Origin: Methylotenera oryzisoli
GTDB taxonomy: Bacteria > Pseudomonadota > Gammaproteobacteria > Burkholderiales > Methylophilaceae
Direction of reading: 5' to 3'
Length of the DNA stretch: 49,903 bases
Assembly: GCA_945881735.1 (NCBI GenBank)
Contig: CAMCVF010000013.1
Location: 1 to 49,903, forward strand
Positions 1-49,903 of this stretch are shown one piece after another. Made by a program: the position numbers and the translations under genes. Positions within the stretch are counted from its first letter, which is position 1; each line of letters starts with the position of its first letter. The notes below the pieces were generated by a model that ran no database searches, had not been told where the DNA came from, and saw nothing but the letters and a program-made list of their open reading frames with translations.

Positions 1-789
1 TTGCGGCATATTTTTGCCGATTAATTCAAAAAACGGCCGCGTTAAATAGGGCGTGGAGTGATGCTCGCGATACGTATTGTTGTAACACTGGTAAAAAAAA
101 TCCCAGTCATCTTCAGTCGCATTAATCCCTTTTATTTGCCTGCAAACAACACCCGCTTGGGCGATTTTTTTACGCTCTTGATGAATTTTTTTGCGCTTAT
201 CGTGGCTTAAAGTCGTTAAAAAATCTTCAAAATTTTGATAACATTTATTTTGCCATCTAAACTGAACACCAGTGCGCTTAAGCCAGCCAGCTACTTCTAA
301 TTGTGTTGCGCTATTTTCATCTGGAAACAAAATATGGGCGCTAGATAGCTGATTCTCACGCAGCACATTTTCAAGCGCTTTAATCATCAATAGTTGAACT
401 TCAGGCTGATGGCTTAGTAAGCGGCTACTAGTGATTGGCGAAAAAGGAATCGCCGATAATAGCTTGGGGTAATAATCCAGCCCACTTCGTTGATAAGCAT
501 CAGCCCAAGCCCAATCAAACACATATTCGCCATAAGAATGGCTTTTTAAATATAGCGGCATAGCGCCTACTAATTGATTATTTTGCTTAAAAATTAATGA
601 GTGCGGCATCCACCCAGTGCCTTGCCCAATCGATGCCGAATTTTCTAGTGCACTTAAAAAAGCGTGGCTGATTAAGGGCGTCCCATCGGTTAAAGCGTCC
701 CAATCGGATGCAACAATATCGTTAATACTGGTTATTATTTCTAAAGAAAATGCGGGTGAGTTTTTGCCAGTATTTTGCGTATACGTCAT
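1..789 (-). CDS. FemAB/GNAT-like acyltransferase (DUF482 family), 3' end outside window
   Basis: The reading frame is open from an ATG at 789 down to base 1 (263 codons, no stop), so the C-terminus lies outside the window. The protein begins MTYTQNTGKNSPAF and carries features typical of the DUF482 'peptidogalycan biosynthesis/recognition' family: an N-terminal part with WDAL and GAMPLYLKSHSYGEYVFDW, then a basic helix reading LSHDKRKKIHQERKKI and a WDFFYQCYNNTY block. The family has a GNAT-like fold related to FemAB aminoacyltransferases, but its substrate is not established. No signal peptide or membrane segment is seen, so it should be cytoplasmic. No partner gene is visible; the next gene, also on the minus strand, is 160 bp upstream. 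Family assignment is fairly sure, function is not. Confidence 0.8.
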   Translation of the reverse strand, partial: MTYTQNTGKNSPAFSLEIITSINDIVASDWDALTDGTPLISHAFLSALENSASIGQGTGWMPHSLIFKQNNQLVGAMPLYLKSHSYGEYVFDWAWADAYQRSGLDYYPKLLSAIPFSPITSSRLLSHQPEVQLLMIKALENVLRENQLSSAHILFPDENSATQLEVAGWLKRTGVQFRWQNKCYQNFEDFLTTLSHDKRKKIHQERKKIAQAGVVCRQIKGINATEDDWDFFYQCYNNTYREHHSTPYLTRPFFELIGKNMPQ

Positions 790-863
790 ACCAATACTTT
801 TAAACTATTCATAGAGGTTTATCAAGGTTGTTGGTATGAGCGGTGTTGCATGAATTTGTTTAA

Positions 864-898
864 ATTAAAGTTAAGCAATAAATTAGCTTAACTTTAAT
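864..898. terminator. AT-rich perfect inverted repeat, possible terminator
   Basis: Bases 864-876 and 886-898 are perfect inverted complements (13 bp) around a 9-nt AT-rich loop. The element lies just beyond the 3' end of the minus-strand EF-hand gene and upstream of the minus-strand acyltransferase gene. It is nearly all A/T apart from two G/C pairs per arm and lacks a clean T-tract, so it may be a weak terminator or a protein-binding site. Confidence 0.4.
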
Positions 899-951
899 GA
901 AGTTTATACAACTAAATTTAAACTTTGAAGAAGAATAGACTTTGACTAAAC

Positions 952-1530
952 TTAACTTGGACGTTTGCGGATATTTGAAGCTTCTTTATTATTTCTAGAT
1001 TTGCCTTTACTTTTAATTTCGTCTTCTGCATCCAAAATTTTCTGTGCTTCTATTTTCGCTTCAGCGGCTTTTTGACGCTCAATAGATTTTGCTTGTGCAA
1101 GCTCTAACTCTTCTAAGGTAATGACATCGTTCTCATCAACGTCAACAAAGTTAAAATGGCGCGCGATTTGTGGCAAGCATAAGGTTGCTTCTTCACGGTC
1201 AATCGAATCGTCATTATCTTTATTGCATCCGTTAAATCGGATTTGAACACTTTCTTTCATAGCTTTGCGCTTTTGCTCTATTTGCGCATGTTCAGGGTCT
1301 GTAGATCTTGCATAGTCGGCCAACGCTTTGCGCAAACGCGCTCTGTCATCCGGGCTAAAATTATGTTGAAGCGTTTTTTCTAAACCACTCTCTTCAATTT
1401 GTTCTAAAGGCGATTTATCTTCTGCTAACAAACTTGCTTTGCCGTCCGCAAAAACAGGAGTAGTAACCAAGTTGCTTAACAATACTAGCAAGAATAAAGC
1501 AGGATTTAGATAATGTACTTTTAAAACCAT
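952..1530 (-). CDS. Exported EF-hand domain protein
   Basis: This 192-residue protein has a Sec signal peptide (MVLKVHYLNPALFLLVLLSN, likely cleaved near VFA-DG at about residue 29), so it should be periplasmic or secreted. Two canonical calcium loops are visible: NKDNDDSIDREE (about residues 103-114), with N, D, D, S, D and E at ligand positions 1, 3, 5, 7, 9 and 12, and DVDENDVITLEE (about 132-143). A Lys/Glu-rich, probably helical tail follows (AKSIERQKAAEAKIEAQK). EF-hand proteins of this kind bind Ca2+ as buffers or sensors; no enzymatic domain is present. The gene stands alone. Start chosen at the ATG that gives a complete signal peptide. The specific role is unknown. Confidence 0.75.
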   Translation of the reverse strand: MVLKVHYLNPALFLLVLLSNLVTTPVFADGKASLLAEDKSPLEQIEESGLEKTLQHNFSPDDRARLRKALADYARSTDPEHAQIEQKRKAMKESVQIRFNGCNKDNDDSIDREEATLCLPQIARHFNFVDVDENDVITLEELELAQAKSIERQKAAEAKIEAQKILDAEDEIKSKGKSRNNKEASNIRKRPS

Positions 1531-1799
1531 TGTTTAATGAATACTGGTCTTTCTAATGTTCTTATTTTGCTTAAAAAATCTGAGTTACCAACAAAGTTTT
1601 AGAATAATGAATCAGCATTGTTAATGCAATGTTTCATAAAACCGAATAATTGTAACTATTTGTAACACCAAGATTCTACGTAACTAAGACGCGTTTAATC
1701 AGTGAAAAGTTTTCACAATTCTAGATTTATTTATCCTTAAAACATATACTAGTGTGTTGAGGTTTAGTTACTCATTCAATCATACTGAAAGTGCAGATA

Positions 1800-2525
1800 A
1801 TGGCTGAAAACAACAAAAAAGTATTAATGGTAGATGATGACATGCGCATGCGTGAATTACTGCAACGCTATCTGACCGAACAAGGCTTTAATATTAAAAC
1901 AGTATCTGATTCAAAAGAAATGGATGCCATATTAGCGAACGAGCCTTTTGATTTGTTGGTACTCGATTTGATGTTGCCTGGTGAAGATGGTTTGGCTATT
2001 TGCAGACGCTTGCGTGCCAATAAATTTACCACGCCAATCATTATGCTAACAGCGCGCGGTGATGAGGTAGACAGAATTATCGGTCTAGAAATGGGTGCAG
2101 ATGATTATTTACCTAAACCGTTTAACCCACGCGAATTGCTTGCGCGAATTAATGCCGTATTGCGTCGCCATGAACATAATCCAGGGGCCGAAAATTCTGG
2201 AAAATTAGAAACGTTTACTTTTGGGGAATTTGTATTTGACCCTTCAAGTCGCAGTTTAAGCCGCAATGGCATGCCCATTACCATTACCAGTGGCGAGTTT
2301 GCCTTGCTAAAGGTATTCACAGAACACCCGCGCCAACCACTTTCGCGCGACAGACTAATGCAATTAGCGCGTGGCCGCGAATTAGATGTTTTTGACCGCA
2401 GTATTGACGTACAAGTATCGCGCTTGCGCCGCATTGTTGAGCCCGATCCAGCACATCCACGTTACCTGCAAACCATGTGGGGGTTTGGTTATGTATTTAT
2501 TCCTGATGGTGAATCGTCGCACTAG
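1800..2525 (+). CDS. ompR: OmpR-family two-component response regulator
   Basis: A 241-residue response regulator. The receiver domain (residues 7-120) has the acidic pocket D12-D14, the phosphoacceptor D56 in LVLDLMLPG, T84 and K106 in LPKPF. The winged-helix DNA-binding domain (about 145-238) has the OmpR-type RGRELDVFDRSIDVQVSRLRRI recognition region and ends with the WGFGYVF wing. It should be phosphorylated by the histidine kinase encoded 50 bp downstream and then bind promoters. Overall likeness is to OmpR rather than to PhoB or KdpE; the regulated genes cannot be inferred here. An in-frame GTG at 1791 would add three residues; the ATG at 1800, with GAAAG upstream, is preferred. Confidence 0.9.
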   Translation: MAENNKKVLMVDDDMRMRELLQRYLTEQGFNIKTVSDSKEMDAILANEPFDLLVLDLMLPGEDGLAICRRLRANKFTTPIIMLTARGDEVDRIIGLEMGADDYLPKPFNPRELLARINAVLRRHEHNPGAENSGKLETFTFGEFVFDPSSRSLSRNGMPITITSGEFALLKVFTEHPRQPLSRDRLMQLARGRELDVFDRSIDVQVSRLRRIVEPDPAHPRYLQTMWGFGYVFIPDGESSH

Positions 2526-2574
2526 ATAGTGCCAACCCAATCATATTGATTCATTTATCAGCTAAATCACTGCA

Positions 2575-3885
2575 TTGACATTTTTACCACGCCGCTTGCT
2601 TTCCCGCCTAATGTTGCTTATCGCCATTTTATTGGCGGTGAGCATTTATGCATCGCTTAAAATTTTTGATTACTTTGATCGCGAACCACGCGCCACGACA
2701 GCCGCGTTGCAGGCGGTTACTATTGTTAACTACACGCGCGCTTCTCTGATTGCCTCACATGAAAATCGCCGTTTGGCGTTGTTATCGGAGCTTTCTGGCC
2801 GCGAAGGCGTGCGTGTTTATGCGGCGGATTTTTTAGAGGATATTGAACCGCTACCAGACGACCCGTTTATTAATTTAATCGCTGAAAAAATTCGCGAGCG
2901 TTTAGGTGTTGAGACCATTATCACAGTGAACCATTATGGAATACCTGGTTTGTGGATTAGCTTTAATGTGGAGCTTGACGATTTTTGGGTAGTGATTCCA
3001 AAAATCCAGGTGGACAGGCCTTTTCCTTGGCATTGGCTAGGCTGGGGTGCTGTGGTTGGTTTGTTGTCATTATTTGGCGCCTATATTATTGCCGCACGCA
3101 TTAATCGACCTTTAAATTTATTAGTGCATGCCGCTGACCGCTTACGTAATGGGGAGCCAGCACCGCGCTTGCCAGAAGACAGCGTAGATGAATTGCGCGA
3201 AGTAAGCCGCACTTTCAATCAGATGGCAGAATCGTTGGTAAGGTTAGATGCAGAGCGCACTTTGCTGCTTGCTGGCGTTTCGCATGATATTCGCACACCG
3301 CTTGCACGATTAAGATTAGCCGTTGAGATGTTACCTGAAGATAACTGCAACAGCATGAAAGCTGGCATGATCGAAGATATTGCCGATATGGATAATATTA
3401 TTCATCAATTTTTAGATTTTGTGCGTGGCGTAGAAGGTGAACCCACCAAAATGATGGATATTAATGCACTATTACAGGCACTATCTGAACGCCAAGCCCG
3501 CGCAGGCCGCAATCTTAAGCTAAATTTGACCTCAAGCTACTTTATTCCGTTACGCCCATTGGCTATACAACGCTTATTAGATAACTTGGTTGGTAACGCT
3601 TATGCCTACTCAAAAGGCGAAGTAGAAGTGACCTGCAAAATTACTGCTGAAAAAATTGTGATTAGTGTACTGGATAATGGCCCGGGTATTCCACCAGAAC
3701 ATGCAGAGCGTCTTCTGCGACCGTTTGAACGCATGGACAGTGCACGAACCAAAAATGAAGGTGGAAGCGGTCTAGGGTTAGCAATTTGTAATCGCATTGC
3801 CAAATTGCATAGCGGCAGTTTAGAGTTAGTGAATCGTCCACAAGGTGGTTTAGAAGCGAGACTATCACTACCTATACAAAACTGA
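2575..3885 (+). CDS. envZ: EnvZ-like sensor histidine kinase
   Basis: A 436-residue inner-membrane sensor kinase. It has a short basic N-terminus, TM1 (about residues 10-32), a periplasmic loop of about 120 residues, TM2 (about 152-175, WLGWGAVVGLLSLFGAYIIAA), then a HAMP linker. The dimerisation helix carries the phosphorylated H237 in GVSHDIRTPLARL. The ATPase domain shows the N box DNLVGNAYAYS, G1 DNGPGIP and G2 GGSGLGLAI. The architecture and the preceding ompR gene match EnvZ, which autophosphorylates and passes phosphate to the regulator. A stop at 2563 leaves TTG 2575 as the only common start giving the full TM1; no good Shine-Dalgarno is seen. Co-transcription with the regulator is likely. 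Confidence 0.88.
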   Translation: MTFLPRRLLSRLMLLIAILLAVSIYASLKIFDYFDREPRATTAALQAVTIVNYTRASLIASHENRRLALLSELSGREGVRVYAADFLEDIEPLPDDPFINLIAEKIRERLGVETIITVNHYGIPGLWISFNVELDDFWVVIPKIQVDRPFPWHWLGWGAVVGLLSLFGAYIIAARINRPLNLLVHAADRLRNGEPAPRLPEDSVDELREVSRTFNQMAESLVRLDAERTLLLAGVSHDIRTPLARLRLAVEMLPEDNCNSMKAGMIEDIADMDNIIHQFLDFVRGVEGEPTKMMDINALLQALSERQARAGRNLKLNLTSSYFIPLRPLAIQRLLDNLVGNAYAYSKGEVEVTCKITAEKIVISVLDNGPGIPPEHAERLLRPFERMDSARTKNEGGSGLGLAICNRIAKLHSGSLELVNRPQGGLEARLSLPIQN

Positions 3886-3887
3886 AG

Positions 3888-4255
3888 TTATCTGATTACA
3901 CTTGTCACCTGATTGTGTCCAATATTGTTGGCTTTATACAAGTGCTTATTGGCGCTCACAAACAATTGATCTAAATTTTTAACCAAAGCATTTGTCAAAC
4001 CCATACTGCCGGTGTTGTGCAACAAATGCTCTTTTGCGCAAATCTTTTGATTAGCAACGGCCAACCAAAGTCATTGTGATCAATGTTATTAGCATAAAAG
4101 GCCGCTTGGCTGAGTAACGCAAACTCTTACCCGCCAACTCTCGCCACCAAAACATCGGCAAAATTCGCTTCTAGCAAGCCAGAAAAGTTTTTAATGACTT
4201 TATCTCACACATCGTGACCATGTCTATTGTTTTTGCTCTTACATATCTTTGCTGC
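3888..4255 (-). pseudogene. Decayed diguanylate cyclase (GGDEF) C-terminal domain
   Basis: This gap holds the fossil of a GGDEF domain on the minus strand. Near 4211-4250 the reading resembles the FKxIND-GHD block (CKSKNNRHGHDV); a TGA follows, then DKVIKNFSGLLEANFADVLVARVGG and a TAA exactly where the aspartate of GGDEF should be, followed by EFALLS. After a frameshift the C-terminal helix is recognisable (LDQLFVSANKHLYKANNIGHNQV), ending at a TAA (3888-3890). At least two in-frame stops and one frame change mean no functional cyclase can be made. The N-terminal sensor part is missing. The remains end 2 bp from the envZ stop. Confidence 0.8.
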
Positions 4256-4302
4256 TTTTATACCGGCTTATTTAATTCTCTTATCTACAGATCGATATAA
4301 AA

Positions 4303-5685
4303 TTAGACACTAAACCAATTTAATTTTTCGCGCAACTGCACAACTTCACCGATAATCGTCAAACAGGGTGGCTTCATCTCTGCCAACGACACTTTTTCGG
4401 CCAAATCCGCCAAGGTGGCGGTAACCACCTTTTGGCGTTGCGTGGTACCTTGTTGCACCACTGCCGCTGGCATGGTTGCCGCAACACCATGTTCAATTAA
4501 CTTCTCGCAAATTTCTTTTAGGCCCACCAAGCCCATGTAAATCACCACGGTTTGACGCGGGCGCGACATAGCTACCCAGTCCAAATCCAAGGTACCATCT
4601 TTTAAGTGGCCTGTAATAAAAAAGCAAGCTTGCGCATAGTCGCGGTGCGTTAATGGAATACCTGCATAGCTAGAAACACCATTGGCGGCGGTAATACCGG
4701 GCACTACTTGAAACGGAACTCCGTACTGCATAAGCGTTTCAATCTCCTCACCACCACGCCCAAATATAAACGGATCACCACCCTTTAAGCGCAGTACACG
4801 CTTACCTTGCAAGGCTAGTTTGGCTAATAAATCACTGATTTCTCCTTGTGGCATAGTGTGCTGATTGCGAGATTTACCTACATATATCAATTCAGCATCT
4901 CGGCGGACCAATTCCATCACTTCTGGACTCACCAACTTATCGTACACACATACATCACACTGCTGCATCAAGCGTAACGCGCGGAATGTGAGTAAATCTG
5001 GGTCACCAGGGCCACCGCCCACTAAAAATACTTCGCCCTGATTTTTGGTGACATCAGCATCGTTAATTAAATTAGCTAATTGTTCGCGTGCGGCATGCTC
5101 TTGGCCAGATAAAACGCGCTCTACAAAAGAACCTTGCAATATGCCTTCCCAAAAAATGCGCCTGGCTTGAGTGGTGGCAAACTTGGCTTTAACTTGGTCA
5201 CGAAACTCTCCGGCAATATCCGCGATACGGCCATAAGTGGCTGGCAACATAGTCTCAATTTTGGCGCGAATATAGCGCGCCAAGACTGGCGCATTGCCTT
5301 CGGATGATATTGCAATTACTATCGGGCTACGGTCAATAATACTGCCCATGGTAAACGTGCACAAATCGGGCGCATCCACCACATTAACAGGAATATTTTG
5401 CGCCTTTGCTGAAACGGACACAGCAACATTTACCGCCTCATCATCCGTCGCCGCAATCACCATACATGCACCTGTTAACTGATTCATTTCAAAATTACTG
5501 GCGATATATTTAATTGTTTCAGCTTCTGCCATTGCTAATAATTCAGGACAAATATCAGGTGAATACAAAGTAATCGCCGCGCCGGCTTTCAGCAACATGC
5601 TGACTTTACGTGTAGCCACATCGCCGCCGCCAATAACCACACAATGGCGATTTTTGATGTTGAAAAAGATTGGGAGTGCTTGCAT
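4303..5685 (-). CDS. cysG: Siroheme synthase (uroporphyrinogen-III C-methyltransferase / precorrin-2 dehydrogenase / ferrochelatase)
   Basis: The 460-residue product is a complete CysG fusion (E. coli CysG is 457 residues). The N-terminal half (about 1-200) is the NAD-dependent precorrin-2 dehydrogenase/sirohydrochlorin ferrochelatase: VVIGGGDVATRKVSMLL is the nucleotide-binding loop and SSEGNAPVLARYIR follows. The C-terminal half (about 210-460) is the SAM-dependent uroporphyrinogen-III methyltransferase with VFLVGGGPGDPDLLT, RLKGGDPFIFGRGGEE and GITAANG. The enzyme makes siroheme for sulfite and nitrite reductases in the cytoplasm. Start set at ATG 5685, matching E. coli CysG, which begins just before LPIF; an in-frame TTG at 5700 would add MSYFF. 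No sulfur-assimilation genes lie nearby. Confidence 0.95.
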   Translation of the reverse strand: MQALPIFFNIKNRHCVVIGGGDVATRKVSMLLKAGAAITLYSPDICPELLAMAEAETIKYIASNFEMNQLTGACMVIAATDDEAVNVAVSVSAKAQNIPVNVVDAPDLCTFTMGSIIDRSPIVIAISSEGNAPVLARYIRAKIETMLPATYGRIADIAGEFRDQVKAKFATTQARRIFWEGILQGSFVERVLSGQEHAAREQLANLINDADVTKNQGEVFLVGGGPGDPDLLTFRALRLMQQCDVCVYDKLVSPEVMELVRRDAELIYVGKSRNQHTMPQGEISDLLAKLALQGKRVLRLKGGDPFIFGRGGEEIETLMQYGVPFQVVPGITAANGVSSYAGIPLTHRDYAQACFFITGHLKDGTLDLDWVAMSRPRQTVVIYMGLVGLKEICEKLIEHGVAATMPAAVVQQGTTQRQKVVTATLADLAEKVSLAEMKPPCLTIIGEVVQLREKLNWFSV

Positions 5686-6010
5686 AAAAAAATAACTCAA
5701 CTAAATGTTTTATTATTTTACTCTAGTTGCAAGTTGGTTTTTTAATAATCAAGTTGGCTTTTAGCAATTAGATATGAGGTTTATAGCCAATAAAAATTAC
5801 ATTTAACAAATAATATTAATGGTACGTAGCGTGCAAAACTACCTATTCTTTAATAAGAATTTAACACTAGCTTTTATCGATCTAATTTTCTGTGTCGCGT
5901 AACACAGCGTTTTTCAACTAGCATTAAATCCGTCATTAAACCCATTCATTTTGTCTAGTTTTAAAAATTATTGAATGCTCAGCACTATCACATCCTGCAG
6001 ACGCTTGTTT
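5686..6010. other. AT-rich gap without a recognisable gene
   Basis: About 325 bp of AT-rich sequence between cysG and the oxygenase remnant, containing the cysG upstream region. No reading frame with recognisable protein character and no convincing promoter or terminator is seen. If the oxygenase gene was once complete, its missing C-terminal part would have lain here, but only random-looking translation remains. Confidence 0.5.
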
Positions 6011-6244
6011 CTAGCTGCCAAATTCCAATGCTTCCTGATATTCTGAAAAAGAATGATAGGTATTGTTAGCAAAATCTTCAGTTAAAAAATCATCAATGCA
6101 AAAATGTAAAAAAGGCCGATTAATAACAATTTCTTTGTTGACTTGTTCTAAGTGAACTAAATCTTTGTGCACCATCTGATATGCCTTATTTAACTGATAA
6201 AAATGGCATGGATTTGACTTTTTTATGCTTTTTATTAATTTCAA
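6011..6244 (-). pseudogene. N-terminal stub of a 2-oxoglutarate/Fe(II) oxygenase-like protein
   Basis: A 77-codon frame from a TTG, without a clear Shine-Dalgarno. Its second half, NRPFLHFCIDDFLTEDFAN followed by NTYHSFSEYQEALEFGS, matches the characteristic opening of bacterial 2OG-Fe(II) oxygenases of the prolyl-hydroxylase-like type (PFPHxVIDDFLxxxxA...FPS). The frame stops immediately after EFGS, where the intact family continues for well over a hundred residues including the HxD...H iron-binding triad, none of which is present. It is therefore most likely a truncated, nonfunctional remnant. Family recognition is by eye; a small real protein is a less likely alternative. Confidence 0.6.
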
Positions 6245-6381
6245 ATCAAGCTTCTCACAAACAAGACAAATAGTTAAAAGTAATTAGCAACCATCAACGC
6301 AACATAGCTCTTTCCAAATGCGTTAAAATCTTAGGTTAACTTTCAGTTCGACATAAGCACATTTAAAACAAGAAGGTAAGA

Positions 6382-7722
6382 TTGGTTAAAGCAAAAAAAG
6401 TCTTCATAAAAACTTTCGGCTGCCAGATGAACGAATACGATTCATCGCGCATGGCGGATATGCTGAATGCCGATAGCGGCATGGTTGAAACTAAAACAGT
6501 TGAAGACGCTGATGTAATTTTGCTGAACACCTGCAGCGTGCGCGAAAAATCTGAAGATAAGGTATTTAGCCATCTGGGACGTTTTATTCCGCTTAAAGCG
6601 AAAAATCCCAATTTAGTGATCGGCGTTGGCGGTTGCGTGGCTTCGCAAGAAGGAGATAACATCATCAAGCGCGCACCTTATGTCAATGTGGTATTCGGCC
6701 CGCAAACAATGCATCGCTTGCCTGAGATGATTAAAAATTCACAGTCATCAGGTGTTTCACAAGTCGATATTTCTTTCCCTGAGATTGAAAAATTTGATCA
6801 TTTACCACCGCCACATGTGGAAGCTGTGACAGCCTTTTTAAGCATCATGGAAGGTTGTAGCAAATATTGCAGCTTTTGCGTGGTGCCATATACACGCGGC
6901 GAGGAAGTATCGCGCCCGTTTGATGCGATTTTACTGGAAGCTGTGCAACTAGCGGAACAAGGCGTTAAAGAAATCACCCTGCTCGGTCAAAACGTTAATG
7001 CGTATCGCGCAGCATACGAGGGTGTTGAAGCCGATTTGGCGATGCTCATTGAAACGATTGCCGAAATTTCGCAAATTGAGCGCATCCGTTTTACCACTAG
7101 CCACCCAAATGAAATGAATCAACGCTTGATTGATTGCTTTGCCAATGTGCCCAAACTGGCAATTCAATTGCATCTACCAGTACAAGCAGGTTCTGACCGT
7201 ATTCTGATAGCGATGAAACGTAACTACACTGCGCTGCAATACAAATCGATTATCCGCAAATTAAAAACGGCTAATCCAAATCTGACATTTACCTCTGATT
7301 TCATTGTGGGCTTTCCTGGTGAAACCGAAACCGATTTTGAGGCGACATCTAAACTGATGCAAGACGTTGGTTTTGATTACAGTTTTAGCTTTTTATATAG
7401 CCCGCGTCCTGGTACACCCGCCGCGTTTATTAAAGATGATACGCCGCATGACATTAAATTGGCGCGTCTAACTAAGCTGCAAGCTATCAATGAAGCTCAA
7501 GGAGATGCCATCAGCCGAAATATGTTAGGCAGCATTCAGCGTGTGCTGATTGATGGCGCATCGCATAAATATGCCGACTTACTGGCAGGAAAGACCGATA
7601 ATAACCGTGTGGTAGATATTGCAGGCAGTGATGATTTAATTAACACATTTGTGAACGTTAAAATTACCGATGTATCAAATCCAAAAAGATTACAAGGCCA
7701 GATAGTAGAAAAGACTGTTTAA
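6382..7722 (+). CDS. miaB: tRNA-2-methylthio-N6-dimethylallyladenosine synthase
   Basis: A 446-residue radical-SAM methylthiotransferase that converts i6A37 to ms2i6A37 in tRNAs reading UNN codons. The N-terminal UPF0004 domain binds an auxiliary [4Fe-4S] cluster through C14 (TFGCQMN), C51 (LNTCSVRE) and C85 (VGGCVASQ). The radical-SAM cluster uses the CX3CX2C cysteines C159, C163 and C166 in [19 protein letters not shown]-terminal TRAM domain covers about 380-443. The TTG start at 6382 is supported by a good Shine-Dalgarno (GAAGG at 6372-6376). It heads the miaB-phoH-ybeY-corC-lnt string; phoH starts 3 bp after the stop. Confidence 0.96.
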
Positions 7723-7725
7723 TTA

Positions 7726-8670
7726 ATGGAAATCACACTACAACCAGAAGACAACGCCCGACTAGCTAACCTTTGCGGCGCGCTAGATGAAAACATCAAA
7801 CAAATTGAAACCGCGCTTGAGGTGAATATCAATCGCCGTGGTGGTACGTTTAATATTAGTGGGAAATTGGACAACACTAGGATGGCGGCACAGATGATTG
7901 AAAACTTTTATTTACGCGCCAGAAAACCACTTGAACTTGAAGACGTGCAGTTAGGTTTGGTGGAAATTGATAAATTAAAGCCAGAGGATGTTTCCAGTGC
8001 CGCCATGCCCGCTTTAATGACGCGGCGTGGTGATTTGCATGGCCGTACCCCACGTCAGATTTCGTATTTACAGCAAATTCAAGATCACGATATTACGTTT
8101 GGTATTGGCCCAGCTGGTACGGGTAAAACCTATTTAGCCGTTGCCAGTGCAGTGGATGCCATGACGCGCGACCGTGTAAAACGCATTGTTTTGGTTCGCC
8201 CAGCAGTAGAGGCGGGCGAAAAATTAGGCTTTTTGCCAGGCGATTTAAACCAAAAAGTCGATCCTTATTTACGCCCTCTTTACGACGCGCTATATGACTT
8301 AGCCGGCTATGACACGGTGAATAAAATGTTTGAACGCGGCGCTATTGAAGTTGCGCCATTGGCTTATATGCGTGGCAGAACACTGAACCAAAGCTTTATT
8401 ATTTTGGATGAAGCGCAAAACACCACGCCGGAGCAAATGAAAATGTTTTTAACCCGTATTGGCTTTGGGACCAAAGCCGTGATTACAGGTGATGTGACGC
8501 AGATTGATTTACAGAAACATCAAAAGAGCGGCTTGGTGGAAGCGCAAAAGATATTAAAAGACGTTAAAGGGATTGCCATGACGAACTTTCTATCGGCAGA
8601 TGTAGTGCGCCATCCATTGGTGCAGAAAATCATCAATGCATATGAAGAATATGAGCTTAAAAAAGTTTAA
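7726..8670 (+). CDS. ybeZ: PhoH-family ATPase (YbeZ)
   Basis: A 314-residue cytoplasmic P-loop ATPase. The N-terminal KH-like region (about 1-95) precedes the PhoH domain with Walker A GPAGTGKT (128-135) and Walker B ILDEAQN (D228/E229). YbeZ is a putative RNA helicase/ATPase that works with the endoribonuclease YbeY in ribosome maturation and RNA processing. The gene starts 3 bp after miaB, so translation is probably coupled. In most relatives ybeY follows at once; here fba, tpiA and fbp intervene, so YbeZ and YbeY cannot share a simple transcript. The last codons and the stop sit in a long hairpin (8647-8680). Confidence 0.93.
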   Translation: MEITLQPEDNARLANLCGALDENIKQIETALEVNINRRGGTFNISGKLDNTRMAAQMIENFYLRARKPLELEDVQLGLVEIDKLKPEDVSSAAMPALMTRRGDLHGRTPRQISYLQQIQDHDITFGIGPAGTGKTYLAVASAVDAMTRDRVKRIVLVRPAVEAGEKLGFLPGDLNQKVDPYLRPLYDALYDLAGYDTVNKMFERGAIEVAPLAYMRGRTLNQSFIILDEAQNTTPEQMKMFLTRIGFGTKAVITGDVTQIDLQKHQKSGLVEAQKILKDVKGIAMTNFLSADVVRHPLVQKIINAYEEYELKKV

Positions 8671-8680
8671 GCTCATATTC
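8647..8680 (+). terminator. Perfect 15-bp hairpin containing the phoH stop codon
   Basis: Bases 8647-8661 and 8666-8680 are perfect inverted complements around the 4-nt loop AAAG; the phoH stop TAA (8668-8670) lies in the right arm. There is no T-tract after the stem, so it is not a textbook intrinsic terminator. It could protect the mRNA 3' end, assist Rho-dependent ending, or affect release at the stop. Confidence 0.5.
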
Positions 8681-8815
8681 AATCTCTAACGCTATTCGTA
8701 GCAATTTCAGCTTCATCATCATCGTGATGTGGGCAAGAAAAGCCTGTAGTAGCTGGTTTTTATCTCTCAATCTATACTTTTATTATGTCTTATAGATATA
8801 GGTGTTACATTACAA

Positions 8816-8884
8816 CTTAATCACACAAACAAAATGTGTGTGATTAAGTAGCTCCCAACAATATTGCGCACAAAATGCGCACAA
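8816..8884 (+). promoter_or_regulatory. Inverted repeat plus helically phased direct repeats upstream of fba
   Basis: Two elements lie 30-100 bp before fba. Bases 8816-8827 and 8837-8848 form a perfect 12-bp inverted repeat (CTTAATCACACA) with a 9-nt spacer, the geometry of a dimeric regulator operator or a transcript hairpin. The 9-mer TGCGCACAA then occurs twice, at 8865-8873 and 8876-8884, exactly 11 bp apart, about one helical turn. No good -35/-10 pair could be assigned. The regulator is unknown. Confidence 0.45.
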
Positions 8885-8916
8885 TCACTTAACCTTTAAA
8901 ACCGATAGAGGACAAC

Positions 8917-9996
8917 ATGGCACTGGTCTCATTACGTCAGTTATTAGATCACGCAGCAGAACACGATTACGGTATTGCCGCTTTTAACGTCAATAATATG
9001 GAGCAAGTACATGCTATTATGCAGGCGGCCGATGCGACCAACAGCCCAGTCATTTTACAAGGCTCTGCGGGGGCGCGCCAATATGCAGGTGAGGCTTTTT
9101 TAAGGCATTTAGTATTAGCCGCAATTGAGTCTTACCCACATATTCCTGTTGTGATGCATCAAGATCACGGGCACACGCCAGCAGTTTGTATTCAAGCCAT
9201 GCGCTCTGGCTTTTCTAGCGTGATGATGGATGGCTCATTAATGGAAGATGCTAAAACGCCATCTAGCTTCGAATACAATGTGGAGGTCACCCGAAAAATC
9301 ACTGAATTCGCACACGCCATCGGTGTATCCGTTGAAGGTGAACTAGGTGTTTTAGGCTCACTGGAAACTGGTATGGCTGGAGATGAAGATGGCTCGGGCG
9401 CTGAAGGTATATTGGATCATTCACAATTATTGACCGACCCCGAAGAGGCGGCAGACTTTGTGGATAAAACAGGTGTAGACGCGTTAGCGATTGCGATTGG
9501 CACATCACACGGCGCATACAAATTCACCAAGCCGCCCACTGGAAAAACATTAGCCATTAACCGTATTAAAGAGATTCATTCGCGCATTCCCAATACGCAT
9601 TTAGTCATGCATGGCTCATCATCAGTACCGCAAGAATGGCTAAAAATTATTAACGCCTATGGCGGTGATATGGGTGAAACCTATGGTGTGCCTGTAGAAG
9701 AAATTGTTGAAGGCATTAAATATGGCGTGCGAAAGGTGAATATCGATACCGATTTACGCATGGCATCCAGCGGTGCAATTCGGCAATTTTTTGAGCAACA
9801 CAAAAAAGAATTCGACCCCAGAAAGTTTTTAACCGCTGCGACAGTTGCCATGAAAGATATTTGTATTGCGCGTTACGAGGCGTTTGGTTCAGCAGGACAT
9901 GCTAACAATATCAAACCGATTTCTTGTGAAAAAATGGCAGAACGCTACAAAAAAAGCCAGCTAAACGCAATCGTGAGAAGCGGGAATGCCAAATGA
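8917..9996 (+). CDS. fba: Class II fructose-1,6-bisphosphate aldolase
   Basis: The 359-residue product is a zinc-dependent class II aldolase of the long (FbaA/CbbA 'Calvin cycle') subtype. It interconverts fructose-1,6-bisphosphate with dihydroxyacetone phosphate and glyceraldehyde-3-phosphate. Metal-site motifs are visible: [35 protein letters not shown] and [10 protein letters not shown]. In RuMP methylotrophs this step feeds gluconeogenesis and carbon rearrangement. A strong Shine-Dalgarno (AGAGGA) precedes the ATG. The stop overlaps the tpiA start (ATGA), which implies an fba-tpiA operon. The pair sits inside the phoH-ybeY neighbourhood, an uncommon location. Confidence 0.95.
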
Positions 9997-10778
9997 GTGC
10001 ACAATTAGCAAATCGCCGCAAACTCGTAATTGCAAACTGGAAAATGCATGGCGATATATCCAGCAACCATCAATTATTAAAAGCCGTTATTGATGGGCTT
10101 GGCGATTATCAACAAGCCGATTATGTGATTTGCCCGCCCAATCCTTATCTTTTCCAAGCACGCGAATTATTAAGCAACACCCACATTGCGTGGGGTGGGC
10201 AAAATGCAAATCAGCACGATAAAGGTGCCTTTACCGGGGCGGTGGCGGCGCATATGCTTACCGATTTAGGTTGTACATATGTGTTACTTGGCCACTCGGA
10301 GCGGCGTGTATTGTTCAATGAAACCAATTTAACCGCTGCAGCAAGATTCGATGCCTCAGTCAAGGCAGGGTTAACACCAGTTTTATGTGTGGGCGAAACT
10401 TTGGCAGAGCACGAAGCCGGCTTAACGGAGGTAATTGTAGCCAGTCAGATGGATGCGGTGATGGCGACTTTGAATGACCAAAGTTTTGCAGCAGCCATGC
10501 AAGTGAACATGGTATTTGCTTACGAGCCCGTTTGGGCGGTAGGCACAGGCAAAACGGCAACGCCAGAACAAGCCCAAACCGTGCATGCCTTTATTCGCAA
10601 TAGAATCGCCATGCGTAATGCTGAAGCAGCCAACCATGTGCGTATTATTTATGGTGGCAGTATTAAAGCCAGCAATGCTAAAAAATTGTTTGCAATGCCA
10701 GATGTAGATGGCGGCTTGGTGGGTGGTGCATCACTAGCGGCAGATGAATTTATTGCGATTTGCAAAGCAGCTAATTAA
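9993..10778 (+). CDS. tpiA: Triosephosphate isomerase
   Basis: A 261-residue TIM-barrel enzyme that interconverts dihydroxyacetone phosphate and glyceraldehyde-3-phosphate. Catalytic residues are in place: K17 (IANWKMHG), H101 (LLGHSERR) and E178 ([15 protein letters not shown]); phosphate-binding loops [10 protein letters not shown] and GGLVGGASL follow. The start overlaps the fba stop by 4 bp, so the two are translationally coupled and their products act in sequence. In many proteobacteria tpiA instead precedes secG; that linkage is absent here. No strong terminator separates it from the convergent fbp gene 61 bp away. Confidence 0.96.
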
Positions 10779-10839
10779 ATTAATTTTGTTGTCAATCGTA
10801 ATTCCCGCGTGGGAGAGAATGTCGAAACAAAGTTATTGT

Positions 10840-11835
10840 TTAGCGTTTTCTCTTCTTTACTAAGTGATAGCCAGCGATTCTGTCTATCTCGTTTTTGCTG
10901 CCTAAGATAATCGGTATGCGTTGATGTATGCCTGCTGGGTTTATTTCCAGCACGCGTTGCGCACCTGTAGTAGAGCCACCACCAGCTTGCTCCACAATAA
11001 AACTCATGGGGTTAGCTTCATACATCAGGCGTAGTTTGCCCATTTTTGATTTAGCGTCACTAGGATACATAAACACACCGCCGCGTACCAAAATACGATG
11101 CACTTCAGCCACCATCGATGCCACCCAACGCATGTTAAAATCTTTATCGCGCTCACCCTCAGTGCCTTGTAAACACTCATCAATGTAGTGCTGTACAGGC
11201 TCTTGCCAAAAACGGTAATTGGACATATTGATGGCAAACTCAGTCGTATCTTGTGGGATTTGCATATTTGGATGCGTTAACACAAATTGATTGGTTTTTT
11301 TATTTAGCGTAAACCCATTTACACCATTCCCAGTGGTCAACACCAACATGGTTGAAGTGCCGTACAACGCATACCCCGCGACGATTTGCTGCGTACCTGC
11401 TTGTAAAAAATCGTTTAGTTCAGGCTTAATATTATTGGCTTTTAGTACCGAAAATATAGTGCCTACTGAAATATTGACGTTTACATTAGATGAGCCATCT
11501 AATGGGTCAAAACACAGTAAATATTGGCCGTTACTTGATGCAACTTGGATGGGGTCAATAACTTCTTCTGAAATCATGCCTGCTACGCAACCGCTCTTTA
11601 GTAAAGCTTCTACAAAAATATCGTTAGTTATTACATCCAAGGTTTTTTGCACTTCACCTTGAATATTTTCACTATCCAAGCTACCCATATTGCCAGCAAT
11701 CGCCCCTTCATCAATCGCAGTGGCGATTTTTTTTACAGCCAGCTCGACATTGCCCAATATAGCTGCTAGCCCAGTGGCGTGCTCGCCCTGCAGGTGCTGG
11801 GTTAAAAATTCTGTCATCGTCATATTTTGTGTCAT
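10840..11835 (-). CDS. fbp: Class I fructose-1,6-bisphosphatase
   Basis: A 331-residue FBPase of the class I (Fbp) type that hydrolyses fructose-1,6-bisphosphate to fructose-6-phosphate, the committed gluconeogenic step. The metal-binding signature FDPLDGSSNVNVNISVGTIF covers about residues 109-128, and ISEEVIDP supplies the other acidic ligands. The C-terminal part has GGVFMYPSDAKSKMGKLRL and the substrate-site region LMYEANPMSFIVEQAGG. It faces fba-tpiA convergently, so three successive activities of triose-P to fructose-6-P conversion are clustered but on opposite strands. It diverges from ybeY with only 43 bp between the starts, so the promoters are probably intertwined. Confidence 0.95.
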   Translation of the reverse strand: MTQNMTMTEFLTQHLQGEHATGLAAILGNVELAVKKIATAIDEGAIAGNMGSLDSENIQGEVQKTLDVITNDIFVEALLKSGCVAGMISEEVIDPIQVASSNGQYLLCFDPLDGSSNVNVNISVGTIFSVLKANNIKPELNDFLQAGTQQIVAGYALYGTSTMLVLTTGNGVNGFTLNKKTNQFVLTHPNMQIPQDTTEFAINMSNYRFWQEPVQHYIDECLQGTEGERDKDFNMRWVASMVAEVHRILVRGGVFMYPSDAKSKMGKLRLMYEANPMSFIVEQAGGGSTTGAQRVLEINPAGIHQRIPIILGSKNEIDRIAGYHLVKKRKR

Positions 11836-11878
11836 CGTTTAATTATATAATCTAAATAGTTTATCCTCATGACAAATC

Positions 11879-12316
11879 ATGCCTAATCTTCATTTAACGA
11901 CTCAATTCGTATCAGAGCATACTAATTTACCCAGCAAACAGCAATTCGCCAAATGGGCAAAGGCGGCACTTAATGTAGATACCGAAGTCACGATTCGCGT
12001 AGTTGATGAGAAAGAAGGACGAGAGCTCAACAGCATGTATCGCGGCAAAGATTACGCAACCAATGTGCTGACATTTCCGCTGACTGAAACTCCACATTTA
12101 ATGGGCGACATTATTATCTGCGTGCCAGTGGTTGAATCGGAAGCGCAATTTCAACAAAAATCGCTTGAGGCGCATTATGCGCATTTAACCGTACATGGCA
12201 TATTGCATTTGCATGGTTACGACCACGAAATTGAGGCACAAGCCGAGCTAATGGAAAGTTTAGAAATTTCTATTTTAGCCAAATTAGGTTATGCTAATCC
12301 TTATCTTGTTATGTAG
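11879..12316 (+). CDS. ybeY: Endoribonuclease / rRNA maturation factor YbeY
   Basis: This 145-residue zinc metalloprotein has the UPF0054 signature [12 protein letters not shown] with zinc ligands H106, H110 and H116, and the family block [15 protein letters not shown] (about 54-68). YbeY takes part in 16S rRNA 3'-end maturation and ribosome quality control, working with YbeZ (PhoH). Length fits the family (about 150). It starts a new transcriptional segment: the adjacent upstream gene is the divergent fbp, so it needs its own promoter, unlike the usual phoH-ybeY operon. corC begins 9 bp after its stop. Confidence 0.94.
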
Positions 12317-12325
12317 GACGCCTTA

Positions 12326-13198
12326 ATGGCCAGTGAGTCGGAAAATTTAATCAATAAAACTAGCACTAAACCCAGTTTATTAGAACGTATAAGCAATTTC
12401 TTGCTACGCGAACCAGAAGATCGTGAGCAACTTGTTGAGCTGTTGCATGGCGCGTATGAAAATCATTTAATGGATGCAGACTCACTCGCCATGATAGAAG
12501 GCGTGCTACAAGTGAGTGAAATGCAAGTGCGCGATATTATGATTCCGCGCTCACAAATGGATGTGATTGACATCACCGATCCGCCTGAAACCTTTATTCC
12601 ACATGTGATTGAAACCGCACACTCGCGCTTTCCTGTGATTGAAGATGACAAAAACGATGTGATTGGCATTTTACTAGCCAAAGATTTGCTAAGATATTAT
12701 GCGGGTGAAGATTTTGAAGTGCGTGATATGTTGCGCCCTGCTGTCTTTATTCCAGAATCCAAGCGCCTTAATATTTTACTCAAAGAATTCCGTAGCAACC
12801 GTAATCACATTGCAATTGTGGTGGATGAATACGGCGGTGTAGCTGGCATGGTCACCATTGAAGATGTGTTAGAGCAAATCGTAGGCGATATTGAAGATGA
12901 GTACGATTACGACGAGGACGAAGACAATATCATTCAAGATGCGCTTGGACATTATCGCGTGAAGGCACTCACCGAAATTGCAGACTTTAACGAAATTGTG
13001 GGGACGCAATTTAGTGATGAAGAATTTTCGACCATTGGTGGGCTGGTGGTGAATAAATTTGGTCACTTACCCAAACGCGGCGATTCTGTTGTGATTGAGA
13101 ATTTAAGTGTGCAGGTACTTAGAGCTGATAGTAGGCGCTTACATTCTATTTTAGTGGAAGTATTACCTGAAGAACCTTTCCCTATCGAATCTGTTTGA
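12326..13198 (+). CDS. corC: CBS-domain CorC/YbeX family protein
   Basis: A 290-residue cytoplasmic protein without membrane segments. It has an N-terminal helix region ([23 protein letters not shown]), a CBS pair (about residues 65-190, including [11 protein letters not shown] and [34 protein letters not shown]) and a C-terminal CorC/HlyC domain (about 205-285). YbeX/CorC was linked to Mg2+/Co2+ efflux and more recently to ribosome maturation; its place after ybeY fits the second view. It follows ybeY by 9 bp and is probably co-transcribed. In relatives lnt follows directly; here a small exported protein and mscL lie between. Confidence 0.92.
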
Positions 13199-13297
13199 TT
13201 GCGGGCAATATTAGATTGCAATTACAGTTATACGTGATAGGTTGAACTAATCCGCAGCATTTAATCTCTTATCATTTAATTAATAGGGAGACGTAAT

Positions 13298-13720
13298 ATG
13301 AATAAATTAGTGATAACCGCTCTTTTAACTTTACAAATGTTAGCGTCTAACTTAAGCTCAGCCGATGAAGCGCAGACAATGCCTTTATTGCCTGATTCGC
13401 CTATGACAAAAGAAATTCCAACGACTGAAAAAGAATTTGCAAATGCGATCAATAATTTTACAAAAGAAGAAATTATTGCGCAACTCGGCGAACCTGCTAA
13501 GGCAGAAGACGTAAAACTAAAAGATAGCGGAAAAATAGTGGCTTCAATTTGGTATTACCACAATATTAATACCGCACCAGATGGTAGCTACTATCCAACC
13601 ACTGAGCTGGATTTTATTGAAGGCAAAGTAGTGCAAGTGGTTTATATGAATAACGATGGATCTGAACCGCAAGAAACGGATAAAAATTTAGAGCCACCTG
13701 TTTTAGAACCAGCATTGTAA
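13298..13720 (+). CDS. Exported protein of unknown function
   Basis: A 140-residue protein with a likely signal peptide (MNKLVITALLTLQMLASNLSS, cleavage near SSA-DE). The mature part contains FTKEEIIAQLGEPAKAEDV and then a WYYHN...TTELDFIEGKVVQVVYMNNDG strand pattern. The 'xxLGEPxxxxxx...WYY' layout resembles SmpA/BamE-like small envelope folds, but there is no lipobox and I do not assign it to that family. GGGAG precedes the ATG by about 8 nt. It is followed at once by an intrinsic terminator, so it is a single gene or the end of the ybeY-corC unit. Periplasmic location is inferred; function unknown. Confidence 0.75.
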   Translation: MNKLVITALLTLQMLASNLSSADEAQTMPLLPDSPMTKEIPTTEKEFANAINNFTKEEIIAQLGEPAKAEDVKLKDSGKIVASIWYYHNINTAPDGSYYPTTELDFIEGKVVQVVYMNNDGSEPQETDKNLEPPVLEPAL

Positions 13721-13737
13721 TAAAGCATTGCTTTCAG

Positions 13738-13762
13738 AAGGACGCTACTGCGTCCTTTTTTT
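13738..13762 (+). terminator. Intrinsic terminator
   Basis: An 8-bp perfect stem, AAGGACGC (13738-13745) with GCGTCCTT (13750-13757), and a TACT loop is followed by a continuous T-tract to 13762. It lies 18 bp after the stop of the exported protein gene and faces the convergent mscL gene, so it ends plus-strand transcription. Confidence 0.9.
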
Positions 13763-13783
13763 GTTAATAATTACGCCAATTAA

Positions 13784-14200
13784 TTACTTATTCTTTAGTG
13801 CGTCACGAATTTCACGCAATAATACAATATCATCTGGAGTGGCGACTGGAGACGGTGGTGGTTCTGCTTTTTTCATACGGTTTACCATTTTAACCATTTG
13901 AAAAATCACAAATGCTAAAATAATAAAGTTAATTACAATAGTAATAAAGTTACCGTAAGCTAAAACCGCACCCACTTTTTTTGCTTCAACCAACGCCAAA
14001 GCCATATCTTGGCCGTTTAGTGGAATATACATATTACTAAAATCAAAGCCACCAAATATTTTACCTACTATTGGCATAATAATGTCATTCACCAGCGAAT
14101 CCACAATTTTACCGAACGCCGCACCAATGATGACACCTACCGCTAGGTCCATCACGTTACCTTTACTGATAAAATCCTTAAATTCAGATGCCATACTCAT
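13784..14200 (-). CDS. mscL: Large-conductance mechanosensitive channel
   Basis: A 138-residue inner-membrane channel. It has the N-terminal amphipathic helix ([19 protein letters not shown]), TM1 (about 18-45, [20 protein letters not shown]), a periplasmic loop, TM2 (about 78-105, [21 protein letters not shown]) and a cytoplasmic helix ending [17 protein letters not shown]. MscL opens as a pentamer under membrane tension to release solutes during osmotic downshock. AAGGGGA lies 8 nt before the ATG at 14200; the ATG two codons later is less favoured. It is transcribed opposite to its neighbours, inserted between corC and lnt. Confidence 0.96.
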
Positions 14201-14364
14201 AGCGATTTCCCCTTATAATTTTTATAAAACAAGCCGTGTAGTACAACCGCAATATAGGGCTAAGCCAGAGTTGTAGTCAACGCTCTTCACAGTTTGCCAC
14301 AGAATGCTATAAATATTTATAAATTGATTACAATGCGCTATTCCCATTTTTATTCATTTCAATA

Positions 14365-15864
14365 ATGCAGCCATTCACTCGATTTCGTTTTGCTATCCCC
14401 TATCTACTTGGCGCATTAGCGGTTCTGGGATTCGCGCCCTTTTACATTTTCCCCGCACCTATGTTGGCGATAATTGGCATTATTTACTTATGGATAAAAG
14501 CTGATTCACCCAAAGCCGCTTTTAATTTGGGCTTTCAATTTGGTTTAGGTTTATATGTAGTAGGCATTTACTGGATATACATTAGCCTGCATGATTTTGG
14601 CGGCATGCCGTGGTGGTTTGCAGGATTTTCTACGTTTTGCCTATGTGCGTTTATGGCGCTATTTGTAGGTTTGGTGGGCTATTTCAGCAAACGATTCGGT
14701 TTTATCATCATCAGTGCGCCCGTGTTATGGGGATTATCGGATTGGGTACGTAGCTGGATTTTTACAGGCTTTCCTTGGTTAACACTAGGCTACAGCCAAG
14801 TGCCACATAGCCCGTTGGCCGGCTATATGCCAATTGTTGGCGTGTATGGCGTATCGACAATAACCGCTTTTGCTATGGCGATTATTGCCTATTGGTTGGG
14901 GCAATCTAATTTATCAGCAAGTTGGAGGCGAAACGCGATTGCCGCTTTGGCACTGCTATTAGTTGGTGGCGGCATACTAAAAGGGCTTGAATGGACTACG
15001 CCGATTAATGGGCCAATTAGCGCATCTCTCATTCAAGGCAATACTGCACAAAGCACCAAATGGTTGCCAGAAACGGCGCAAAATACGATTGATAACTATA
15101 TCAATATGGCAAGGGCTAGCAATGCACAATTAATTGTGCTGCCAGAAACCGCTTTTCCAGTGGTTTCCAGCCAAATTGATGCCAGCATTACCGATGCCCT
15201 AACTAATCATGCCAAGCAAAATAATGGCAATATCATTGTGGGTATGGTTAAATTAAATCAACAAACTAACCAATATTTCAACACTGCGTTTAGTTACGGC
15301 AGCGCACCTACCCAAATCTATGCTAAAAATCATTTGGTGCCGTTTGGTGAGTTTATTCCACTAAAACAAGTATTTGGCTGGATTTACCGCGATTGGCTGA
15401 ATATGCCGTTAAGCGATTTATCACGCGGTGGTGCCAATCAAACGCCGATGCAATTGGGTAACCAAAATGTAGCGGTGAATGTCTGTTATGAGGACGTTTT
15501 TGGTGAAGAGATTATTCGTCAATTGCCTGCAGCAACCTTGTTAGTGAATATCAGCAACGATGCCTGGTATGGCGAATCTAACGCGGCAAACCAGCATATG
15601 CAATTTAGCCAAGCACGCGCACTAGAAACTGGCCGCATGGTGCTGCGCGCGACCAATACGGGCGCGACCGTGGCGATTGATCCGCATGGCTATGTGATTG
15701 CCCATGCACCGCACGATGTGAAAAACACGCTGAATGTACAGGCACAAGGCTATACAGGCAGCACGCCTTATGTGCGCTGGGGCAACTGGCCGTTCATTGT
15801 ATTTTGTTTTGGTGTTTTGGCTTTTGTCATCTGGCGAAAACTCAAGCGAAATGAATGGTATTAA
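14365..15864 (+). CDS. lnt: Apolipoprotein N-acyltransferase
   Basis: A 499-residue inner-membrane enzyme that adds the third acyl chain to the N-terminal cysteine of lipoproteins. About six hydrophobic segments occupy residues 8-215, followed by a periplasmic nitrilase-fold domain with the catalytic triad E261 (VLPETAFP), K321 (YAKNHLVPFGE) and C374 (NVCYEDVFGEE), and a final TM helix (about 470-490). The place after corC matches the classical ybeZ-ybeY-corC-lnt order. The substrate lipoproteins MlaA and the SCO1-like protein are encoded in this window. No strong Shine-Dalgarno is seen upstream of the ATG. Confidence 0.95.
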   Translation: MQPFTRFRFAIPYLLGALAVLGFAPFYIFPAPMLAIIGIIYLWIKADSPKAAFNLGFQFGLGLYVVGIYWIYISLHDFGGMPWWFAGFSTFCLCAFMALFVGLVGYFSKRFGFIIISAPVLWGLSDWVRSWIFTGFPWLTLGYSQVPHSPLAGYMPIVGVYGVSTITAFAMAIIAYWLGQSNLSASWRRNAIAALALLLVGGGILKGLEWTTPINGPISASLIQGNTAQSTKWLPETAQNTIDNYINMARASNAQLIVLPETAFPVVSSQIDASITDALTNHAKQNNGNIIVGMVKLNQQTNQYFNTAFSYGSAPTQIYAKNHLVPFGEFIPLKQVFGWIYRDWLNMPLSDLSRGGANQTPMQLGNQNVAVNVCYEDVFGEEIIRQLPAATLLVNISNDAWYGESNAANQHMQFSQARALETGRMVLRATNTGATVAIDPHGYVIAHAPHDVKNTLNVQAQGYTGSTPYVRWGNWPFIVFCFGVLAFVIWRKLKRNEWY

Positions 15865-15960
15865 TAAGTCTGAAACTTTAATCTCATCAAAAGTCTATGC
15901 CAAATTGCTTTTGTTGAGTAAAGGCTTATTTGCTTTGAGGGTGATTGCACAAACGGTTAG

Positions 15961-16257
15961 CTCAGAATAATCAAATCGGCGCGCGAGTTAGAAATTGTTT
16001 TAATTATTGGCGTACAGGCAGGTGAAACAAGTTTACTCACGCGCTTTGGATTAACTGCCGCCAAAGTTGCATCCGATATGCAGGTCGCCTAAGAAGGCGT
16101 TTTTCGCACACATTTGTTAGAAAACGATATCTATGAATCGCCGTTGATGTTTGGTAAAACAGGTTTACTTGATGCAGCAAACAATATCTTCCTGACTCAA
16201 CCCAACTTAGGTTTTGCTTTTCAAGAAAAACTTCCTTCTATATCCGCGTTATTTTGA
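15961..16257 (+). pseudogene. Unidentified decayed reading frame with an internal stop
   Basis: The gap between lnt and glyQ contains a frame with protein-like composition from 15961 to a TGA at 16255-16257, broken by one TAA at 16090-16092. It has no start codon with a ribosome site and begins right after another stop, so the 5' end is missing. The text before the stop (ETSLLTRFGLTAAKVASDMQ) and after it (EGVFRTHLLENDIYESPLMF, then GKTGLLDAANNIFLTQPNLG) reads like one continuous domain. I do not recognise the family. It is best taken as a gene remnant. Confidence 0.5.
16086..16104 (+). terminator. Possible short intrinsic terminator
   Basis: CGCCT (16086-16090), loop AAGA, AGGCG (16095-16099), then five T. 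The 5-bp stem is short and sits inside the decayed reading frame, including its internal stop. It may end lnt read-through or be fortuitous. Confidence 0.35.
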
Positions 16258-16338
16258 TAGCACCAACATGAATTAGCCATAAAGTTTCATGCTGTTTTGA
16301 GGTAAAATCATATCTTTAGTACAATCCTAAGCAATCAA

Positions 16339-17274
16339 ATGTTGACTTTTCAGCAAATCATTTTAAATTTACAGCAATACTGGGATAAACAAGGCTGCGC
16401 GTTGATGCAACCATACGATATGGAAGTAGGCGCAGGCACTTCGCACACAGCCACTTTTTTGCGCGCCTTAGGTCCAGAGCCATGGAAAGCGGCTTATGTG
16501 CAGCCAAGCCGCCGCCCAAAAGATGGCCGTTATGGCGAAAACCCTAATCGCTTGCAGCATTACTACCAATACCAAGTCGTACTTAAACCCGCGCCATCTA
16601 ATATTTTAGAGCTGTATTTGGGCTCGCTTGAGGCCTTGGGTTTTGATTTAAAACAAAATGACATTCGCTTTGTAGAAGATGACTGGGAAAACCCGACTTT
16701 GGGCGCATGGGGCTTGGGCTGGGAGGTTTGGCTCAATGGCATGGAAGTCACACAATTTACTTACTTCCAGCAAGTAGGTGGAATTAACTGCAAACCAATT
16801 ACGGGTGAAATTACTTATGGTTTAGAGCGCCTAGCCATGTATCTGCAAGGCGTAGATAGCGTCTACGATTTGCAATACTCTGAAAATGTAAAGTATGGTG
16901 ATGTGTTCCACCAAAACGAGGTAGAGCAATCAACCTACAACTTTGAACATTCTGATGTGGATTTTCTATTCAACGCCTTTATTTCGCATGAAAAACAAGC
17001 ACAAAACCTAGTTGAGCAAAAACTTGCCCTACCAGCTTATGAGCAAGTATTAAAAGCCGCGCATACCTTTAACTTGCTAGATGCGCGCGGCGCAATTAGC
17101 GTAACCGAGCGTGCTGCTTATATAGGTAAAATTCGCAACATCGCGCGTGCAGTTGCCGCTGGCTATCTTGATAGCCGCGCCAGACTTGGCTTCCCTATGG
17201 CGCCTAAAAATTGGGCAGATGAAGTATTAGCTGGTTTAGTCAAGTTTGAGTCAGCAAAGAAAGCAGCAGCATAA
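16339..17274 (+). CDS. glyQ: Glycine--tRNA ligase alpha subunit
   Basis: A 311-residue class II synthetase subunit that carries the active site for glycyl-adenylate formation in the alpha2beta2 bacterial GlyRS. Family motifs are clear: [46 protein letters not shown] (motif 2 region) and [20 protein letters not shown] (motif 3). Length is normal (about 300). glyS begins 2 bp after its stop, so the subunits are co-translated. The order lnt-glyQ-glyS is kept despite the degenerate insert between lnt and glyQ. Confidence 0.97.
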
Positions 17275-17276
17275 GC

Positions 17277-19391
17277 ATGGAAAAGAATCCGCATAACAAA
17301 AACCTATTGGTCGAATTATTTATTGAAGAACTACCGCCAAAAGCCTTAAATAAATTGGGCGAAGCATTTTCAAGCGTATTATTTGAATCGCTGAAAACAC
17401 AGGGTTTGACTTTAGAAAATGCCTCTTTCACTGCTTTTGCGACACCTCGCCGTTTAGCCACGCATATCAAATATGTAGCCGATAAAGCTGCAGACAAGCA
17501 GATATCGCAAAAACTAATGCCAGCTAATGTTGGCTTAGATGTAAATAGTGACGCGACTCCCGCCCTGCTTAAAAAATTGCAAAGCTTAGGTGCAGACGCA
17601 TCTGCAGTTGCAAACCTTAAAAATGACAATAACACGCTGTTTTTAGATGTATTACAGGCGGGCGTGACGCTGCCAGATGGTTTGCAAAAAGCATTGAATG
17701 AAGCAATCGCAAAGTTGCCGATTCCAAAAGTCATGACCTACCAATTACATGAGAATACTCAAAATCCAGGTTGGGAAAGCGTTAATTTTGTGCGCCCTGC
17801 GCATGGTTTAGTCGCTATGCACGGCAGTAGTACAATTGCGGTAAACGCGCTGGGCTTAAATGCTAGCAATTTCACGCACGGTCACCGCTTTGAGGCAAAA
17901 CAATCTGTGATTGCCATTAAACATGCTGATAGCTATGAACAACAATTGTTAGATGAAGGCGCCGTTATTGCCAGTTTTGCGGCAAGAAAAGCGGAAATCG
18001 TAAGCCAACTAATTGCCGCTGCGGCTAAGCAGAACATCAAACCGATTAATGATGATGCCTTATTGGACGAAGTAACCGCTTTGGTAGAGCGCCCTAATGT
18101 GCTGCTTGGGCAATTTGAAGAAACATACCTAGAAGTGCCGCAAGAGTGCTTAATTTTGACCATGAAGGCGAATCAAAAATACTTTCCATTACTAGATGAA
18201 AACAGCAAGTTAACCAACAAGTTTTTAATTGTTTCCAATATATCTCCTAAAGACCCAAGCGCTGTGATTGGCGGCAATGAGCGTGTAGTTCGCCCACGCT
18301 TAGCTGATGCGAAATTCTTCTTCGACCAAGACCGCAAAAAAACATTAGAAAGTCGTATTGCTGGATTGGACAAGGTGGTCTATCACAACAAACTAGGTAG
18401 CCAAGGTGAGCGTACTCAACGTGTAAGAGCCATTGCCAAAGAAATTGCCCGTCAATTGGGTGGCGACAAATTAGCGGCTCTTGCCGACCAAGCGGCGATG
18501 TTAGCGAAAGCCGATTTAGTAACCGATATGGTAGGCGAATTCCCAGAGTTACAAGGTATTATGGGACGATACTATGCCCAGCATGAAGGCTTGGATAATG
18601 ATGTTTCTTTTGCAATTGAAGACCACTATAAACCACGTTTTGCAGGTGATGAGTTGCCGCGTAACCAAGTGGGAGTTTGTGTTGCGCTAGCAGATAAACT
18701 AGAAATATTGGTTGGCTTATTTAGCATTGGGGAAAAGCCGACTGGTGATAAAGATCCGTTTGCGTTGCGCCGGCAAGCACTTGGTATCATTAGAATGCTG
18801 ATTGATTGCCAACTAACTTTGTCACTTGACGCGATAATAGAAATTGCATTTTCACAATTCACCACCGACTCAAATTCGCGTGTAGCTGTCAAAGATTTTT
18901 GCTTTGATCGCTTAAGTGTCAACTTACGTGATCATGGGGCAAATACACAAGAAGTAGATGCTGTTTTATCGCTTGCGCCAAAATTATTAAGTGAGGTTCC
19001 GAAACTTTTAGAGGCTGTACGTAGCTTTGCCACACTGCCAGAAGCCCCAGCACTTGCTGCTGCAAACAAACGCGTTGGAAACATATTGAAAAAAGTAGAG
19101 GGAGAAATAAAAGTAGACGTAAATTCCAATTTACTTAAAGAACCCGCCGAAATCGCCTTGAACGAATTATTGTCTAAAGTAAAACCTGATGCGGATAAAC
19201 TATTTGAAAGTGGCGATTACACCGGCTCACTGAAGGCTCTAGCGGCATTGAAATCCCCAGTCGATGCTTTCTTTGATAACGTGATGGTTAATGCGGATGA
19301 CCCAGCGCTTAAGGCGAATCGTTTAGGCTTAATGGCTAAATTGCACCAAGCGATGAACCGCGTTGCAGATTTATCTAAGTTAGCTAATTAA
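17277..19391 (+). CDS. glyS: Glycine--tRNA ligase beta subunit
   Basis: A 704-residue beta subunit, needed for tRNA-Gly binding and charging with GlyQ. The start LLVELFIEELPPKALNKLGEAF is diagnostic; ATPRRLATHI, ECLILTMKANQKYFPLLDE and VGEFPELQGIMGRYYAQHEG are further family blocks, and the C-terminal anticodon-binding region (about 585-690, SPVDAFFDNVMVNADDPALKANRL) is complete. ATG start 2 bp after glyQ. gmhB follows after 35 bp. No frameshift or odd codon use is seen. Confidence 0.97.
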   Translation: MEKNPHNKNLLVELFIEELPPKALNKLGEAFSSVLFESLKTQGLTLENASFTAFATPRRLATHIKYVADKAADKQISQKLMPANVGLDVNSDATPALLKKLQSLGADASAVANLKNDNNTLFLDVLQAGVTLPDGLQKALNEAIAKLPIPKVMTYQLHENTQNPGWESVNFVRPAHGLVAMHGSSTIAVNALGLNASNFTHGHRFEAKQSVIAIKHADSYEQQLLDEGAVIASFAARKAEIVSQLIAAAAKQNIKPINDDALLDEVTALVERPNVLLGQFEETYLEVPQECLILTMKANQKYFPLLDENSKLTNKFLIVSNISPKDPSAVIGGNERVVRPRLADAKFFFDQDRKKTLESRIAGLDKVVYHNKLGSQGERTQRVRAIAKEIARQLGGDKLAALADQAAMLAKADLVTDMVGEFPELQGIMGRYYAQHEGLDNDVSFAIEDHYKPRFAGDELPRNQVGVCVALADKLEILVGLFSIGEKPTGDKDPFALRRQALGIIRMLIDCQLTLSLDAIIEIAFSQFTTDSNSRVAVKDFCFDRLSVNLRDHGANTQEVDAVLSLAPKLLSEVPKLLEAVRSFATLPEAPALAAANKRVGNILKKVEGEIKVDVNSNLLKEPAEIALNELLSKVKPDADKLFESGDYTGSLKALAALKSPVDAFFDNVMVNADDPALKANRLGLMAKLHQAMNRVADLSKLAN

Positions 19392-19426
19392 ATTGGTTTG
19401 CTAATTAAACTAATAGGCATGCAAAC

Positions 19427-19984
19427 ATGAAACTGGTTATCTTAGATAGAGACGGCGTGATTAATATTGATTCTGCTAATTTTATTAAGAATCCAAATGA
19501 ATGGGTGCCAATTACTGGCAGCCTTGAGGCGATTGCCATGCTTAATCAATCGGGGTTTCGCGTGGCGCTAGCGACCAACCAATCGGGTATTGCGCGTGGT
19601 TTGTTTGATATGGTGATGCTTAATGCGATTCACGACAAAATGCATAGAGCACTAGCACTGGTTGGCGGGCGTGTAGATGCCTTGTTCTACTGCCCACACG
19701 CGGCAGACGACAATTGCAATTGCCGCAAACCTAAAACTGGCATGATAGAAGATATTGGCCGCCGATTTTCAATTGAGCTAAACAAAGTGTATGGTATTGG
19801 TGATGCCTACCGCGATTTGCAAGCCTTTGCCGATGCGAGCTGCAAGCCAATATTAGTGCGCACTGGCAAAGGGGAAGAAACGCTGGCTCAAACTAATGGC
19901 TCTGATAAACCTTTACCAAAAGGCACCTTAATTTTTGCTGATTTAAATGAAGCTGTACAACATATTATTACTGAAGAATACTAA
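19427..19984 (+). CDS. gmhB: D-glycero-beta-D-manno-heptose-1,7-bisphosphate 7-phosphatase
   Basis: A 185-residue HAD phosphatase with the nucleophile D7 and general acid D9 (LDRDGVI), the second HAD motif ATNQSG and the Asp of IGDAYRDL. The zinc site is formed by C89, H91, C97 and C99 in YCPHAADDNCNCRKP, typical of GmhB. It removes the C7 phosphate in ADP-heptose synthesis for lipopolysaccharide core. It lies between glyS and plsC, the order seen in many beta- and gammaproteobacteria, and is probably in the same operon. A histidinol-phosphatase role is less likely in this neighbourhood. Confidence 0.9.
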   Translation: MKLVILDRDGVINIDSANFIKNPNEWVPITGSLEAIAMLNQSGFRVALATNQSGIARGLFDMVMLNAIHDKMHRALALVGGRVDALFYCPHAADDNCNCRKPKTGMIEDIGRRFSIELNKVYGIGDAYRDLQAFADASCKPILVRTGKGEETLAQTNGSDKPLPKGTLIFADLNEAVQHIITEEY

Positions 19985-20004
19985 GTAATAACGCCAAAAG
20001 CTAG

Positions 20005-20721
20005 ATGCAAATTTTATTATTTTTACGATCTGCACTATTCTTTATGGGCCAAGTGATTGCCGCACCTATTTTTACTTTAATCGCTTTTCTAGCACTGCCG
20101 CTTAACCCTATTACACGCAATTTTTTAATCTCCGGCTGGGCACGTAGTATGATTTGGTGGTTGCGTGTCACTTGTAATATCACCCATAAAATCAGCGGAT
20201 TAGAGAATCTGCCATGCACCCCCAGCATTATCTTATCTAAGCACCAATCGGCTTGGGAAACATTAGCTTTTCAGGCTATTTTTCCCGAACAATCGTATGT
20301 GATGAAGCGTGAATTATTGTGGATACCTATTTTTGGCTGGGGTTTAGCGATGAGCTCGCCTATTGCTATTGACCGCAGCGCAGGTCGTGATTCCTTGAAG
20401 AAATTGGTTAAAAAAGGAAAAGATAGATTAAACAAGGGCTTATGGGTGGTTATTTTCCCAGAAGGTACGCGCAAATCACCAGGTGAGCGCGGCAAATATC
20501 ATATTGGCGGGGCATGGCTTGCCACGCATACCAATACGCAAATCGTACCTGTAGCGCACAATGCAGGCAAGTTTTGGGCCAAAAATAGCTTTATTAAAAA
20601 AGCTGGTGTGATTCAGTTGCACATTGGGCTGCCAATTCAAGCGGCAGGTTTAAAAGCGGATGCAGCAAACCATTTGACTGAGGCTTGGATTGAAGCAGAA
20701 ATGCTGGTACTAGACAAGTAA
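20005..20721 (+). CDS. plsC: 1-acyl-sn-glycerol-3-phosphate acyltransferase (PlsC family)
   Basis: A 238-residue membrane-associated acyltransferase. A hydrophobic N-terminal helix (about residues 4-35) precedes the acyltransferase domain: motif I is SKHQSAWE (H80 to E85, an HX4E variant of the usual HX4D), motif III is FPEGTRKSPGERG (from 151), and IVPVAHNAG is motif IV. It transfers the second acyl chain to lysophosphatidate in phospholipid synthesis. The HX4E form, common in proteobacterial relatives located here, leaves the exact acceptor a little uncertain. The stop overlaps the next gene's ATG by one base. Confidence 0.88.
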   Translation: MQILLFLRSALFFMGQVIAAPIFTLIAFLALPLNPITRNFLISGWARSMIWWLRVTCNITHKISGLENLPCTPSIILSKHQSAWETLAFQAIFPEQSYVMKRELLWIPIFGWGLAMSSPIAIDRSAGRDSLKKLVKKGKDRLNKGLWVVIFPEGTRKSPGERGKYHIGGAWLATHTNTQIVPVAHNAGKFWAKNSFIKKAGVIQLHIGLPIQAAGLKADAANHLTEAWIEAEMLVLDK

Positions 20722-21431
20722 TGGCGAATCAAGTGCTGACCCTTGCTAATGGCGAAACGATTTCTTATCTACTAGAACATCGGCCACGCCGTACTGTTGG
20801 GCTGAAAATTACTGCTGAAGGCTTAGTGGTGCATGCACCCAAGCGTATTTTTGCTTTTCAGCTTAATCAAATTTTGCAAGAAAAATCAGGCTGGATACTA
20901 GACAAGCTTAAAGCACACGCAGCCAATCAGGTAAATGCGATTGAATGGGTAGATGGCGAACATTTGCTGTATTTAGGCCAAGATATTCAGCTGAGTATTG
21001 TGAAAAATCGCAGTAATAAAGCCTTATTTTTGGATGCAAATACATTAATAATGGCAACCCCAACGCCAGATAATCACGCGCTGATTCACCGTAAAGTGGT
21101 GCAATGGTATCAAAAGCAAGCAATGGCAGATTTTGCCCGCCGGTTAACCATTTTAGCGACTAAATTAGGTGTGCCAACTCCGCCATTAACGCTTTCTAAC
21201 GCAAAATCACGCTGGGGTAGTTGCAATAGCCGTGGTGAAGTTCGGCTGAATTGGCGCCTATTACAAGCATCGCCATCTATTATTAATTATGTGATTTGCC
21301 ACGAATTAGCGCATTTAAAACAAATGAATCATTCTGCCAAATTTTGGGCGGTGGTTGAAAGCTTATTTTCCGATTACAAACAAGCCGAAAATGCGTTGAA
21401 AACGTTATCGCCGCAATTGCATCGCATCTAA
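20721..21431 (+). CDS. YgjP-like zinc metallopeptidase (DUF45/SprT-like)
   Basis: A 236-residue protein of the YgjP/DUF45 family. The catalytic zinc motif HELAH (H194, E195, H198) and a third ligand H204 lie in VICHELAHLKQMNHSAKFW; the family signature SRWGSCNSRGEVRLNWRL precedes them. It should be a cytoplasmic metallopeptidase; physiological substrates are not established. The ATG overlaps the plsC stop (TAATG), so it is the last gene of the glyQ-glyS-gmhB-plsC operon. A strong symmetric hairpin follows after 61 bp. Confidence 0.88.
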   Translation: MANQVLTLANGETISYLLEHRPRRTVGLKITAEGLVVHAPKRIFAFQLNQILQEKSGWILDKLKAHAANQVNAIEWVDGEHLLYLGQDIQLSIVKNRSNKALFLDANTLIMATPTPDNHALIHRKVVQWYQKQAMADFARRLTILATKLGVPTPPLTLSNAKSRWGSCNSRGEVRLNWRLLQASPSIINYVICHELAHLKQMNHSAKFWAVVESLFSDYKQAENALKTLSPQLHRI

Positions 21432-21492
21432 TTTTACATAGCTTATTTTACTCCCTACGAATTTTTATTTTAGCTTGATAACGCAATCATAG

Positions 21493-21539
21493 TTGGTAAG
21501 ATTTAAAAGGGGCTTAACGCCCCTTTTAAATCTTACCAA
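21493..21539. terminator. Perfect 21-bp inverted repeat, bidirectional terminator
   Basis: Bases 21493-21513 and 21519-21539 are exactly complementary with a 5-nt loop (TTAAC). The core is GGGGC/GCCCC flanked by A/T runs, so either strand gives a GC-rich hairpin followed by several U residues. It lies between the convergent YgjP-like and SCO1-like genes and probably terminates both. The length of the perfect stem is unusual. Confidence 0.85.
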
Positions 21540-21556
21540 TTTAGTAGCACCAATTT

Positions 21557-22150
21557 TTACATGAGTTTTTTAAGATCACTCGCAATATCGGCTGGCTTTT
21601 GGCCATAATCTAAATAAAGCCTAATTTTTCCTTCTTTATCAAACACATAAATGCCAGCACTGTGGTCAATAGTGTAATCACCCCTGGTTTTGCTTTCTAC
21701 TTTTGAGTAGAAAATTTTAAAATTACCTAAAGTTTCGGCGGTTTCTTGCAAACTGCCTCTCAAGCCAATAAAACGCGAATCAAATGATGGTACAAATTGT
21801 GCTAACACTTCTTGCGTATCTCGCACCGGGTCCACTGTTACAAAAATTACTTGTACATTATCGGCTTTATCGCCCAGCAGTTTCATGGTTTGTTTTAAAT
21901 CCACCATGGTAGTTGGGCACACGTCTGGGCAATGTGTGTAGCCGAAAAATAGCGCAACAACTTTGCCTTTAAATTCATTCATAGTACGAATTTTGCCAGT
22001 ATGGTCCATTAATGCTAAGGGCTTGGGGAAATCAGCACCTGTAATATCGGTGCCAACAAAGCTTACCCCGTTGCCATCACTGCCAGATTGGACGGGCGGG
22101 TTGCAGGCACTTAAAAATAAGACCAAACTTGCTAGCAATAATTTTTTCAT
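21557..22150 (-). CDS. SCO1/SenC family copper chaperone-like lipoprotein
   Basis: A 197-residue lipoprotein: signal peptide MKKLLLASLVLFLSAC with the lipobox cysteine at C16. The thioredoxin-like domain (about 37-195) has the copper/redox motif C74-P-D-V-C78 (GYTHCPDVCPTTM) and the conserved H163 (IDHSAGIYVF). SCO proteins deliver copper to, or keep thiols reduced at, the CuA site of cytochrome oxidase at the outer face of the inner membrane. No oxidase genes lie nearby. The gene is convergent with the plsC operon and divergent from ilvE. Lnt, encoded at 14.4 kb, would mature it. Confidence 0.92.
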   Translation of the reverse strand: MKKLLLASLVLFLSACNPPVQSGSDGNGVSFVGTDITGADFPKPLALMDHTGKIRTMNEFKGKVVALFFGYTHCPDVCPTTMVDLKQTMKLLGDKADNVQVIFVTVDPVRDTQEVLAQFVPSFDSRFIGLRGSLQETAETLGNFKIFYSKVESKTRGDYTIDHSAGIYVFDKEGKIRLYLDYGQKPADIASDLKKLM

Positions 22151-22269
22151 CTTAAAAACTCCTATTAAATACTGTATTTATTCAACATTTTGATTTTAAC
22201 ATGCATCAAGAAGTCCGCCCTTTTAGTTTACAATAATGATTTATAAAATTGATTGCTTTAAGGAAAAGT

Positions 22270-23214
22270 ATGGCAAACCCAGCAGCAACTTCTGGCGGAA
22301 TGGCAGACCGCGACGGCGTTATTTGGTATGACGGCAAAATGGTGAATTGGCGTGATGCAACCACACACGTTTTAACACACACTTTGCATTACGGCATGGG
22401 CGTATTCGAAGGCGTTCGCGCCTATAAAACCGACAAAGGCACAGCAATTTTCCGCCTAAAAGAGCATACCGACCGCTTATTTAGAAGTGCACATATTTTA
22501 CAAATGAAAATGCCGTTTACTAAAGAAGAGATTATGGAGGCGCAAAAAGCATCCGTACGCGAAAACAATCTAGAATCAGCCTACATGCGTCCAATGGCGT
22601 TTTATGGTGCTGAAGCGATGGGTATTTCGGCGAAAACACTTTCTACGCATGTAATTGTTGCCGCTTGGAAATGGGGCGCTTATATGGGTCAAGAAGCTCT
22701 GGATAATGGTATTCGCGTTAAAACTAGTTCATTCTCACGTCATCATGTGAATATCACCATGTGTAAAGCCAAAGCCAACGGCAACTACATGAATTCTATC
22801 TTGGCGCATCAAGAAGCGGCGCAAGATGGATACGATGAGGCACTGTTATTAGACGTTGATGGCTTTGTGGCTGAAGGTTCTGGCGAAAATATCTTTATCG
22901 TACGCAATGGCAAACTGTATACGCCTGATTTAACATCAGCATTAGAAGGCATTACGCGCGACACTATCGTTCAATTAGCTGGCGAAATTGGTTTGCAAGT
23001 GATTGAAAAACGTATTACACGCGATGAAGTGTACTCCGCGGACGAAGCATTCTTTACAGGCACGGCAGCAGAAGTTACGCCAATACGCGAGCTAGACCGC
23101 CGCAATATTGGTACCGGCACCACTGGCCCGGTAACTAAGCAATTGCAAAAACTATTCTTTAATGTGGTTACAGGAAAATCGGCCAAGCATGCCGATTGGT
23201 TAACGCTAGTTTAA
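22270..23214 (+). CDS. ilvE: Branched-chain amino acid aminotransferase
   Basis: A 314-residue class IV PLP aminotransferase for the last step of Leu, Ile and Val synthesis. The PLP lysine is K168 in CKAKANGNYMNS; other blocks are HYGMGVFEGVRAY, VAEGSGENIF and FFTGTAAEVTPI. The ATG at 22270 is chosen because AAGGA lies 5 nt upstream; an in-frame TTG at 22249 would add seven residues lying across that Shine-Dalgarno. A small zf-CHCC protein follows after 22 bp. Confidence 0.93.
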   Translation: MANPAATSGGMADRDGVIWYDGKMVNWRDATTHVLTHTLHYGMGVFEGVRAYKTDKGTAIFRLKEHTDRLFRSAHILQMKMPFTKEEIMEAQKASVRENNLESAYMRPMAFYGAEAMGISAKTLSTHVIVAAWKWGAYMGQEALDNGIRVKTSSFSRHHVNITMCKAKANGNYMNSILAHQEAAQDGYDEALLLDVDGFVAEGSGENIFIVRNGKLYTPDLTSALEGITRDTIVQLAGEIGLQVIEKRITRDEVYSADEAFFTGTAAEVTPIRELDRRNIGTGTTGPVTKQLQKLFFNVVTGKSAKHADWLTLV

Positions 23215-23236
23215 TGATTCGGTAATAGGAATTAAC

Positions 23237-23425
23237 ATGTCAGATGTGAAAGAAATAGAAGTAACCGCAAAAGACCTACCCTTACATTGCCCCACTAAAG
23301 AGGTAGCGCTTTGGGCAAGTCATCCACGGGTATTTTTAGATATTGACGCAACTGGGCATGTTGCTTGCCCTTATTGCGGTACGCAATACCGATTAAAAGC
23401 AGGCGAAGTGATTTCGCATCACTAG
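23237..23425 (+). CDS. Zinc-finger (zf-CHCC) domain protein
   Basis: A 62-residue protein with the zf-CHCC pattern: C18 (LHCPTKEVALWASHPRVFL), H29, and the pair C44/C47 in HVACPYCGTQYRL. The family is related to the NDUFS6 accessory subunit of mitochondrial complex I and is widespread in proteobacteria as a small metal-binding protein of unknown role. It is often found next to ilvE in betaproteobacteria (from memory), as here. A weak Shine-Dalgarno (TAGGA) precedes the ATG. The LRR-kinase gene starts 24 bp downstream, so the three may form one operon. Confidence 0.85.
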   Translation: MSDVKEIEVTAKDLPLHCPTKEVALWASHPRVFLDIDATGHVACPYCGTQYRLKAGEVISHH

Positions 23426-23449
23426 ATTTAGTCAACGCCCCCTTCTTTT

Positions 23450-24823
23450 GTGAGTTCCCATCTTCCGCAAGACGAAACCTTAAACCTACTTAAAACCGGC
23501 AAATTACAAGGTAGCGCCCGCCTTAAACTGCTGTGTGGTTTAACAGAATTTCCAGCCGAAATCTTCACACTAGCCGATACTTTAGAAATTCTGGACTTGT
23601 CTGGTAACGCACTTAATTCGCTACCAAATGATTTAGTTAAAATGCATAAACTGCGGATTTTGTTCTGCTCATCGAATCAATTTACAAATCTACCAGAAGC
23701 ACTGGGCAATTGCCAAAGTTTGAGTATGATTGGCTTTAAAGCCAATCAAATTAGTCATATTGCTGAATCTGCTATTCCAGCCCAAAAATTACGTTGGCTT
23801 ATTTTAACGGATAACGCACTCAGTAAATTGCCTGACTCTATTGGCGATTGCCAGCAGATGCAAAAACTGATGTTGGCTGGTAACCAACTAAGCACACTGC
23901 CAGAAACGCTAGCAAACTGCAAAAAACTTGAGCTACTGAGAATCTCGGCCAACCAACTTCAATCACTGCCTGAATGGTTATTTAGCCTGCCTAAACTCAG
24001 CTGGCTGACTTATGCGGGCAACCCATTTAGTGATGAGATTGAACATAAACGCACCGCCCAACAGCCTATCACCCAAATTGACTGGACTGACTTACAGCTA
24101 CAGCAAAAACTAGGTGAAGGCTCATCTGGTTTAATTTACAAGGCAATTTGGAAAAAGGATGTCCAACCAAACAAATTAGTTGCAGTCAAAATTTTCAAGG
24201 CCGATTATACCAGTGACGGATTACCTCGTTGTGAAGTGCATGCAACAGCTTTGGCTGGTCAACAAAGAAATTTATTGGGCTTAGAAGGCATTATTAGTCA
24301 TCATCCACAACTTGCGCAAGGCATGGTAATGCCATTAATGGATGCGGATTTAACCGTGCTTGCAAAGCCGCCCAACTTTGAATCTTGTAGCCGTGATGTT
24401 TACGCCTCCAATACCGGATTTAGCTTGGAGAGCCTGTTAACTATCGCGTCCTACATTGCCTCAGTGGTTTGTCACTTGCATGAGCAAGGCATAACGCATG
24501 GCGATTTATATGCGCACAATATACTCTCCAATCAAAATGACAAGGTGATATTAAGTGATTTTGGCGGCGCATCGTTTTTGCCAATGGATAATATTGAGCA
24601 ATCTCTTAATCTGCAACGCATTGAATCGCATGCTTTTTCTTGTTTACTTGAAGAGTTATTAAATCATTGTGAAGCTCATAATGAAATCAAAGAGCAATGC
24701 TGGGCGCTTCAAGCAGAGTGCGCGCAAGCAAATATTGCCAAAAGACCCTTATTTAAAACGATTGAAAATCAATTAAACGGCCTAAAACAAATGCATTATA
24801 GGCAAGACACTAAAAGTGTTTAA
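23450..24823 (+). CDS. Leucine-rich-repeat / protein kinase-like fusion protein
   Basis: A 457-residue, probably cytoplasmic protein in two parts. Residues about 30-190 form six or seven leucine-rich repeats of the LxxLxLxxNxLxxLPxxL type (LEILDLSGNALNSLPNDLV, LSKLPDSIGDCQQMQ, LSTLPETLANCKKLELL). Residues about 215-457 form a protein kinase-like domain: glycine loop GEGSSG (from 222), lysine K247 (VAVKIF), catalytic loop H350-GDLYAHN and metal motif D370-FG. HGD replaces the usual HRD, a form seen in several bacterial kinases; D352 and N357 remain, so activity is plausible. The GTG start lacks a clear Shine-Dalgarno. Its 3' end overlaps convergent murI by 14 bp. Substrate unknown. Confidence 0.85.
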   Translation: MSSHLPQDETLNLLKTGKLQGSARLKLLCGLTEFPAEIFTLADTLEILDLSGNALNSLPNDLVKMHKLRILFCSSNQFTNLPEALGNCQSLSMIGFKANQISHIAESAIPAQKLRWLILTDNALSKLPDSIGDCQQMQKLMLAGNQLSTLPETLANCKKLELLRISANQLQSLPEWLFSLPKLSWLTYAGNPFSDEIEHKRTAQQPITQIDWTDLQLQQKLGEGSSGLIYKAIWKKDVQPNKLVAVKIFKADYTSDGLPRCEVHATALAGQQRNLLGLEGIISHHPQLAQGMVMPLMDADLTVLAKPPNFESCSRDVYASNTGFSLESLLTIASYIASVVCHLHEQGITHGDLYAHNILSNQNDKVILSDFGGASFLPMDNIEQSLNLQRIESHAFSCLLEELLNHCEAHNEIKEQCWALQAECAQANIAKRPLFKTIENQLNGLKQMHYRQDTKSV

Positions 24824-25655
24824 TATCAGCTGGCCGACCCCATAATTGACTAATCACCTGCTTGGCGTTATCTGCATTGCTATTAGAGTAAAAAGTAACC
24901 ATTGATTTTTCTTCTGACTTTTCTTTCGATATTTCTTTATTGACATCCAACAAACCTAGCTCTTGTAAGCGCTTTTGCAAATACTTGGCTACCGCGGCGC
25001 CTGTATCAATTAAGGCTACCTCTTTGCTCACCACTTGCTCAATCAAATGTCGTAAAAATGGATAATGTGTACAGCCCAAAACAATGGTATCGGCGCCTTC
25101 ATCAATCAATGGTCTGCAATATTGCTGAATCAAATGTAGCGTACTTGGATGGCTTAATTCGCCGCGCTCAACACATTCCACCAAGCCCACGCAAGCTTGT
25201 GTAACCACTTCTACATTGCGGCCGTAATTTTCCAGCAAAGCAGCGAACTGCGCACTTTTCAGTGTTCCTACTGTGGCAAGTACGCCAATAATCCCGTTTT
25301 TGCTGGCTTCGGCGGCAGGTTTCACAGCGGGCTCCATGCCTATGATTGGGATATGGTATTTTAAACGCATAGCGTCAATCGACGCGGCGGTAGCTGTGTT
25401 GCAAGCCACCACTAAGGCTTTTGAATTGTTGGCAATTAAAAAATCGGCAATTTCAAAGCAGCGTGCTGTGATTTCGGCTGGCATTCTGCTGCCGTAAGGC
25501 GCGTGTTTACTATCGGCCACATACAACAAATCTTCATGCGGCATCAAGGTATGAATGTGCTTGAGCACGCTAATGCCGCCAACTCCAGAATCAAACACAC
25601 CAATTGGGCGCTTATCATGCAAAATTAAAGGGTTATTCAATGAAAGTGAAGTCAT
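24810..25655 (-). CDS. murI: Glutamate racemase
   Basis: A 281-residue cofactor-independent racemase making D-glutamate for peptidoglycan. The acid/base cysteines are C85 (VVACNTATA) and C195 (VLGCTHYPF), with D22/S23 (GVFDSGVGG) and H197 also conserved. The C-terminus carries a Lys/Glu/Ser-rich stretch (NKEISKEKSEEKS) before the final helix, longer than in close model proteins and probably a flexible insertion. The stop lies inside the 3' end of the convergent LRR-kinase gene, with no terminator visible between them. Divergent from the adenosyltransferase gene with 49 bp between starts. Confidence 0.95.
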   Translation of the reverse strand: MTSLSLNNPLILHDKRPIGVFDSGVGGISVLKHIHTLMPHEDLLYVADSKHAPYGSRMPAEITARCFEIADFLIANNSKALVVACNTATAASIDAMRLKYHIPIIGMEPAVKPAAEASKNGIIGVLATVGTLKSAQFAALLENYGRNVEVVTQACVGLVECVERGELSHPSTLHLIQQYCRPLIDEGADTIVLGCTHYPFLRHLIEQVVSKEVALIDTGAAVAKYLQKRLQELGLLDVNKEISKEKSEEKSMVTFYSNSNADNAKQVISQLWGRPADIKHF

Positions 25656-25704
25656 CGAAAAAGGATTGGATGATTTATAATGCTTGGATTATATAGGATT
25701 TTAA

Positions 25705-26256
25705 ATGGCAAATAGGCTTAGCAAAATTTACACGCGTACAGGGGACATGGGTACCACAGGCTTGGGCGATGGAACGCGGGTGGCAAAAGACAGTTTACGC
25801 GTGGTGGCAATGGGCGATGTAGATGAGCTAAATTCGGTACTTGGTTTACTATTAACAGAGCCTTTATCGGCCAAAATTCGCGACTGCTTAACTCGCGTGC
25901 AGCATGATTTGTTTGATATGGGCGGCGAAATCTGCATGCCTGGTTACAACTTAATTAAGGCGGAACGTATAACGGCGTTAGAGTCCATTTTAGATGAGTG
26001 GAATGATAATTTACCGCCATTAAAAGAGTTCATTTTGCCAGGAGGTAGCCGTGCGGCGGCGTATTGTCATTTAGCCAGAACCGTTTGCAGGCGTGCCGAG
26101 CGACAAATGCATACCTTGAACACACAAGAAAAAATCACTGAGATATCATTACAATACATCAATAGGCTATCAGATTTGTTGTTTGTGTTATGCCGCGTTT
26201 TAAATGTGGAGGCAGGTATGCCTGATGTGCTTTGGCAAAATGAGTTTAAGAAATAA
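25705..26256 (+). CDS. Cob(I)yrinic acid a,c-diamide / cob(I)alamin adenosyltransferase (PduO type)
   Basis: A 183-residue trimeric PduO/MMAB-type adenosyltransferase that uses ATP to make adenosylcobalamin. The ATP-binding N-terminus SKIYTRTGDMGTTGLGDGTRV and the signature ARTVCRRAERQM and YINRLSDLLFVLCR are present. No cobalamin-dependent enzyme or other cobalamin gene is nearby, so the cell may salvage B12. ATG follows the GGATTTTAA context; pcnB starts 5 bp after the stop, giving a likely adenosyltransferase-pcnB-folK operon. Confidence 0.92.
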   Translation: MANRLSKIYTRTGDMGTTGLGDGTRVAKDSLRVVAMGDVDELNSVLGLLLTEPLSAKIRDCLTRVQHDLFDMGGEICMPGYNLIKAERITALESILDEWNDNLPPLKEFILPGGSRAAAYCHLARTVCRRAERQMHTLNTQEKITEISLQYINRLSDLLFVLCRVLNVEAGMPDVLWQNEFKK

Positions 26257-26261
26257 GCGAA

Positions 26262-27677
26262 ATGATTAAAAGATTCCTGCAAAAAGTGTTTAGTAAAAAA
26301 ATCAAAGCCGCCGTTGCGATTAACCAAGCTGACAATTTAGACACCAACAAGGCTAAGAAAATCACAGCAAAAGCACATAAAATCGATAAAAGCTTAATCA
26401 GCCAAGCCGCACTTAAAACTTGTGATGGCTTACAAAAAGAGGGGTTTGAAGCGTTTATTGTAGGCGGTGCTGTGCGCGATTTACTGTTAAATTTTAAGCC
26501 AAAAGATTTTGACATCGCCACCAATGCCACGCCAGAAGAAGTGAATCGCATATTCCGACGCTCACGCATTATTGGTCGCCGCTTTCGTTTGGTGCATGTG
26601 CTGTGGGGTCAAGAGACAATTGAAGTATCAACCTTTCGCGGCCATCACGACTCTGTTTCTTCCGATTCTGCCGGTGCACAAACTGCCAGGGAAGGCGATG
26701 CTAAAACTAACGATAGCGGGCGTATTCTGCGTGACAATATTTTTGGCAGCGTTGAGGAAGATGCCGCACGTCGCGACTTTACTGCCAATGCCTTGTATTA
26801 CAACCCTGCCAACGAAGAAGTGCTGGACTTTCACAATGGCGTAGCCGATATCAAAGCAAACCTATTGCGCATGATTGGCGACCCACTGACGCGCTACCAG
26901 GAAGACCCAGTGCGCATGTTACGTGCTGTGCGTTTATCAGCAAAATTGGGCTTAAAAATCGATGATCCTACTCAATCGCCTATCGCCAAGAATGCCGATT
27001 TATTGCAAGACGTACCAGCTAGCCGTTTGTTTGACGAAATGTTGAAACTGTTTTTGTCAGGCCACGCCATCGAAAGTATCAATGTTTTACGTGCGCAGCA
27101 TTTGCATCATGGCTTGTTGCCTATGTTAGATGTAGTACTAGAGCAACCAATGGGTGAAAAATTCGTCATGCTGGCTCTTAAAAACACCGATGACCGTATT
27201 TTGGCAGGCAAATCAGCCAACCCCAGCTTTTTATTCGCCTGCCTGCTGTGGCGTGAAGTGTTAGCTGCATGGCAAACCTATCAAGATAAAGGCGAAAGCT
27301 TTATTCCTGCACTGCATATGGCGATGAATGAGGTAATTGCAACACAGGCCGAAAAATTAGCCATTCATAACCGCTTTACTTCCGCCATGAAAGAAATTTG
27401 GGGCTTACAGCCACGTTTTGAGCAGCGCGCAGGCAAGCGTCCTTTTGGTATTTTAGAGCATCCACGCTACCGCGCAGGCTATGATTTTTTACTATTGCGC
27501 TGTGATTCAGGCGAAATGGATGCTGAATTGGGCGCTTGGTGGACCACTTTTGCAGAAGCCAAACCAGACGAACGAACCAGCATGCTACTACCAGATACCA
27601 CACCAAAAAAACGTCGCAAACGTAGCCGTAAAAAACCAGGTACTACGGATAAATTGATTTTGGAATCGATTGATTAA
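26262..27677 (+). CDS. pcnB: Poly(A) polymerase I
   Basis: A 471-residue class II nucleotidyltransferase that adds 3' poly(A) tails to RNA and promotes decay. The catalytic site is GGAVRDLLL with the acidic pair D82 and D84 (KDFDIATNATPEEV), followed by RIIGRRFRLVHV, RRDFTANALYY and QEDPVRMLRAVR. The basic C-terminus (KKRRKRSRKKPGTT) is typical of PcnB and binds RNA; together with the N-terminal basic extension it argues against a CCA-adding enzyme. It overlaps folK by one base (TAATG), as in E. coli, where pcnB and folK are also adjacent. Confidence 0.95.
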   Translation: MIKRFLQKVFSKKIKAAVAINQADNLDTNKAKKITAKAHKIDKSLISQAALKTCDGLQKEGFEAFIVGGAVRDLLLNFKPKDFDIATNATPEEVNRIFRRSRIIGRRFRLVHVLWGQETIEVSTFRGHHDSVSSDSAGAQTAREGDAKTNDSGRILRDNIFGSVEEDAARRDFTANALYYNPANEEVLDFHNGVADIKANLLRMIGDPLTRYQEDPVRMLRAVRLSAKLGLKIDDPTQSPIAKNADLLQDVPASRLFDEMLKLFLSGHAIESINVLRAQHLHHGLLPMLDVVLEQPMGEKFVMLALKNTDDRILAGKSANPSFLFACLLWREVLAAWQTYQDKGESFIPALHMAMNEVIATQAEKLAIHNRFTSAMKEIWGLQPRFEQRAGKRPFGILEHPRYRAGYDFLLLRCDSGEMDAELGAWWTTFAEAKPDERTSMLLPDTTPKKRRKRSRKKPGTTDKLILESID

Positions 27678-28198
27678 TGCCTGAACTGTATAGCCATACA
27701 GCTTACATAGCATTGGGCAGCAACCTACAAGACCCTGTCATACAAGTAAAAAACGCGTTTACTCACCTAAACCAGTTATGTAAAACAAACTTGGTAAAAA
27801 CCTCGAGCTTATACGTCACCGAGCCTTTGGGTTATGACGCTGAACAATTAAAAACCATACCGGAATTTATTAACGCAGTGGCCGAAATAAGCACCGATTT
27901 AACCCCACTAGAGTTGCTAGAAGAGATATTAGGAATAGAAAATGAAGCTGGACGCGAACGTCCCTACGCTAATGCGCCGCGCATATTAGATTGCGATTTA
28001 TTACTATACGATGATGTGGTGATGAGTACTGAAAAACTAACGCTACCGCATCCACGCATGCATTTACGCAGTTTTGTGCTATTGCCTTTGGCTGAAATTG
28101 CACCAAAATTAAACTTACCAAATTTAAAATTGCCCGATGGTAGCAATGTTGTAGAATTCGTTAAAACTTACTTAAATCAAGGCATAAAAAAACTATAA
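27677..28198 (+). CDS. folK: 2-amino-4-hydroxy-6-hydroxymethyldihydropteridine pyrophosphokinase
   Basis: A 173-residue HPPK that transfers pyrophosphate from ATP to 6-hydroxymethyl-dihydropterin in folate synthesis. Motifs: AYIALGSNLQDP, SSLYVTEPLGY, EFINAVAEI, and the metal/ATP signature GRERPYANAPRILDCDLLLYDD followed by LTLPHPRMHLRSFVLLPL. In relatives panB and panC often follow folK; here a deoxynucleoside kinase gene comes first. Translation is coupled to pcnB by a one-base overlap. Confidence 0.95.
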   Translation: MPELYSHTAYIALGSNLQDPVIQVKNAFTHLNQLCKTNLVKTSSLYVTEPLGYDAEQLKTIPEFINAVAEISTDLTPLELLEEILGIENEAGRERPYANAPRILDCDLLLYDDVVMSTEKLTLPHPRMHLRSFVLLPLAEIAPKLNLPNLKLPDGSNVVEFVKTYLNQGIKKL

Positions 28199-28321
28199 AA
28201 CTCACGTCTTTAATTTAACAACACTAAATTAGACAAGGCGCGTGCTAAAAAATAGGACGACGCGTGGGAGTGATATGTTGGGAGAATTTTTTGAAGCAGC
28301 AACCTAGTCAAATGATGAAAT

Positions 28322-28981
28322 ATGAGTTTTAAAATGAGTATTTTTAATAAATTCCCTTATATCGTTGTCGAAGGCCCAATAGGCAGCGGCAAAACCACAT
28401 TAGCTAAATTGCTAGCAGATAAGTTTTCGGTGCAATTACTTAGTGAAAAGGCCGAGGACAATCCATTTTTACCGCGTTTTTATCAAGACGCGCAACGATA
28501 TGCACTGCCTACACAGCTTTTTTTCTTGTTTCAACGCTCACGCCAAATTGCCGATATGACACAGCGCGATTTATTTTCGGCGCCCACGGCGGCGGATTTT
28601 TTCTTGGAAAAAGACCCACTCTTTGCAAGACTGAATTTGGATGATGAAGAGTATGCCTTGTATCACCAAATTTACACCCATTTGCAATTAAAATCGCCTA
28701 AACCCGATTTAGTGATCTACCTGCAAACGCCCATTGATGAACTGGCAGAGCGCATTGAAGAGCGCAACATTAGCTACGAACAAGAAATTCCGCGTGAGTA
28801 TATTGAGCGCCTAGCAGATACTTATAGCGAGTTTTTTCACAGTTACGATACATCGCCTGTGTTAATTGTGAATAACGAAAAACTCAATGTAATTAAAGAT
28901 GAAAGCGCACTGAGTTTACTGGTGGATAGAATCATGCAAATTAAAAGTAGCCGTGAATATTTCAACCCAAATTTCGATTAA
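28322..28981 (+). CDS. Deoxynucleoside kinase (dGK/dCK family)
   Basis: A 219-residue P-loop kinase that phosphorylates deoxynucleosides (deoxyadenosine/deoxyguanosine type) in salvage. The P-loop is VEGPIGSGKTT (17-26); the substrate-site region has ADFFLEKDPLFARLNLD, and LQTPIDELAERIEERN plus EQEIPREYIERLADTYSEFF is the lid/Arg region. ATG 28334, four codons on, is an equally possible start because neither has a strong Shine-Dalgarno. It lies in the folK-panB interval, a common place for this gene in betaproteobacteria (from memory). Confidence 0.85.
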   Translation: MSFKMSIFNKFPYIVVEGPIGSGKTTLAKLLADKFSVQLLSEKAEDNPFLPRFYQDAQRYALPTQLFFLFQRSRQIADMTQRDLFSAPTAADFFLEKDPLFARLNLDDEEYALYHQIYTHLQLKSPKPDLVIYLQTPIDELAERIEERNISYEQEIPREYIERLADTYSEFFHSYDTSPVLIVNNEKLNVIKDESALSLLVDRIMQIKSSREYFNPNFD

Positions 28982-29131
28982 CTCACGCACCTAAAACAAT
29001 AGGCCATATAATCAGCCCACTGGCTCACATACATTTATCTAGCGATAAGCCATCCAAAATAAAAGTGATTTATTCAACATTATTAATATATTCATCGCAT
29101 ATTAATCAAACTATTGATCACTGCGGATTAA

Positions 29132-29374
29132 GTGTATTCTGGAATCACACGCTGTAAATTATGGCTGTTGTTGCCTCTCAATCACAACCGCATTAGGCTA
29201 GACACCAATAATAAAGAGGTATTCATTAATTCAGCGCCTCTGTCAACTGCGATTTGGTTATTTTCATCGGCCATTATGTTGTTTGGCTTTGCACGTCGCG
29301 GCACTCTTTTAACTCCCAACTATCAGGTCCTACGGCCATTATCCTTAGTTGCACTTTATGTACTTGTACGTTAG
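29132..29374 (+). pseudogene. Remnant ending in a PEP-CTERM-like sorting tail
   Basis: The 445-bp gap between the deoxynucleoside kinase gene and panB holds an open frame whose middle reads APLSTAIWLFSSAIMLFGFARR. This matches the layout of PEP-CTERM tails in methylotrophs (xPLPAAxWLFxSGLxGLxxxRR): a proline motif, a WLF-containing hydrophobic helix, then a basic cluster. In real PEP-CTERM proteins the chain ends a few residues later; here it runs on for 27 residues, and no protein body or signal peptide is found upstream. It is best seen as the eroded 3' end of a secreted-protein gene. The first 150 bp of the gap show nothing. Confidence 0.4.
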
Positions 29375-29426
29375 CGTTTCTAGTGGTCATGGCAATATCA
29401 AAACATTTTCGATGTAAAATATTGTT

Positions 29427-30239
29427 ATGTTGCTATCTCAATTAAACCAAAAAGTAAAAGCGGGCGAAAAATTGGCCATGCTCACCTGCTATGACGCTAC
29501 CTTTGCCAAACTAATGGAACAAGCACAGGTGGATATTTTATTGGTGGGTGATTCCTTAGGTATGGTGTTACACGGCGCTGAAAATACGCTCAATGTCAGT
29601 ATGCATCATATGTCTTATCACACAAAAAGCGTGGCTACAGGCGCACCAAACACTTTTATTATTGCTGACATGCCGCTGGGTAGCTATGAGCATGATGCCG
29701 AGGCTGCTTATAAAAACGCCGAGTGGTTGATTAAATCGGGCGCACATATGGTGAAGTTTGAAGGAGGCGGCGATAAAGCCAAAACAGCGCACTATTTGGT
29801 TGAGCGCGGCATTCCTGTTTGTGCGCATTTGGGCTTTACACCGCAATCGGTCAACCAGCTTGGTGGTTATAAAATTCAAGGCAAAACGGTTGAAGGTGCA
29901 GCAAAGATTATGCAAGACGCTATTTCCATGGCCAACGCTGGTGCCAGTTTTATTTTGTTGGAAATGGTTCCAGCCAGCTTAGCCAAAAGCATCACGGAAG
30001 AGCTAAACGTAGCCACTATAGGCATTGGCGCTGGTGTCGATTGCAGTGGCCAAGTGCTGGTGTTGCAAGATTTACTGGGCATTTATACTGGCCCAAGCGC
30101 TAAAAATCCAGCTGATTTTAAATCACCGCGTTTTGTGCGTAACTTTTTAATAGAATCCAATAGCGTGCAAGGTGCAGTCGCCGCTTATGTTGCTGCCGTT
30201 AAAAACAAAACATTTCCTGCGCTAGAACACAGCTATTAA
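29427..30239 (+). CDS. panB: 3-methyl-2-oxobutanoate hydroxymethyltransferase
   Basis: A 270-residue enzyme that makes ketopantoate from 2-oxoisovalerate and 5,10-methylene-tetrahydrofolate, the first step of pantothenate synthesis. Motifs: LTCYDATFAKLMEQAQVDILLVGDSLGMVLHG, MVKFEGG, AHLGFTPQSV and IGIGAGVDCSGQVLVLQDLLG. Metal-binding Asp residues are in place. A 428-bp gap separates it from panC, whereas the two are adjacent in most relatives; the gap holds a porin remnant. No good Shine-Dalgarno is seen. Confidence 0.95.
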   Translation: MLLSQLNQKVKAGEKLAMLTCYDATFAKLMEQAQVDILLVGDSLGMVLHGAENTLNVSMHHMSYHTKSVATGAPNTFIIADMPLGSYEHDAEAAYKNAEWLIKSGAHMVKFEGGGDKAKTAHYLVERGIPVCAHLGFTPQSVNQLGGYKIQGKTVEGAAKIMQDAISMANAGASFILLEMVPASLAKSITEELNVATIGIGAGVDCSGQVLVLQDLLGIYTGPSAKNPADFKSPRFVRNFLIESNSVQGAVAAYVAAVKNKTFPALEHSY

Positions 30240-30294
30240 AACCAAAGATGGCATTGCTATTTGTCTAGTCAAGTTTGGTTTTATAAATCAATTG

Positions 30295-30314
30295 AGTGGT
30301 TTTTATAAACCACT
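30295..30314 (+). terminator. Hairpin downstream of panB
   Basis: AGTGGTTT (30295-30302) pairs with AAACCACT (30307-30314) around TTAT. A second inverted repeat, AAAACCAAA (30238-30246) with TTTGGTTTT (30274-30282), overlaps the panB stop. Either could end panB transcription, but neither has a long T-tract. Confidence 0.4.
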
Positions 30315-30453
30315 TTCAACAAGTCTTAAATTACTAGCGCTACACAAATCATAGAGTTAGAAGATCCATCCAGATGGCTTGCATATTGCGCTAAATATTA
30401 CTTTACAAAATGATTAATGTTAGGAGCAAACACCGCATGCAACATCCACTTAA

Positions 30454-30585
30454 ATATGTTCAAAAGCGACTTATTTTATGAGCGGCTTTAACTTAGTAGA
30501 CAAAGAATGTTCAGCAAGACGTTTAGATGGAATGGCGGTTGGCCGCAGCCATCAGGTCACGGCAGGTATACGTTACTATTTTTAA
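30454..30585 (+). pseudogene. C-terminal remnant of an outer-membrane porin
   Basis: A frame open from 30454 ends at TAA 30583-30585 with RSHQVTAGIRYYF. The alternating pattern and a terminal Phe preceded by aromatic residues are the classic last beta-strand (BAM recognition signal) of Gram-negative porins; YFMSGFNLVDKE and LDGMAVGRSHQ upstream also read like a porin strand and loop. Only about 43 codons remain and an in-frame TAA at 30451 precedes them, so the gene is a fragment. The rest of the panB-panC gap shows nothing recognisable. Confidence 0.55.
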
Positions 30586-30667
30586 TAACATCATTAAATT
30601 TTGTTTTTTTATTGGTCAAAACCGATTAATCCAACGTTGGCATATGTTTGTGGTTTAAAATATTGCC

Positions 30668-31528
30668 ATGCAAATTATCAGCTTATCAAATGCATTATGC
30701 GCCGCCTTAAAAAAGCAAACCAATATTGGCTTTGTGCCGACAATGGGCAATTTACATGCTGGGCATATTCACTTGGTGAACCTTGCCAAGCAACATTCTG
30801 ATTGCGTAGTGGTGAGTATTTTTGTGAACCCGTTGCAATTTGGCGCGAATGAAGACTTGACCAATTATCCTCGTTCCTTGGAAGCCGATTGCGAAAAACT
30901 TAAAGCCGCAGGCTGTGATATTGTATTTACGCCTGCTGTGGCCGAAATCTATCCGCAATTCACGCAAAATAACGCAGGCATGAGCCTTAATCAAACCATA
31001 TTGATTCAGCCGTCTGCTATTGCTAACGATTTATGTGGTGCCAGCCGCCCTGGCCATTTTGCGGGCGTGGCAACAGTGGTAGCAAAGCTATTTAATATGG
31101 TGCAGCCGAAAAGTGCTTTCTTTGGGAAAAAAGATTTTCAACAATTATTTATCATTCGTGAATTAGTCAAACAGCTTAATTACCGGATTCAAATCATGGC
31201 GGGCGAAACCGTGCGCGAGGCGAGCGGTTTGGCGTTAAGTTCGCGCAATGATTATTTATCCGTCGCACAAAAACAGCAGGCAGCGGAATTAAACCAAGCT
31301 TTGCAAACGATTGCAGCTGAAATTAAAGTGCAAAATACTGAGTTTATAATGCTAGAAAACTCTGCCAAAGCCCAACTAAACGCAACGGGATGGCAGGTCG
31401 ATTACGTCACTGTGCGCTCTGCGCTGAGCCTACTGCCTGCCAGTCAAGCCGATAAGCATTTAGTGATATTAGCGGCGGCAAAAATGGGCAATACACGATT
31501 AATTGATAATATTGAATTATCACGCTAA
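30668..31528 (+). CDS. panC: Pantothenate synthetase
   Basis: A 286-residue enzyme that condenses pantoate and beta-alanine with ATP. The HIGH-like nucleotide motif is in FVPTMGNLHAGHIHLV, followed by VVVSIFVNPLQFGANEDLTNYPR, RPGHFAGVATVVAKLF, FGKKDFQQL and the KMSKS-like region SGLALSSRN. Length fits the family (about 283). panD follows after 83 bp with its own likely promoter. Confidence 0.96.
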   Translation: MQIISLSNALCAALKKQTNIGFVPTMGNLHAGHIHLVNLAKQHSDCVVVSIFVNPLQFGANEDLTNYPRSLEADCEKLKAAGCDIVFTPAVAEIYPQFTQNNAGMSLNQTILIQPSAIANDLCGASRPGHFAGVATVVAKLFNMVQPKSAFFGKKDFQQLFIIRELVKQLNYRIQIMAGETVREASGLALSSRNDYLSVAQKQQAAELNQALQTIAAEIKVQNTEFIMLENSAKAQLNATGWQVDYVTVRSALSLLPASQADKHLVILAAAKMGNTRLIDNIELSR

Positions 31529-31553
31529 CTTTCAGCCAATCACTCAAAGATTT

Positions 31554-31582
31554 TTGCGATAAGTCATTGAAAAGACTATAAT
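31554..31582 (+). promoter_or_regulatory. Sigma-70-type promoter for panD-rsfS-rlmH
   Basis: TTGCGA (31554-31559), a 17-bp spacer and a perfect TATAAT (31577-31582). It lies in the panC-panD gap, 30 bp before the panD ATG, so panD-rsfS-rlmH can be transcribed independently of panC. Confidence 0.65.
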
Positions 31583-31611
31583 ACGCCTCCATTTTGGAGA
31601 AACACCTATCC

Positions 31612-31992
31612 ATGCAAAGAACCATGCTTAAATCAAAACTGCATCGCGTACATGTCACTCATAGCGAGTTGCATTATGAAGGCAGTTGTGCGATTGATGA
31701 GGCGCTGCTGGAAGCCGCCAATATAAAAGAATACGAACAAATCAATATCTATAATGTGACTAATGGCGAACGCTTTAGCACCTATGCGATTCTTGCAGTC
31801 CGTCATTCTGGCATCATTTCGGTGAATGGCGCCGCTGCACACAAGGCACACCCAAAAGATATTATTATCATCGCCAGTTACGCGCACTACACAGCGGCCG
31901 AGTTGCAGCAATATGCCCCGCAGCTGGTGTATGTAGATGCAAATAACCGCATTACAAATCAATCAAACGCAATTACAGCACAGGCGGCATAA
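31612..31992 (+). CDS. panD: Aspartate 1-decarboxylase
   Basis: A 126-residue pyruvoyl enzyme making beta-alanine for PanC. The self-cleavage site is G24-S25 in YEGSCAID, where S25 becomes the pyruvoyl group; [12 protein letters not shown] and [22 protein letters not shown] are further family blocks. ATG 31612 gives the exact length and N-terminus of E. coli PanD (MxRTML); a TTG at 31594 overlaps the apparent Shine-Dalgarno GGAG. PanD processing normally needs PanZ (PanM) in enterics; that factor is not seen here. rsfS overlaps the stop by one base. Confidence 0.96.
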
Positions 31993-32366
31993 TGACAGCT
32001 CAAACAGAAGCGAATTACCTAGACACCATGAAACAGGCGGTAATTGACGCGTTAGAAGATATTAAAGGCTTTGATATTGCCGTGATGGATGTAAGGAAGC
32101 TCACCAATATGACCAGCTATATGATTGTTGCCAGCGCCACATCTAGCCGCCAAGCAAAAGCCATGGGCGACAATGTACGCGAAAAGTTAAAAGAAAAAGG
32201 CTACACCATACGCGGGACCGAAGGTGAAAAAGACGGCGAATGGGTGTTAGTGGATTTAAACGACATGGTTGTGCATATTATGATTCCCGCTACGCGCGCT
32301 TATTATAATTTAGAGCAACTATGGGGCGATGCAGAAGCGCGTCGCAGCCATATCAAACCTGCTTAG
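31992..32366 (+). CDS. rsfS: Ribosomal silencing factor
   Basis: A 124-residue RsfS/Iojap protein that binds L14 (uL14) of the 50S subunit and blocks subunit joining in starvation. Motifs: ALEDIKGFDIAVMDVRKLTNMTSYMIVASATSSRQAKAM, then GEKDGEWVLVDLNDMVVHIM and YYNLEQLWGD. It overlaps the panD stop (TAATG). In many proteobacteria the gene before rsfS is nadD; here panD takes that place. rlmH follows after 36 bp. Confidence 0.95.
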   Translation: MTAQTEANYLDTMKQAVIDALEDIKGFDIAVMDVRKLTNMTSYMIVASATSSRQAKAMGDNVREKLKEKGYTIRGTEGEKDGEWVLVDLNDMVVHIMIPATRAYYNLEQLWGDAEARRSHIKPA

Positions 32367-32402
32367 ATTTCAATTCAAACTTAAACTGTTGTAAATGCAA
32401 GC

Positions 32403-32882
32403 ATGAAACTGCGCATTATTTCAATTGGGCACAAAATGCCTAGCTGGGTAGAGACCGCATGCAGTGAATACACCAAGCGCATGCCGCGTGAAGCAATGGT
32501 TGAAATTGTCGAAATAAAACCCGAAAAGCGCGCGGCTGGAAATAGTACCGAAAACATCCAATTAATTGAAGCCAAACGTATTTTAGAAGCGGTTGGCAAC
32601 GATTATCTAATTGCCCTAGATGAACACGGCAATGAAGTAACTACTCTACAACTAGCTGAACGGTTCTCTGGCTGGCTGGCTGGCAACACAAGCTATGGCC
32701 GCGATATAGCTCTTGTCATTGGTGGTGCAGATGGCCTACATGGATCGGTCAAACAAAAAGCCGATTGGCTATGGGGCTTATCTAAACTAACCCTGCCACA
32801 TGCTATGGTCCGCATTATCTTAGTGGAACAGTTGTATCGCGCCTACTCCGTCACACAAAACCATCCTTATCATCGCGAATAA
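32403..32882 (+). CDS. rlmH: 23S rRNA (pseudouridine1915-N3)-methyltransferase
   Basis: A 159-residue SPOUT methyltransferase that methylates pseudouridine 1915 in helix 69 of 23S rRNA. The family start MKLRIISIGHKMPSWV, the SAM-binding knot VIGGADGLH and the C-terminal LTLPHAMVRIILVEQLYRAYSVTQNHPYHRE are all present, and length matches E. coli (155). rsfS-rlmH adjacency is widely conserved. A terminator follows. Confidence 0.96.
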   Translation: MKLRIISIGHKMPSWVETACSEYTKRMPREAMVEIVEIKPEKRAAGNSTENIQLIEAKRILEAVGNDYLIALDEHGNEVTTLQLAERFSGWLAGNTSYGRDIALVIGGADGLHGSVKQKADWLWGLSKLTLPHAMVRIILVEQLYRAYSVTQNHPYHRE

Positions 32883-32906
32883 TCGCTTATTAATGACTGG
32901 CAAGCT

Positions 32907-32945
32907 AAATGCCTTATATGCAATACAAGCACATAAGGCATTTTT
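32907..32945 (+). terminator. Intrinsic terminator after rlmH
   Basis: AAATGCCTTAT (32907-32917) pairs perfectly with ATAAGGCATTT (32933-32943) across a 15-nt loop, followed by more T. It lies 25 bp after the rlmH stop and should end the panD-rsfS-rlmH transcript. Confidence 0.75.
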
Positions 32946-32948
32946 ATT

Positions 32949-33263
32949 GCTACCCCCAAAAAAAGTGAAAAGCGCCTGTTTCGACCTCTTTTTGAGTCAA
33001 TATTTTCAGTGTCTGCCAGAATATTAATTGGCTCTGTGAACCCAGCTAAGTTAATTAAAGATAATGAAAATAGCGCTGAGGTTTTTCAGAAAGCTTTTGA
33101 ATTGGGCGATTAAGAACTGATTATGTTAGCGCTAGAAATGCAAACAATACTTGGATTACTGTCTAGTACCGCACCAACCACCAACACGGTAAAAGTAGCG
33201 CCTATAAAAACGGCAGCTCTAGAAGGGAAAAATACATGTTTGGCGCAAGAAGCTAGTCAATAA
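32949..33263 (+). pseudogene. Unidentified decayed reading frame with one internal stop
   Basis: Between rlmH and the photolyase gene a single frame runs from about 32949 to TAA 33261-33263 and is interrupted only by TAA at 33111-33113. Before the stop it reads SEKRLFRPLFESIFSVSARI and NPAKLIKDNENSAEVFQKAF; after it, LIMLALEMQTILGLLSSTAP and a tail LEGKNTCLAQEASQ. Length and composition suggest a protein of about 100 residues broken by one nonsense mutation, without a clear start codon. I do not recognise the family. The remaining 90 bp before the photolyase start show nothing. Confidence 0.45.
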
Positions 33264-33352
33264 CTACAGTACCTTTAACCTCAATTTATATTTTTACGCC
33301 TACACATAAATAGAAAGGTTTTGTTAAACTTGAGAACTTATTTCTGGTCTGT

Positions 33353-34822
33353 ATGCGCATGACACATTCAAACTCTTCCCATTCCGAACTTTCTTACAGC
33401 AAATCTTTAGTGTGGTTTAGACGCGATTTACGCGATTTTGACCACGCCGCGCTCTATCACGCACTTAAATCATCTCAACAGGTATTTTGTGTATTTGTAT
33501 TTGATACCGAAATTTTAGACTTACTTGTCAACAAAGCAGATAGACGAGTGGAATTTATTTGGGAAAGCGTTAAGGTATTAAAAGTCGCCTTTCAAAAAAA
33601 CGGTGGCGATTTAATCGTTAAACATGGCATTGCGCGTGAAATCATCCCGCAGCTTGCCGCAGAATTGGCAGTAAATGCTGTTTTTACCAATCGCGATTAT
33701 GAGCCAAGCGCCGTCAATCGTGATCACGATGTTGCGGCAGCATTAGCTAAAAAAGATATCGATTTTCACCACTTTAAAGACCAAGTGATTTTTGAAAAAG
33801 ATGAAGTATTAAGCCTAAGTAACAAGCCTTACTCTGTTTTTTCGCCTTATCGCAATGCCGTCCTCAAAAAGTTAGACGACTTTTATTTAAAGCCCTACCC
33901 TGTTGATACTTATAGCCAGAATTTAGCCAAACAATCAGCCAGTGAGTTAATCAGCCTTGAGGCCATGGGTTTTAAGCGTACCAATTTAAGTGAAATGCGT
34001 TTACCCACAGGCATGAACGGTGGCGCTGAATTATTTAAAGACTTTGAAAACCGCATGCTCAACTACAAAGAGGCACGCAACTTTCCTGCAGTTAAAGGCG
34101 TTTCTTACCTTTCTGTGCACTTACGTTTTGGCACCGTATCTATCCGTCATTTAGCACGTATCGCTAAAAATATGGGCAATGCAGGCGCAGATAGCTGGCT
34201 AAATGAGCTGATTTGGCGCGATTTTTACTTTCAGATTTTGTATCACAACCCACAGGTGTCTTTGGGCAAATCTTTTAAAGCGGATTTCGAAAATTTAGCG
34301 TTTACCAACGATGAGAGACTTTTTAAAGCATGGTGTGAAGGTATGACTGGCTACCCATTGGTAGATGCCGCCATGCGTCAAATAAATAGCACCGGCTTTA
34401 TGCATAATCGCTTACGCATGTTAGCAGCCAGCTTTTTAGTCAAAGATCTCTTGATAGACTGGCGTTGGGGTGAGCAATATTTTGCCGAGCACTTAATTGA
34501 TTATGACTTTTCGGCTAATAATGGTGGCTGGCAATGGGCCGCAAGCACAGGCTGCGATGCGCAACCATGGTTTCGAATTTTTAACCCCATCACTCAAAGT
34601 GAAAAGTTTGACGCATCTGGTAAATTCATTCGCAAATATGTGACAGAGTTAAGTCAATGCAGTGACAAAGAAATACACGCACCTTGGTTAATCCCACCTA
34701 TTCGCCAACAATCTATTGGTCTTGTTATCGGTAAAAATTACCCAGCGCCAATTGTTGACCACGCCACACAACGATCACTGGCCTTGAGCTTGTATAAATC
34801 TTGCCAGCATAACAAAGATTAA
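33353..34822 (+). CDS. phrB: Deoxyribodipyrimidine photolyase (cryptochrome/photolyase family)
   Basis: A 489-residue FAD photolyase that splits cyclobutane pyrimidine dimers with blue light. The N-terminal alpha/beta antenna domain starts SLVWFRRDLRDFDHAALYHAL (about 17-37). The FAD-binding helical domain shows YLSVHLRFGTVSIRHLA, WLNELIWRDFYFQIL, TGYPLVDAAMRQINSTGFMHNRLRM, DLLIDWRWGEQYFAEHLIDYDFSANNGGWQW and FRIFNPITQS. It is complete and resembles class I CPD photolyases. ATG 33353 is the first start; ATG 33359 is possible. It stands alone between a terminator and mlaA. Confidence 0.94.
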   Translation: MRMTHSNSSHSELSYSKSLVWFRRDLRDFDHAALYHALKSSQQVFCVFVFDTEILDLLVNKADRRVEFIWESVKVLKVAFQKNGGDLIVKHGIAREIIPQLAAELAVNAVFTNRDYEPSAVNRDHDVAAALAKKDIDFHHFKDQVIFEKDEVLSLSNKPYSVFSPYRNAVLKKLDDFYLKPYPVDTYSQNLAKQSASELISLEAMGFKRTNLSEMRLPTGMNGGAELFKDFENRMLNYKEARNFPAVKGVSYLSVHLRFGTVSIRHLARIAKNMGNAGADSWLNELIWRDFYFQILYHNPQVSLGKSFKADFENLAFTNDERLFKAWCEGMTGYPLVDAAMRQINSTGFMHNRLRMLAASFLVKDLLIDWRWGEQYFAEHLIDYDFSANNGGWQWAASTGCDAQPWFRIFNPITQSEKFDASGKFIRKYVTELSQCSDKEIHAPWLIPPIRQQSIGLVIGKNYPAPIVDHATQRSLALSLYKSCQHNKD

Positions 34823-35045
34823 ATAGATAATGAGGTATAGTTTTTGCTATAAATTATTAGCTAAATATTGAAAAGATGTATTAGTGCATGTTGTTTTAAC
34901 ACCACTTTTACAACCACAAAAATTCGCATTAATTTTATCTGTGGACAATACAGGCTGTGTCAACCATAATACTGAAGTAATATTTGATAAAAAATATGAG
35001 TATAAAAATATCGAATAACGCCAATATAAATAAGTGAATATAACA

Positions 35046-35783
35046 ATGCATTCAAAACTAAATACATTTCTTTTAAGTTGCTTGCTGGCAATTTTAGTCA
35101 CGGGTTGCGCCACCACTAATAAAGACCCGTTAGAAGGTATTAATCGCGGTGTTTATAAATTTAATGACGTGGCAGATAGAGCTGTTATAAAACCAGTAGC
35201 TACTGCATACAAATCAGTAGCGCCAACATTTATTCGCAAAGGCTTTAATAATTTTTTTAATAACTTACGCTCTATTACAACTGTGCTTAACGATTTATTG
35301 CAGTTTAAATTTGCACATGCTTTTACCGATGCTGGTCGTTTCGTCATCAACAGCACTTTTGGTTTAGCGGGCTTTATTGACGTTGCTAGTATGGGTAATA
35401 TTCCAAATCATAAAGAAGATTTTGGTCAAACGCTGGCTTATTGGGGCGTTGGAAATGGCGCTTATTTAGTGTTGCCGTTCTTAGGCCCAAGTACTTTGCG
35501 TGATGCCACTGGTTTGGCGGTAGATTTCTTTACAACAGACCCGATTACATACACACACAATATTGGCGAAGTTCGTTTAAGCAATCAATTACGCATAGCA
35601 CAGTTTATTGATATAAGAACTGAATTACTTGATGCTGGCGACTTGGTAGACAATGCCTCATTAGATCCATATTCATTTTTGCGTGATGCCTATTTGCAAC
35701 GCCGCGCAAGTTTAATTGCTGATGGTGTTGCTATTGATAAACCAGCGGATGATGGATTTGAGCTTGCAGATGAAGATAAATAA
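35046..35783 (+). CDS. mlaA: Intermembrane phospholipid transport lipoprotein MlaA (VacJ)
   Basis: A 245-residue outer-membrane lipoprotein: signal peptide with lipobox LVTGC (C21). Family blocks: DPLEGINRGVYKFNDVADRAVIKPVATAYKSV, RKGFNNFFNNLRSITTVLNDLLQ, FVINSTFGLAGFIDVASMGNIPNHKEDFGQTLAYWGVGNGAYLVLPFLGPST. MlaA removes mislocalised phospholipids from the outer leaflet and passes them to MlaC. The mlaBCDEF genes are not in the window. ATG 35046 gives a proper signal peptide; GTG 35034 is an alternative. Followed by a strong terminator. Confidence 0.94.
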   Translation: MHSKLNTFLLSCLLAILVTGCATTNKDPLEGINRGVYKFNDVADRAVIKPVATAYKSVAPTFIRKGFNNFFNNLRSITTVLNDLLQFKFAHAFTDAGRFVINSTFGLAGFIDVASMGNIPNHKEDFGQTLAYWGVGNGAYLVLPFLGPSTLRDATGLAVDFFTTDPITYTHNIGEVRLSNQLRIAQFIDIRTELLDAGDLVDNASLDPYSFLRDAYLQRRASLIADGVAIDKPADDGFELADEDK

Positions 35784-35808
35784 GCACTATTGTTAATTAG
35801 CGCTTATT

Positions 35809-35840
35809 AAAAAAGCCCTTCAATTTGAAGGGCTTTTTTA
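35809..35840 (+). terminator. Strong intrinsic terminator after mlaA
   Basis: A GC-rich stem AGCCCTTC (ending 35821) pairs with GAAGGGCT (from 35827), flanked by A6 on the left and T6 on the right, so it can work on both strands. It sits between mlaA and the convergent pmbA. Confidence 0.93.
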
Positions 35841-35875
35841 TTGGCCAGTTTATTTTGATTGATTCAAATTTAAAT

Positions 35876-37228
35876 TTAACACTGCTCTGCTGAGTCGGCA
35901 GTTGCCACCATCATTTGCTCAATCAAAATAGAGCCAGTCAGTTTTGAGCTATTCTTAATCACATCATTACCAATTGCTTTAATTTGATTGAGCATGTCTT
36001 TCATATTCCCTGCAATAGTGATTTCTTCAACAGGGAAAACAATCATCCCATTTTCCACCCAAAAACCTGCTGCACCTCGCGAATAATCGCCTGTAACCAT
36101 GTTCAGTCCATGGCCTAACACTTCGGTTACCAGCAAACCTGTGCCCATTAATTGCAGTAATTCGGCAAAGCTTTGACCAGTTGATTGCACAATTAAATTA
36201 TGGCTGCCGCCTGCATTACCTGTGCTTTGCATGCCAAGCTTACGTGCCGAATAACTAGAAAGTATATAGCCTTGTAAAACGCCGCTTTCTAACAATTGGC
36301 GGGCATGCGTTGCCACACCTTCACTATCAAATGGGCTGCTGGCAATACCTTTTCTAATATGCGGGCTTTCCATAATATTCAAGCAACTTGATGCTACTTT
36401 TTTACCTAAACTATCCAGCAAGAAAGAAGATTTTCGATATAAGCTTCCACCTGAAATCGCGCCAATTAAAGATGAAATCAAACCTGAAGCCAACGGCGCT
36501 TCAAATAAAACTGGATATTGCCCAGTTTGAATGGTATGCGCGCCTAAGCGCCTGATAGTGCGCTGACCAGCCAAATTACCTACATAGCTGGCAGAATCCA
36601 TGTCTTTAAAGTCACGCGCACTGGTATACCAATAATCGCGCTGCATATTGCCGCTGTCTTCTGCAATTACCGAACAGCTGATGCTATGGCGCGAACTGGC
36701 ATAACCGCCCACAAAACCATGGCTATTAGCATAAGCAAATATACTTTCAGAATTAGATACGCCAGCACCTTCTGAATTGGTAATCCGTTTTTTATCCACA
36801 TCCATCGCGGCCGATTCGCAATTTTTTGCAATCTCTACGGCTTCATCCACACTTAATTGCCAATGGTGATATAAATCCAAATCCGGCAGCTCTGTTGCCA
36901 TTAAATGCGCATCAGCTAAACCGCAAAAAGGGTCTTTTGCGGTGTACTTGGCAATATTACAAGCCGCTTCAACCGTGTCTTTAAGAGCCTGCGGGCTTAA
37001 GTCAGAACTGCTAGCATGGCCTTTTTGTTCACCAAAATAAACCGTAACCGAAATACCTTTATCACGGTTATATTCAATATTTTCAGTCTCACCCAAACGC
37101 ACCGATACGTTTTGACCAGTGCCAAAACTTACCTCGGTTTCCGCAGATGATGCACCAGCAAACTTTGCCGTTTTAAGTACGTCTTGAGTGATTTGTTGTA
37201 ATTGTTCTAGATTAATTGTAGCGTCCAT
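35876..37228 (-). CDS. pmbA: Metalloprotease PmbA (TldE), TldD/PmbA family
   Basis: A 450-residue protein of the TldD/TldE pair. TldE lacks the HExxxH zinc site found in TldD, and none is seen here. Family features: SSAETEVSFGTGQNVSVRLGETENIEYNRDKGISVTVYFG at the N-terminus, RAAGFWVENGMIVFPVEEITIAGNM at the C-terminus. With TldD it forms a protease that matures modified peptides and degrades CcdA-type antitoxins. TldD is not in the window. The next gene, darP, diverges with 80 bp between starts; this pmbA-yjgA arrangement is widespread. Confidence 0.94.
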   Translation of the reverse strand: MDATINLEQLQQITQDVLKTAKFAGASSAETEVSFGTGQNVSVRLGETENIEYNRDKGISVTVYFGEQKGHASSSDLSPQALKDTVEAACNIAKYTAKDPFCGLADAHLMATELPDLDLYHHWQLSVDEAVEIAKNCESAAMDVDKKRITNSEGAGVSNSESIFAYANSHGFVGGYASSRHSISCSVIAEDSGNMQRDYWYTSARDFKDMDSASYVGNLAGQRTIRRLGAHTIQTGQYPVLFEAPLASGLISSLIGAISGGSLYRKSSFLLDSLGKKVASSCLNIMESPHIRKGIASSPFDSEGVATHARQLLESGVLQGYILSSYSARKLGMQSTGNAGGSHNLIVQSTGQSFAELLQLMGTGLLVTEVLGHGLNMVTGDYSRGAAGFWVENGMIVFPVEEITIAGNMKDMLNQIKAIGNDVIKNSSKLTGSILIEQMMVATADSAEQC

Positions 37229-37308
37229 TATGGGGTTTGATTAATTCAAATGACTAAAACTGTTATCATACCGTAGCCAACATCAAAGCCACTAGAAACC
37301 ACACAATC

Positions 37309-37860
37309 GTGACAGAAAAAAACTATTCAATAGAACCAGATACTGATTTACCCATCAGCAAAACCAAGTTAAAAGCCGAGGCAGACGCTCAGCAAGCCAT
37401 TGGCAAAAAATTAATTAATTTATCCAAAGATAAATTAATTAAACTAAATTTGCCAGAAACCTTATTTGATGCGGTAATGGAAGCAAAACGCCTAACCGCT
37501 AACGGCGCTGTACGCAGACAATTGCAATACTTGGGCCGCTTGATGCGTGACGTGGATAGTGAGCCTATCGTTGAGCAACTAGAGGCCTGGGAAGGCAAAA
37601 ATACGCAAGAAAATGCGCGTTTTCATACCATGGAGCGCTGGCGTACCCGATTGATTAATGAGCCAAATGCTTTACAAGAGTTTTATAGTCAGTTCCCCTG
37701 TGCCGATATTCAACAGTTGCGCACTTTGATTAGAAACGCGCAACGTGAAGAGGCGGCGCAAAAGCCACCCAAAAGCAGTCGTGAAATATTTAAGTTAATC
37801 CGCGAGATAAGTGAGTTAGAGATGGCATCACCTGATGAAGTAAGCGATAGTGCTGATTAA
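37309..37860 (+). CDS. darP: Dual-action ribosomal maturation protein DarP (YjgA)
   Basis: A 183-residue protein of the YjgA/DUF615 family, which binds late 50S intermediates near the peptidyl transferase centre. Signature text: PISKTKLKAEADAQQAIG, LINLSKDKLIKLNLPETLFDAVMEAKRL, GAVRRQLQYLGRLMRDVDSEPI and HTMERWRTRLI. It is highly charged, as expected. The start is GTG 37309, with no strong Shine-Dalgarno; the divergent neighbour pmbA supports the assignment. nhaA starts 26 bp after the stop. Confidence 0.93.
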   Translation: MTEKNYSIEPDTDLPISKTKLKAEADAQQAIGKKLINLSKDKLIKLNLPETLFDAVMEAKRLTANGAVRRQLQYLGRLMRDVDSEPIVEQLEAWEGKNTQENARFHTMERWRTRLINEPNALQEFYSQFPCADIQQLRTLIRNAQREEAAQKPPKSSREIFKLIREISELEMASPDEVSDSAD

Positions 37861-37886
37861 TCATTTGCTCAAAACAAGGATGTAGT

Positions 37887-39266
37887 ATGGCAAGCTCCAA
37901 AAAAAATTTACATTCCAATGAATCTGGTATCACTTACGCGCCCTGGGAAAAGAAATTCTCACGCGTATTATCTCCAATTGAAGAATTTATTCATCATCAA
38001 ACCGCTAGTAGCATATTGCTCGTTATAGCCACTGCACTTTCCTTGTTTTTTGCTAACAGTAGTGCATTAAGTGGTGTGTATCAATATCTGTTGCATATCC
38101 CTTTTAGTGTTTCTTTAAATAATTGGAGCATCTCAATGAGCCTGCATCATTGGGTAAATGATGCATTGATGGCGATTTTCTTTTTTGTGGTAGGTATGGA
38201 GTTAAAACGTGAAATATTAGTCGGTGAACTATCGGATATTCGGCAAGCGTCGTTACCGATTATTGCCGCAATTGGCGGCATGGCTGTGCCCGCCCTAATT
38301 TATATAGCACTTAATCCAAGCATTGAAGCGCATCAAGGCTGGGGAGTACCAATGGCAACCGACATCGCGTTTGCAGTCGGGGCGCTTGTTTTGCTCGCTA
38401 AGCGCGTACCCAAATCCTTAGTTACCTTTTTAATTGCATTAGCAATTGCCGATGACTTAGGTGCCGTTTTAGTTATTGCTCTTTTCTATACAGAGCAAAT
38501 TGCCATGAATTGGTTATTGATTACTGCCATTTTAGTCTTATTGTTGGTGTTACTAAATTTTACAGGTGTTCGTAACGCTATCCCCTACTTCATTGTAGCT
38601 ATCATACTTTGGTATGCCATGATGCAATCAGGTGTGCATGCCACGATAGCTGGTGTTTTGGGTGCATTCACAGTGCCTGCACGCTCAAAATATGACCCCG
38701 CACTTTTTCTAAGTCGTATCAAAGATCAAATTACCAACTTTTCCAACAATCAAAAAGTGGGTACAAATTTAATGACAAACGATAAGCTACATTCGGTAGT
38801 GGAAACGATTGAAGATAGCGTCATGGGCGTTCAAGCTCCTCTACAGCGACTTGGACAGCTCTGGCAAATACCTGTAGCGTTTTTAATTATCCCAGTTTTC
38901 GCTTTTTTTAATGCAGGCATCACCATTCAGTTAGACTCTCTTGGTGAAACTTTTTCTAGCCCCATTATGCTGGGTGTGATGCTTGGTTTAGTTTTAGGCA
39001 AATTTATTGGCATTACGGGCGCATGCTGGCTCGCCTTAAAACTCAAAATTAGCAGGTTACCGACTGGCGCACGCTTTAGTCAAATCGCCGCGGCATCAGT
39101 GTTAGCTGGGATTGGATTTACCATGTCTATCTTTATCGCCGAGTTGGCATTTAAAGACCATGCCGATTATCTATTGATGGCAAAAACAGGGGTTATTTTC
39201 GCTTCAGTGATTGCTGCCACTGTTGGCTTCAGTTGGTTGTGGATATTGGGCAAACCTAAGCATTAA
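37887..39266 (+). CDS. nhaA: Na+/H+ antiporter NhaA
   Basis: A 459-residue inner-membrane antiporter exchanging 2 H+ for 1 Na+. About 11-12 hydrophobic helices are seen. The key acidic residues are present: WGVPMATDIAFAVGAL carries the Asp equivalent to E. coli D133 and IALAIADDLGAVLVIALF the pair equivalent to D163/D164. ASVLAGIGFTMSIFIAELAF is the conserved late helix. A long polar loop (KYDPALFLSRIKDQITNFSN...) makes it longer than E. coli NhaA (388), as in other betaproteobacteria. A good Shine-Dalgarno (AAGGATG) precedes the ATG. Confidence 0.94.
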   Translation: MASSKKNLHSNESGITYAPWEKKFSRVLSPIEEFIHHQTASSILLVIATALSLFFANSSALSGVYQYLLHIPFSVSLNNWSISMSLHHWVNDALMAIFFFVVGMELKREILVGELSDIRQASLPIIAAIGGMAVPALIYIALNPSIEAHQGWGVPMATDIAFAVGALVLLAKRVPKSLVTFLIALAIADDLGAVLVIALFYTEQIAMNWLLITAILVLLLVLLNFTGVRNAIPYFIVAIILWYAMMQSGVHATIAGVLGAFTVPARSKYDPALFLSRIKDQITNFSNNQKVGTNLMTNDKLHSVVETIEDSVMGVQAPLQRLGQLWQIPVAFLIIPVFAFFNAGITIQLDSLGETFSSPIMLGVMLGLVLGKFIGITGACWLALKLKISRLPTGARFSQIAAASVLAGIGFTMSIFIAELAFKDHADYLLMAKTGVIFASVIAATVGFSWLWILGKPKH

Positions 39267-39324
39267 AGGCTTGCTCAACTTATCACTGCATCAGCACAGC
39301 GCGTTATGCCATGCTAAATGGGTT

Positions 39325-40176
39325 CTATTTACGCGCGTTAATTTGCGCATTAGCTATACTCTTCTCACCATTGCGCTCAAACTCCAGTTCTACTTCTTTG
39401 CCTTGATGTTGGCGCACCACAGCGGATAACTCTTCTGGCTTATTAAGTTTATTACCTGCTAATTTTAATAAAGTATCACCGCGCAATAAGCCCGCTTTTG
39501 CAGCAGGTGAGTCTTTAATCACCGCAATAACTTTTAAACCTTCAAACTCAGTGGCTTTTTCAGCATCTTGGGATTCTTTTTTTGCTAATTTAATTACATG
39601 TACACCCAATAAAGGAGCAGGTAATTTTGCCCAATAACTGGCGTAATATTTGTAATTCGTTGGCTCATCTTGCAAGTCTTTTTCACTTAACTCTTTACCC
39701 ACTTTAGCCGCCTCTTTAATCATTTGCATTTTGCTTATGGCGGTTTTAGCGGATCCATACTTGCTGTACACCAGTACCGTATCAGCCTTAATTTTCTTAG
39801 CATACTCCAGCGCTTGTTCTGCTGGTACATCACCCGCTGTAAAGCCTGATGACCCTATCATGTCGTAGCCACTTTCTAGCATACTAATGTCGTCATCTTC
39901 TTTATGATTACTGACATACATCTTTGTATCAGGGTTAGCTTGCATTGATTTTAAATCGCTACTGTTTTGCGGCTTATAGCTTTTTTCGTACCAGTTTTCG
40001 GCGGCTTGCAATTGCATAGCCGCAAACAAAATACCGGCTGCAAATAAGCCCAGCAACATCATTTTTGCCTTTAGTGTTTTAGTTTCGGTAGTGATTGCGT
40101 GCGATTGGCCTAAACGTGCCAACACTTTTGCATCTCTTGCTGTTTTTATCATTGAATGATTGGTCAAACCCGCCAT
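39325..40176 (-). CDS. Membrane-anchored PDZ-domain protein
   Basis: A 283-residue protein. A cytoplasmic N-terminus of about 35 residues precedes one membrane segment (MMLLGLFAAGILFAAMQLQA), then a periplasmic part: a middle region with ISMLESGYDMIGSSGFTAG and AKKIKADTVLVYSKYGSAKT, and a C-terminal PDZ domain (about 200-280) with VIAVIKDSPAAKAGLLRGDTLLKLAG and LEFERNG. There is no protease domain. The ISxLxxxGYxxIGxSxF stretch resembles a fold found in small envelope proteins that handle oxidised or misfolded clients, but I cannot name it. Start set at ATG 40176 because AAAGGA lies 8 nt upstream; the longer open frame to 40269 lacks this and overlaps mog. Confidence 0.75.
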   Translation of the reverse strand: MAGLTNHSMIKTARDAKVLARLGQSHAITTETKTLKAKMMLLGLFAAGILFAAMQLQAAENWYEKSYKPQNSSDLKSMQANPDTKMYVSNHKEDDDISMLESGYDMIGSSGFTAGDVPAEQALEYAKKIKADTVLVYSKYGSAKTAISKMQMIKEAAKVGKELSEKDLQDEPTNYKYYASYWAKLPAPLLGVHVIKLAKKESQDAEKATEFEGLKVIAVIKDSPAAKAGLLRGDTLLKLAGNKLNKPEELSAVVRQHQGKEVELEFERNGEKSIANAQINARK

Positions 40177-40257
40177 GAAATAATCCTTTACGATTGAAAA
40201 TGCTATTATTAGCGTATTCCGCGCATTTATTTTACACGCAATTTTAAAGACAAGAAG

Positions 40258-40860
40258 ATGGCAAAACAATTCATTAAAGTTGGTTTAGTTTCTACCAGTG
40301 ACAGAGCTTCTAGTGGCATTTATGCCGATAAAGGTATCCCTAGTCTGCAAGAGTGGCTGAATAAAACGGTTGTTACGCCGATTGAATATCACACACGCTT
40401 ACTAGCGGATGAGCAAAAAGATATTGAACAAACGCTAATTGATTTGGTGGATTATCAAGGTTGCCATTTGATATTAACAACAGGTGGCACTGGACCAGCT
40501 GCACGCGATGTAACACCAGAAGCCACTTTAAATGTAGCCGATAAAATCATGCCTGGTTTTGGTGAGCAAATGCGCCAAATAAGCCTTAATTTTGTGCCAA
40601 CTGCCATTTTATCTAGGCAAGTGGCAGTAATTCGCAAACAGTGTTTAATTATTAATTTGCCTGGTCAACCCAAGGCTATTGCACAAATCTTAGAAGGTTT
40701 AAAAGATGATAGCGGCAATATTAAAGTGCATGGTATATTTGCGGCTATTCCCTATTGCTTAGATTTATTGGCGAGCGATGAGTCTCCAATGCCCTATTTA
40801 GAAACTAATCAAGCAACAGTCAACGCTTTTCGCCCCGCAAACGCTATTAAACGAACTTAA
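40258..40860 (+). CDS. mog: Molybdopterin adenylyltransferase
   Basis: A 200-residue MogA/MoaB-fold protein that adenylylates molybdopterin before molybdenum insertion. Motifs: VGLVSTSDRASSGIYADKGIPSLQEWL, LILTTGGTGPAARDVTPEAT and LIINLPGQPKAIAQILEGL. The extended C-terminal region and the AARDVTPEAT motif fit MogA better than MoaB. No other molybdenum cofactor gene is nearby. AAGA-AGATG context at the start; the divergent PDZ gene starts 81 bp away. Confidence 0.92.
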   Translation: MAKQFIKVGLVSTSDRASSGIYADKGIPSLQEWLNKTVVTPIEYHTRLLADEQKDIEQTLIDLVDYQGCHLILTTGGTGPAARDVTPEATLNVADKIMPGFGEQMRQISLNFVPTAILSRQVAVIRKQCLIINLPGQPKAIAQILEGLKDDSGNIKVHGIFAAIPYCLDLLASDESPMPYLETNQATVNAFRPANAIKRT

Positions 40861-40876
40861 TCATTTTAGAGTAACC

Positions 40877-41278
40877 ATGCATCACTTATATCATCGCTTA
40901 GCATCTAACACTGTTTCAAAAAAATGGGCTTTAATTATCTTTTGGCTGGCTTTTCTCAGCACTAGCATTGTAATGTTCGTTCCAGGCAGCCCAACTAAAG
41001 AAAATGGCTTTATGCACTGGGATAAAATTCAGCATGTGCTGGCCTTTATGTTATTGATTAAATTGGCTTGGTCGGCTTATCCTAATAAAAAATACATGGC
41101 CGTCATCATGTTGGTCATTTTTGGTGCCGCAATTGAAATCTTGCAAGCCACGCTAACAACGACCCGCACAGGTTCAACAGGCGATTGGATTGCAGATTTG
41201 GTTGGCATACTGATTGGAATGGCTATTTGTGTAACGCTGTTTGAAAAAAATAGGCAGCTTAAACAAATTCCGCAATGA
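40877..41278 (+). CDS. VanZ-like membrane protein
   Basis: A 133-residue protein with four predicted membrane helices: about 19-37 (WALIIFWLAFLSTSIVMFV), 54-70, 76-95 and 102-121. The text FMHWDKIQHVLAFMLLIKLAWSAY and GAAIEILQATLTTTRTGSTGDWIADLVGILIGM matches the VanZ-like family (conserved DKxxHxxxF and E...GD). VanZ gives low teicoplanin resistance in enterococci, but in proteobacteria the role is unknown, so resistance should not be assumed. It overlaps thiL by 4 bp (ATGA). Confidence 0.8.
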   Translation: MHHLYHRLASNTVSKKWALIIFWLAFLSTSIVMFVPGSPTKENGFMHWDKIQHVLAFMLLIKLAWSAYPNKKYMAVIMLVIFGAAIEILQATLTTTRTGSTGDWIADLVGILIGMAICVTLFEKNRQLKQIPQ

Positions 41279-42237
41279 CACCTGAATTCGATCTTATTCA
41301 GCAATTTTTTTCGCGCGCTACCACACAAACCGATTTAGGCGTTGGTGATGATTCTGCTTTAATTTCAATTACTCATGGCATGCAGTTAGCCATTTCAGCC
41401 GATATGCTGGTAGCAGGCACTCACTTTTTTGCCGATTGCGATGCTTTTCAATTGGGTTGGAAATCGCTGGCTGTGAATGTTTCTGATATGGCAGCAATGG
41501 GTGCACAACCCAAATGGGCAACGCTAGCAATTGCTTTACCCGATGTAAACCCTGCTTGGCTAGACCAATTTAGCGGTGGTTTTTTTTCCTGTGCCAATCA
41601 ATTTAGTGTCGATTTAATTGGTGGCGATACTACCCGCGGGCCATTGACTATAAGCATACAAATCATGGGTGAAGTGCCAATTGGTAAAGCAATTAAACGT
41701 AGCGGCGCACAACTCCATGATGATATTTGGGTAAGTGGTCAACTTGGTAGCGCAGCCTTGGGACTGGCTTACTTGCAAAAAAACCACTTAAACAGCTCAT
41801 TAAATGCCGACGATATTGCTAACTGCTTACAAGCGTTAAATGCGCCCACTCCACGCATTGCACTAGGTTTAAGCTTACGCGGCATTGCAACTAGCAATAT
41901 TGATATTTCAGACGGCTTATTGGCCGATTTAGGACATATTTTGAGAGCGTCTAACTTTGGTGCAACGCTAAATTTAGAAGCAATTCCCTGCATAGAAGTT
42001 TTAAAAACATCCATTCAAAATCCAATTACACAAAATTATGTTCTGGCTGCTGGTGATGATTACGAGCTCTGTTTTACGGCGCCAAAATCGGCTAGAAAAA
42101 TTATTGAATCAATTGCCCAACAAATTAATTGTCCAGTTAGCCTAGTTGGTGAAATCCATATTGGCAATGACTTAAAAGTGATGTATCAAAATCGGCAATT
42201 AAATATCTCAAAAAAAGGTTTTGACCATTTTGGATAA
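41275..42237 (+). CDS. thiL: Thiamine-monophosphate kinase
   Basis: A 320-residue ATP-dependent kinase making thiamine diphosphate from thiamine monophosphate. Motifs: FDLIQQFFSRA and GVGDDSALI (Mg/ATP site), ISADMLVAGTHFF, GWKSLAVNVSDMAAMGAQPKWA, DLIGGDTTRGPL, SNIDISDGLLADLGHIL and AGDDYELCFT. Complete. thiL-pgpA adjacency is conserved from E. coli onward; here both overlaps are tight. Confidence 0.96.
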   Translation: MTPEFDLIQQFFSRATTQTDLGVGDDSALISITHGMQLAISADMLVAGTHFFADCDAFQLGWKSLAVNVSDMAAMGAQPKWATLAIALPDVNPAWLDQFSGGFFSCANQFSVDLIGGDTTRGPLTISIQIMGEVPIGKAIKRSGAQLHDDIWVSGQLGSAALGLAYLQKNHLNSSLNADDIANCLQALNAPTPRIALGLSLRGIATSNIDISDGLLADLGHILRASNFGATLNLEAIPCIEVLKTSIQNPITQNYVLAAGDDYELCFTAPKSARKIIESIAQQINCPVSLVGEIHIGNDLKVMYQNRQLNISKKGFDHFG

Positions 42238-42724
42238 GCCAAACCAGCCTAATTTAAAGTTACTAATTGCACATCCAGCGCACTTAATTTCACTGGGTTT
42301 TGGTAGCGGCTTAGCACCAAAAGCACCCGGCACATTCGGCACGCTTGTAGGTATACCATTCTTTTGGCTGATATCTGGTCTCACAATTTATGTGCAACTA
42401 CTCATTATTAGTTTACTTTTTTTTCTGGGCATTTATTGTTGCGATAAAACAGGTAAAGCGCTTGGCGTTAGCGACCATGGCGGCATCGTTTGGGATGAAA
42501 TTGTCGCCATTATGCTAGTACTTACTTTTGCGCCGATTAATTGGCTGTGGTGGCTTGTTGCGTTTTTGCTATTTCGATTGTTTGACATTTGGAAGCCGTA
42601 TCCAATTCGGCAATTTGACGCTAAATTTAAAAATGGTTTTGGCGTCATGTTTGACGATTTATTAGCGGCTGTTTATGCGATTATTGGCTTACAATTATTG
42701 CTGTGGACAAACTTAATATCTTAG
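42221..42724 (+). CDS. pgpA: Phosphatidylglycerophosphatase A
   Basis: A 167-residue inner-membrane enzyme that dephosphorylates phosphatidylglycerophosphate to phosphatidylglycerol. Motifs: GFGSGLAPKAPGTFGTLVGIPFFW, DHGGIVWDEIVAIM and RLFDIWKPYPIRQFD, with hydrophobic segments between them. The frame starts at TTG 42221 inside thiL; TTG 42230 is better spaced (11 nt) from the AAAGG sequence at 42214-42218 and may be the true start. Translation is probably coupled to thiL. It overlaps pncC by 22 bp. Confidence 0.93.
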   Translation: MTILDKPNQPNLKLLIAHPAHLISLGFGSGLAPKAPGTFGTLVGIPFFWLISGLTIYVQLLIISLLFFLGIYCCDKTGKALGVSDHGGIVWDEIVAIMLVLTFAPINWLWWLVAFLLFRLFDIWKPYPIRQFDAKFKNGFGVMFDDLLAAVYAIIGLQLLLWTNLIS

Positions 42725-43188
42725 CTGAATCCTTAGGTGCAGCACTCAAAGCACGCGGCTTCGTGTTAGCACTGGCAGAGTCGTGCACAGGTGGCATGGT
42801 GGCTCAGGGAATTACCAGTGTGGCTGGAAGTTCTGCTTGGTTTGACCGTGGATTTGTTACTTACAGCAATCAAGCAAAAATGGATATGCTGGGGGTTAAC
42901 AAGCAAACTTTATTGCAGTTTGGCGCCGTTAGCGAACAAACGGCCGCTGAAATGGCGCAAGGTGCATTAAGGTTCAGCCTAGCAGATATCAGCGCCAGCA
43001 TTACTGGCATTGCAGGGCCTGATGGAGGCACTGCAGTAAAACCTGTTGGTATTGTTTGTTTTGGTTTTGCGCTAAAAAATAGCGTTAAAACCAGCATACA
43101 ACATTTTGCTGGCAACCGAGAATCCGTTCGCCAACAAGCATCTGTCTACGCAATTTTCCAACTGACAGAACTAATGCGCTTAACTTAA
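42703..43188 (+). CDS. pncC: Nicotinamide-nucleotide amidase (CinA C-terminal domain protein)
   Basis: A 161-residue stand-alone CinA C-terminal domain. It deamidates nicotinamide mononucleotide in NAD salvage. The catalytic serine lies in ALAESCTGGMVAQGIT; GAVSEQTAAEMAQGALRF and ITGIAGPDGGTAVKPVG follow. The CinA N-terminal molybdopterin-like domain is absent, as in E. coli PncC (YgaD). It starts at GTG 42703 within the pgpA end. The thiL-pgpA-pncC order, with recA downstream, is common in proteobacteria; here a minus-strand gene lies before recA. Confidence 0.93.
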   Translation: MDKLNILAESLGAALKARGFVLALAESCTGGMVAQGITSVAGSSAWFDRGFVTYSNQAKMDMLGVNKQTLLQFGAVSEQTAAEMAQGALRFSLADISASITGIAGPDGGTAVKPVGIVCFGFALKNSVKTSIQHFAGNRESVRQQASVYAIFQLTELMRLT

Positions 43189-43199
43189 TTACCTGTCTA

Positions 43200-43541
43200 T
43201 TAGCGGTTACCGCGTTGGTGCACATGTCCACGATGGCCATTATTAGCTCTGTTGCTCCATCCATTATTGTTTCCCCAGCGATTATCAAATCGTTGTGAAT
43301 GATGTCTGTGGTTATGGTACCCGTAGTTCTGATCCCCAAAAAACACGACAGGTACTGAGCGATAATAAGCCACTCGAGGTGCATTGTAATAAACGACTGG
43401 AGGCCCTGCATAATATCGTGCCTGCGGGTAACCATATCCTCCCACGTTAATACCAACATAGAACGAATCACGCGCTAAAACACTTGAAATTGAAGCGACA
43501 CCAATAGCTAAAACCACTATAGCCGAACGTAATATTTTCAT
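43200..43541 (-). CDS. Exported Tyr/His/Asn-rich protein of unknown function
   Basis: A 113-residue protein with a clear signal peptide (MKILRSAIVVLAIGVASISS, cleavage near VLA-RD). The mature part is low in complexity: YVGINVGGYGYPQARYY, VVYYNAPRVAYY, then an HNHRHHSQRFDNRWGNNNGW segment and HRGHVHQRGNR. Tyr-rich then His/Asn/Arg-rich composition may bind metal or associate with the envelope; no catalytic motif is seen. CAGGAG precedes the ATG by about 8 nt. It is inserted between pncC and recA on the other strand and ends 11 bp from the pncC stop. Function unknown. Confidence 0.75.
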   Translation of the reverse strand: MKILRSAIVVLAIGVASISSVLARDSFYVGINVGGYGYPQARYYAGPPVVYYNAPRVAYYRSVPVVFFGDQNYGYHNHRHHSQRFDNRWGNNNGWSNRANNGHRGHVHQRGNR

Positions 43542-43779
43542 GGTAAAACTCCTGTAAAAATAGTTGCTGCATATTTAAAAACGTCTTAAAGCACATCTGG
43601 TTGACGTTATATGGCATCTACAATTTTTATTGCACAAGTGCATAAAAATAACATTCAAGTAATTAATAAAATTTCAAACAAACTATTCCAATCAAACAAC
43701 GCTCTTAGCTTACGCTGATACGCGAAATATGAAATAATAGTAAGTAAATTTAAGTAATAAAAATCAAAGGTAAAACCAC

Positions 43780-44808
43780 ATGGATGACAACAAAAGCAAA
43801 GCACTTGCCGCCGCACTTTCGCAAATTGAAAAACAATTTGGCAAAGGCTCAATTATGCGTATGGGCGATGCTGATATTGGAGAAGATATTCAAGCCGTTT
43901 CAACCGGTTCGCTCGGTTTAGATATCGCTTTAGGCATCGGCGGTTTGCCCCGTGGTCGTGTAATTGAAATTTACGGCCCAGAATCATCAGGTAAAACAAC
44001 ACTCACGCTATCTGTTATTGCCGAAATGCAAAAAATGGGTGGTGTTGCCGCGTTTATCGATGCGGAGCATGCGCTTGATCCACAATATGCCGCTAAATTG
44101 GGTGTCAATGTGCCAGAGTTATTAATCTCACAGCCAGATACTGGCGAGCAAGCGTTAGAAATTGTGGATATGTTGGTGCGCTCAGGTTCAGTGGATATTG
44201 TAGTAGTCGACTCAGTGGCCGCGTTAACGCCGCGCGCCGAGATTGAAGGCGAAATGGGCGACTCTCATATGGGCTTGCAAGCGCGCTTAATGTCGCAAGC
44301 CTTACGTAAACTCACAGGCAACATCAAACGCACCAATACCATGGTGATCTTTATTAACCAAATCCGCATGAAAATTGGCGTAATGTTTGGCAATCCAGAA
44401 ACTACCACTGGCGGTAACGCGCTTAAATTCTATGCATCTGTGCGTTTGGATATTCGCCGCACTGGTGCGATTAAAAAAGGTGACGAAGTCACTGGCTCTG
44501 AAACGCGCGTAAAAGTGATTAAAAACAAAGTCGCTCCGCCGTTTAAACAAGCGGAATTCGATATTATGTACGGCGAAGGTATTTCACGTTTGGGCGAAGT
44601 GATTGAGCTGGGCTCAAACCTAAAATTTGTCGAAAAAGCTGGTGCTTGGTATAGCTACAATGGTGAAAAAATCGGCCAAGGTAAAGAAAATGCTAAAGAA
44701 TATCTGCGTGAACACCCAGAAATGGCGGCCGAAATCGAAGCTAAAATTCGCGCTAATGCTAAAAAATTAGCCGATACAATGACTTCTGCGCGCACTGAGG
44801 ATGATTAA
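43780..44808 (+). CDS. recA: Recombinase RecA
   Basis: A 342-residue RecA, complete. Walker A is GPESSGKTT (66-74), Walker [15 protein letters not shown], the L2-region [21 protein letters not shown], and [25 protein letters not shown] follows. It forms filaments on ssDNA for homologous recombination and stimulates LexA cleavage. A canonical CTGT-N8-ACAG LexA box is not visible in the 240 bp upstream, so either a divergent operator is used or regulation differs. recX follows after 38 bp. Confidence 0.98.
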
Positions 44809-44846
44809 TTCAAACTTTACCTTAAGCTTAACCATTTAGATTTTAA

Positions 44847-45320
44847 GTGTTTAATAAAAAATCTCAGCCTGAAAAATCCTTACGTCAGCGTGCGCTAGAA
44901 TATTTAGGCAAGCGTGAATATTCATACAAGGAGTTGGGGCAAAAGTTAAAGCCTTACATTGATGAAAATGATGATGTTGATAGTATTACCGCTATTTTGA
45001 ATGATTTTAAAACGCGTGGCTGGCTAAGTGACGTGCGCTTTACCGAACAAATGGTGCACGCACGTAGGGCAAGATTTGGTAGCAGCAAAATCATTCATGA
45101 ATTGCGCGAAAAAGGTGTTGAAAGCACTTTAATTGAATGTGCGGTTGAACAACTAAAAGAAACGGAATTGGCAAGCGCCAAAGAAATCTGGCAAAAAAAA
45201 TATAAAAATGTACCCGTAAACCGCGAAGAATGGGTAAAACAGGCCCGTTTTCTACAAAGTCGTGGTTTTGGTTTTGATGTAATCAAAAAAGTATTGAATC
45301 AACAAATAACGGACGAATAA
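44847..45320 (+). CDS. recX: Regulatory protein RecX
   Basis: A 157-residue, mostly helical protein that binds and restrains RecA filaments. Three-helix RecX repeats are visible: LRQRALEYLGKREYSYKELGQKL, ITAILNDFKTRGWLSDVRFTEQMVHARR and ARFLQSRGFGFDVIKKVL. GTG start, no strong Shine-Dalgarno. The recA-recX-alaS order is widespread in bacteria. A GC-rich repeat element lies between recX and alaS. Confidence 0.93.
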   Translation: MFNKKSQPEKSLRQRALEYLGKREYSYKELGQKLKPYIDENDDVDSITAILNDFKTRGWLSDVRFTEQMVHARRARFGSSKIIHELREKGVESTLIECAVEQLKETELASAKEIWQKKYKNVPVNREEWVKQARFLQSRGFGFDVIKKVLNQQITDE

Positions 45321-45358
45321 TCCCATAACTAAACGCTGTTTGAAGCTATCGCTTAAAG

Positions 45359-45394
45359 TCCCTCGCCCTGCGGGAGAGGGAAGGGGTGAGGGGC
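45359..45394. repeat. GC-rich REP-like palindromic element
   Basis: A short island of very high G+C in an AT-rich region. CCCTCGCCC (45360-45368) pairs with GGGAGAGGG (45372-45380), one G:A mismatch, 3-nt loop, followed by AAGGGGTGAGGGG. The 'GAGGG-AAGGGGTGAGGG' form is a dispersed intergenic palindrome seen in many proteobacterial genomes, often related to REP/RAYT elements. Only this copy is in the window. It could also slow transcription between recX and alaS. Confidence 0.65.
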
Positions 45395-45431
45395 AGAAAA
45401 TTAGCTTAAAAAGTACTGAATTTACAAACAG

Positions 45432-48083
45432 ATGACGATTAAATTAAGCAACCCTATTCCTGGCAAAGCGCCTAGCTCAAACGAAATCCGACAAGCTTTT
45501 CTGGATTTTTTCGCCAGCAAAGGCCATGAAATCGTTGAGTCTAGCTCACTGGTGCCGCATGGTGACCCTACCCTACTATTTACCAATGCAGGCATGAATC
45601 AATTTAAAGATGTATTTTTAGGCTTTGATAAACGCAGCTATACGCGCGCGACTTCTAGCCAAAAATGTGTACGTGCAGGCGGCAAGCATAACGACTTGGA
45701 AAACGTTGGCTACACAGCGCGCCACCATACTTTCTTTGAGATGCTTGGCAATTTTAGTTTTGGCGATTACTTCAAGCTAGAAGCAATCACCTACGCTTGG
45801 GAATTACTCACAGACGTATTCAAATTACCCAAAGACAAATTAACAGTAACGGTATACGCAGACGATGATGAAGCTTATGATATTTGGCTAAACATTATTG
45901 GCGTACCTGCAGAACGAATTATTCGCATTGGCGATAATAAAGGTGCGCGTTACGCATCCGATAACTTCTGGATGATGGGCGATACAGGCCCTTGCGGCCC
46001 TTGTAGTGAAATTTTCTACGATCACGGCGATACACATTTTGGCGGTCCTCCAGGCAGCACAGATGAAGACGGCGACCGTTTTATTGAAATTTGGAATAAC
46101 GTGTTTATGCAATTTAACCGCGATGAAGCGGGTGTAATGCACAAACTGCCTAAACCAAGTGTGGACACCGGTATGGGTTTAGAGCGCATCTCTGCGGTAT
46201 TGCAGCATGTGCATGCCAACTACGAAATTGATTTATTTACCACCCTTATCAATGCCGCCGCGCGCGAAACGCATACAACAGATATAAATAGCCCAAGTCT
46301 AAAAGTGCTGGCTGACCATATTCGCGCCTGCTCATTCTTAATCGCCGATGGCGTGATCCCTGGCAACGAAGGCCGCGGCTATGTGCTGCGCCGCATTATC
46401 CGACGCGCGATTCGTCATGGCTATAAATTGGGTGCGCGTAAAGCGTTCTTCCATAAAATGGTGTCCGATTTAGTCGCCGAAATGGGCTTTGCCTATCCTG
46501 AGTTACATGCAAATCAGGCCCGCATCACTGATATGCTCAAATTGGAAGAAGATCGCTTTTTTGAGACCATTGAAAATGGTATGGCGATTTTGGAAACCGA
46601 ATTGGCTGCTACTAAAGATATTTTTAATGGTGAAACGGCGTTTAAATTGCACGACACCTATGGGTTCCCATTAGATTTAACCGCCGATATATGCCGCGAA
46701 CGTAATGTAACAGTGGATACAGCGGCATTTGATGCGGCAATGGCGCGCCAAAAAGAGCAAGCGCGTTCTGCAGGTAAATTCAAAATGGCAACTAATTTGG
46801 AATACTCTGGTAACAGTACCGATTTCAAAGGCTATGATTCATTAGACACAAGTTCCACCGTTTTAGCACTGTATAAAGACAGCATCGCGGTAGTATCTTT
46901 AAACGAAGGTGAGCAAGGCATTGTGGTGTTGGATAACACGCCGTTCTATGCGGAATCTGGCGGGCAAATTGGCGATAACGGTATATTAAAATCTGAAAAT
47001 GGTATTTTTGCCGTAGAAGATACACAAAAAATTCAAGCCTCTGTGTTTGGACATCATGGCATATTAAAAACAGGCTCACTAAAAATGGGTGACACTGTAA
47101 AAGCCAATGTTGATATTGCATCTCGTAACGACACTATGCGTAACCACTCGGCCACACACTTGATGCACAAAGCTTTGCGAGAAGTATTGGGCGAACATGT
47201 GCAACAAAAAGGCAGCTTGGTGGACAGCGACAAAACTCGTTTTGACTTTGTACACAATGCGCCAATGACCGATGCTGAAATCGCCAAAGTTGAAGCGATT
47301 GTGAATGCTGAGATTTTAAGCAATGCCGCCACACTGGCGCGTGTGATGGATATTGAATCGGCACAAAAAACTGGCGCCATGATGCTGTTTGGCGAAAAAT
47401 ATGGCGATGAGGTGCGTGTACTGGATATTGGCTCAAGCCGCGAATTATGCGGCGGCACGCATGTAAGCCGCACTGGAGATATTGGATTATTCAAAATCTT
47501 TGGCGAAAGTGGCGTTGCCGCTGGCGTTCGCCGACTTGAGGCGACTACTGGCAAAGGCGCACTGAAATTAATCAATGCGCAACAAGCATTAATCACACAA
47601 TTAGCTAGCGATTTAAAAGCGCCTGCTGCTGAAGTAGTTAATAAGGTAGCGCAGTTGTCTGACCACTTAAAAGCCCTAGAAAAAGAATTAGCGCGTTTGA
47701 AATCAAAATTAGCCTCAAGCCAAGGAGATGATTTGGTCGATCAGGCAATTGATTTCAACGGTGTTAAAGTGTTAGCAGCCATACTAGAAGGTGCTGAGGC
47801 AAATGGACTGCGTGAAACCATGGATAAGCTAAAAGATAAACTAAAATCAGCAGCGATTGTTTTGGCCAGCGTAAATGAAGGCAAAGTAAGTGTGGCTGCG
47901 GGGATTACAAGTGACTTAATCAGTAAAATAAAAGCGGGTGATTTGGTCAACTTTGTGGCTGGTCAGGTGGGTGGCAAAGGCGGTGGCAAGCCCGACATGG
48001 CAATGGCAGGTGGAACAGATGCCAGCCAATTACCAAAAGCGCTAGAAAGCGTGAAAGATTGGGTTGCAGGTAAATTAGCTTAG
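45432..48083 (+). CDS. alaS: Alanine--tRNA ligase
   Basis: An 883-residue class II synthetase with all domains: the catalytic core ([77 protein letters not shown]), the tRNA-recognition domain, the editing domain with zinc ligands in [17 protein letters not shown] and [15 protein letters not shown], and the C-Ala domain with a glycine-rich stretch ([16 protein letters not shown]). It charges tRNA-Ala and edits Ser/Gly mischarging. The first 17 residues extend a little beyond the E. coli N-terminus. No odd features. Confidence 0.98.
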
Positions 48084-48149
48084 GCCAGTTAATTAGCAGA
48101 AGTAGTAAAGTTTAATTAACAATTTTTTAAGTAATTTTAAGAGTTGAAA

Positions 48150-49385
48150 ATGTCATTAATTGTACAAAAATACGGTGGTACTTCAGTCGCGAATCCTGAA
48201 CGCATTCGTAACGTTGCTAGGCGCGTTGCACGTTACAAGGCGATGGGCCATCAGATTGTCGTTGTCGTTTCTGCAATGTCCGGTGAAACCAATAAATTGA
48301 TTGCGCTAGCAAAAGAGGTGATGGCGGAGCCAGATCCACGCGAGCTAGACGTGATGATTTCTACTGGCGAGCAAGTGACTATTGGCATGACTGCACTAGC
48401 GTTAATGGAGCTAGGTATTAAAGCCAAAAGCTATACTGGTACACAAGTCAAGATTTTGACTGATGATTCGCACACTAAAGCACGCATATTAGATATTGAT
48501 GAGCATAATATTAAGCAAGACTTAAATGATGGCTATGTTTGCGTGGTGGCTGGCTTTCAGGGTGTAGATGAGTTTGGAAATATTACGACTCTTGGCCGAG
48601 GCGGCTCTGACACCACTGGCGTAGCACTGGCAGCAGCTTTAAAAGCCGATGAATGCCAGATCTATACCGATGTGGATGGCGTTTATACGACAGACCCGCG
48701 CGTGGTGCCTGAAGCCCGCCGCTTAGATAAAATCACTTTTGAAGAAATGTTAGAGCTTGCCTCTCAAGGCAGCAAAGTGTTGCAAATCCGCTCAGTTGAA
48801 TTTGCAGGTAAATATAAAGTGAAACTACGTGTGCTTTCAAGCTTTGAAGATGAAGGCGACGGCACATTAATTACGTTTGAAGAAGAGAATAAGGACAGCG
48901 AAATGGAAGAACCAATCATCTCTGGCATAGCATTTAATCGCGACGAAGCCAAAATTATCGTACTTGGCGTGCCAGACAAGCCTGGCATTGCCTACCAAAT
49001 TTTAGGCCCAATCGCTGATGCCAACATTGATGTGGACATGATCATTCAAAACACTGGTGCAGATGGCACAACAGACTTTACCTTTACTGTGCACAAAAAT
49101 GAAATGGGCAAAGCCCTAGCGGTGTTGCGCGACAAAGTACAAAACCACATCAATGCACGCGAAATCAGTGGTGATGACAAAATCGCTAAAGTATCTGTGG
49201 TTGGTATTGGCATGCGCTCACATGTAGGGATCGCCAGCCAAATGTTCCGCACACTGGCCGAAGAAGGTATTAACATTCAAATGATTTCCACATCGGAAAT
49301 CAAAATCGCCGTGGTAATAGATGAAAAATACATGGAGCTTGCTGTCAGAGTTTTACATAAAGCATTTGAATTAGAAGAATCTTAA
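48150..49385 (+). CDS. lysC: Aspartokinase
   Basis: A 411-residue aspartate kinase that opens the Lys/Thr/Met pathway. The catalytic domain (1-245) has VQKYGGTSVANPERI, STGEQVTIGMTALAL, GRGGSDTTGVALAAAL and DVDGVYTTDPRVVPEARRL. Two ACT domains (about 265-335 and 345-411) with DKPGIAYQI and GMRSHVGIASQMFRTLAEEGINIQMISTSEIKI indicate allosteric control, probably by Lys and Thr. It is monofunctional, without homoserine dehydrogenase. ATG 48150 has AAGAG 7 nt upstream; TTG 48144 overlaps that site. Confidence 0.96.
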   Translation: MSLIVQKYGGTSVANPERIRNVARRVARYKAMGHQIVVVVSAMSGETNKLIALAKEVMAEPDPRELDVMISTGEQVTIGMTALALMELGIKAKSYTGTQVKILTDDSHTKARILDIDEHNIKQDLNDGYVCVVAGFQGVDEFGNITTLGRGGSDTTGVALAAALKADECQIYTDVDGVYTTDPRVVPEARRLDKITFEEMLELASQGSKVLQIRSVEFAGKYKVKLRVLSSFEDEGDGTLITFEEENKDSEMEEPIISGIAFNRDEAKIIVLGVPDKPGIAYQILGPIADANIDVDMIIQNTGADGTTDFTFTVHKNEMGKALAVLRDKVQNHINAREISGDDKIAKVSVVGIGMRSHVGIASQMFRTLAEEGINIQMISTSEIKIAVVIDEKYMELAVRVLHKAFELEES

Positions 49386-49438
49386 AAAGATAAATGCATG
49401 ATCAAACCAAATTAGGCTTAGCATAATCCGAGTTTTGA

Positions 49439-49467
49439 TTGATTTTTAAGGCAATTTACAGTAATAT
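49439..49467 (+). promoter_or_regulatory. Sigma-70-type promoter for tRNA-Ser
   Basis: TTGATT (49439-49444), a 17-bp spacer and TAATAT (49462-49467), then the GC-rich discriminator CGCGCGC. The GC-rich discriminator is typical of stable RNA promoters under stringent control. It starts about 50 bp upstream of the mature tRNA. Confidence 0.65.
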
Positions 49468-49516
49468 CGCGCGCTTAATTCAGCAACTTGAATTGATAGT
49501 GTAACAGTCATAAAAC

Positions 49517-49610
49517 GGAGAGCTGGCCGAGTGGTCGAAGGCACTTCCCTGCTAAGGAAGCATACGGGCTTAAATCTGTATCGAGGGTTCGAATCCCTCG
49601 CTCTCCGCCA
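49517..49610 (+). tRNA. tRNA-Ser (anticodon GCU)
   Basis: The acceptor GGAGAGC (49517-49523) pairs with GCTCTCC (49600-49606), followed by discriminator G and an encoded CCA (49608-49610). The D-arm CTGGCCGAGTGG, the anticodon arm CTTCC-CTGCTAA-GGAAG with anticodon GCT, a long class II variable arm, and the T-arm CGAGGGTTCGAATCCCTCG are all present. It reads AGC/AGU codons. Confidence 0.97.
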
Positions 49611-49620
49611 GTTTTATCAC

Positions 49621-49642
49621 AAGAACGGAGTTTAGTTCTTTT
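49621..49642 (+). terminator. Short hairpin between the two tRNA genes
   Basis: AAGAAC (49621-49626) pairs with GTTCTT (49635-49640), followed by TT. It is a weak 6-bp stem that could end the tRNA-Ser transcript. Confidence 0.4.
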
Positions 49643-49661
49643 AGAAACAAGCGCGTTAGAC

Positions 49662-49667
49662 TATAAT
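49662..49667 (+). promoter_or_regulatory. -10 element of the tRNA-Arg promoter
   Basis: A perfect TATAAT at 49662-49667, ten bases before the mature tRNA start. The -35 position (49639-49644, TTTTAG) is poor. If used, the transcript begins only a few bases before the tRNA. Confidence 0.5.
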
Positions 49668-49676
49668 GCCCTTTAT

Positions 49677-49753
49677 GCGCCCATAGCTCAGCTGGATAGA
49701 GTACTTGGCTACGAACCAAGGGGTCAGGAGTTCGAATCTCTTTGGGCGCACCA
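49677..49753 (+). tRNA. tRNA-Arg (anticodon ACG)
   Basis: The acceptor GCGCCCA (49677-49683) pairs with TGGGCGC (49743-49749), followed by discriminator A and CCA. The D-arm TAGCTCAGCTGGATAGAG, the anticodon arm CTTGG-CTACGAA-CCAAG with anticodon ACG (A34 normally edited to inosine), and the T-loop GTTCGAATC are present. It reads CGU, CGC and CGA. Confidence 0.97.
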
Positions 49754-49761
49754 TATAAAAC

Positions 49762-49797
49762 AAAGGCTTACAGTTTAACGACTGTGAGCCTTTTGTA
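49762..49797 (+). terminator. Terminator-like hairpin after tRNA-Arg
   Basis: Bases 49762-49774 pair with 49781-49793 over 13 bp with one G:U wobble and a 6-nt loop, followed by TTGTATTT. It lies 8 bp after the tRNA CCA end and should terminate its transcript. Confidence 0.75.
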
Positions 49798-49809
49798 TTT
49801 ATACTATTC

Positions 49810-49832
49810 AAGGCTTATACAAAGGCTTATAC
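49810..49832. repeat. Tandem 11-bp repeat after tRNA-Arg
   Basis: AAGGCTTATAC occurs at 49810-49820 and again at 49822-49832, and the related AAGGCTTACAG lies at 49763-49773 in the terminator's left arm. The rest of the window (to 49903) has no gene I can see. Confidence 0.5.
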
Positions 49833-49903
49833 AGTTTTTTCACAAGACATCTCTAAAGACCATAATCTCTAGGTTGTAATTAATTCTGTGTAAATGTCAT
49901 TTA

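Follow-up and report, generated by a model that had tools for sequence, protein, structure and literature searches.

Gene remnants in the long spacers of the window

The window analyzed here, a stretch of 49,903 nt from Methylotenera oryzisoli (GCA_945881735.1, contig CAMCVF010000013.1, positions 1 to 49,903 of the forward strand; genome code G000), raises the question of what its few long spacers contain and what this says about the history of the species. If genes from 80 aa upward are considered, and 43200-43541 is counted as an intact small gene, six spacers exceed 300 bp: 3886-4302, 5701-6381, 15865-16338, 28982-29426, 30240-30667 and 32883-33352. All six carry a broken coding remnant, and they are the very gaps listed in an earlier note, made from the sequence alone, which had claimed that almost all gaps of this length hold decayed coding sequence. 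Frame-tolerant alignment of the gaps to intact proteins of relatives (other Methylotenera, coded G001-G014, with G008 as the sister species) gave scores of 92-301 in 11 pairs, against maxima of 31-41 in a control of 20 dinucleotide shuffles per pair; the intervals thus do show protein homology. The synteny comparison that the note had called for recovers, for each of the six fossils, an intact copy at the matching site in at least one other member of the genus. At the Rfam gathering threshold the window has two tRNAs, none of them inside the six long gaps. The neighboring core genes are whole, as had been claimed: none of the called window genes of at least 60 aa falls below 60% of the length of its orthologue.

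The first gap harbors the remnant of a REC-GGDEF diguanylate cyclase (response regulator; 3894-4240, minus strand), in which the C-terminal 117 of 444 aa are interrupted by two in-frame stops and one frameshift. Its alignment score of 296 against a shuffle maximum of 41 bears out the GGDEF assignment of the note, and a GGDEF search of G000 itself picks up this fossil, with its stops, below the cut-off. The gene is intact at this locus in G008, G009 and G012, and in G010 and G006 its start lies beside cysG. The second remnant (6011-6259, minus strand), which had been called a 2-oxoglutarate (2OG) oxygenase stub, does align, at 6017-6175, to the N-terminal 53 residues of a 2OG-Fe(II) oxygenase of 274 aa, which G010 and G006 keep whole between miaB and cysG (Pfam PF13640 in the intact copy); the aligned part is free of lesions and the rest is beyond recognition. 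No remnant of the SRPBCC gene carried by G008 and G014 is present in this gap (5701-6381), where its alignment, the twelfth pair, scores 31 against a shuffle maximum of 32.

Two further remnants had been described as frames of unknown identity with one stop each, and both are fossils with identifiable intact counterparts. That at 15961-16257 (plus strand; aligned over 15961-16254) corresponds to the last 98 residues of a 388-aa protein of the enolase superfamily (MR_MLE), with one stop; G001 has the gene whole, immediately upstream of glyQ (Pfam PF13378). A phage origin of this remnant was considered and rejected, the one hit having an E-value of 0.3. The other, at 32997-33253 (plus strand), covers residues 12-97 of 97 aa of a small uncharacterized protein of ~95 aa and carries a frameshift in addition to its stop, its first residues being beyond recognition; the intact gene lies between the SPOUT methyltransferase and photolyase genes in G007, G012 and both sister MAGs (L056 and L057). 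The supposed PEP-CTERM-like tail (28996-29308, plus strand) is a fossil of the C-terminal ~2/3 of a 193-196-aa protein, with one stop, one frameshift and several deletions, for which G007, G012 and a sister MAG (L056:9304-9885) have a whole gene between panB and the deoxynucleoside kinase gene. Its PEP-CTERM identity is weak: PF07589 lies below the cut-off in the G007 homologue, and the sister's homologue matches no Pfam family at E 0.001. The tail between panB and panC (30454-30585, plus strand; aligned over 30460-30582) is a C-terminal fossil as proposed, though of a TonB-dependent receptor rather than a porin; it retains 41 of 740 aa, without a lesion in the aligned part, and the gene is intact at this site in G007 (L038:11023-13245). 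For two of the six window fossils, the 2OG stub and the TonB tail, fossil status is judged by truncation alone. The MR_MLE and TonB loci each have an intact gene in one relative only, so that either gene may have been inserted long ago instead of being ancestral. Several of these loci were already patchy across the genus before the loss in the G000 species. A seventh candidate in the window, 43200-43541, was rejected because its 113-aa frame is intact and without a lesion and the 182-aa frame of the relative is over-extended at its start.

Fossil density and gene loss across the sampled genome

A uniform screen, in which a counted fossil has at least one stop or frameshift, was applied to 449,903 bp of G000 (~450 kb, 22% of the genome, window included) and to ~1.19 Mb from three relatives (440 kb of G012, 440 kb of G007 and 314 kb of G008). 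G000 has 23 such fossils, against 2, 2 and 1 in G012, G007 and G008, respectively (binomial p 2e-9), or 5.1 per 100 kb against 0.3-0.5. With at least two lesions demanded, the counts become 21 against 0, 1 and 0 (p 2e-11), and outside the window they are 20 in 400 kb against 5 in 1,194 kb of the relatives (p 1e-8), so that decay is spread across the sampled genome. Fossils occupy 24 of the 47 spacers longer than 300 bp in G000 and 4 of 65 in the relatives (Fisher p 7e-8). The G000 assembly (2.02 Mb, 92.7% complete) is the one genome representing the species, so that its lesions may or may not be fixed, and we presume that the ~450 kb sample speaks for the whole of it.

The 23 were drawn from 30 raw clusters in the G000 sample. 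The frame at 43200-43541 is among those left out, as are two lesion-free clusters (G000:C1 34860 and 316084) that appear to be intact genes missed by the caller. One of those retained, the C3 cluster at 64035, is a 34%-identity match with one stop. The PEP carboxylase cluster (G000:C1 near 254,896), although it enters both counts (23 and 21), could reflect a sequence error and is no firm fossil: it is 92% identical to the sister's protein and has one frameshift inside the protein, the second lesion mark lying ahead of the probable start. Without it, 17 clusters with at least two lesions stand outside the window, against 1 in the relatives.

Gene content shows the same asymmetry. Among 238 syntenic genes common to the two outgroups, G007 and G012, 24 are absent only from G000, none only from G008 and 16 from both. 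Half of the losses confined to G000 (12 of 24) have left a fossil of the same family, and partial homologous matches persist for two of the 24 (G012_a|231 and G012_a|233). We consider that the loss process is probably still running in this species.

The decay looks recent, as the earlier note had supposed. At codon positions 1 and 2, private changes reach 0.130 per site in 17 fossils against 0.0425 in intact genes, a ~3-fold excess (the baseline excludes one paralogous quartet and is 0.0465 with it), suggesting that the fossils, as an average of the 17, have behaved as non-coding DNA for no more than roughly the final third of the branch of the species.

Functions affected

The note held that c-di-GMP signaling and outer-membrane transport had been lost; both are reduced, and neither is gone. 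G000 has nine GGDEF domains, three of them broken or partial, against 19 in G008, 15 in G014, 17 in G012 and 18 in G007, which leaves six of full length, and five open TonB-dependent receptors against 13, 9, 22 and 19 in the same four genomes, which are the nearest to G000. Nor are the losses confined to accessory traits, as had been stated, since the sole pyruvate kinase match in G000 is a fossil. On our best reading, relaxed selection has acted on a set dominated by regulatory, envelope and redox genes. Flagellar loss was considered as the driver and rejected: flagellin, present in 5 of the 15 genomes of the genus, has no match in G000 and equally none in G008, G014 and G012.

Relaxed selection as the probable explanation, and its alternatives

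We put a probability of about 0.8 on the following reading as a whole: the window fossils come from genes that the ancestors carried whole and that lost their function along the branch of this single Methylotenera species; they form part of a recent wave of loss, genome-wide in extent and absent from the three relatives screened; and a change of niche removed selection on the genes concerned. Such a change, most likely the cause, would have freed signaling, envelope, redox and peripheral metabolic genes, which neutral, A+T-biased mutation would then break and remove through point mutations, small indels and large deletions, while the core genes would remain under strong purifying selection.

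The recent reduction invoked in the earlier note is borne out, but its further claim of streamlining, in the strict sense that selection in a large pelagic population favors a compact genome of small size and so removes genes and trims spacers, is unlikely to hold, because the spacers are uncompacted relative to the sister's and pseudogenes are abundant. Across 124 pairs of orthologous spacers in G000 and G008 the mean difference is -0.5 bp (p 0.44), even though the unpaired median of positive, fossil-free spacers is lower in G000 (56 bp against 64 in G008, and 88 and 66 in the others). Streamlining would account for a genome smaller than both of the nearest sisters (~2.5 Mb, 99% complete, and 2.3 Mb, 89%), for the thinning of the GGDEF and TonB families and for the little-changed core dN/dS, and the Methylophilaceae serve as an established model of streamlining (PMC6794327). 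The same source describes streamlined oligotrophs as having few pseudogenes, against the 5.1 per 100 kb in G000. GC in the sampled stretches is slightly lower or equal (0.423 against 0.430, 0.424 and 0.435). Drift-driven decay as in young symbionts, with a small population and selection weak everywhere, is somewhat less likely again. It would explain the high pseudogene density, the 2623 private protein changes against 1617 in the sister (1.6x), the larger number of FYMINK gains and GARP losses on the G000 branch and an uncorrected ratio of private amino-acid to fourfold changes 1.33x the sister's (1.14-1.55). Yet the synonymous rate is itself 1.3x higher in G000 and, with multiple hits modeled, explains most of the protein excess: core omega is 0.0756 against 0.0694, and the omega ratio is 1.07 (bootstrap range 0.99-1.20; 30 replicates, 211 genes), although the whole-data test does favor a higher omega in G000 (2dlnL 6.4, p 0.012). 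Core dN/dS is thus at most slightly raised, with a small rise possible. These values come from 211 of 213 quartets, G000_C3|5 and one more with less than 50% identity having been dropped; a previous estimate of relaxed core selection (2974 against 1633 private amino-acid changes, omega ratio ~1.2, 2dlnL 32) was inflated by the paralogous quartet G000_C3|5 and is withdrawn as a claim. Also against drift, one internal repeat of at least 400 bp at 90% identity (526 bp) occurs in 450 kb of this draft, a type of assembly that can lose repeats, with no sign of IS expansion in the stretch sampled; and MutS, the sole repair gene examined, is present at full length, which likewise led us to reject loss of mismatch repair as the cause.

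Ordinary bacterial turnover, by which the long spacers of any genome would hold such fossils, draws on the five found in the relatives and on the patchiness of several window loci; we rate it slightly below drift, given the difference in fossil rate and the 24 lineage-only losses in G000 against none in the sister. Least credible of all is that sequencing or assembly errors broke intact genes. The PEP carboxylase cluster fits this; at least two lesions in 21 of the 23 fossils, 34 stops across all 30 clusters and the ~3-fold rates at codon positions 1 and 2 do not, and of the 43 frameshifts 16 are close to runs of at least four equal bases. A shift in salinity was also rejected, the mean protein pI being 7.04 in G000 and 6.96 in the sister (213 genes), i.e., slightly more basic and without an acidic shift.

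Relation to other reduced genomes

Recent mass formation of pseudogenes is known from young insect endosymbionts (Sodalis relatives), where decay accompanies host restriction; G000 differs from these in having a core dN/dS near that of the sister. In free-living bacteria, genome reduction usually comes to light once it has taken place, and theory is divided on whether the genes go through selection or through relaxed constraint. The G000 species appears to be in the middle of this process, with tens of remnants that allow an estimate of age and with close relatives in which the genes persist. We put forward tentatively that reduction in a free-living lineage may include a stage rich in pseudogenes, during which selection on the core keeps roughly its former efficiency and the spacers are not yet shortened; genes would be lost first, through relaxed selection on a niche-specific set, and compaction would follow later. 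If this is true, G000 would be a missing intermediate between sediment and streamlined pelagic Methylophilaceae, and the order of events, with loss before compaction and core selection little changed, becomes directly testable in a family that serves as a streamlining model.

The closest parallel lies in the same family, where Salcher et al. 2019 (PMC6794327) describe how sensing, transport and redundant pathways are progressively lost across a series of genomes of graded size. That series compares gene content at different stages, whereas in G000 the genes are half-decayed and the spacers uncompacted relative to the sister. The Methylotenera-related Arctic clade BS01 (Ramachandran et al. 2021, PMC8262872) is likewise described as undergoing ongoing genome reduction; a napA pseudogene is described there, against the tens of remnants in G000, and the acidic-proteome shift for which BS01 serves as the comparison is absent from G000. 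The freshwater Limnocylindraceae (Chloroflexota; PMC13212565) offer a case of free-living reduction after a habitat change, ascribed there to relaxed constraint; stress is laid on the loss of base-excision-repair genes, as against the intact MutS of G000. Among groundwater Parcubacteria, PMC11188291 gives a higher pseudogene share in the habitat-shifting lineage of a compared pair (9.4% against 4.9% of genes); the genomes there are ultra-small, from CPR bacteria for which a symbiotic life is suggested, unlike the ~2 Mb methylotroph genome of G000.

Long spacers of the window and their intact relatives

The six sites listed in the earlier note are exactly the spacers of the window exceeding 300 bp, a count that treats 43200-43541 as an intact gene. 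To each of them an intact protein of a relative can be aligned, and the 11 pairs score 92-301 against a maximum of 31-41 in 20 shuffles per pair. The spacer adjoining cysG (3886-4302) matches a REC-GGDEF diguanylate cyclase that is whole in G008 (the sister genome used for paired comparisons), G009 and G012, and whose start is present in the stretches retrieved from G010 and G006. It is missing from G007, G014, G011, G001 and G013, in which the match ends lie 16-126 bp apart, and G005 has a different gene at the site. Leaving G002, G003 and G004 outside the count, this gene is whole or begun in five genomes, absent in six (one with another gene) and a fossil, that is, a decayed coding remnant, in the Methylotenera oryzisoli genome (G000). 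The gene or its site lies at 14408-15730, 4062-5396 and 13762-15069 of the fetched loci L040, L043 and L049, respectively, and at 3886-4302 of the window. This patchy distribution across the genus likely reflects repeated independent loss.

The spacer at 5701-6381 holds the remains of a 2OG-Fe(II) oxygenase, of which G010 and G006 each carry a whole copy between miaB and cysG; its site is occupied by an SRPBCC gene alone in G008 and G014, and by an AMP-binding/acyltransferase protein in G001. A MR_MLE enolase-superfamily protein matches 15865-16338 and has a whole copy upstream of glyQ in G001, with none there in G007, G012, G009, G008, G014 or G010; a search of 120 family genomes found it in 2, G000 counted among them. 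In G001 a GH3-family gene adjoins it upstream of glyQ (L160:1024-3829), and the pair is perhaps a small metabolic cassette. The PEP-CTERM-like protein of 28982-29426 is whole in G007, G012 and the sister metagenome-assembled genome (MAG) at locus L056, and L057, from a second sister MAG, aligns over the same part without an in-frame stop or frameshift. The TonB-dependent receptor of 30240-30667 is whole in G007 and absent at the site in G012; it is likewise absent in the named loci, where in 14 of 15 the panB and panC match ends are separated by 18-73 bp and in the other, L070, the panB match ends early. Finally, the small uncharacterised protein of 32883-33352 is whole in G007, G012 and both sister MAGs; it matches no Pfam family above its cut-off, and its G007 copy has no NCBIfam match at E 0.001.

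Asymmetric decay in the sampled genome

The draft G000 assembly (2,024,118 bases in 34 contigs, 92.7% complete), of which the window is contig C13, was compared with 14 further genomes of the genus. To see whether the decay is particular to G000, we screened the window and 400 kb more of this genome alongside collinear DNA from G012 (380 kb), G007 (380 kb) and G008 (340 kb, including 36 kb of N), as well as the relatives' stretches facing the window. Genes were called by hexamer score, and the proteins of the other genomes were searched against the DNA outside intact genes. This recovers 30 raw clusters in G000 (450 kb), five in G012 (440 kb), four in G007 (440 kb) and two in G008 (314 kb). 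Clusters bearing one or more stops or frameshifts number 23, two, two and one, respectively, and those with two or more such lesions 21, zero, one and zero. The 23 lesioned clusters of G000 fall in the window (3) and on contigs C1 (19) and C3 (1). With the window excluded, 20 lesioned clusters in 400 kb of G000 stand against five in 1,194 kb of the relatives (p 1e-8). The screen is conservative for G000, because its 80-kb C3 stretch was screened without collinear partners and because the 2OG oxygenase and MR_MLE fossils of the window escape it, their relatives lying in other genomes. Fossils occupy 24 of the 47 spacers over 300 bp in G000, whereas the three relatives together have them in 4 of 65 (26 of 39 against 8 of 65 in a looser count without C3). 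Hence, the earlier claim that nearly every long gap carries a gene fossil is exact for the window, but in the sampled genome the share is about half to two thirds.

Gene loss shows the same asymmetry. Among 238 genes of at least 100 aa that G007 and G012 share and whose flanks occur in both G000 and G008, 198 are found in both of the latter, 24 are missing from G000 only, none from G008 only and 16 from both, loss being counted at the syntenic site, with copies elsewhere sought for certain families only. Half of the 24 have left a same-family fossil in G000. Partial matches persist in the interval for two, so that 22 firm losses in G000 stand against zero in G008 (p 5e-7).

Age of the decay and selection on the core

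At codon positions 1 and 2, private changes amount to 0.130 per site in 17 fossils and 0.0425 in intact genes; at position 3 the values are 0.338 and 0.288. If position 3 is taken to be neutral, the fossils have on average lacked constraint over roughly one third of the branch, or less if these genes were already weakly constrained, which bears out the recency proposed earlier. Private G/C to A/T changes outnumber the reverse by 427 to 323 in fossils and by 6470 to 6231 in intact genes; therefore, a mutational bias towards A+T becomes visible where selection no longer acts. A 526-bp direct repeat (two copies, 96% identity; L078:13297-14483, G000:C1:133297-134483) is the sole repeat of at least 400 bp in the sampled 450 kb.

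Across 211 one-to-one genes, the synonymous branch length is 0.434 for G000 and 0.334 for the sister, and thus the G000 branch is about 1.3 times (1.23-1.35) faster. Omega under a codon model is 0.0756 in G000, 0.0694 in the sister, 0.0708 in G007 and 0.0553 in G012, with a G000/sister ratio of 0.99-1.20 over 30 bootstraps. Core purifying selection in G000 is therefore at most slightly weaker. This view is opposed by a whole-data likelihood test, which ignores between-gene differences (2dlnL 6.4, p 0.012), and by an uncorrected private amino-acid/fourfold ratio 1.33 times the sister's (1.14-1.55). Orthologous spacers paired between G000 and the sister show no length difference. Those of both genomes are shorter than those of G007 and G012, and this shortening, being common to the two, is older than the decay burst of G000. 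The decay thus involves neither compaction relative to the sister nor a collapse of core selection, and the earlier term "streamlining" should give way to "recent reductive decay", i.e., gene loss by relaxed constraint. Genome reduction is already known in Methylophilaceae (PMC6794327), and a napA pseudogene is reported from a Methylotenera-related Arctic clade (PMC8262872). Among the listed titles of open-access papers on Methylotenera pseudogenes or genome reduction and on Methylophilaceae streamlining and pseudogenes, none concerns a pseudogene-rich Methylotenera.

Genes lost or decayed

The families of the intact relatives give a non-exhaustive list of fossils or losses, and several of the 30 proteins scanned have no Pfam family match. 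Signalling and regulatory types include REC-GGDEF, CHASE2-adenylate/guanylate cyclase, cyclic-nucleotide-binding, FHA, PP2C, ECF-type sigma, LysR and FIST proteins; envelope or secreted types are OmpA, secretin-like, TonB receptor and PEP-CTERM-like; and redox types are a molybdopterin oxidoreductase, an Oxidored_molyb protein and an AhpC/TSA protein. Others are isochorismatase, MR_MLE, 2OG oxygenase, a DMT-type transporter and an ABC transporter. The 1.4-Mb G013 (87% complete) has zero GGDEF and six TonB receptor matches.

Of pyruvate kinase, 181 of 475 residues survive as a fossil with four frameshifts (L084:18148-18682, G000:C1:258148-258682), and no second match to it was found in the G000 genome. 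There is also no full-length match in G005, G006 or G010, and only a partial one in G011; a bypass of this enzyme by KDPG aldolase is possible. On the same locus, PEP carboxylase (L084:14896, G000:C1 about 254,896) has one frameshift inside a protein otherwise 92% identical to the sister's, which is a very recent lesion or else an error in the sequence.

Other genes of the window

Gene order in the 50-kb window is kept in G007 and G012 except for inserted or missing genes. The NhaA-type Na+/H+ antiporter at 37887-39266, with zero blastp matches in the 27 other loci compared, may have been gained recently by a genome that is shrinking. The protein at 23450-24823, matched in three of those 27 loci, fuses a protein kinase domain to leucine-rich repeats, an unusual architecture for bacteria.
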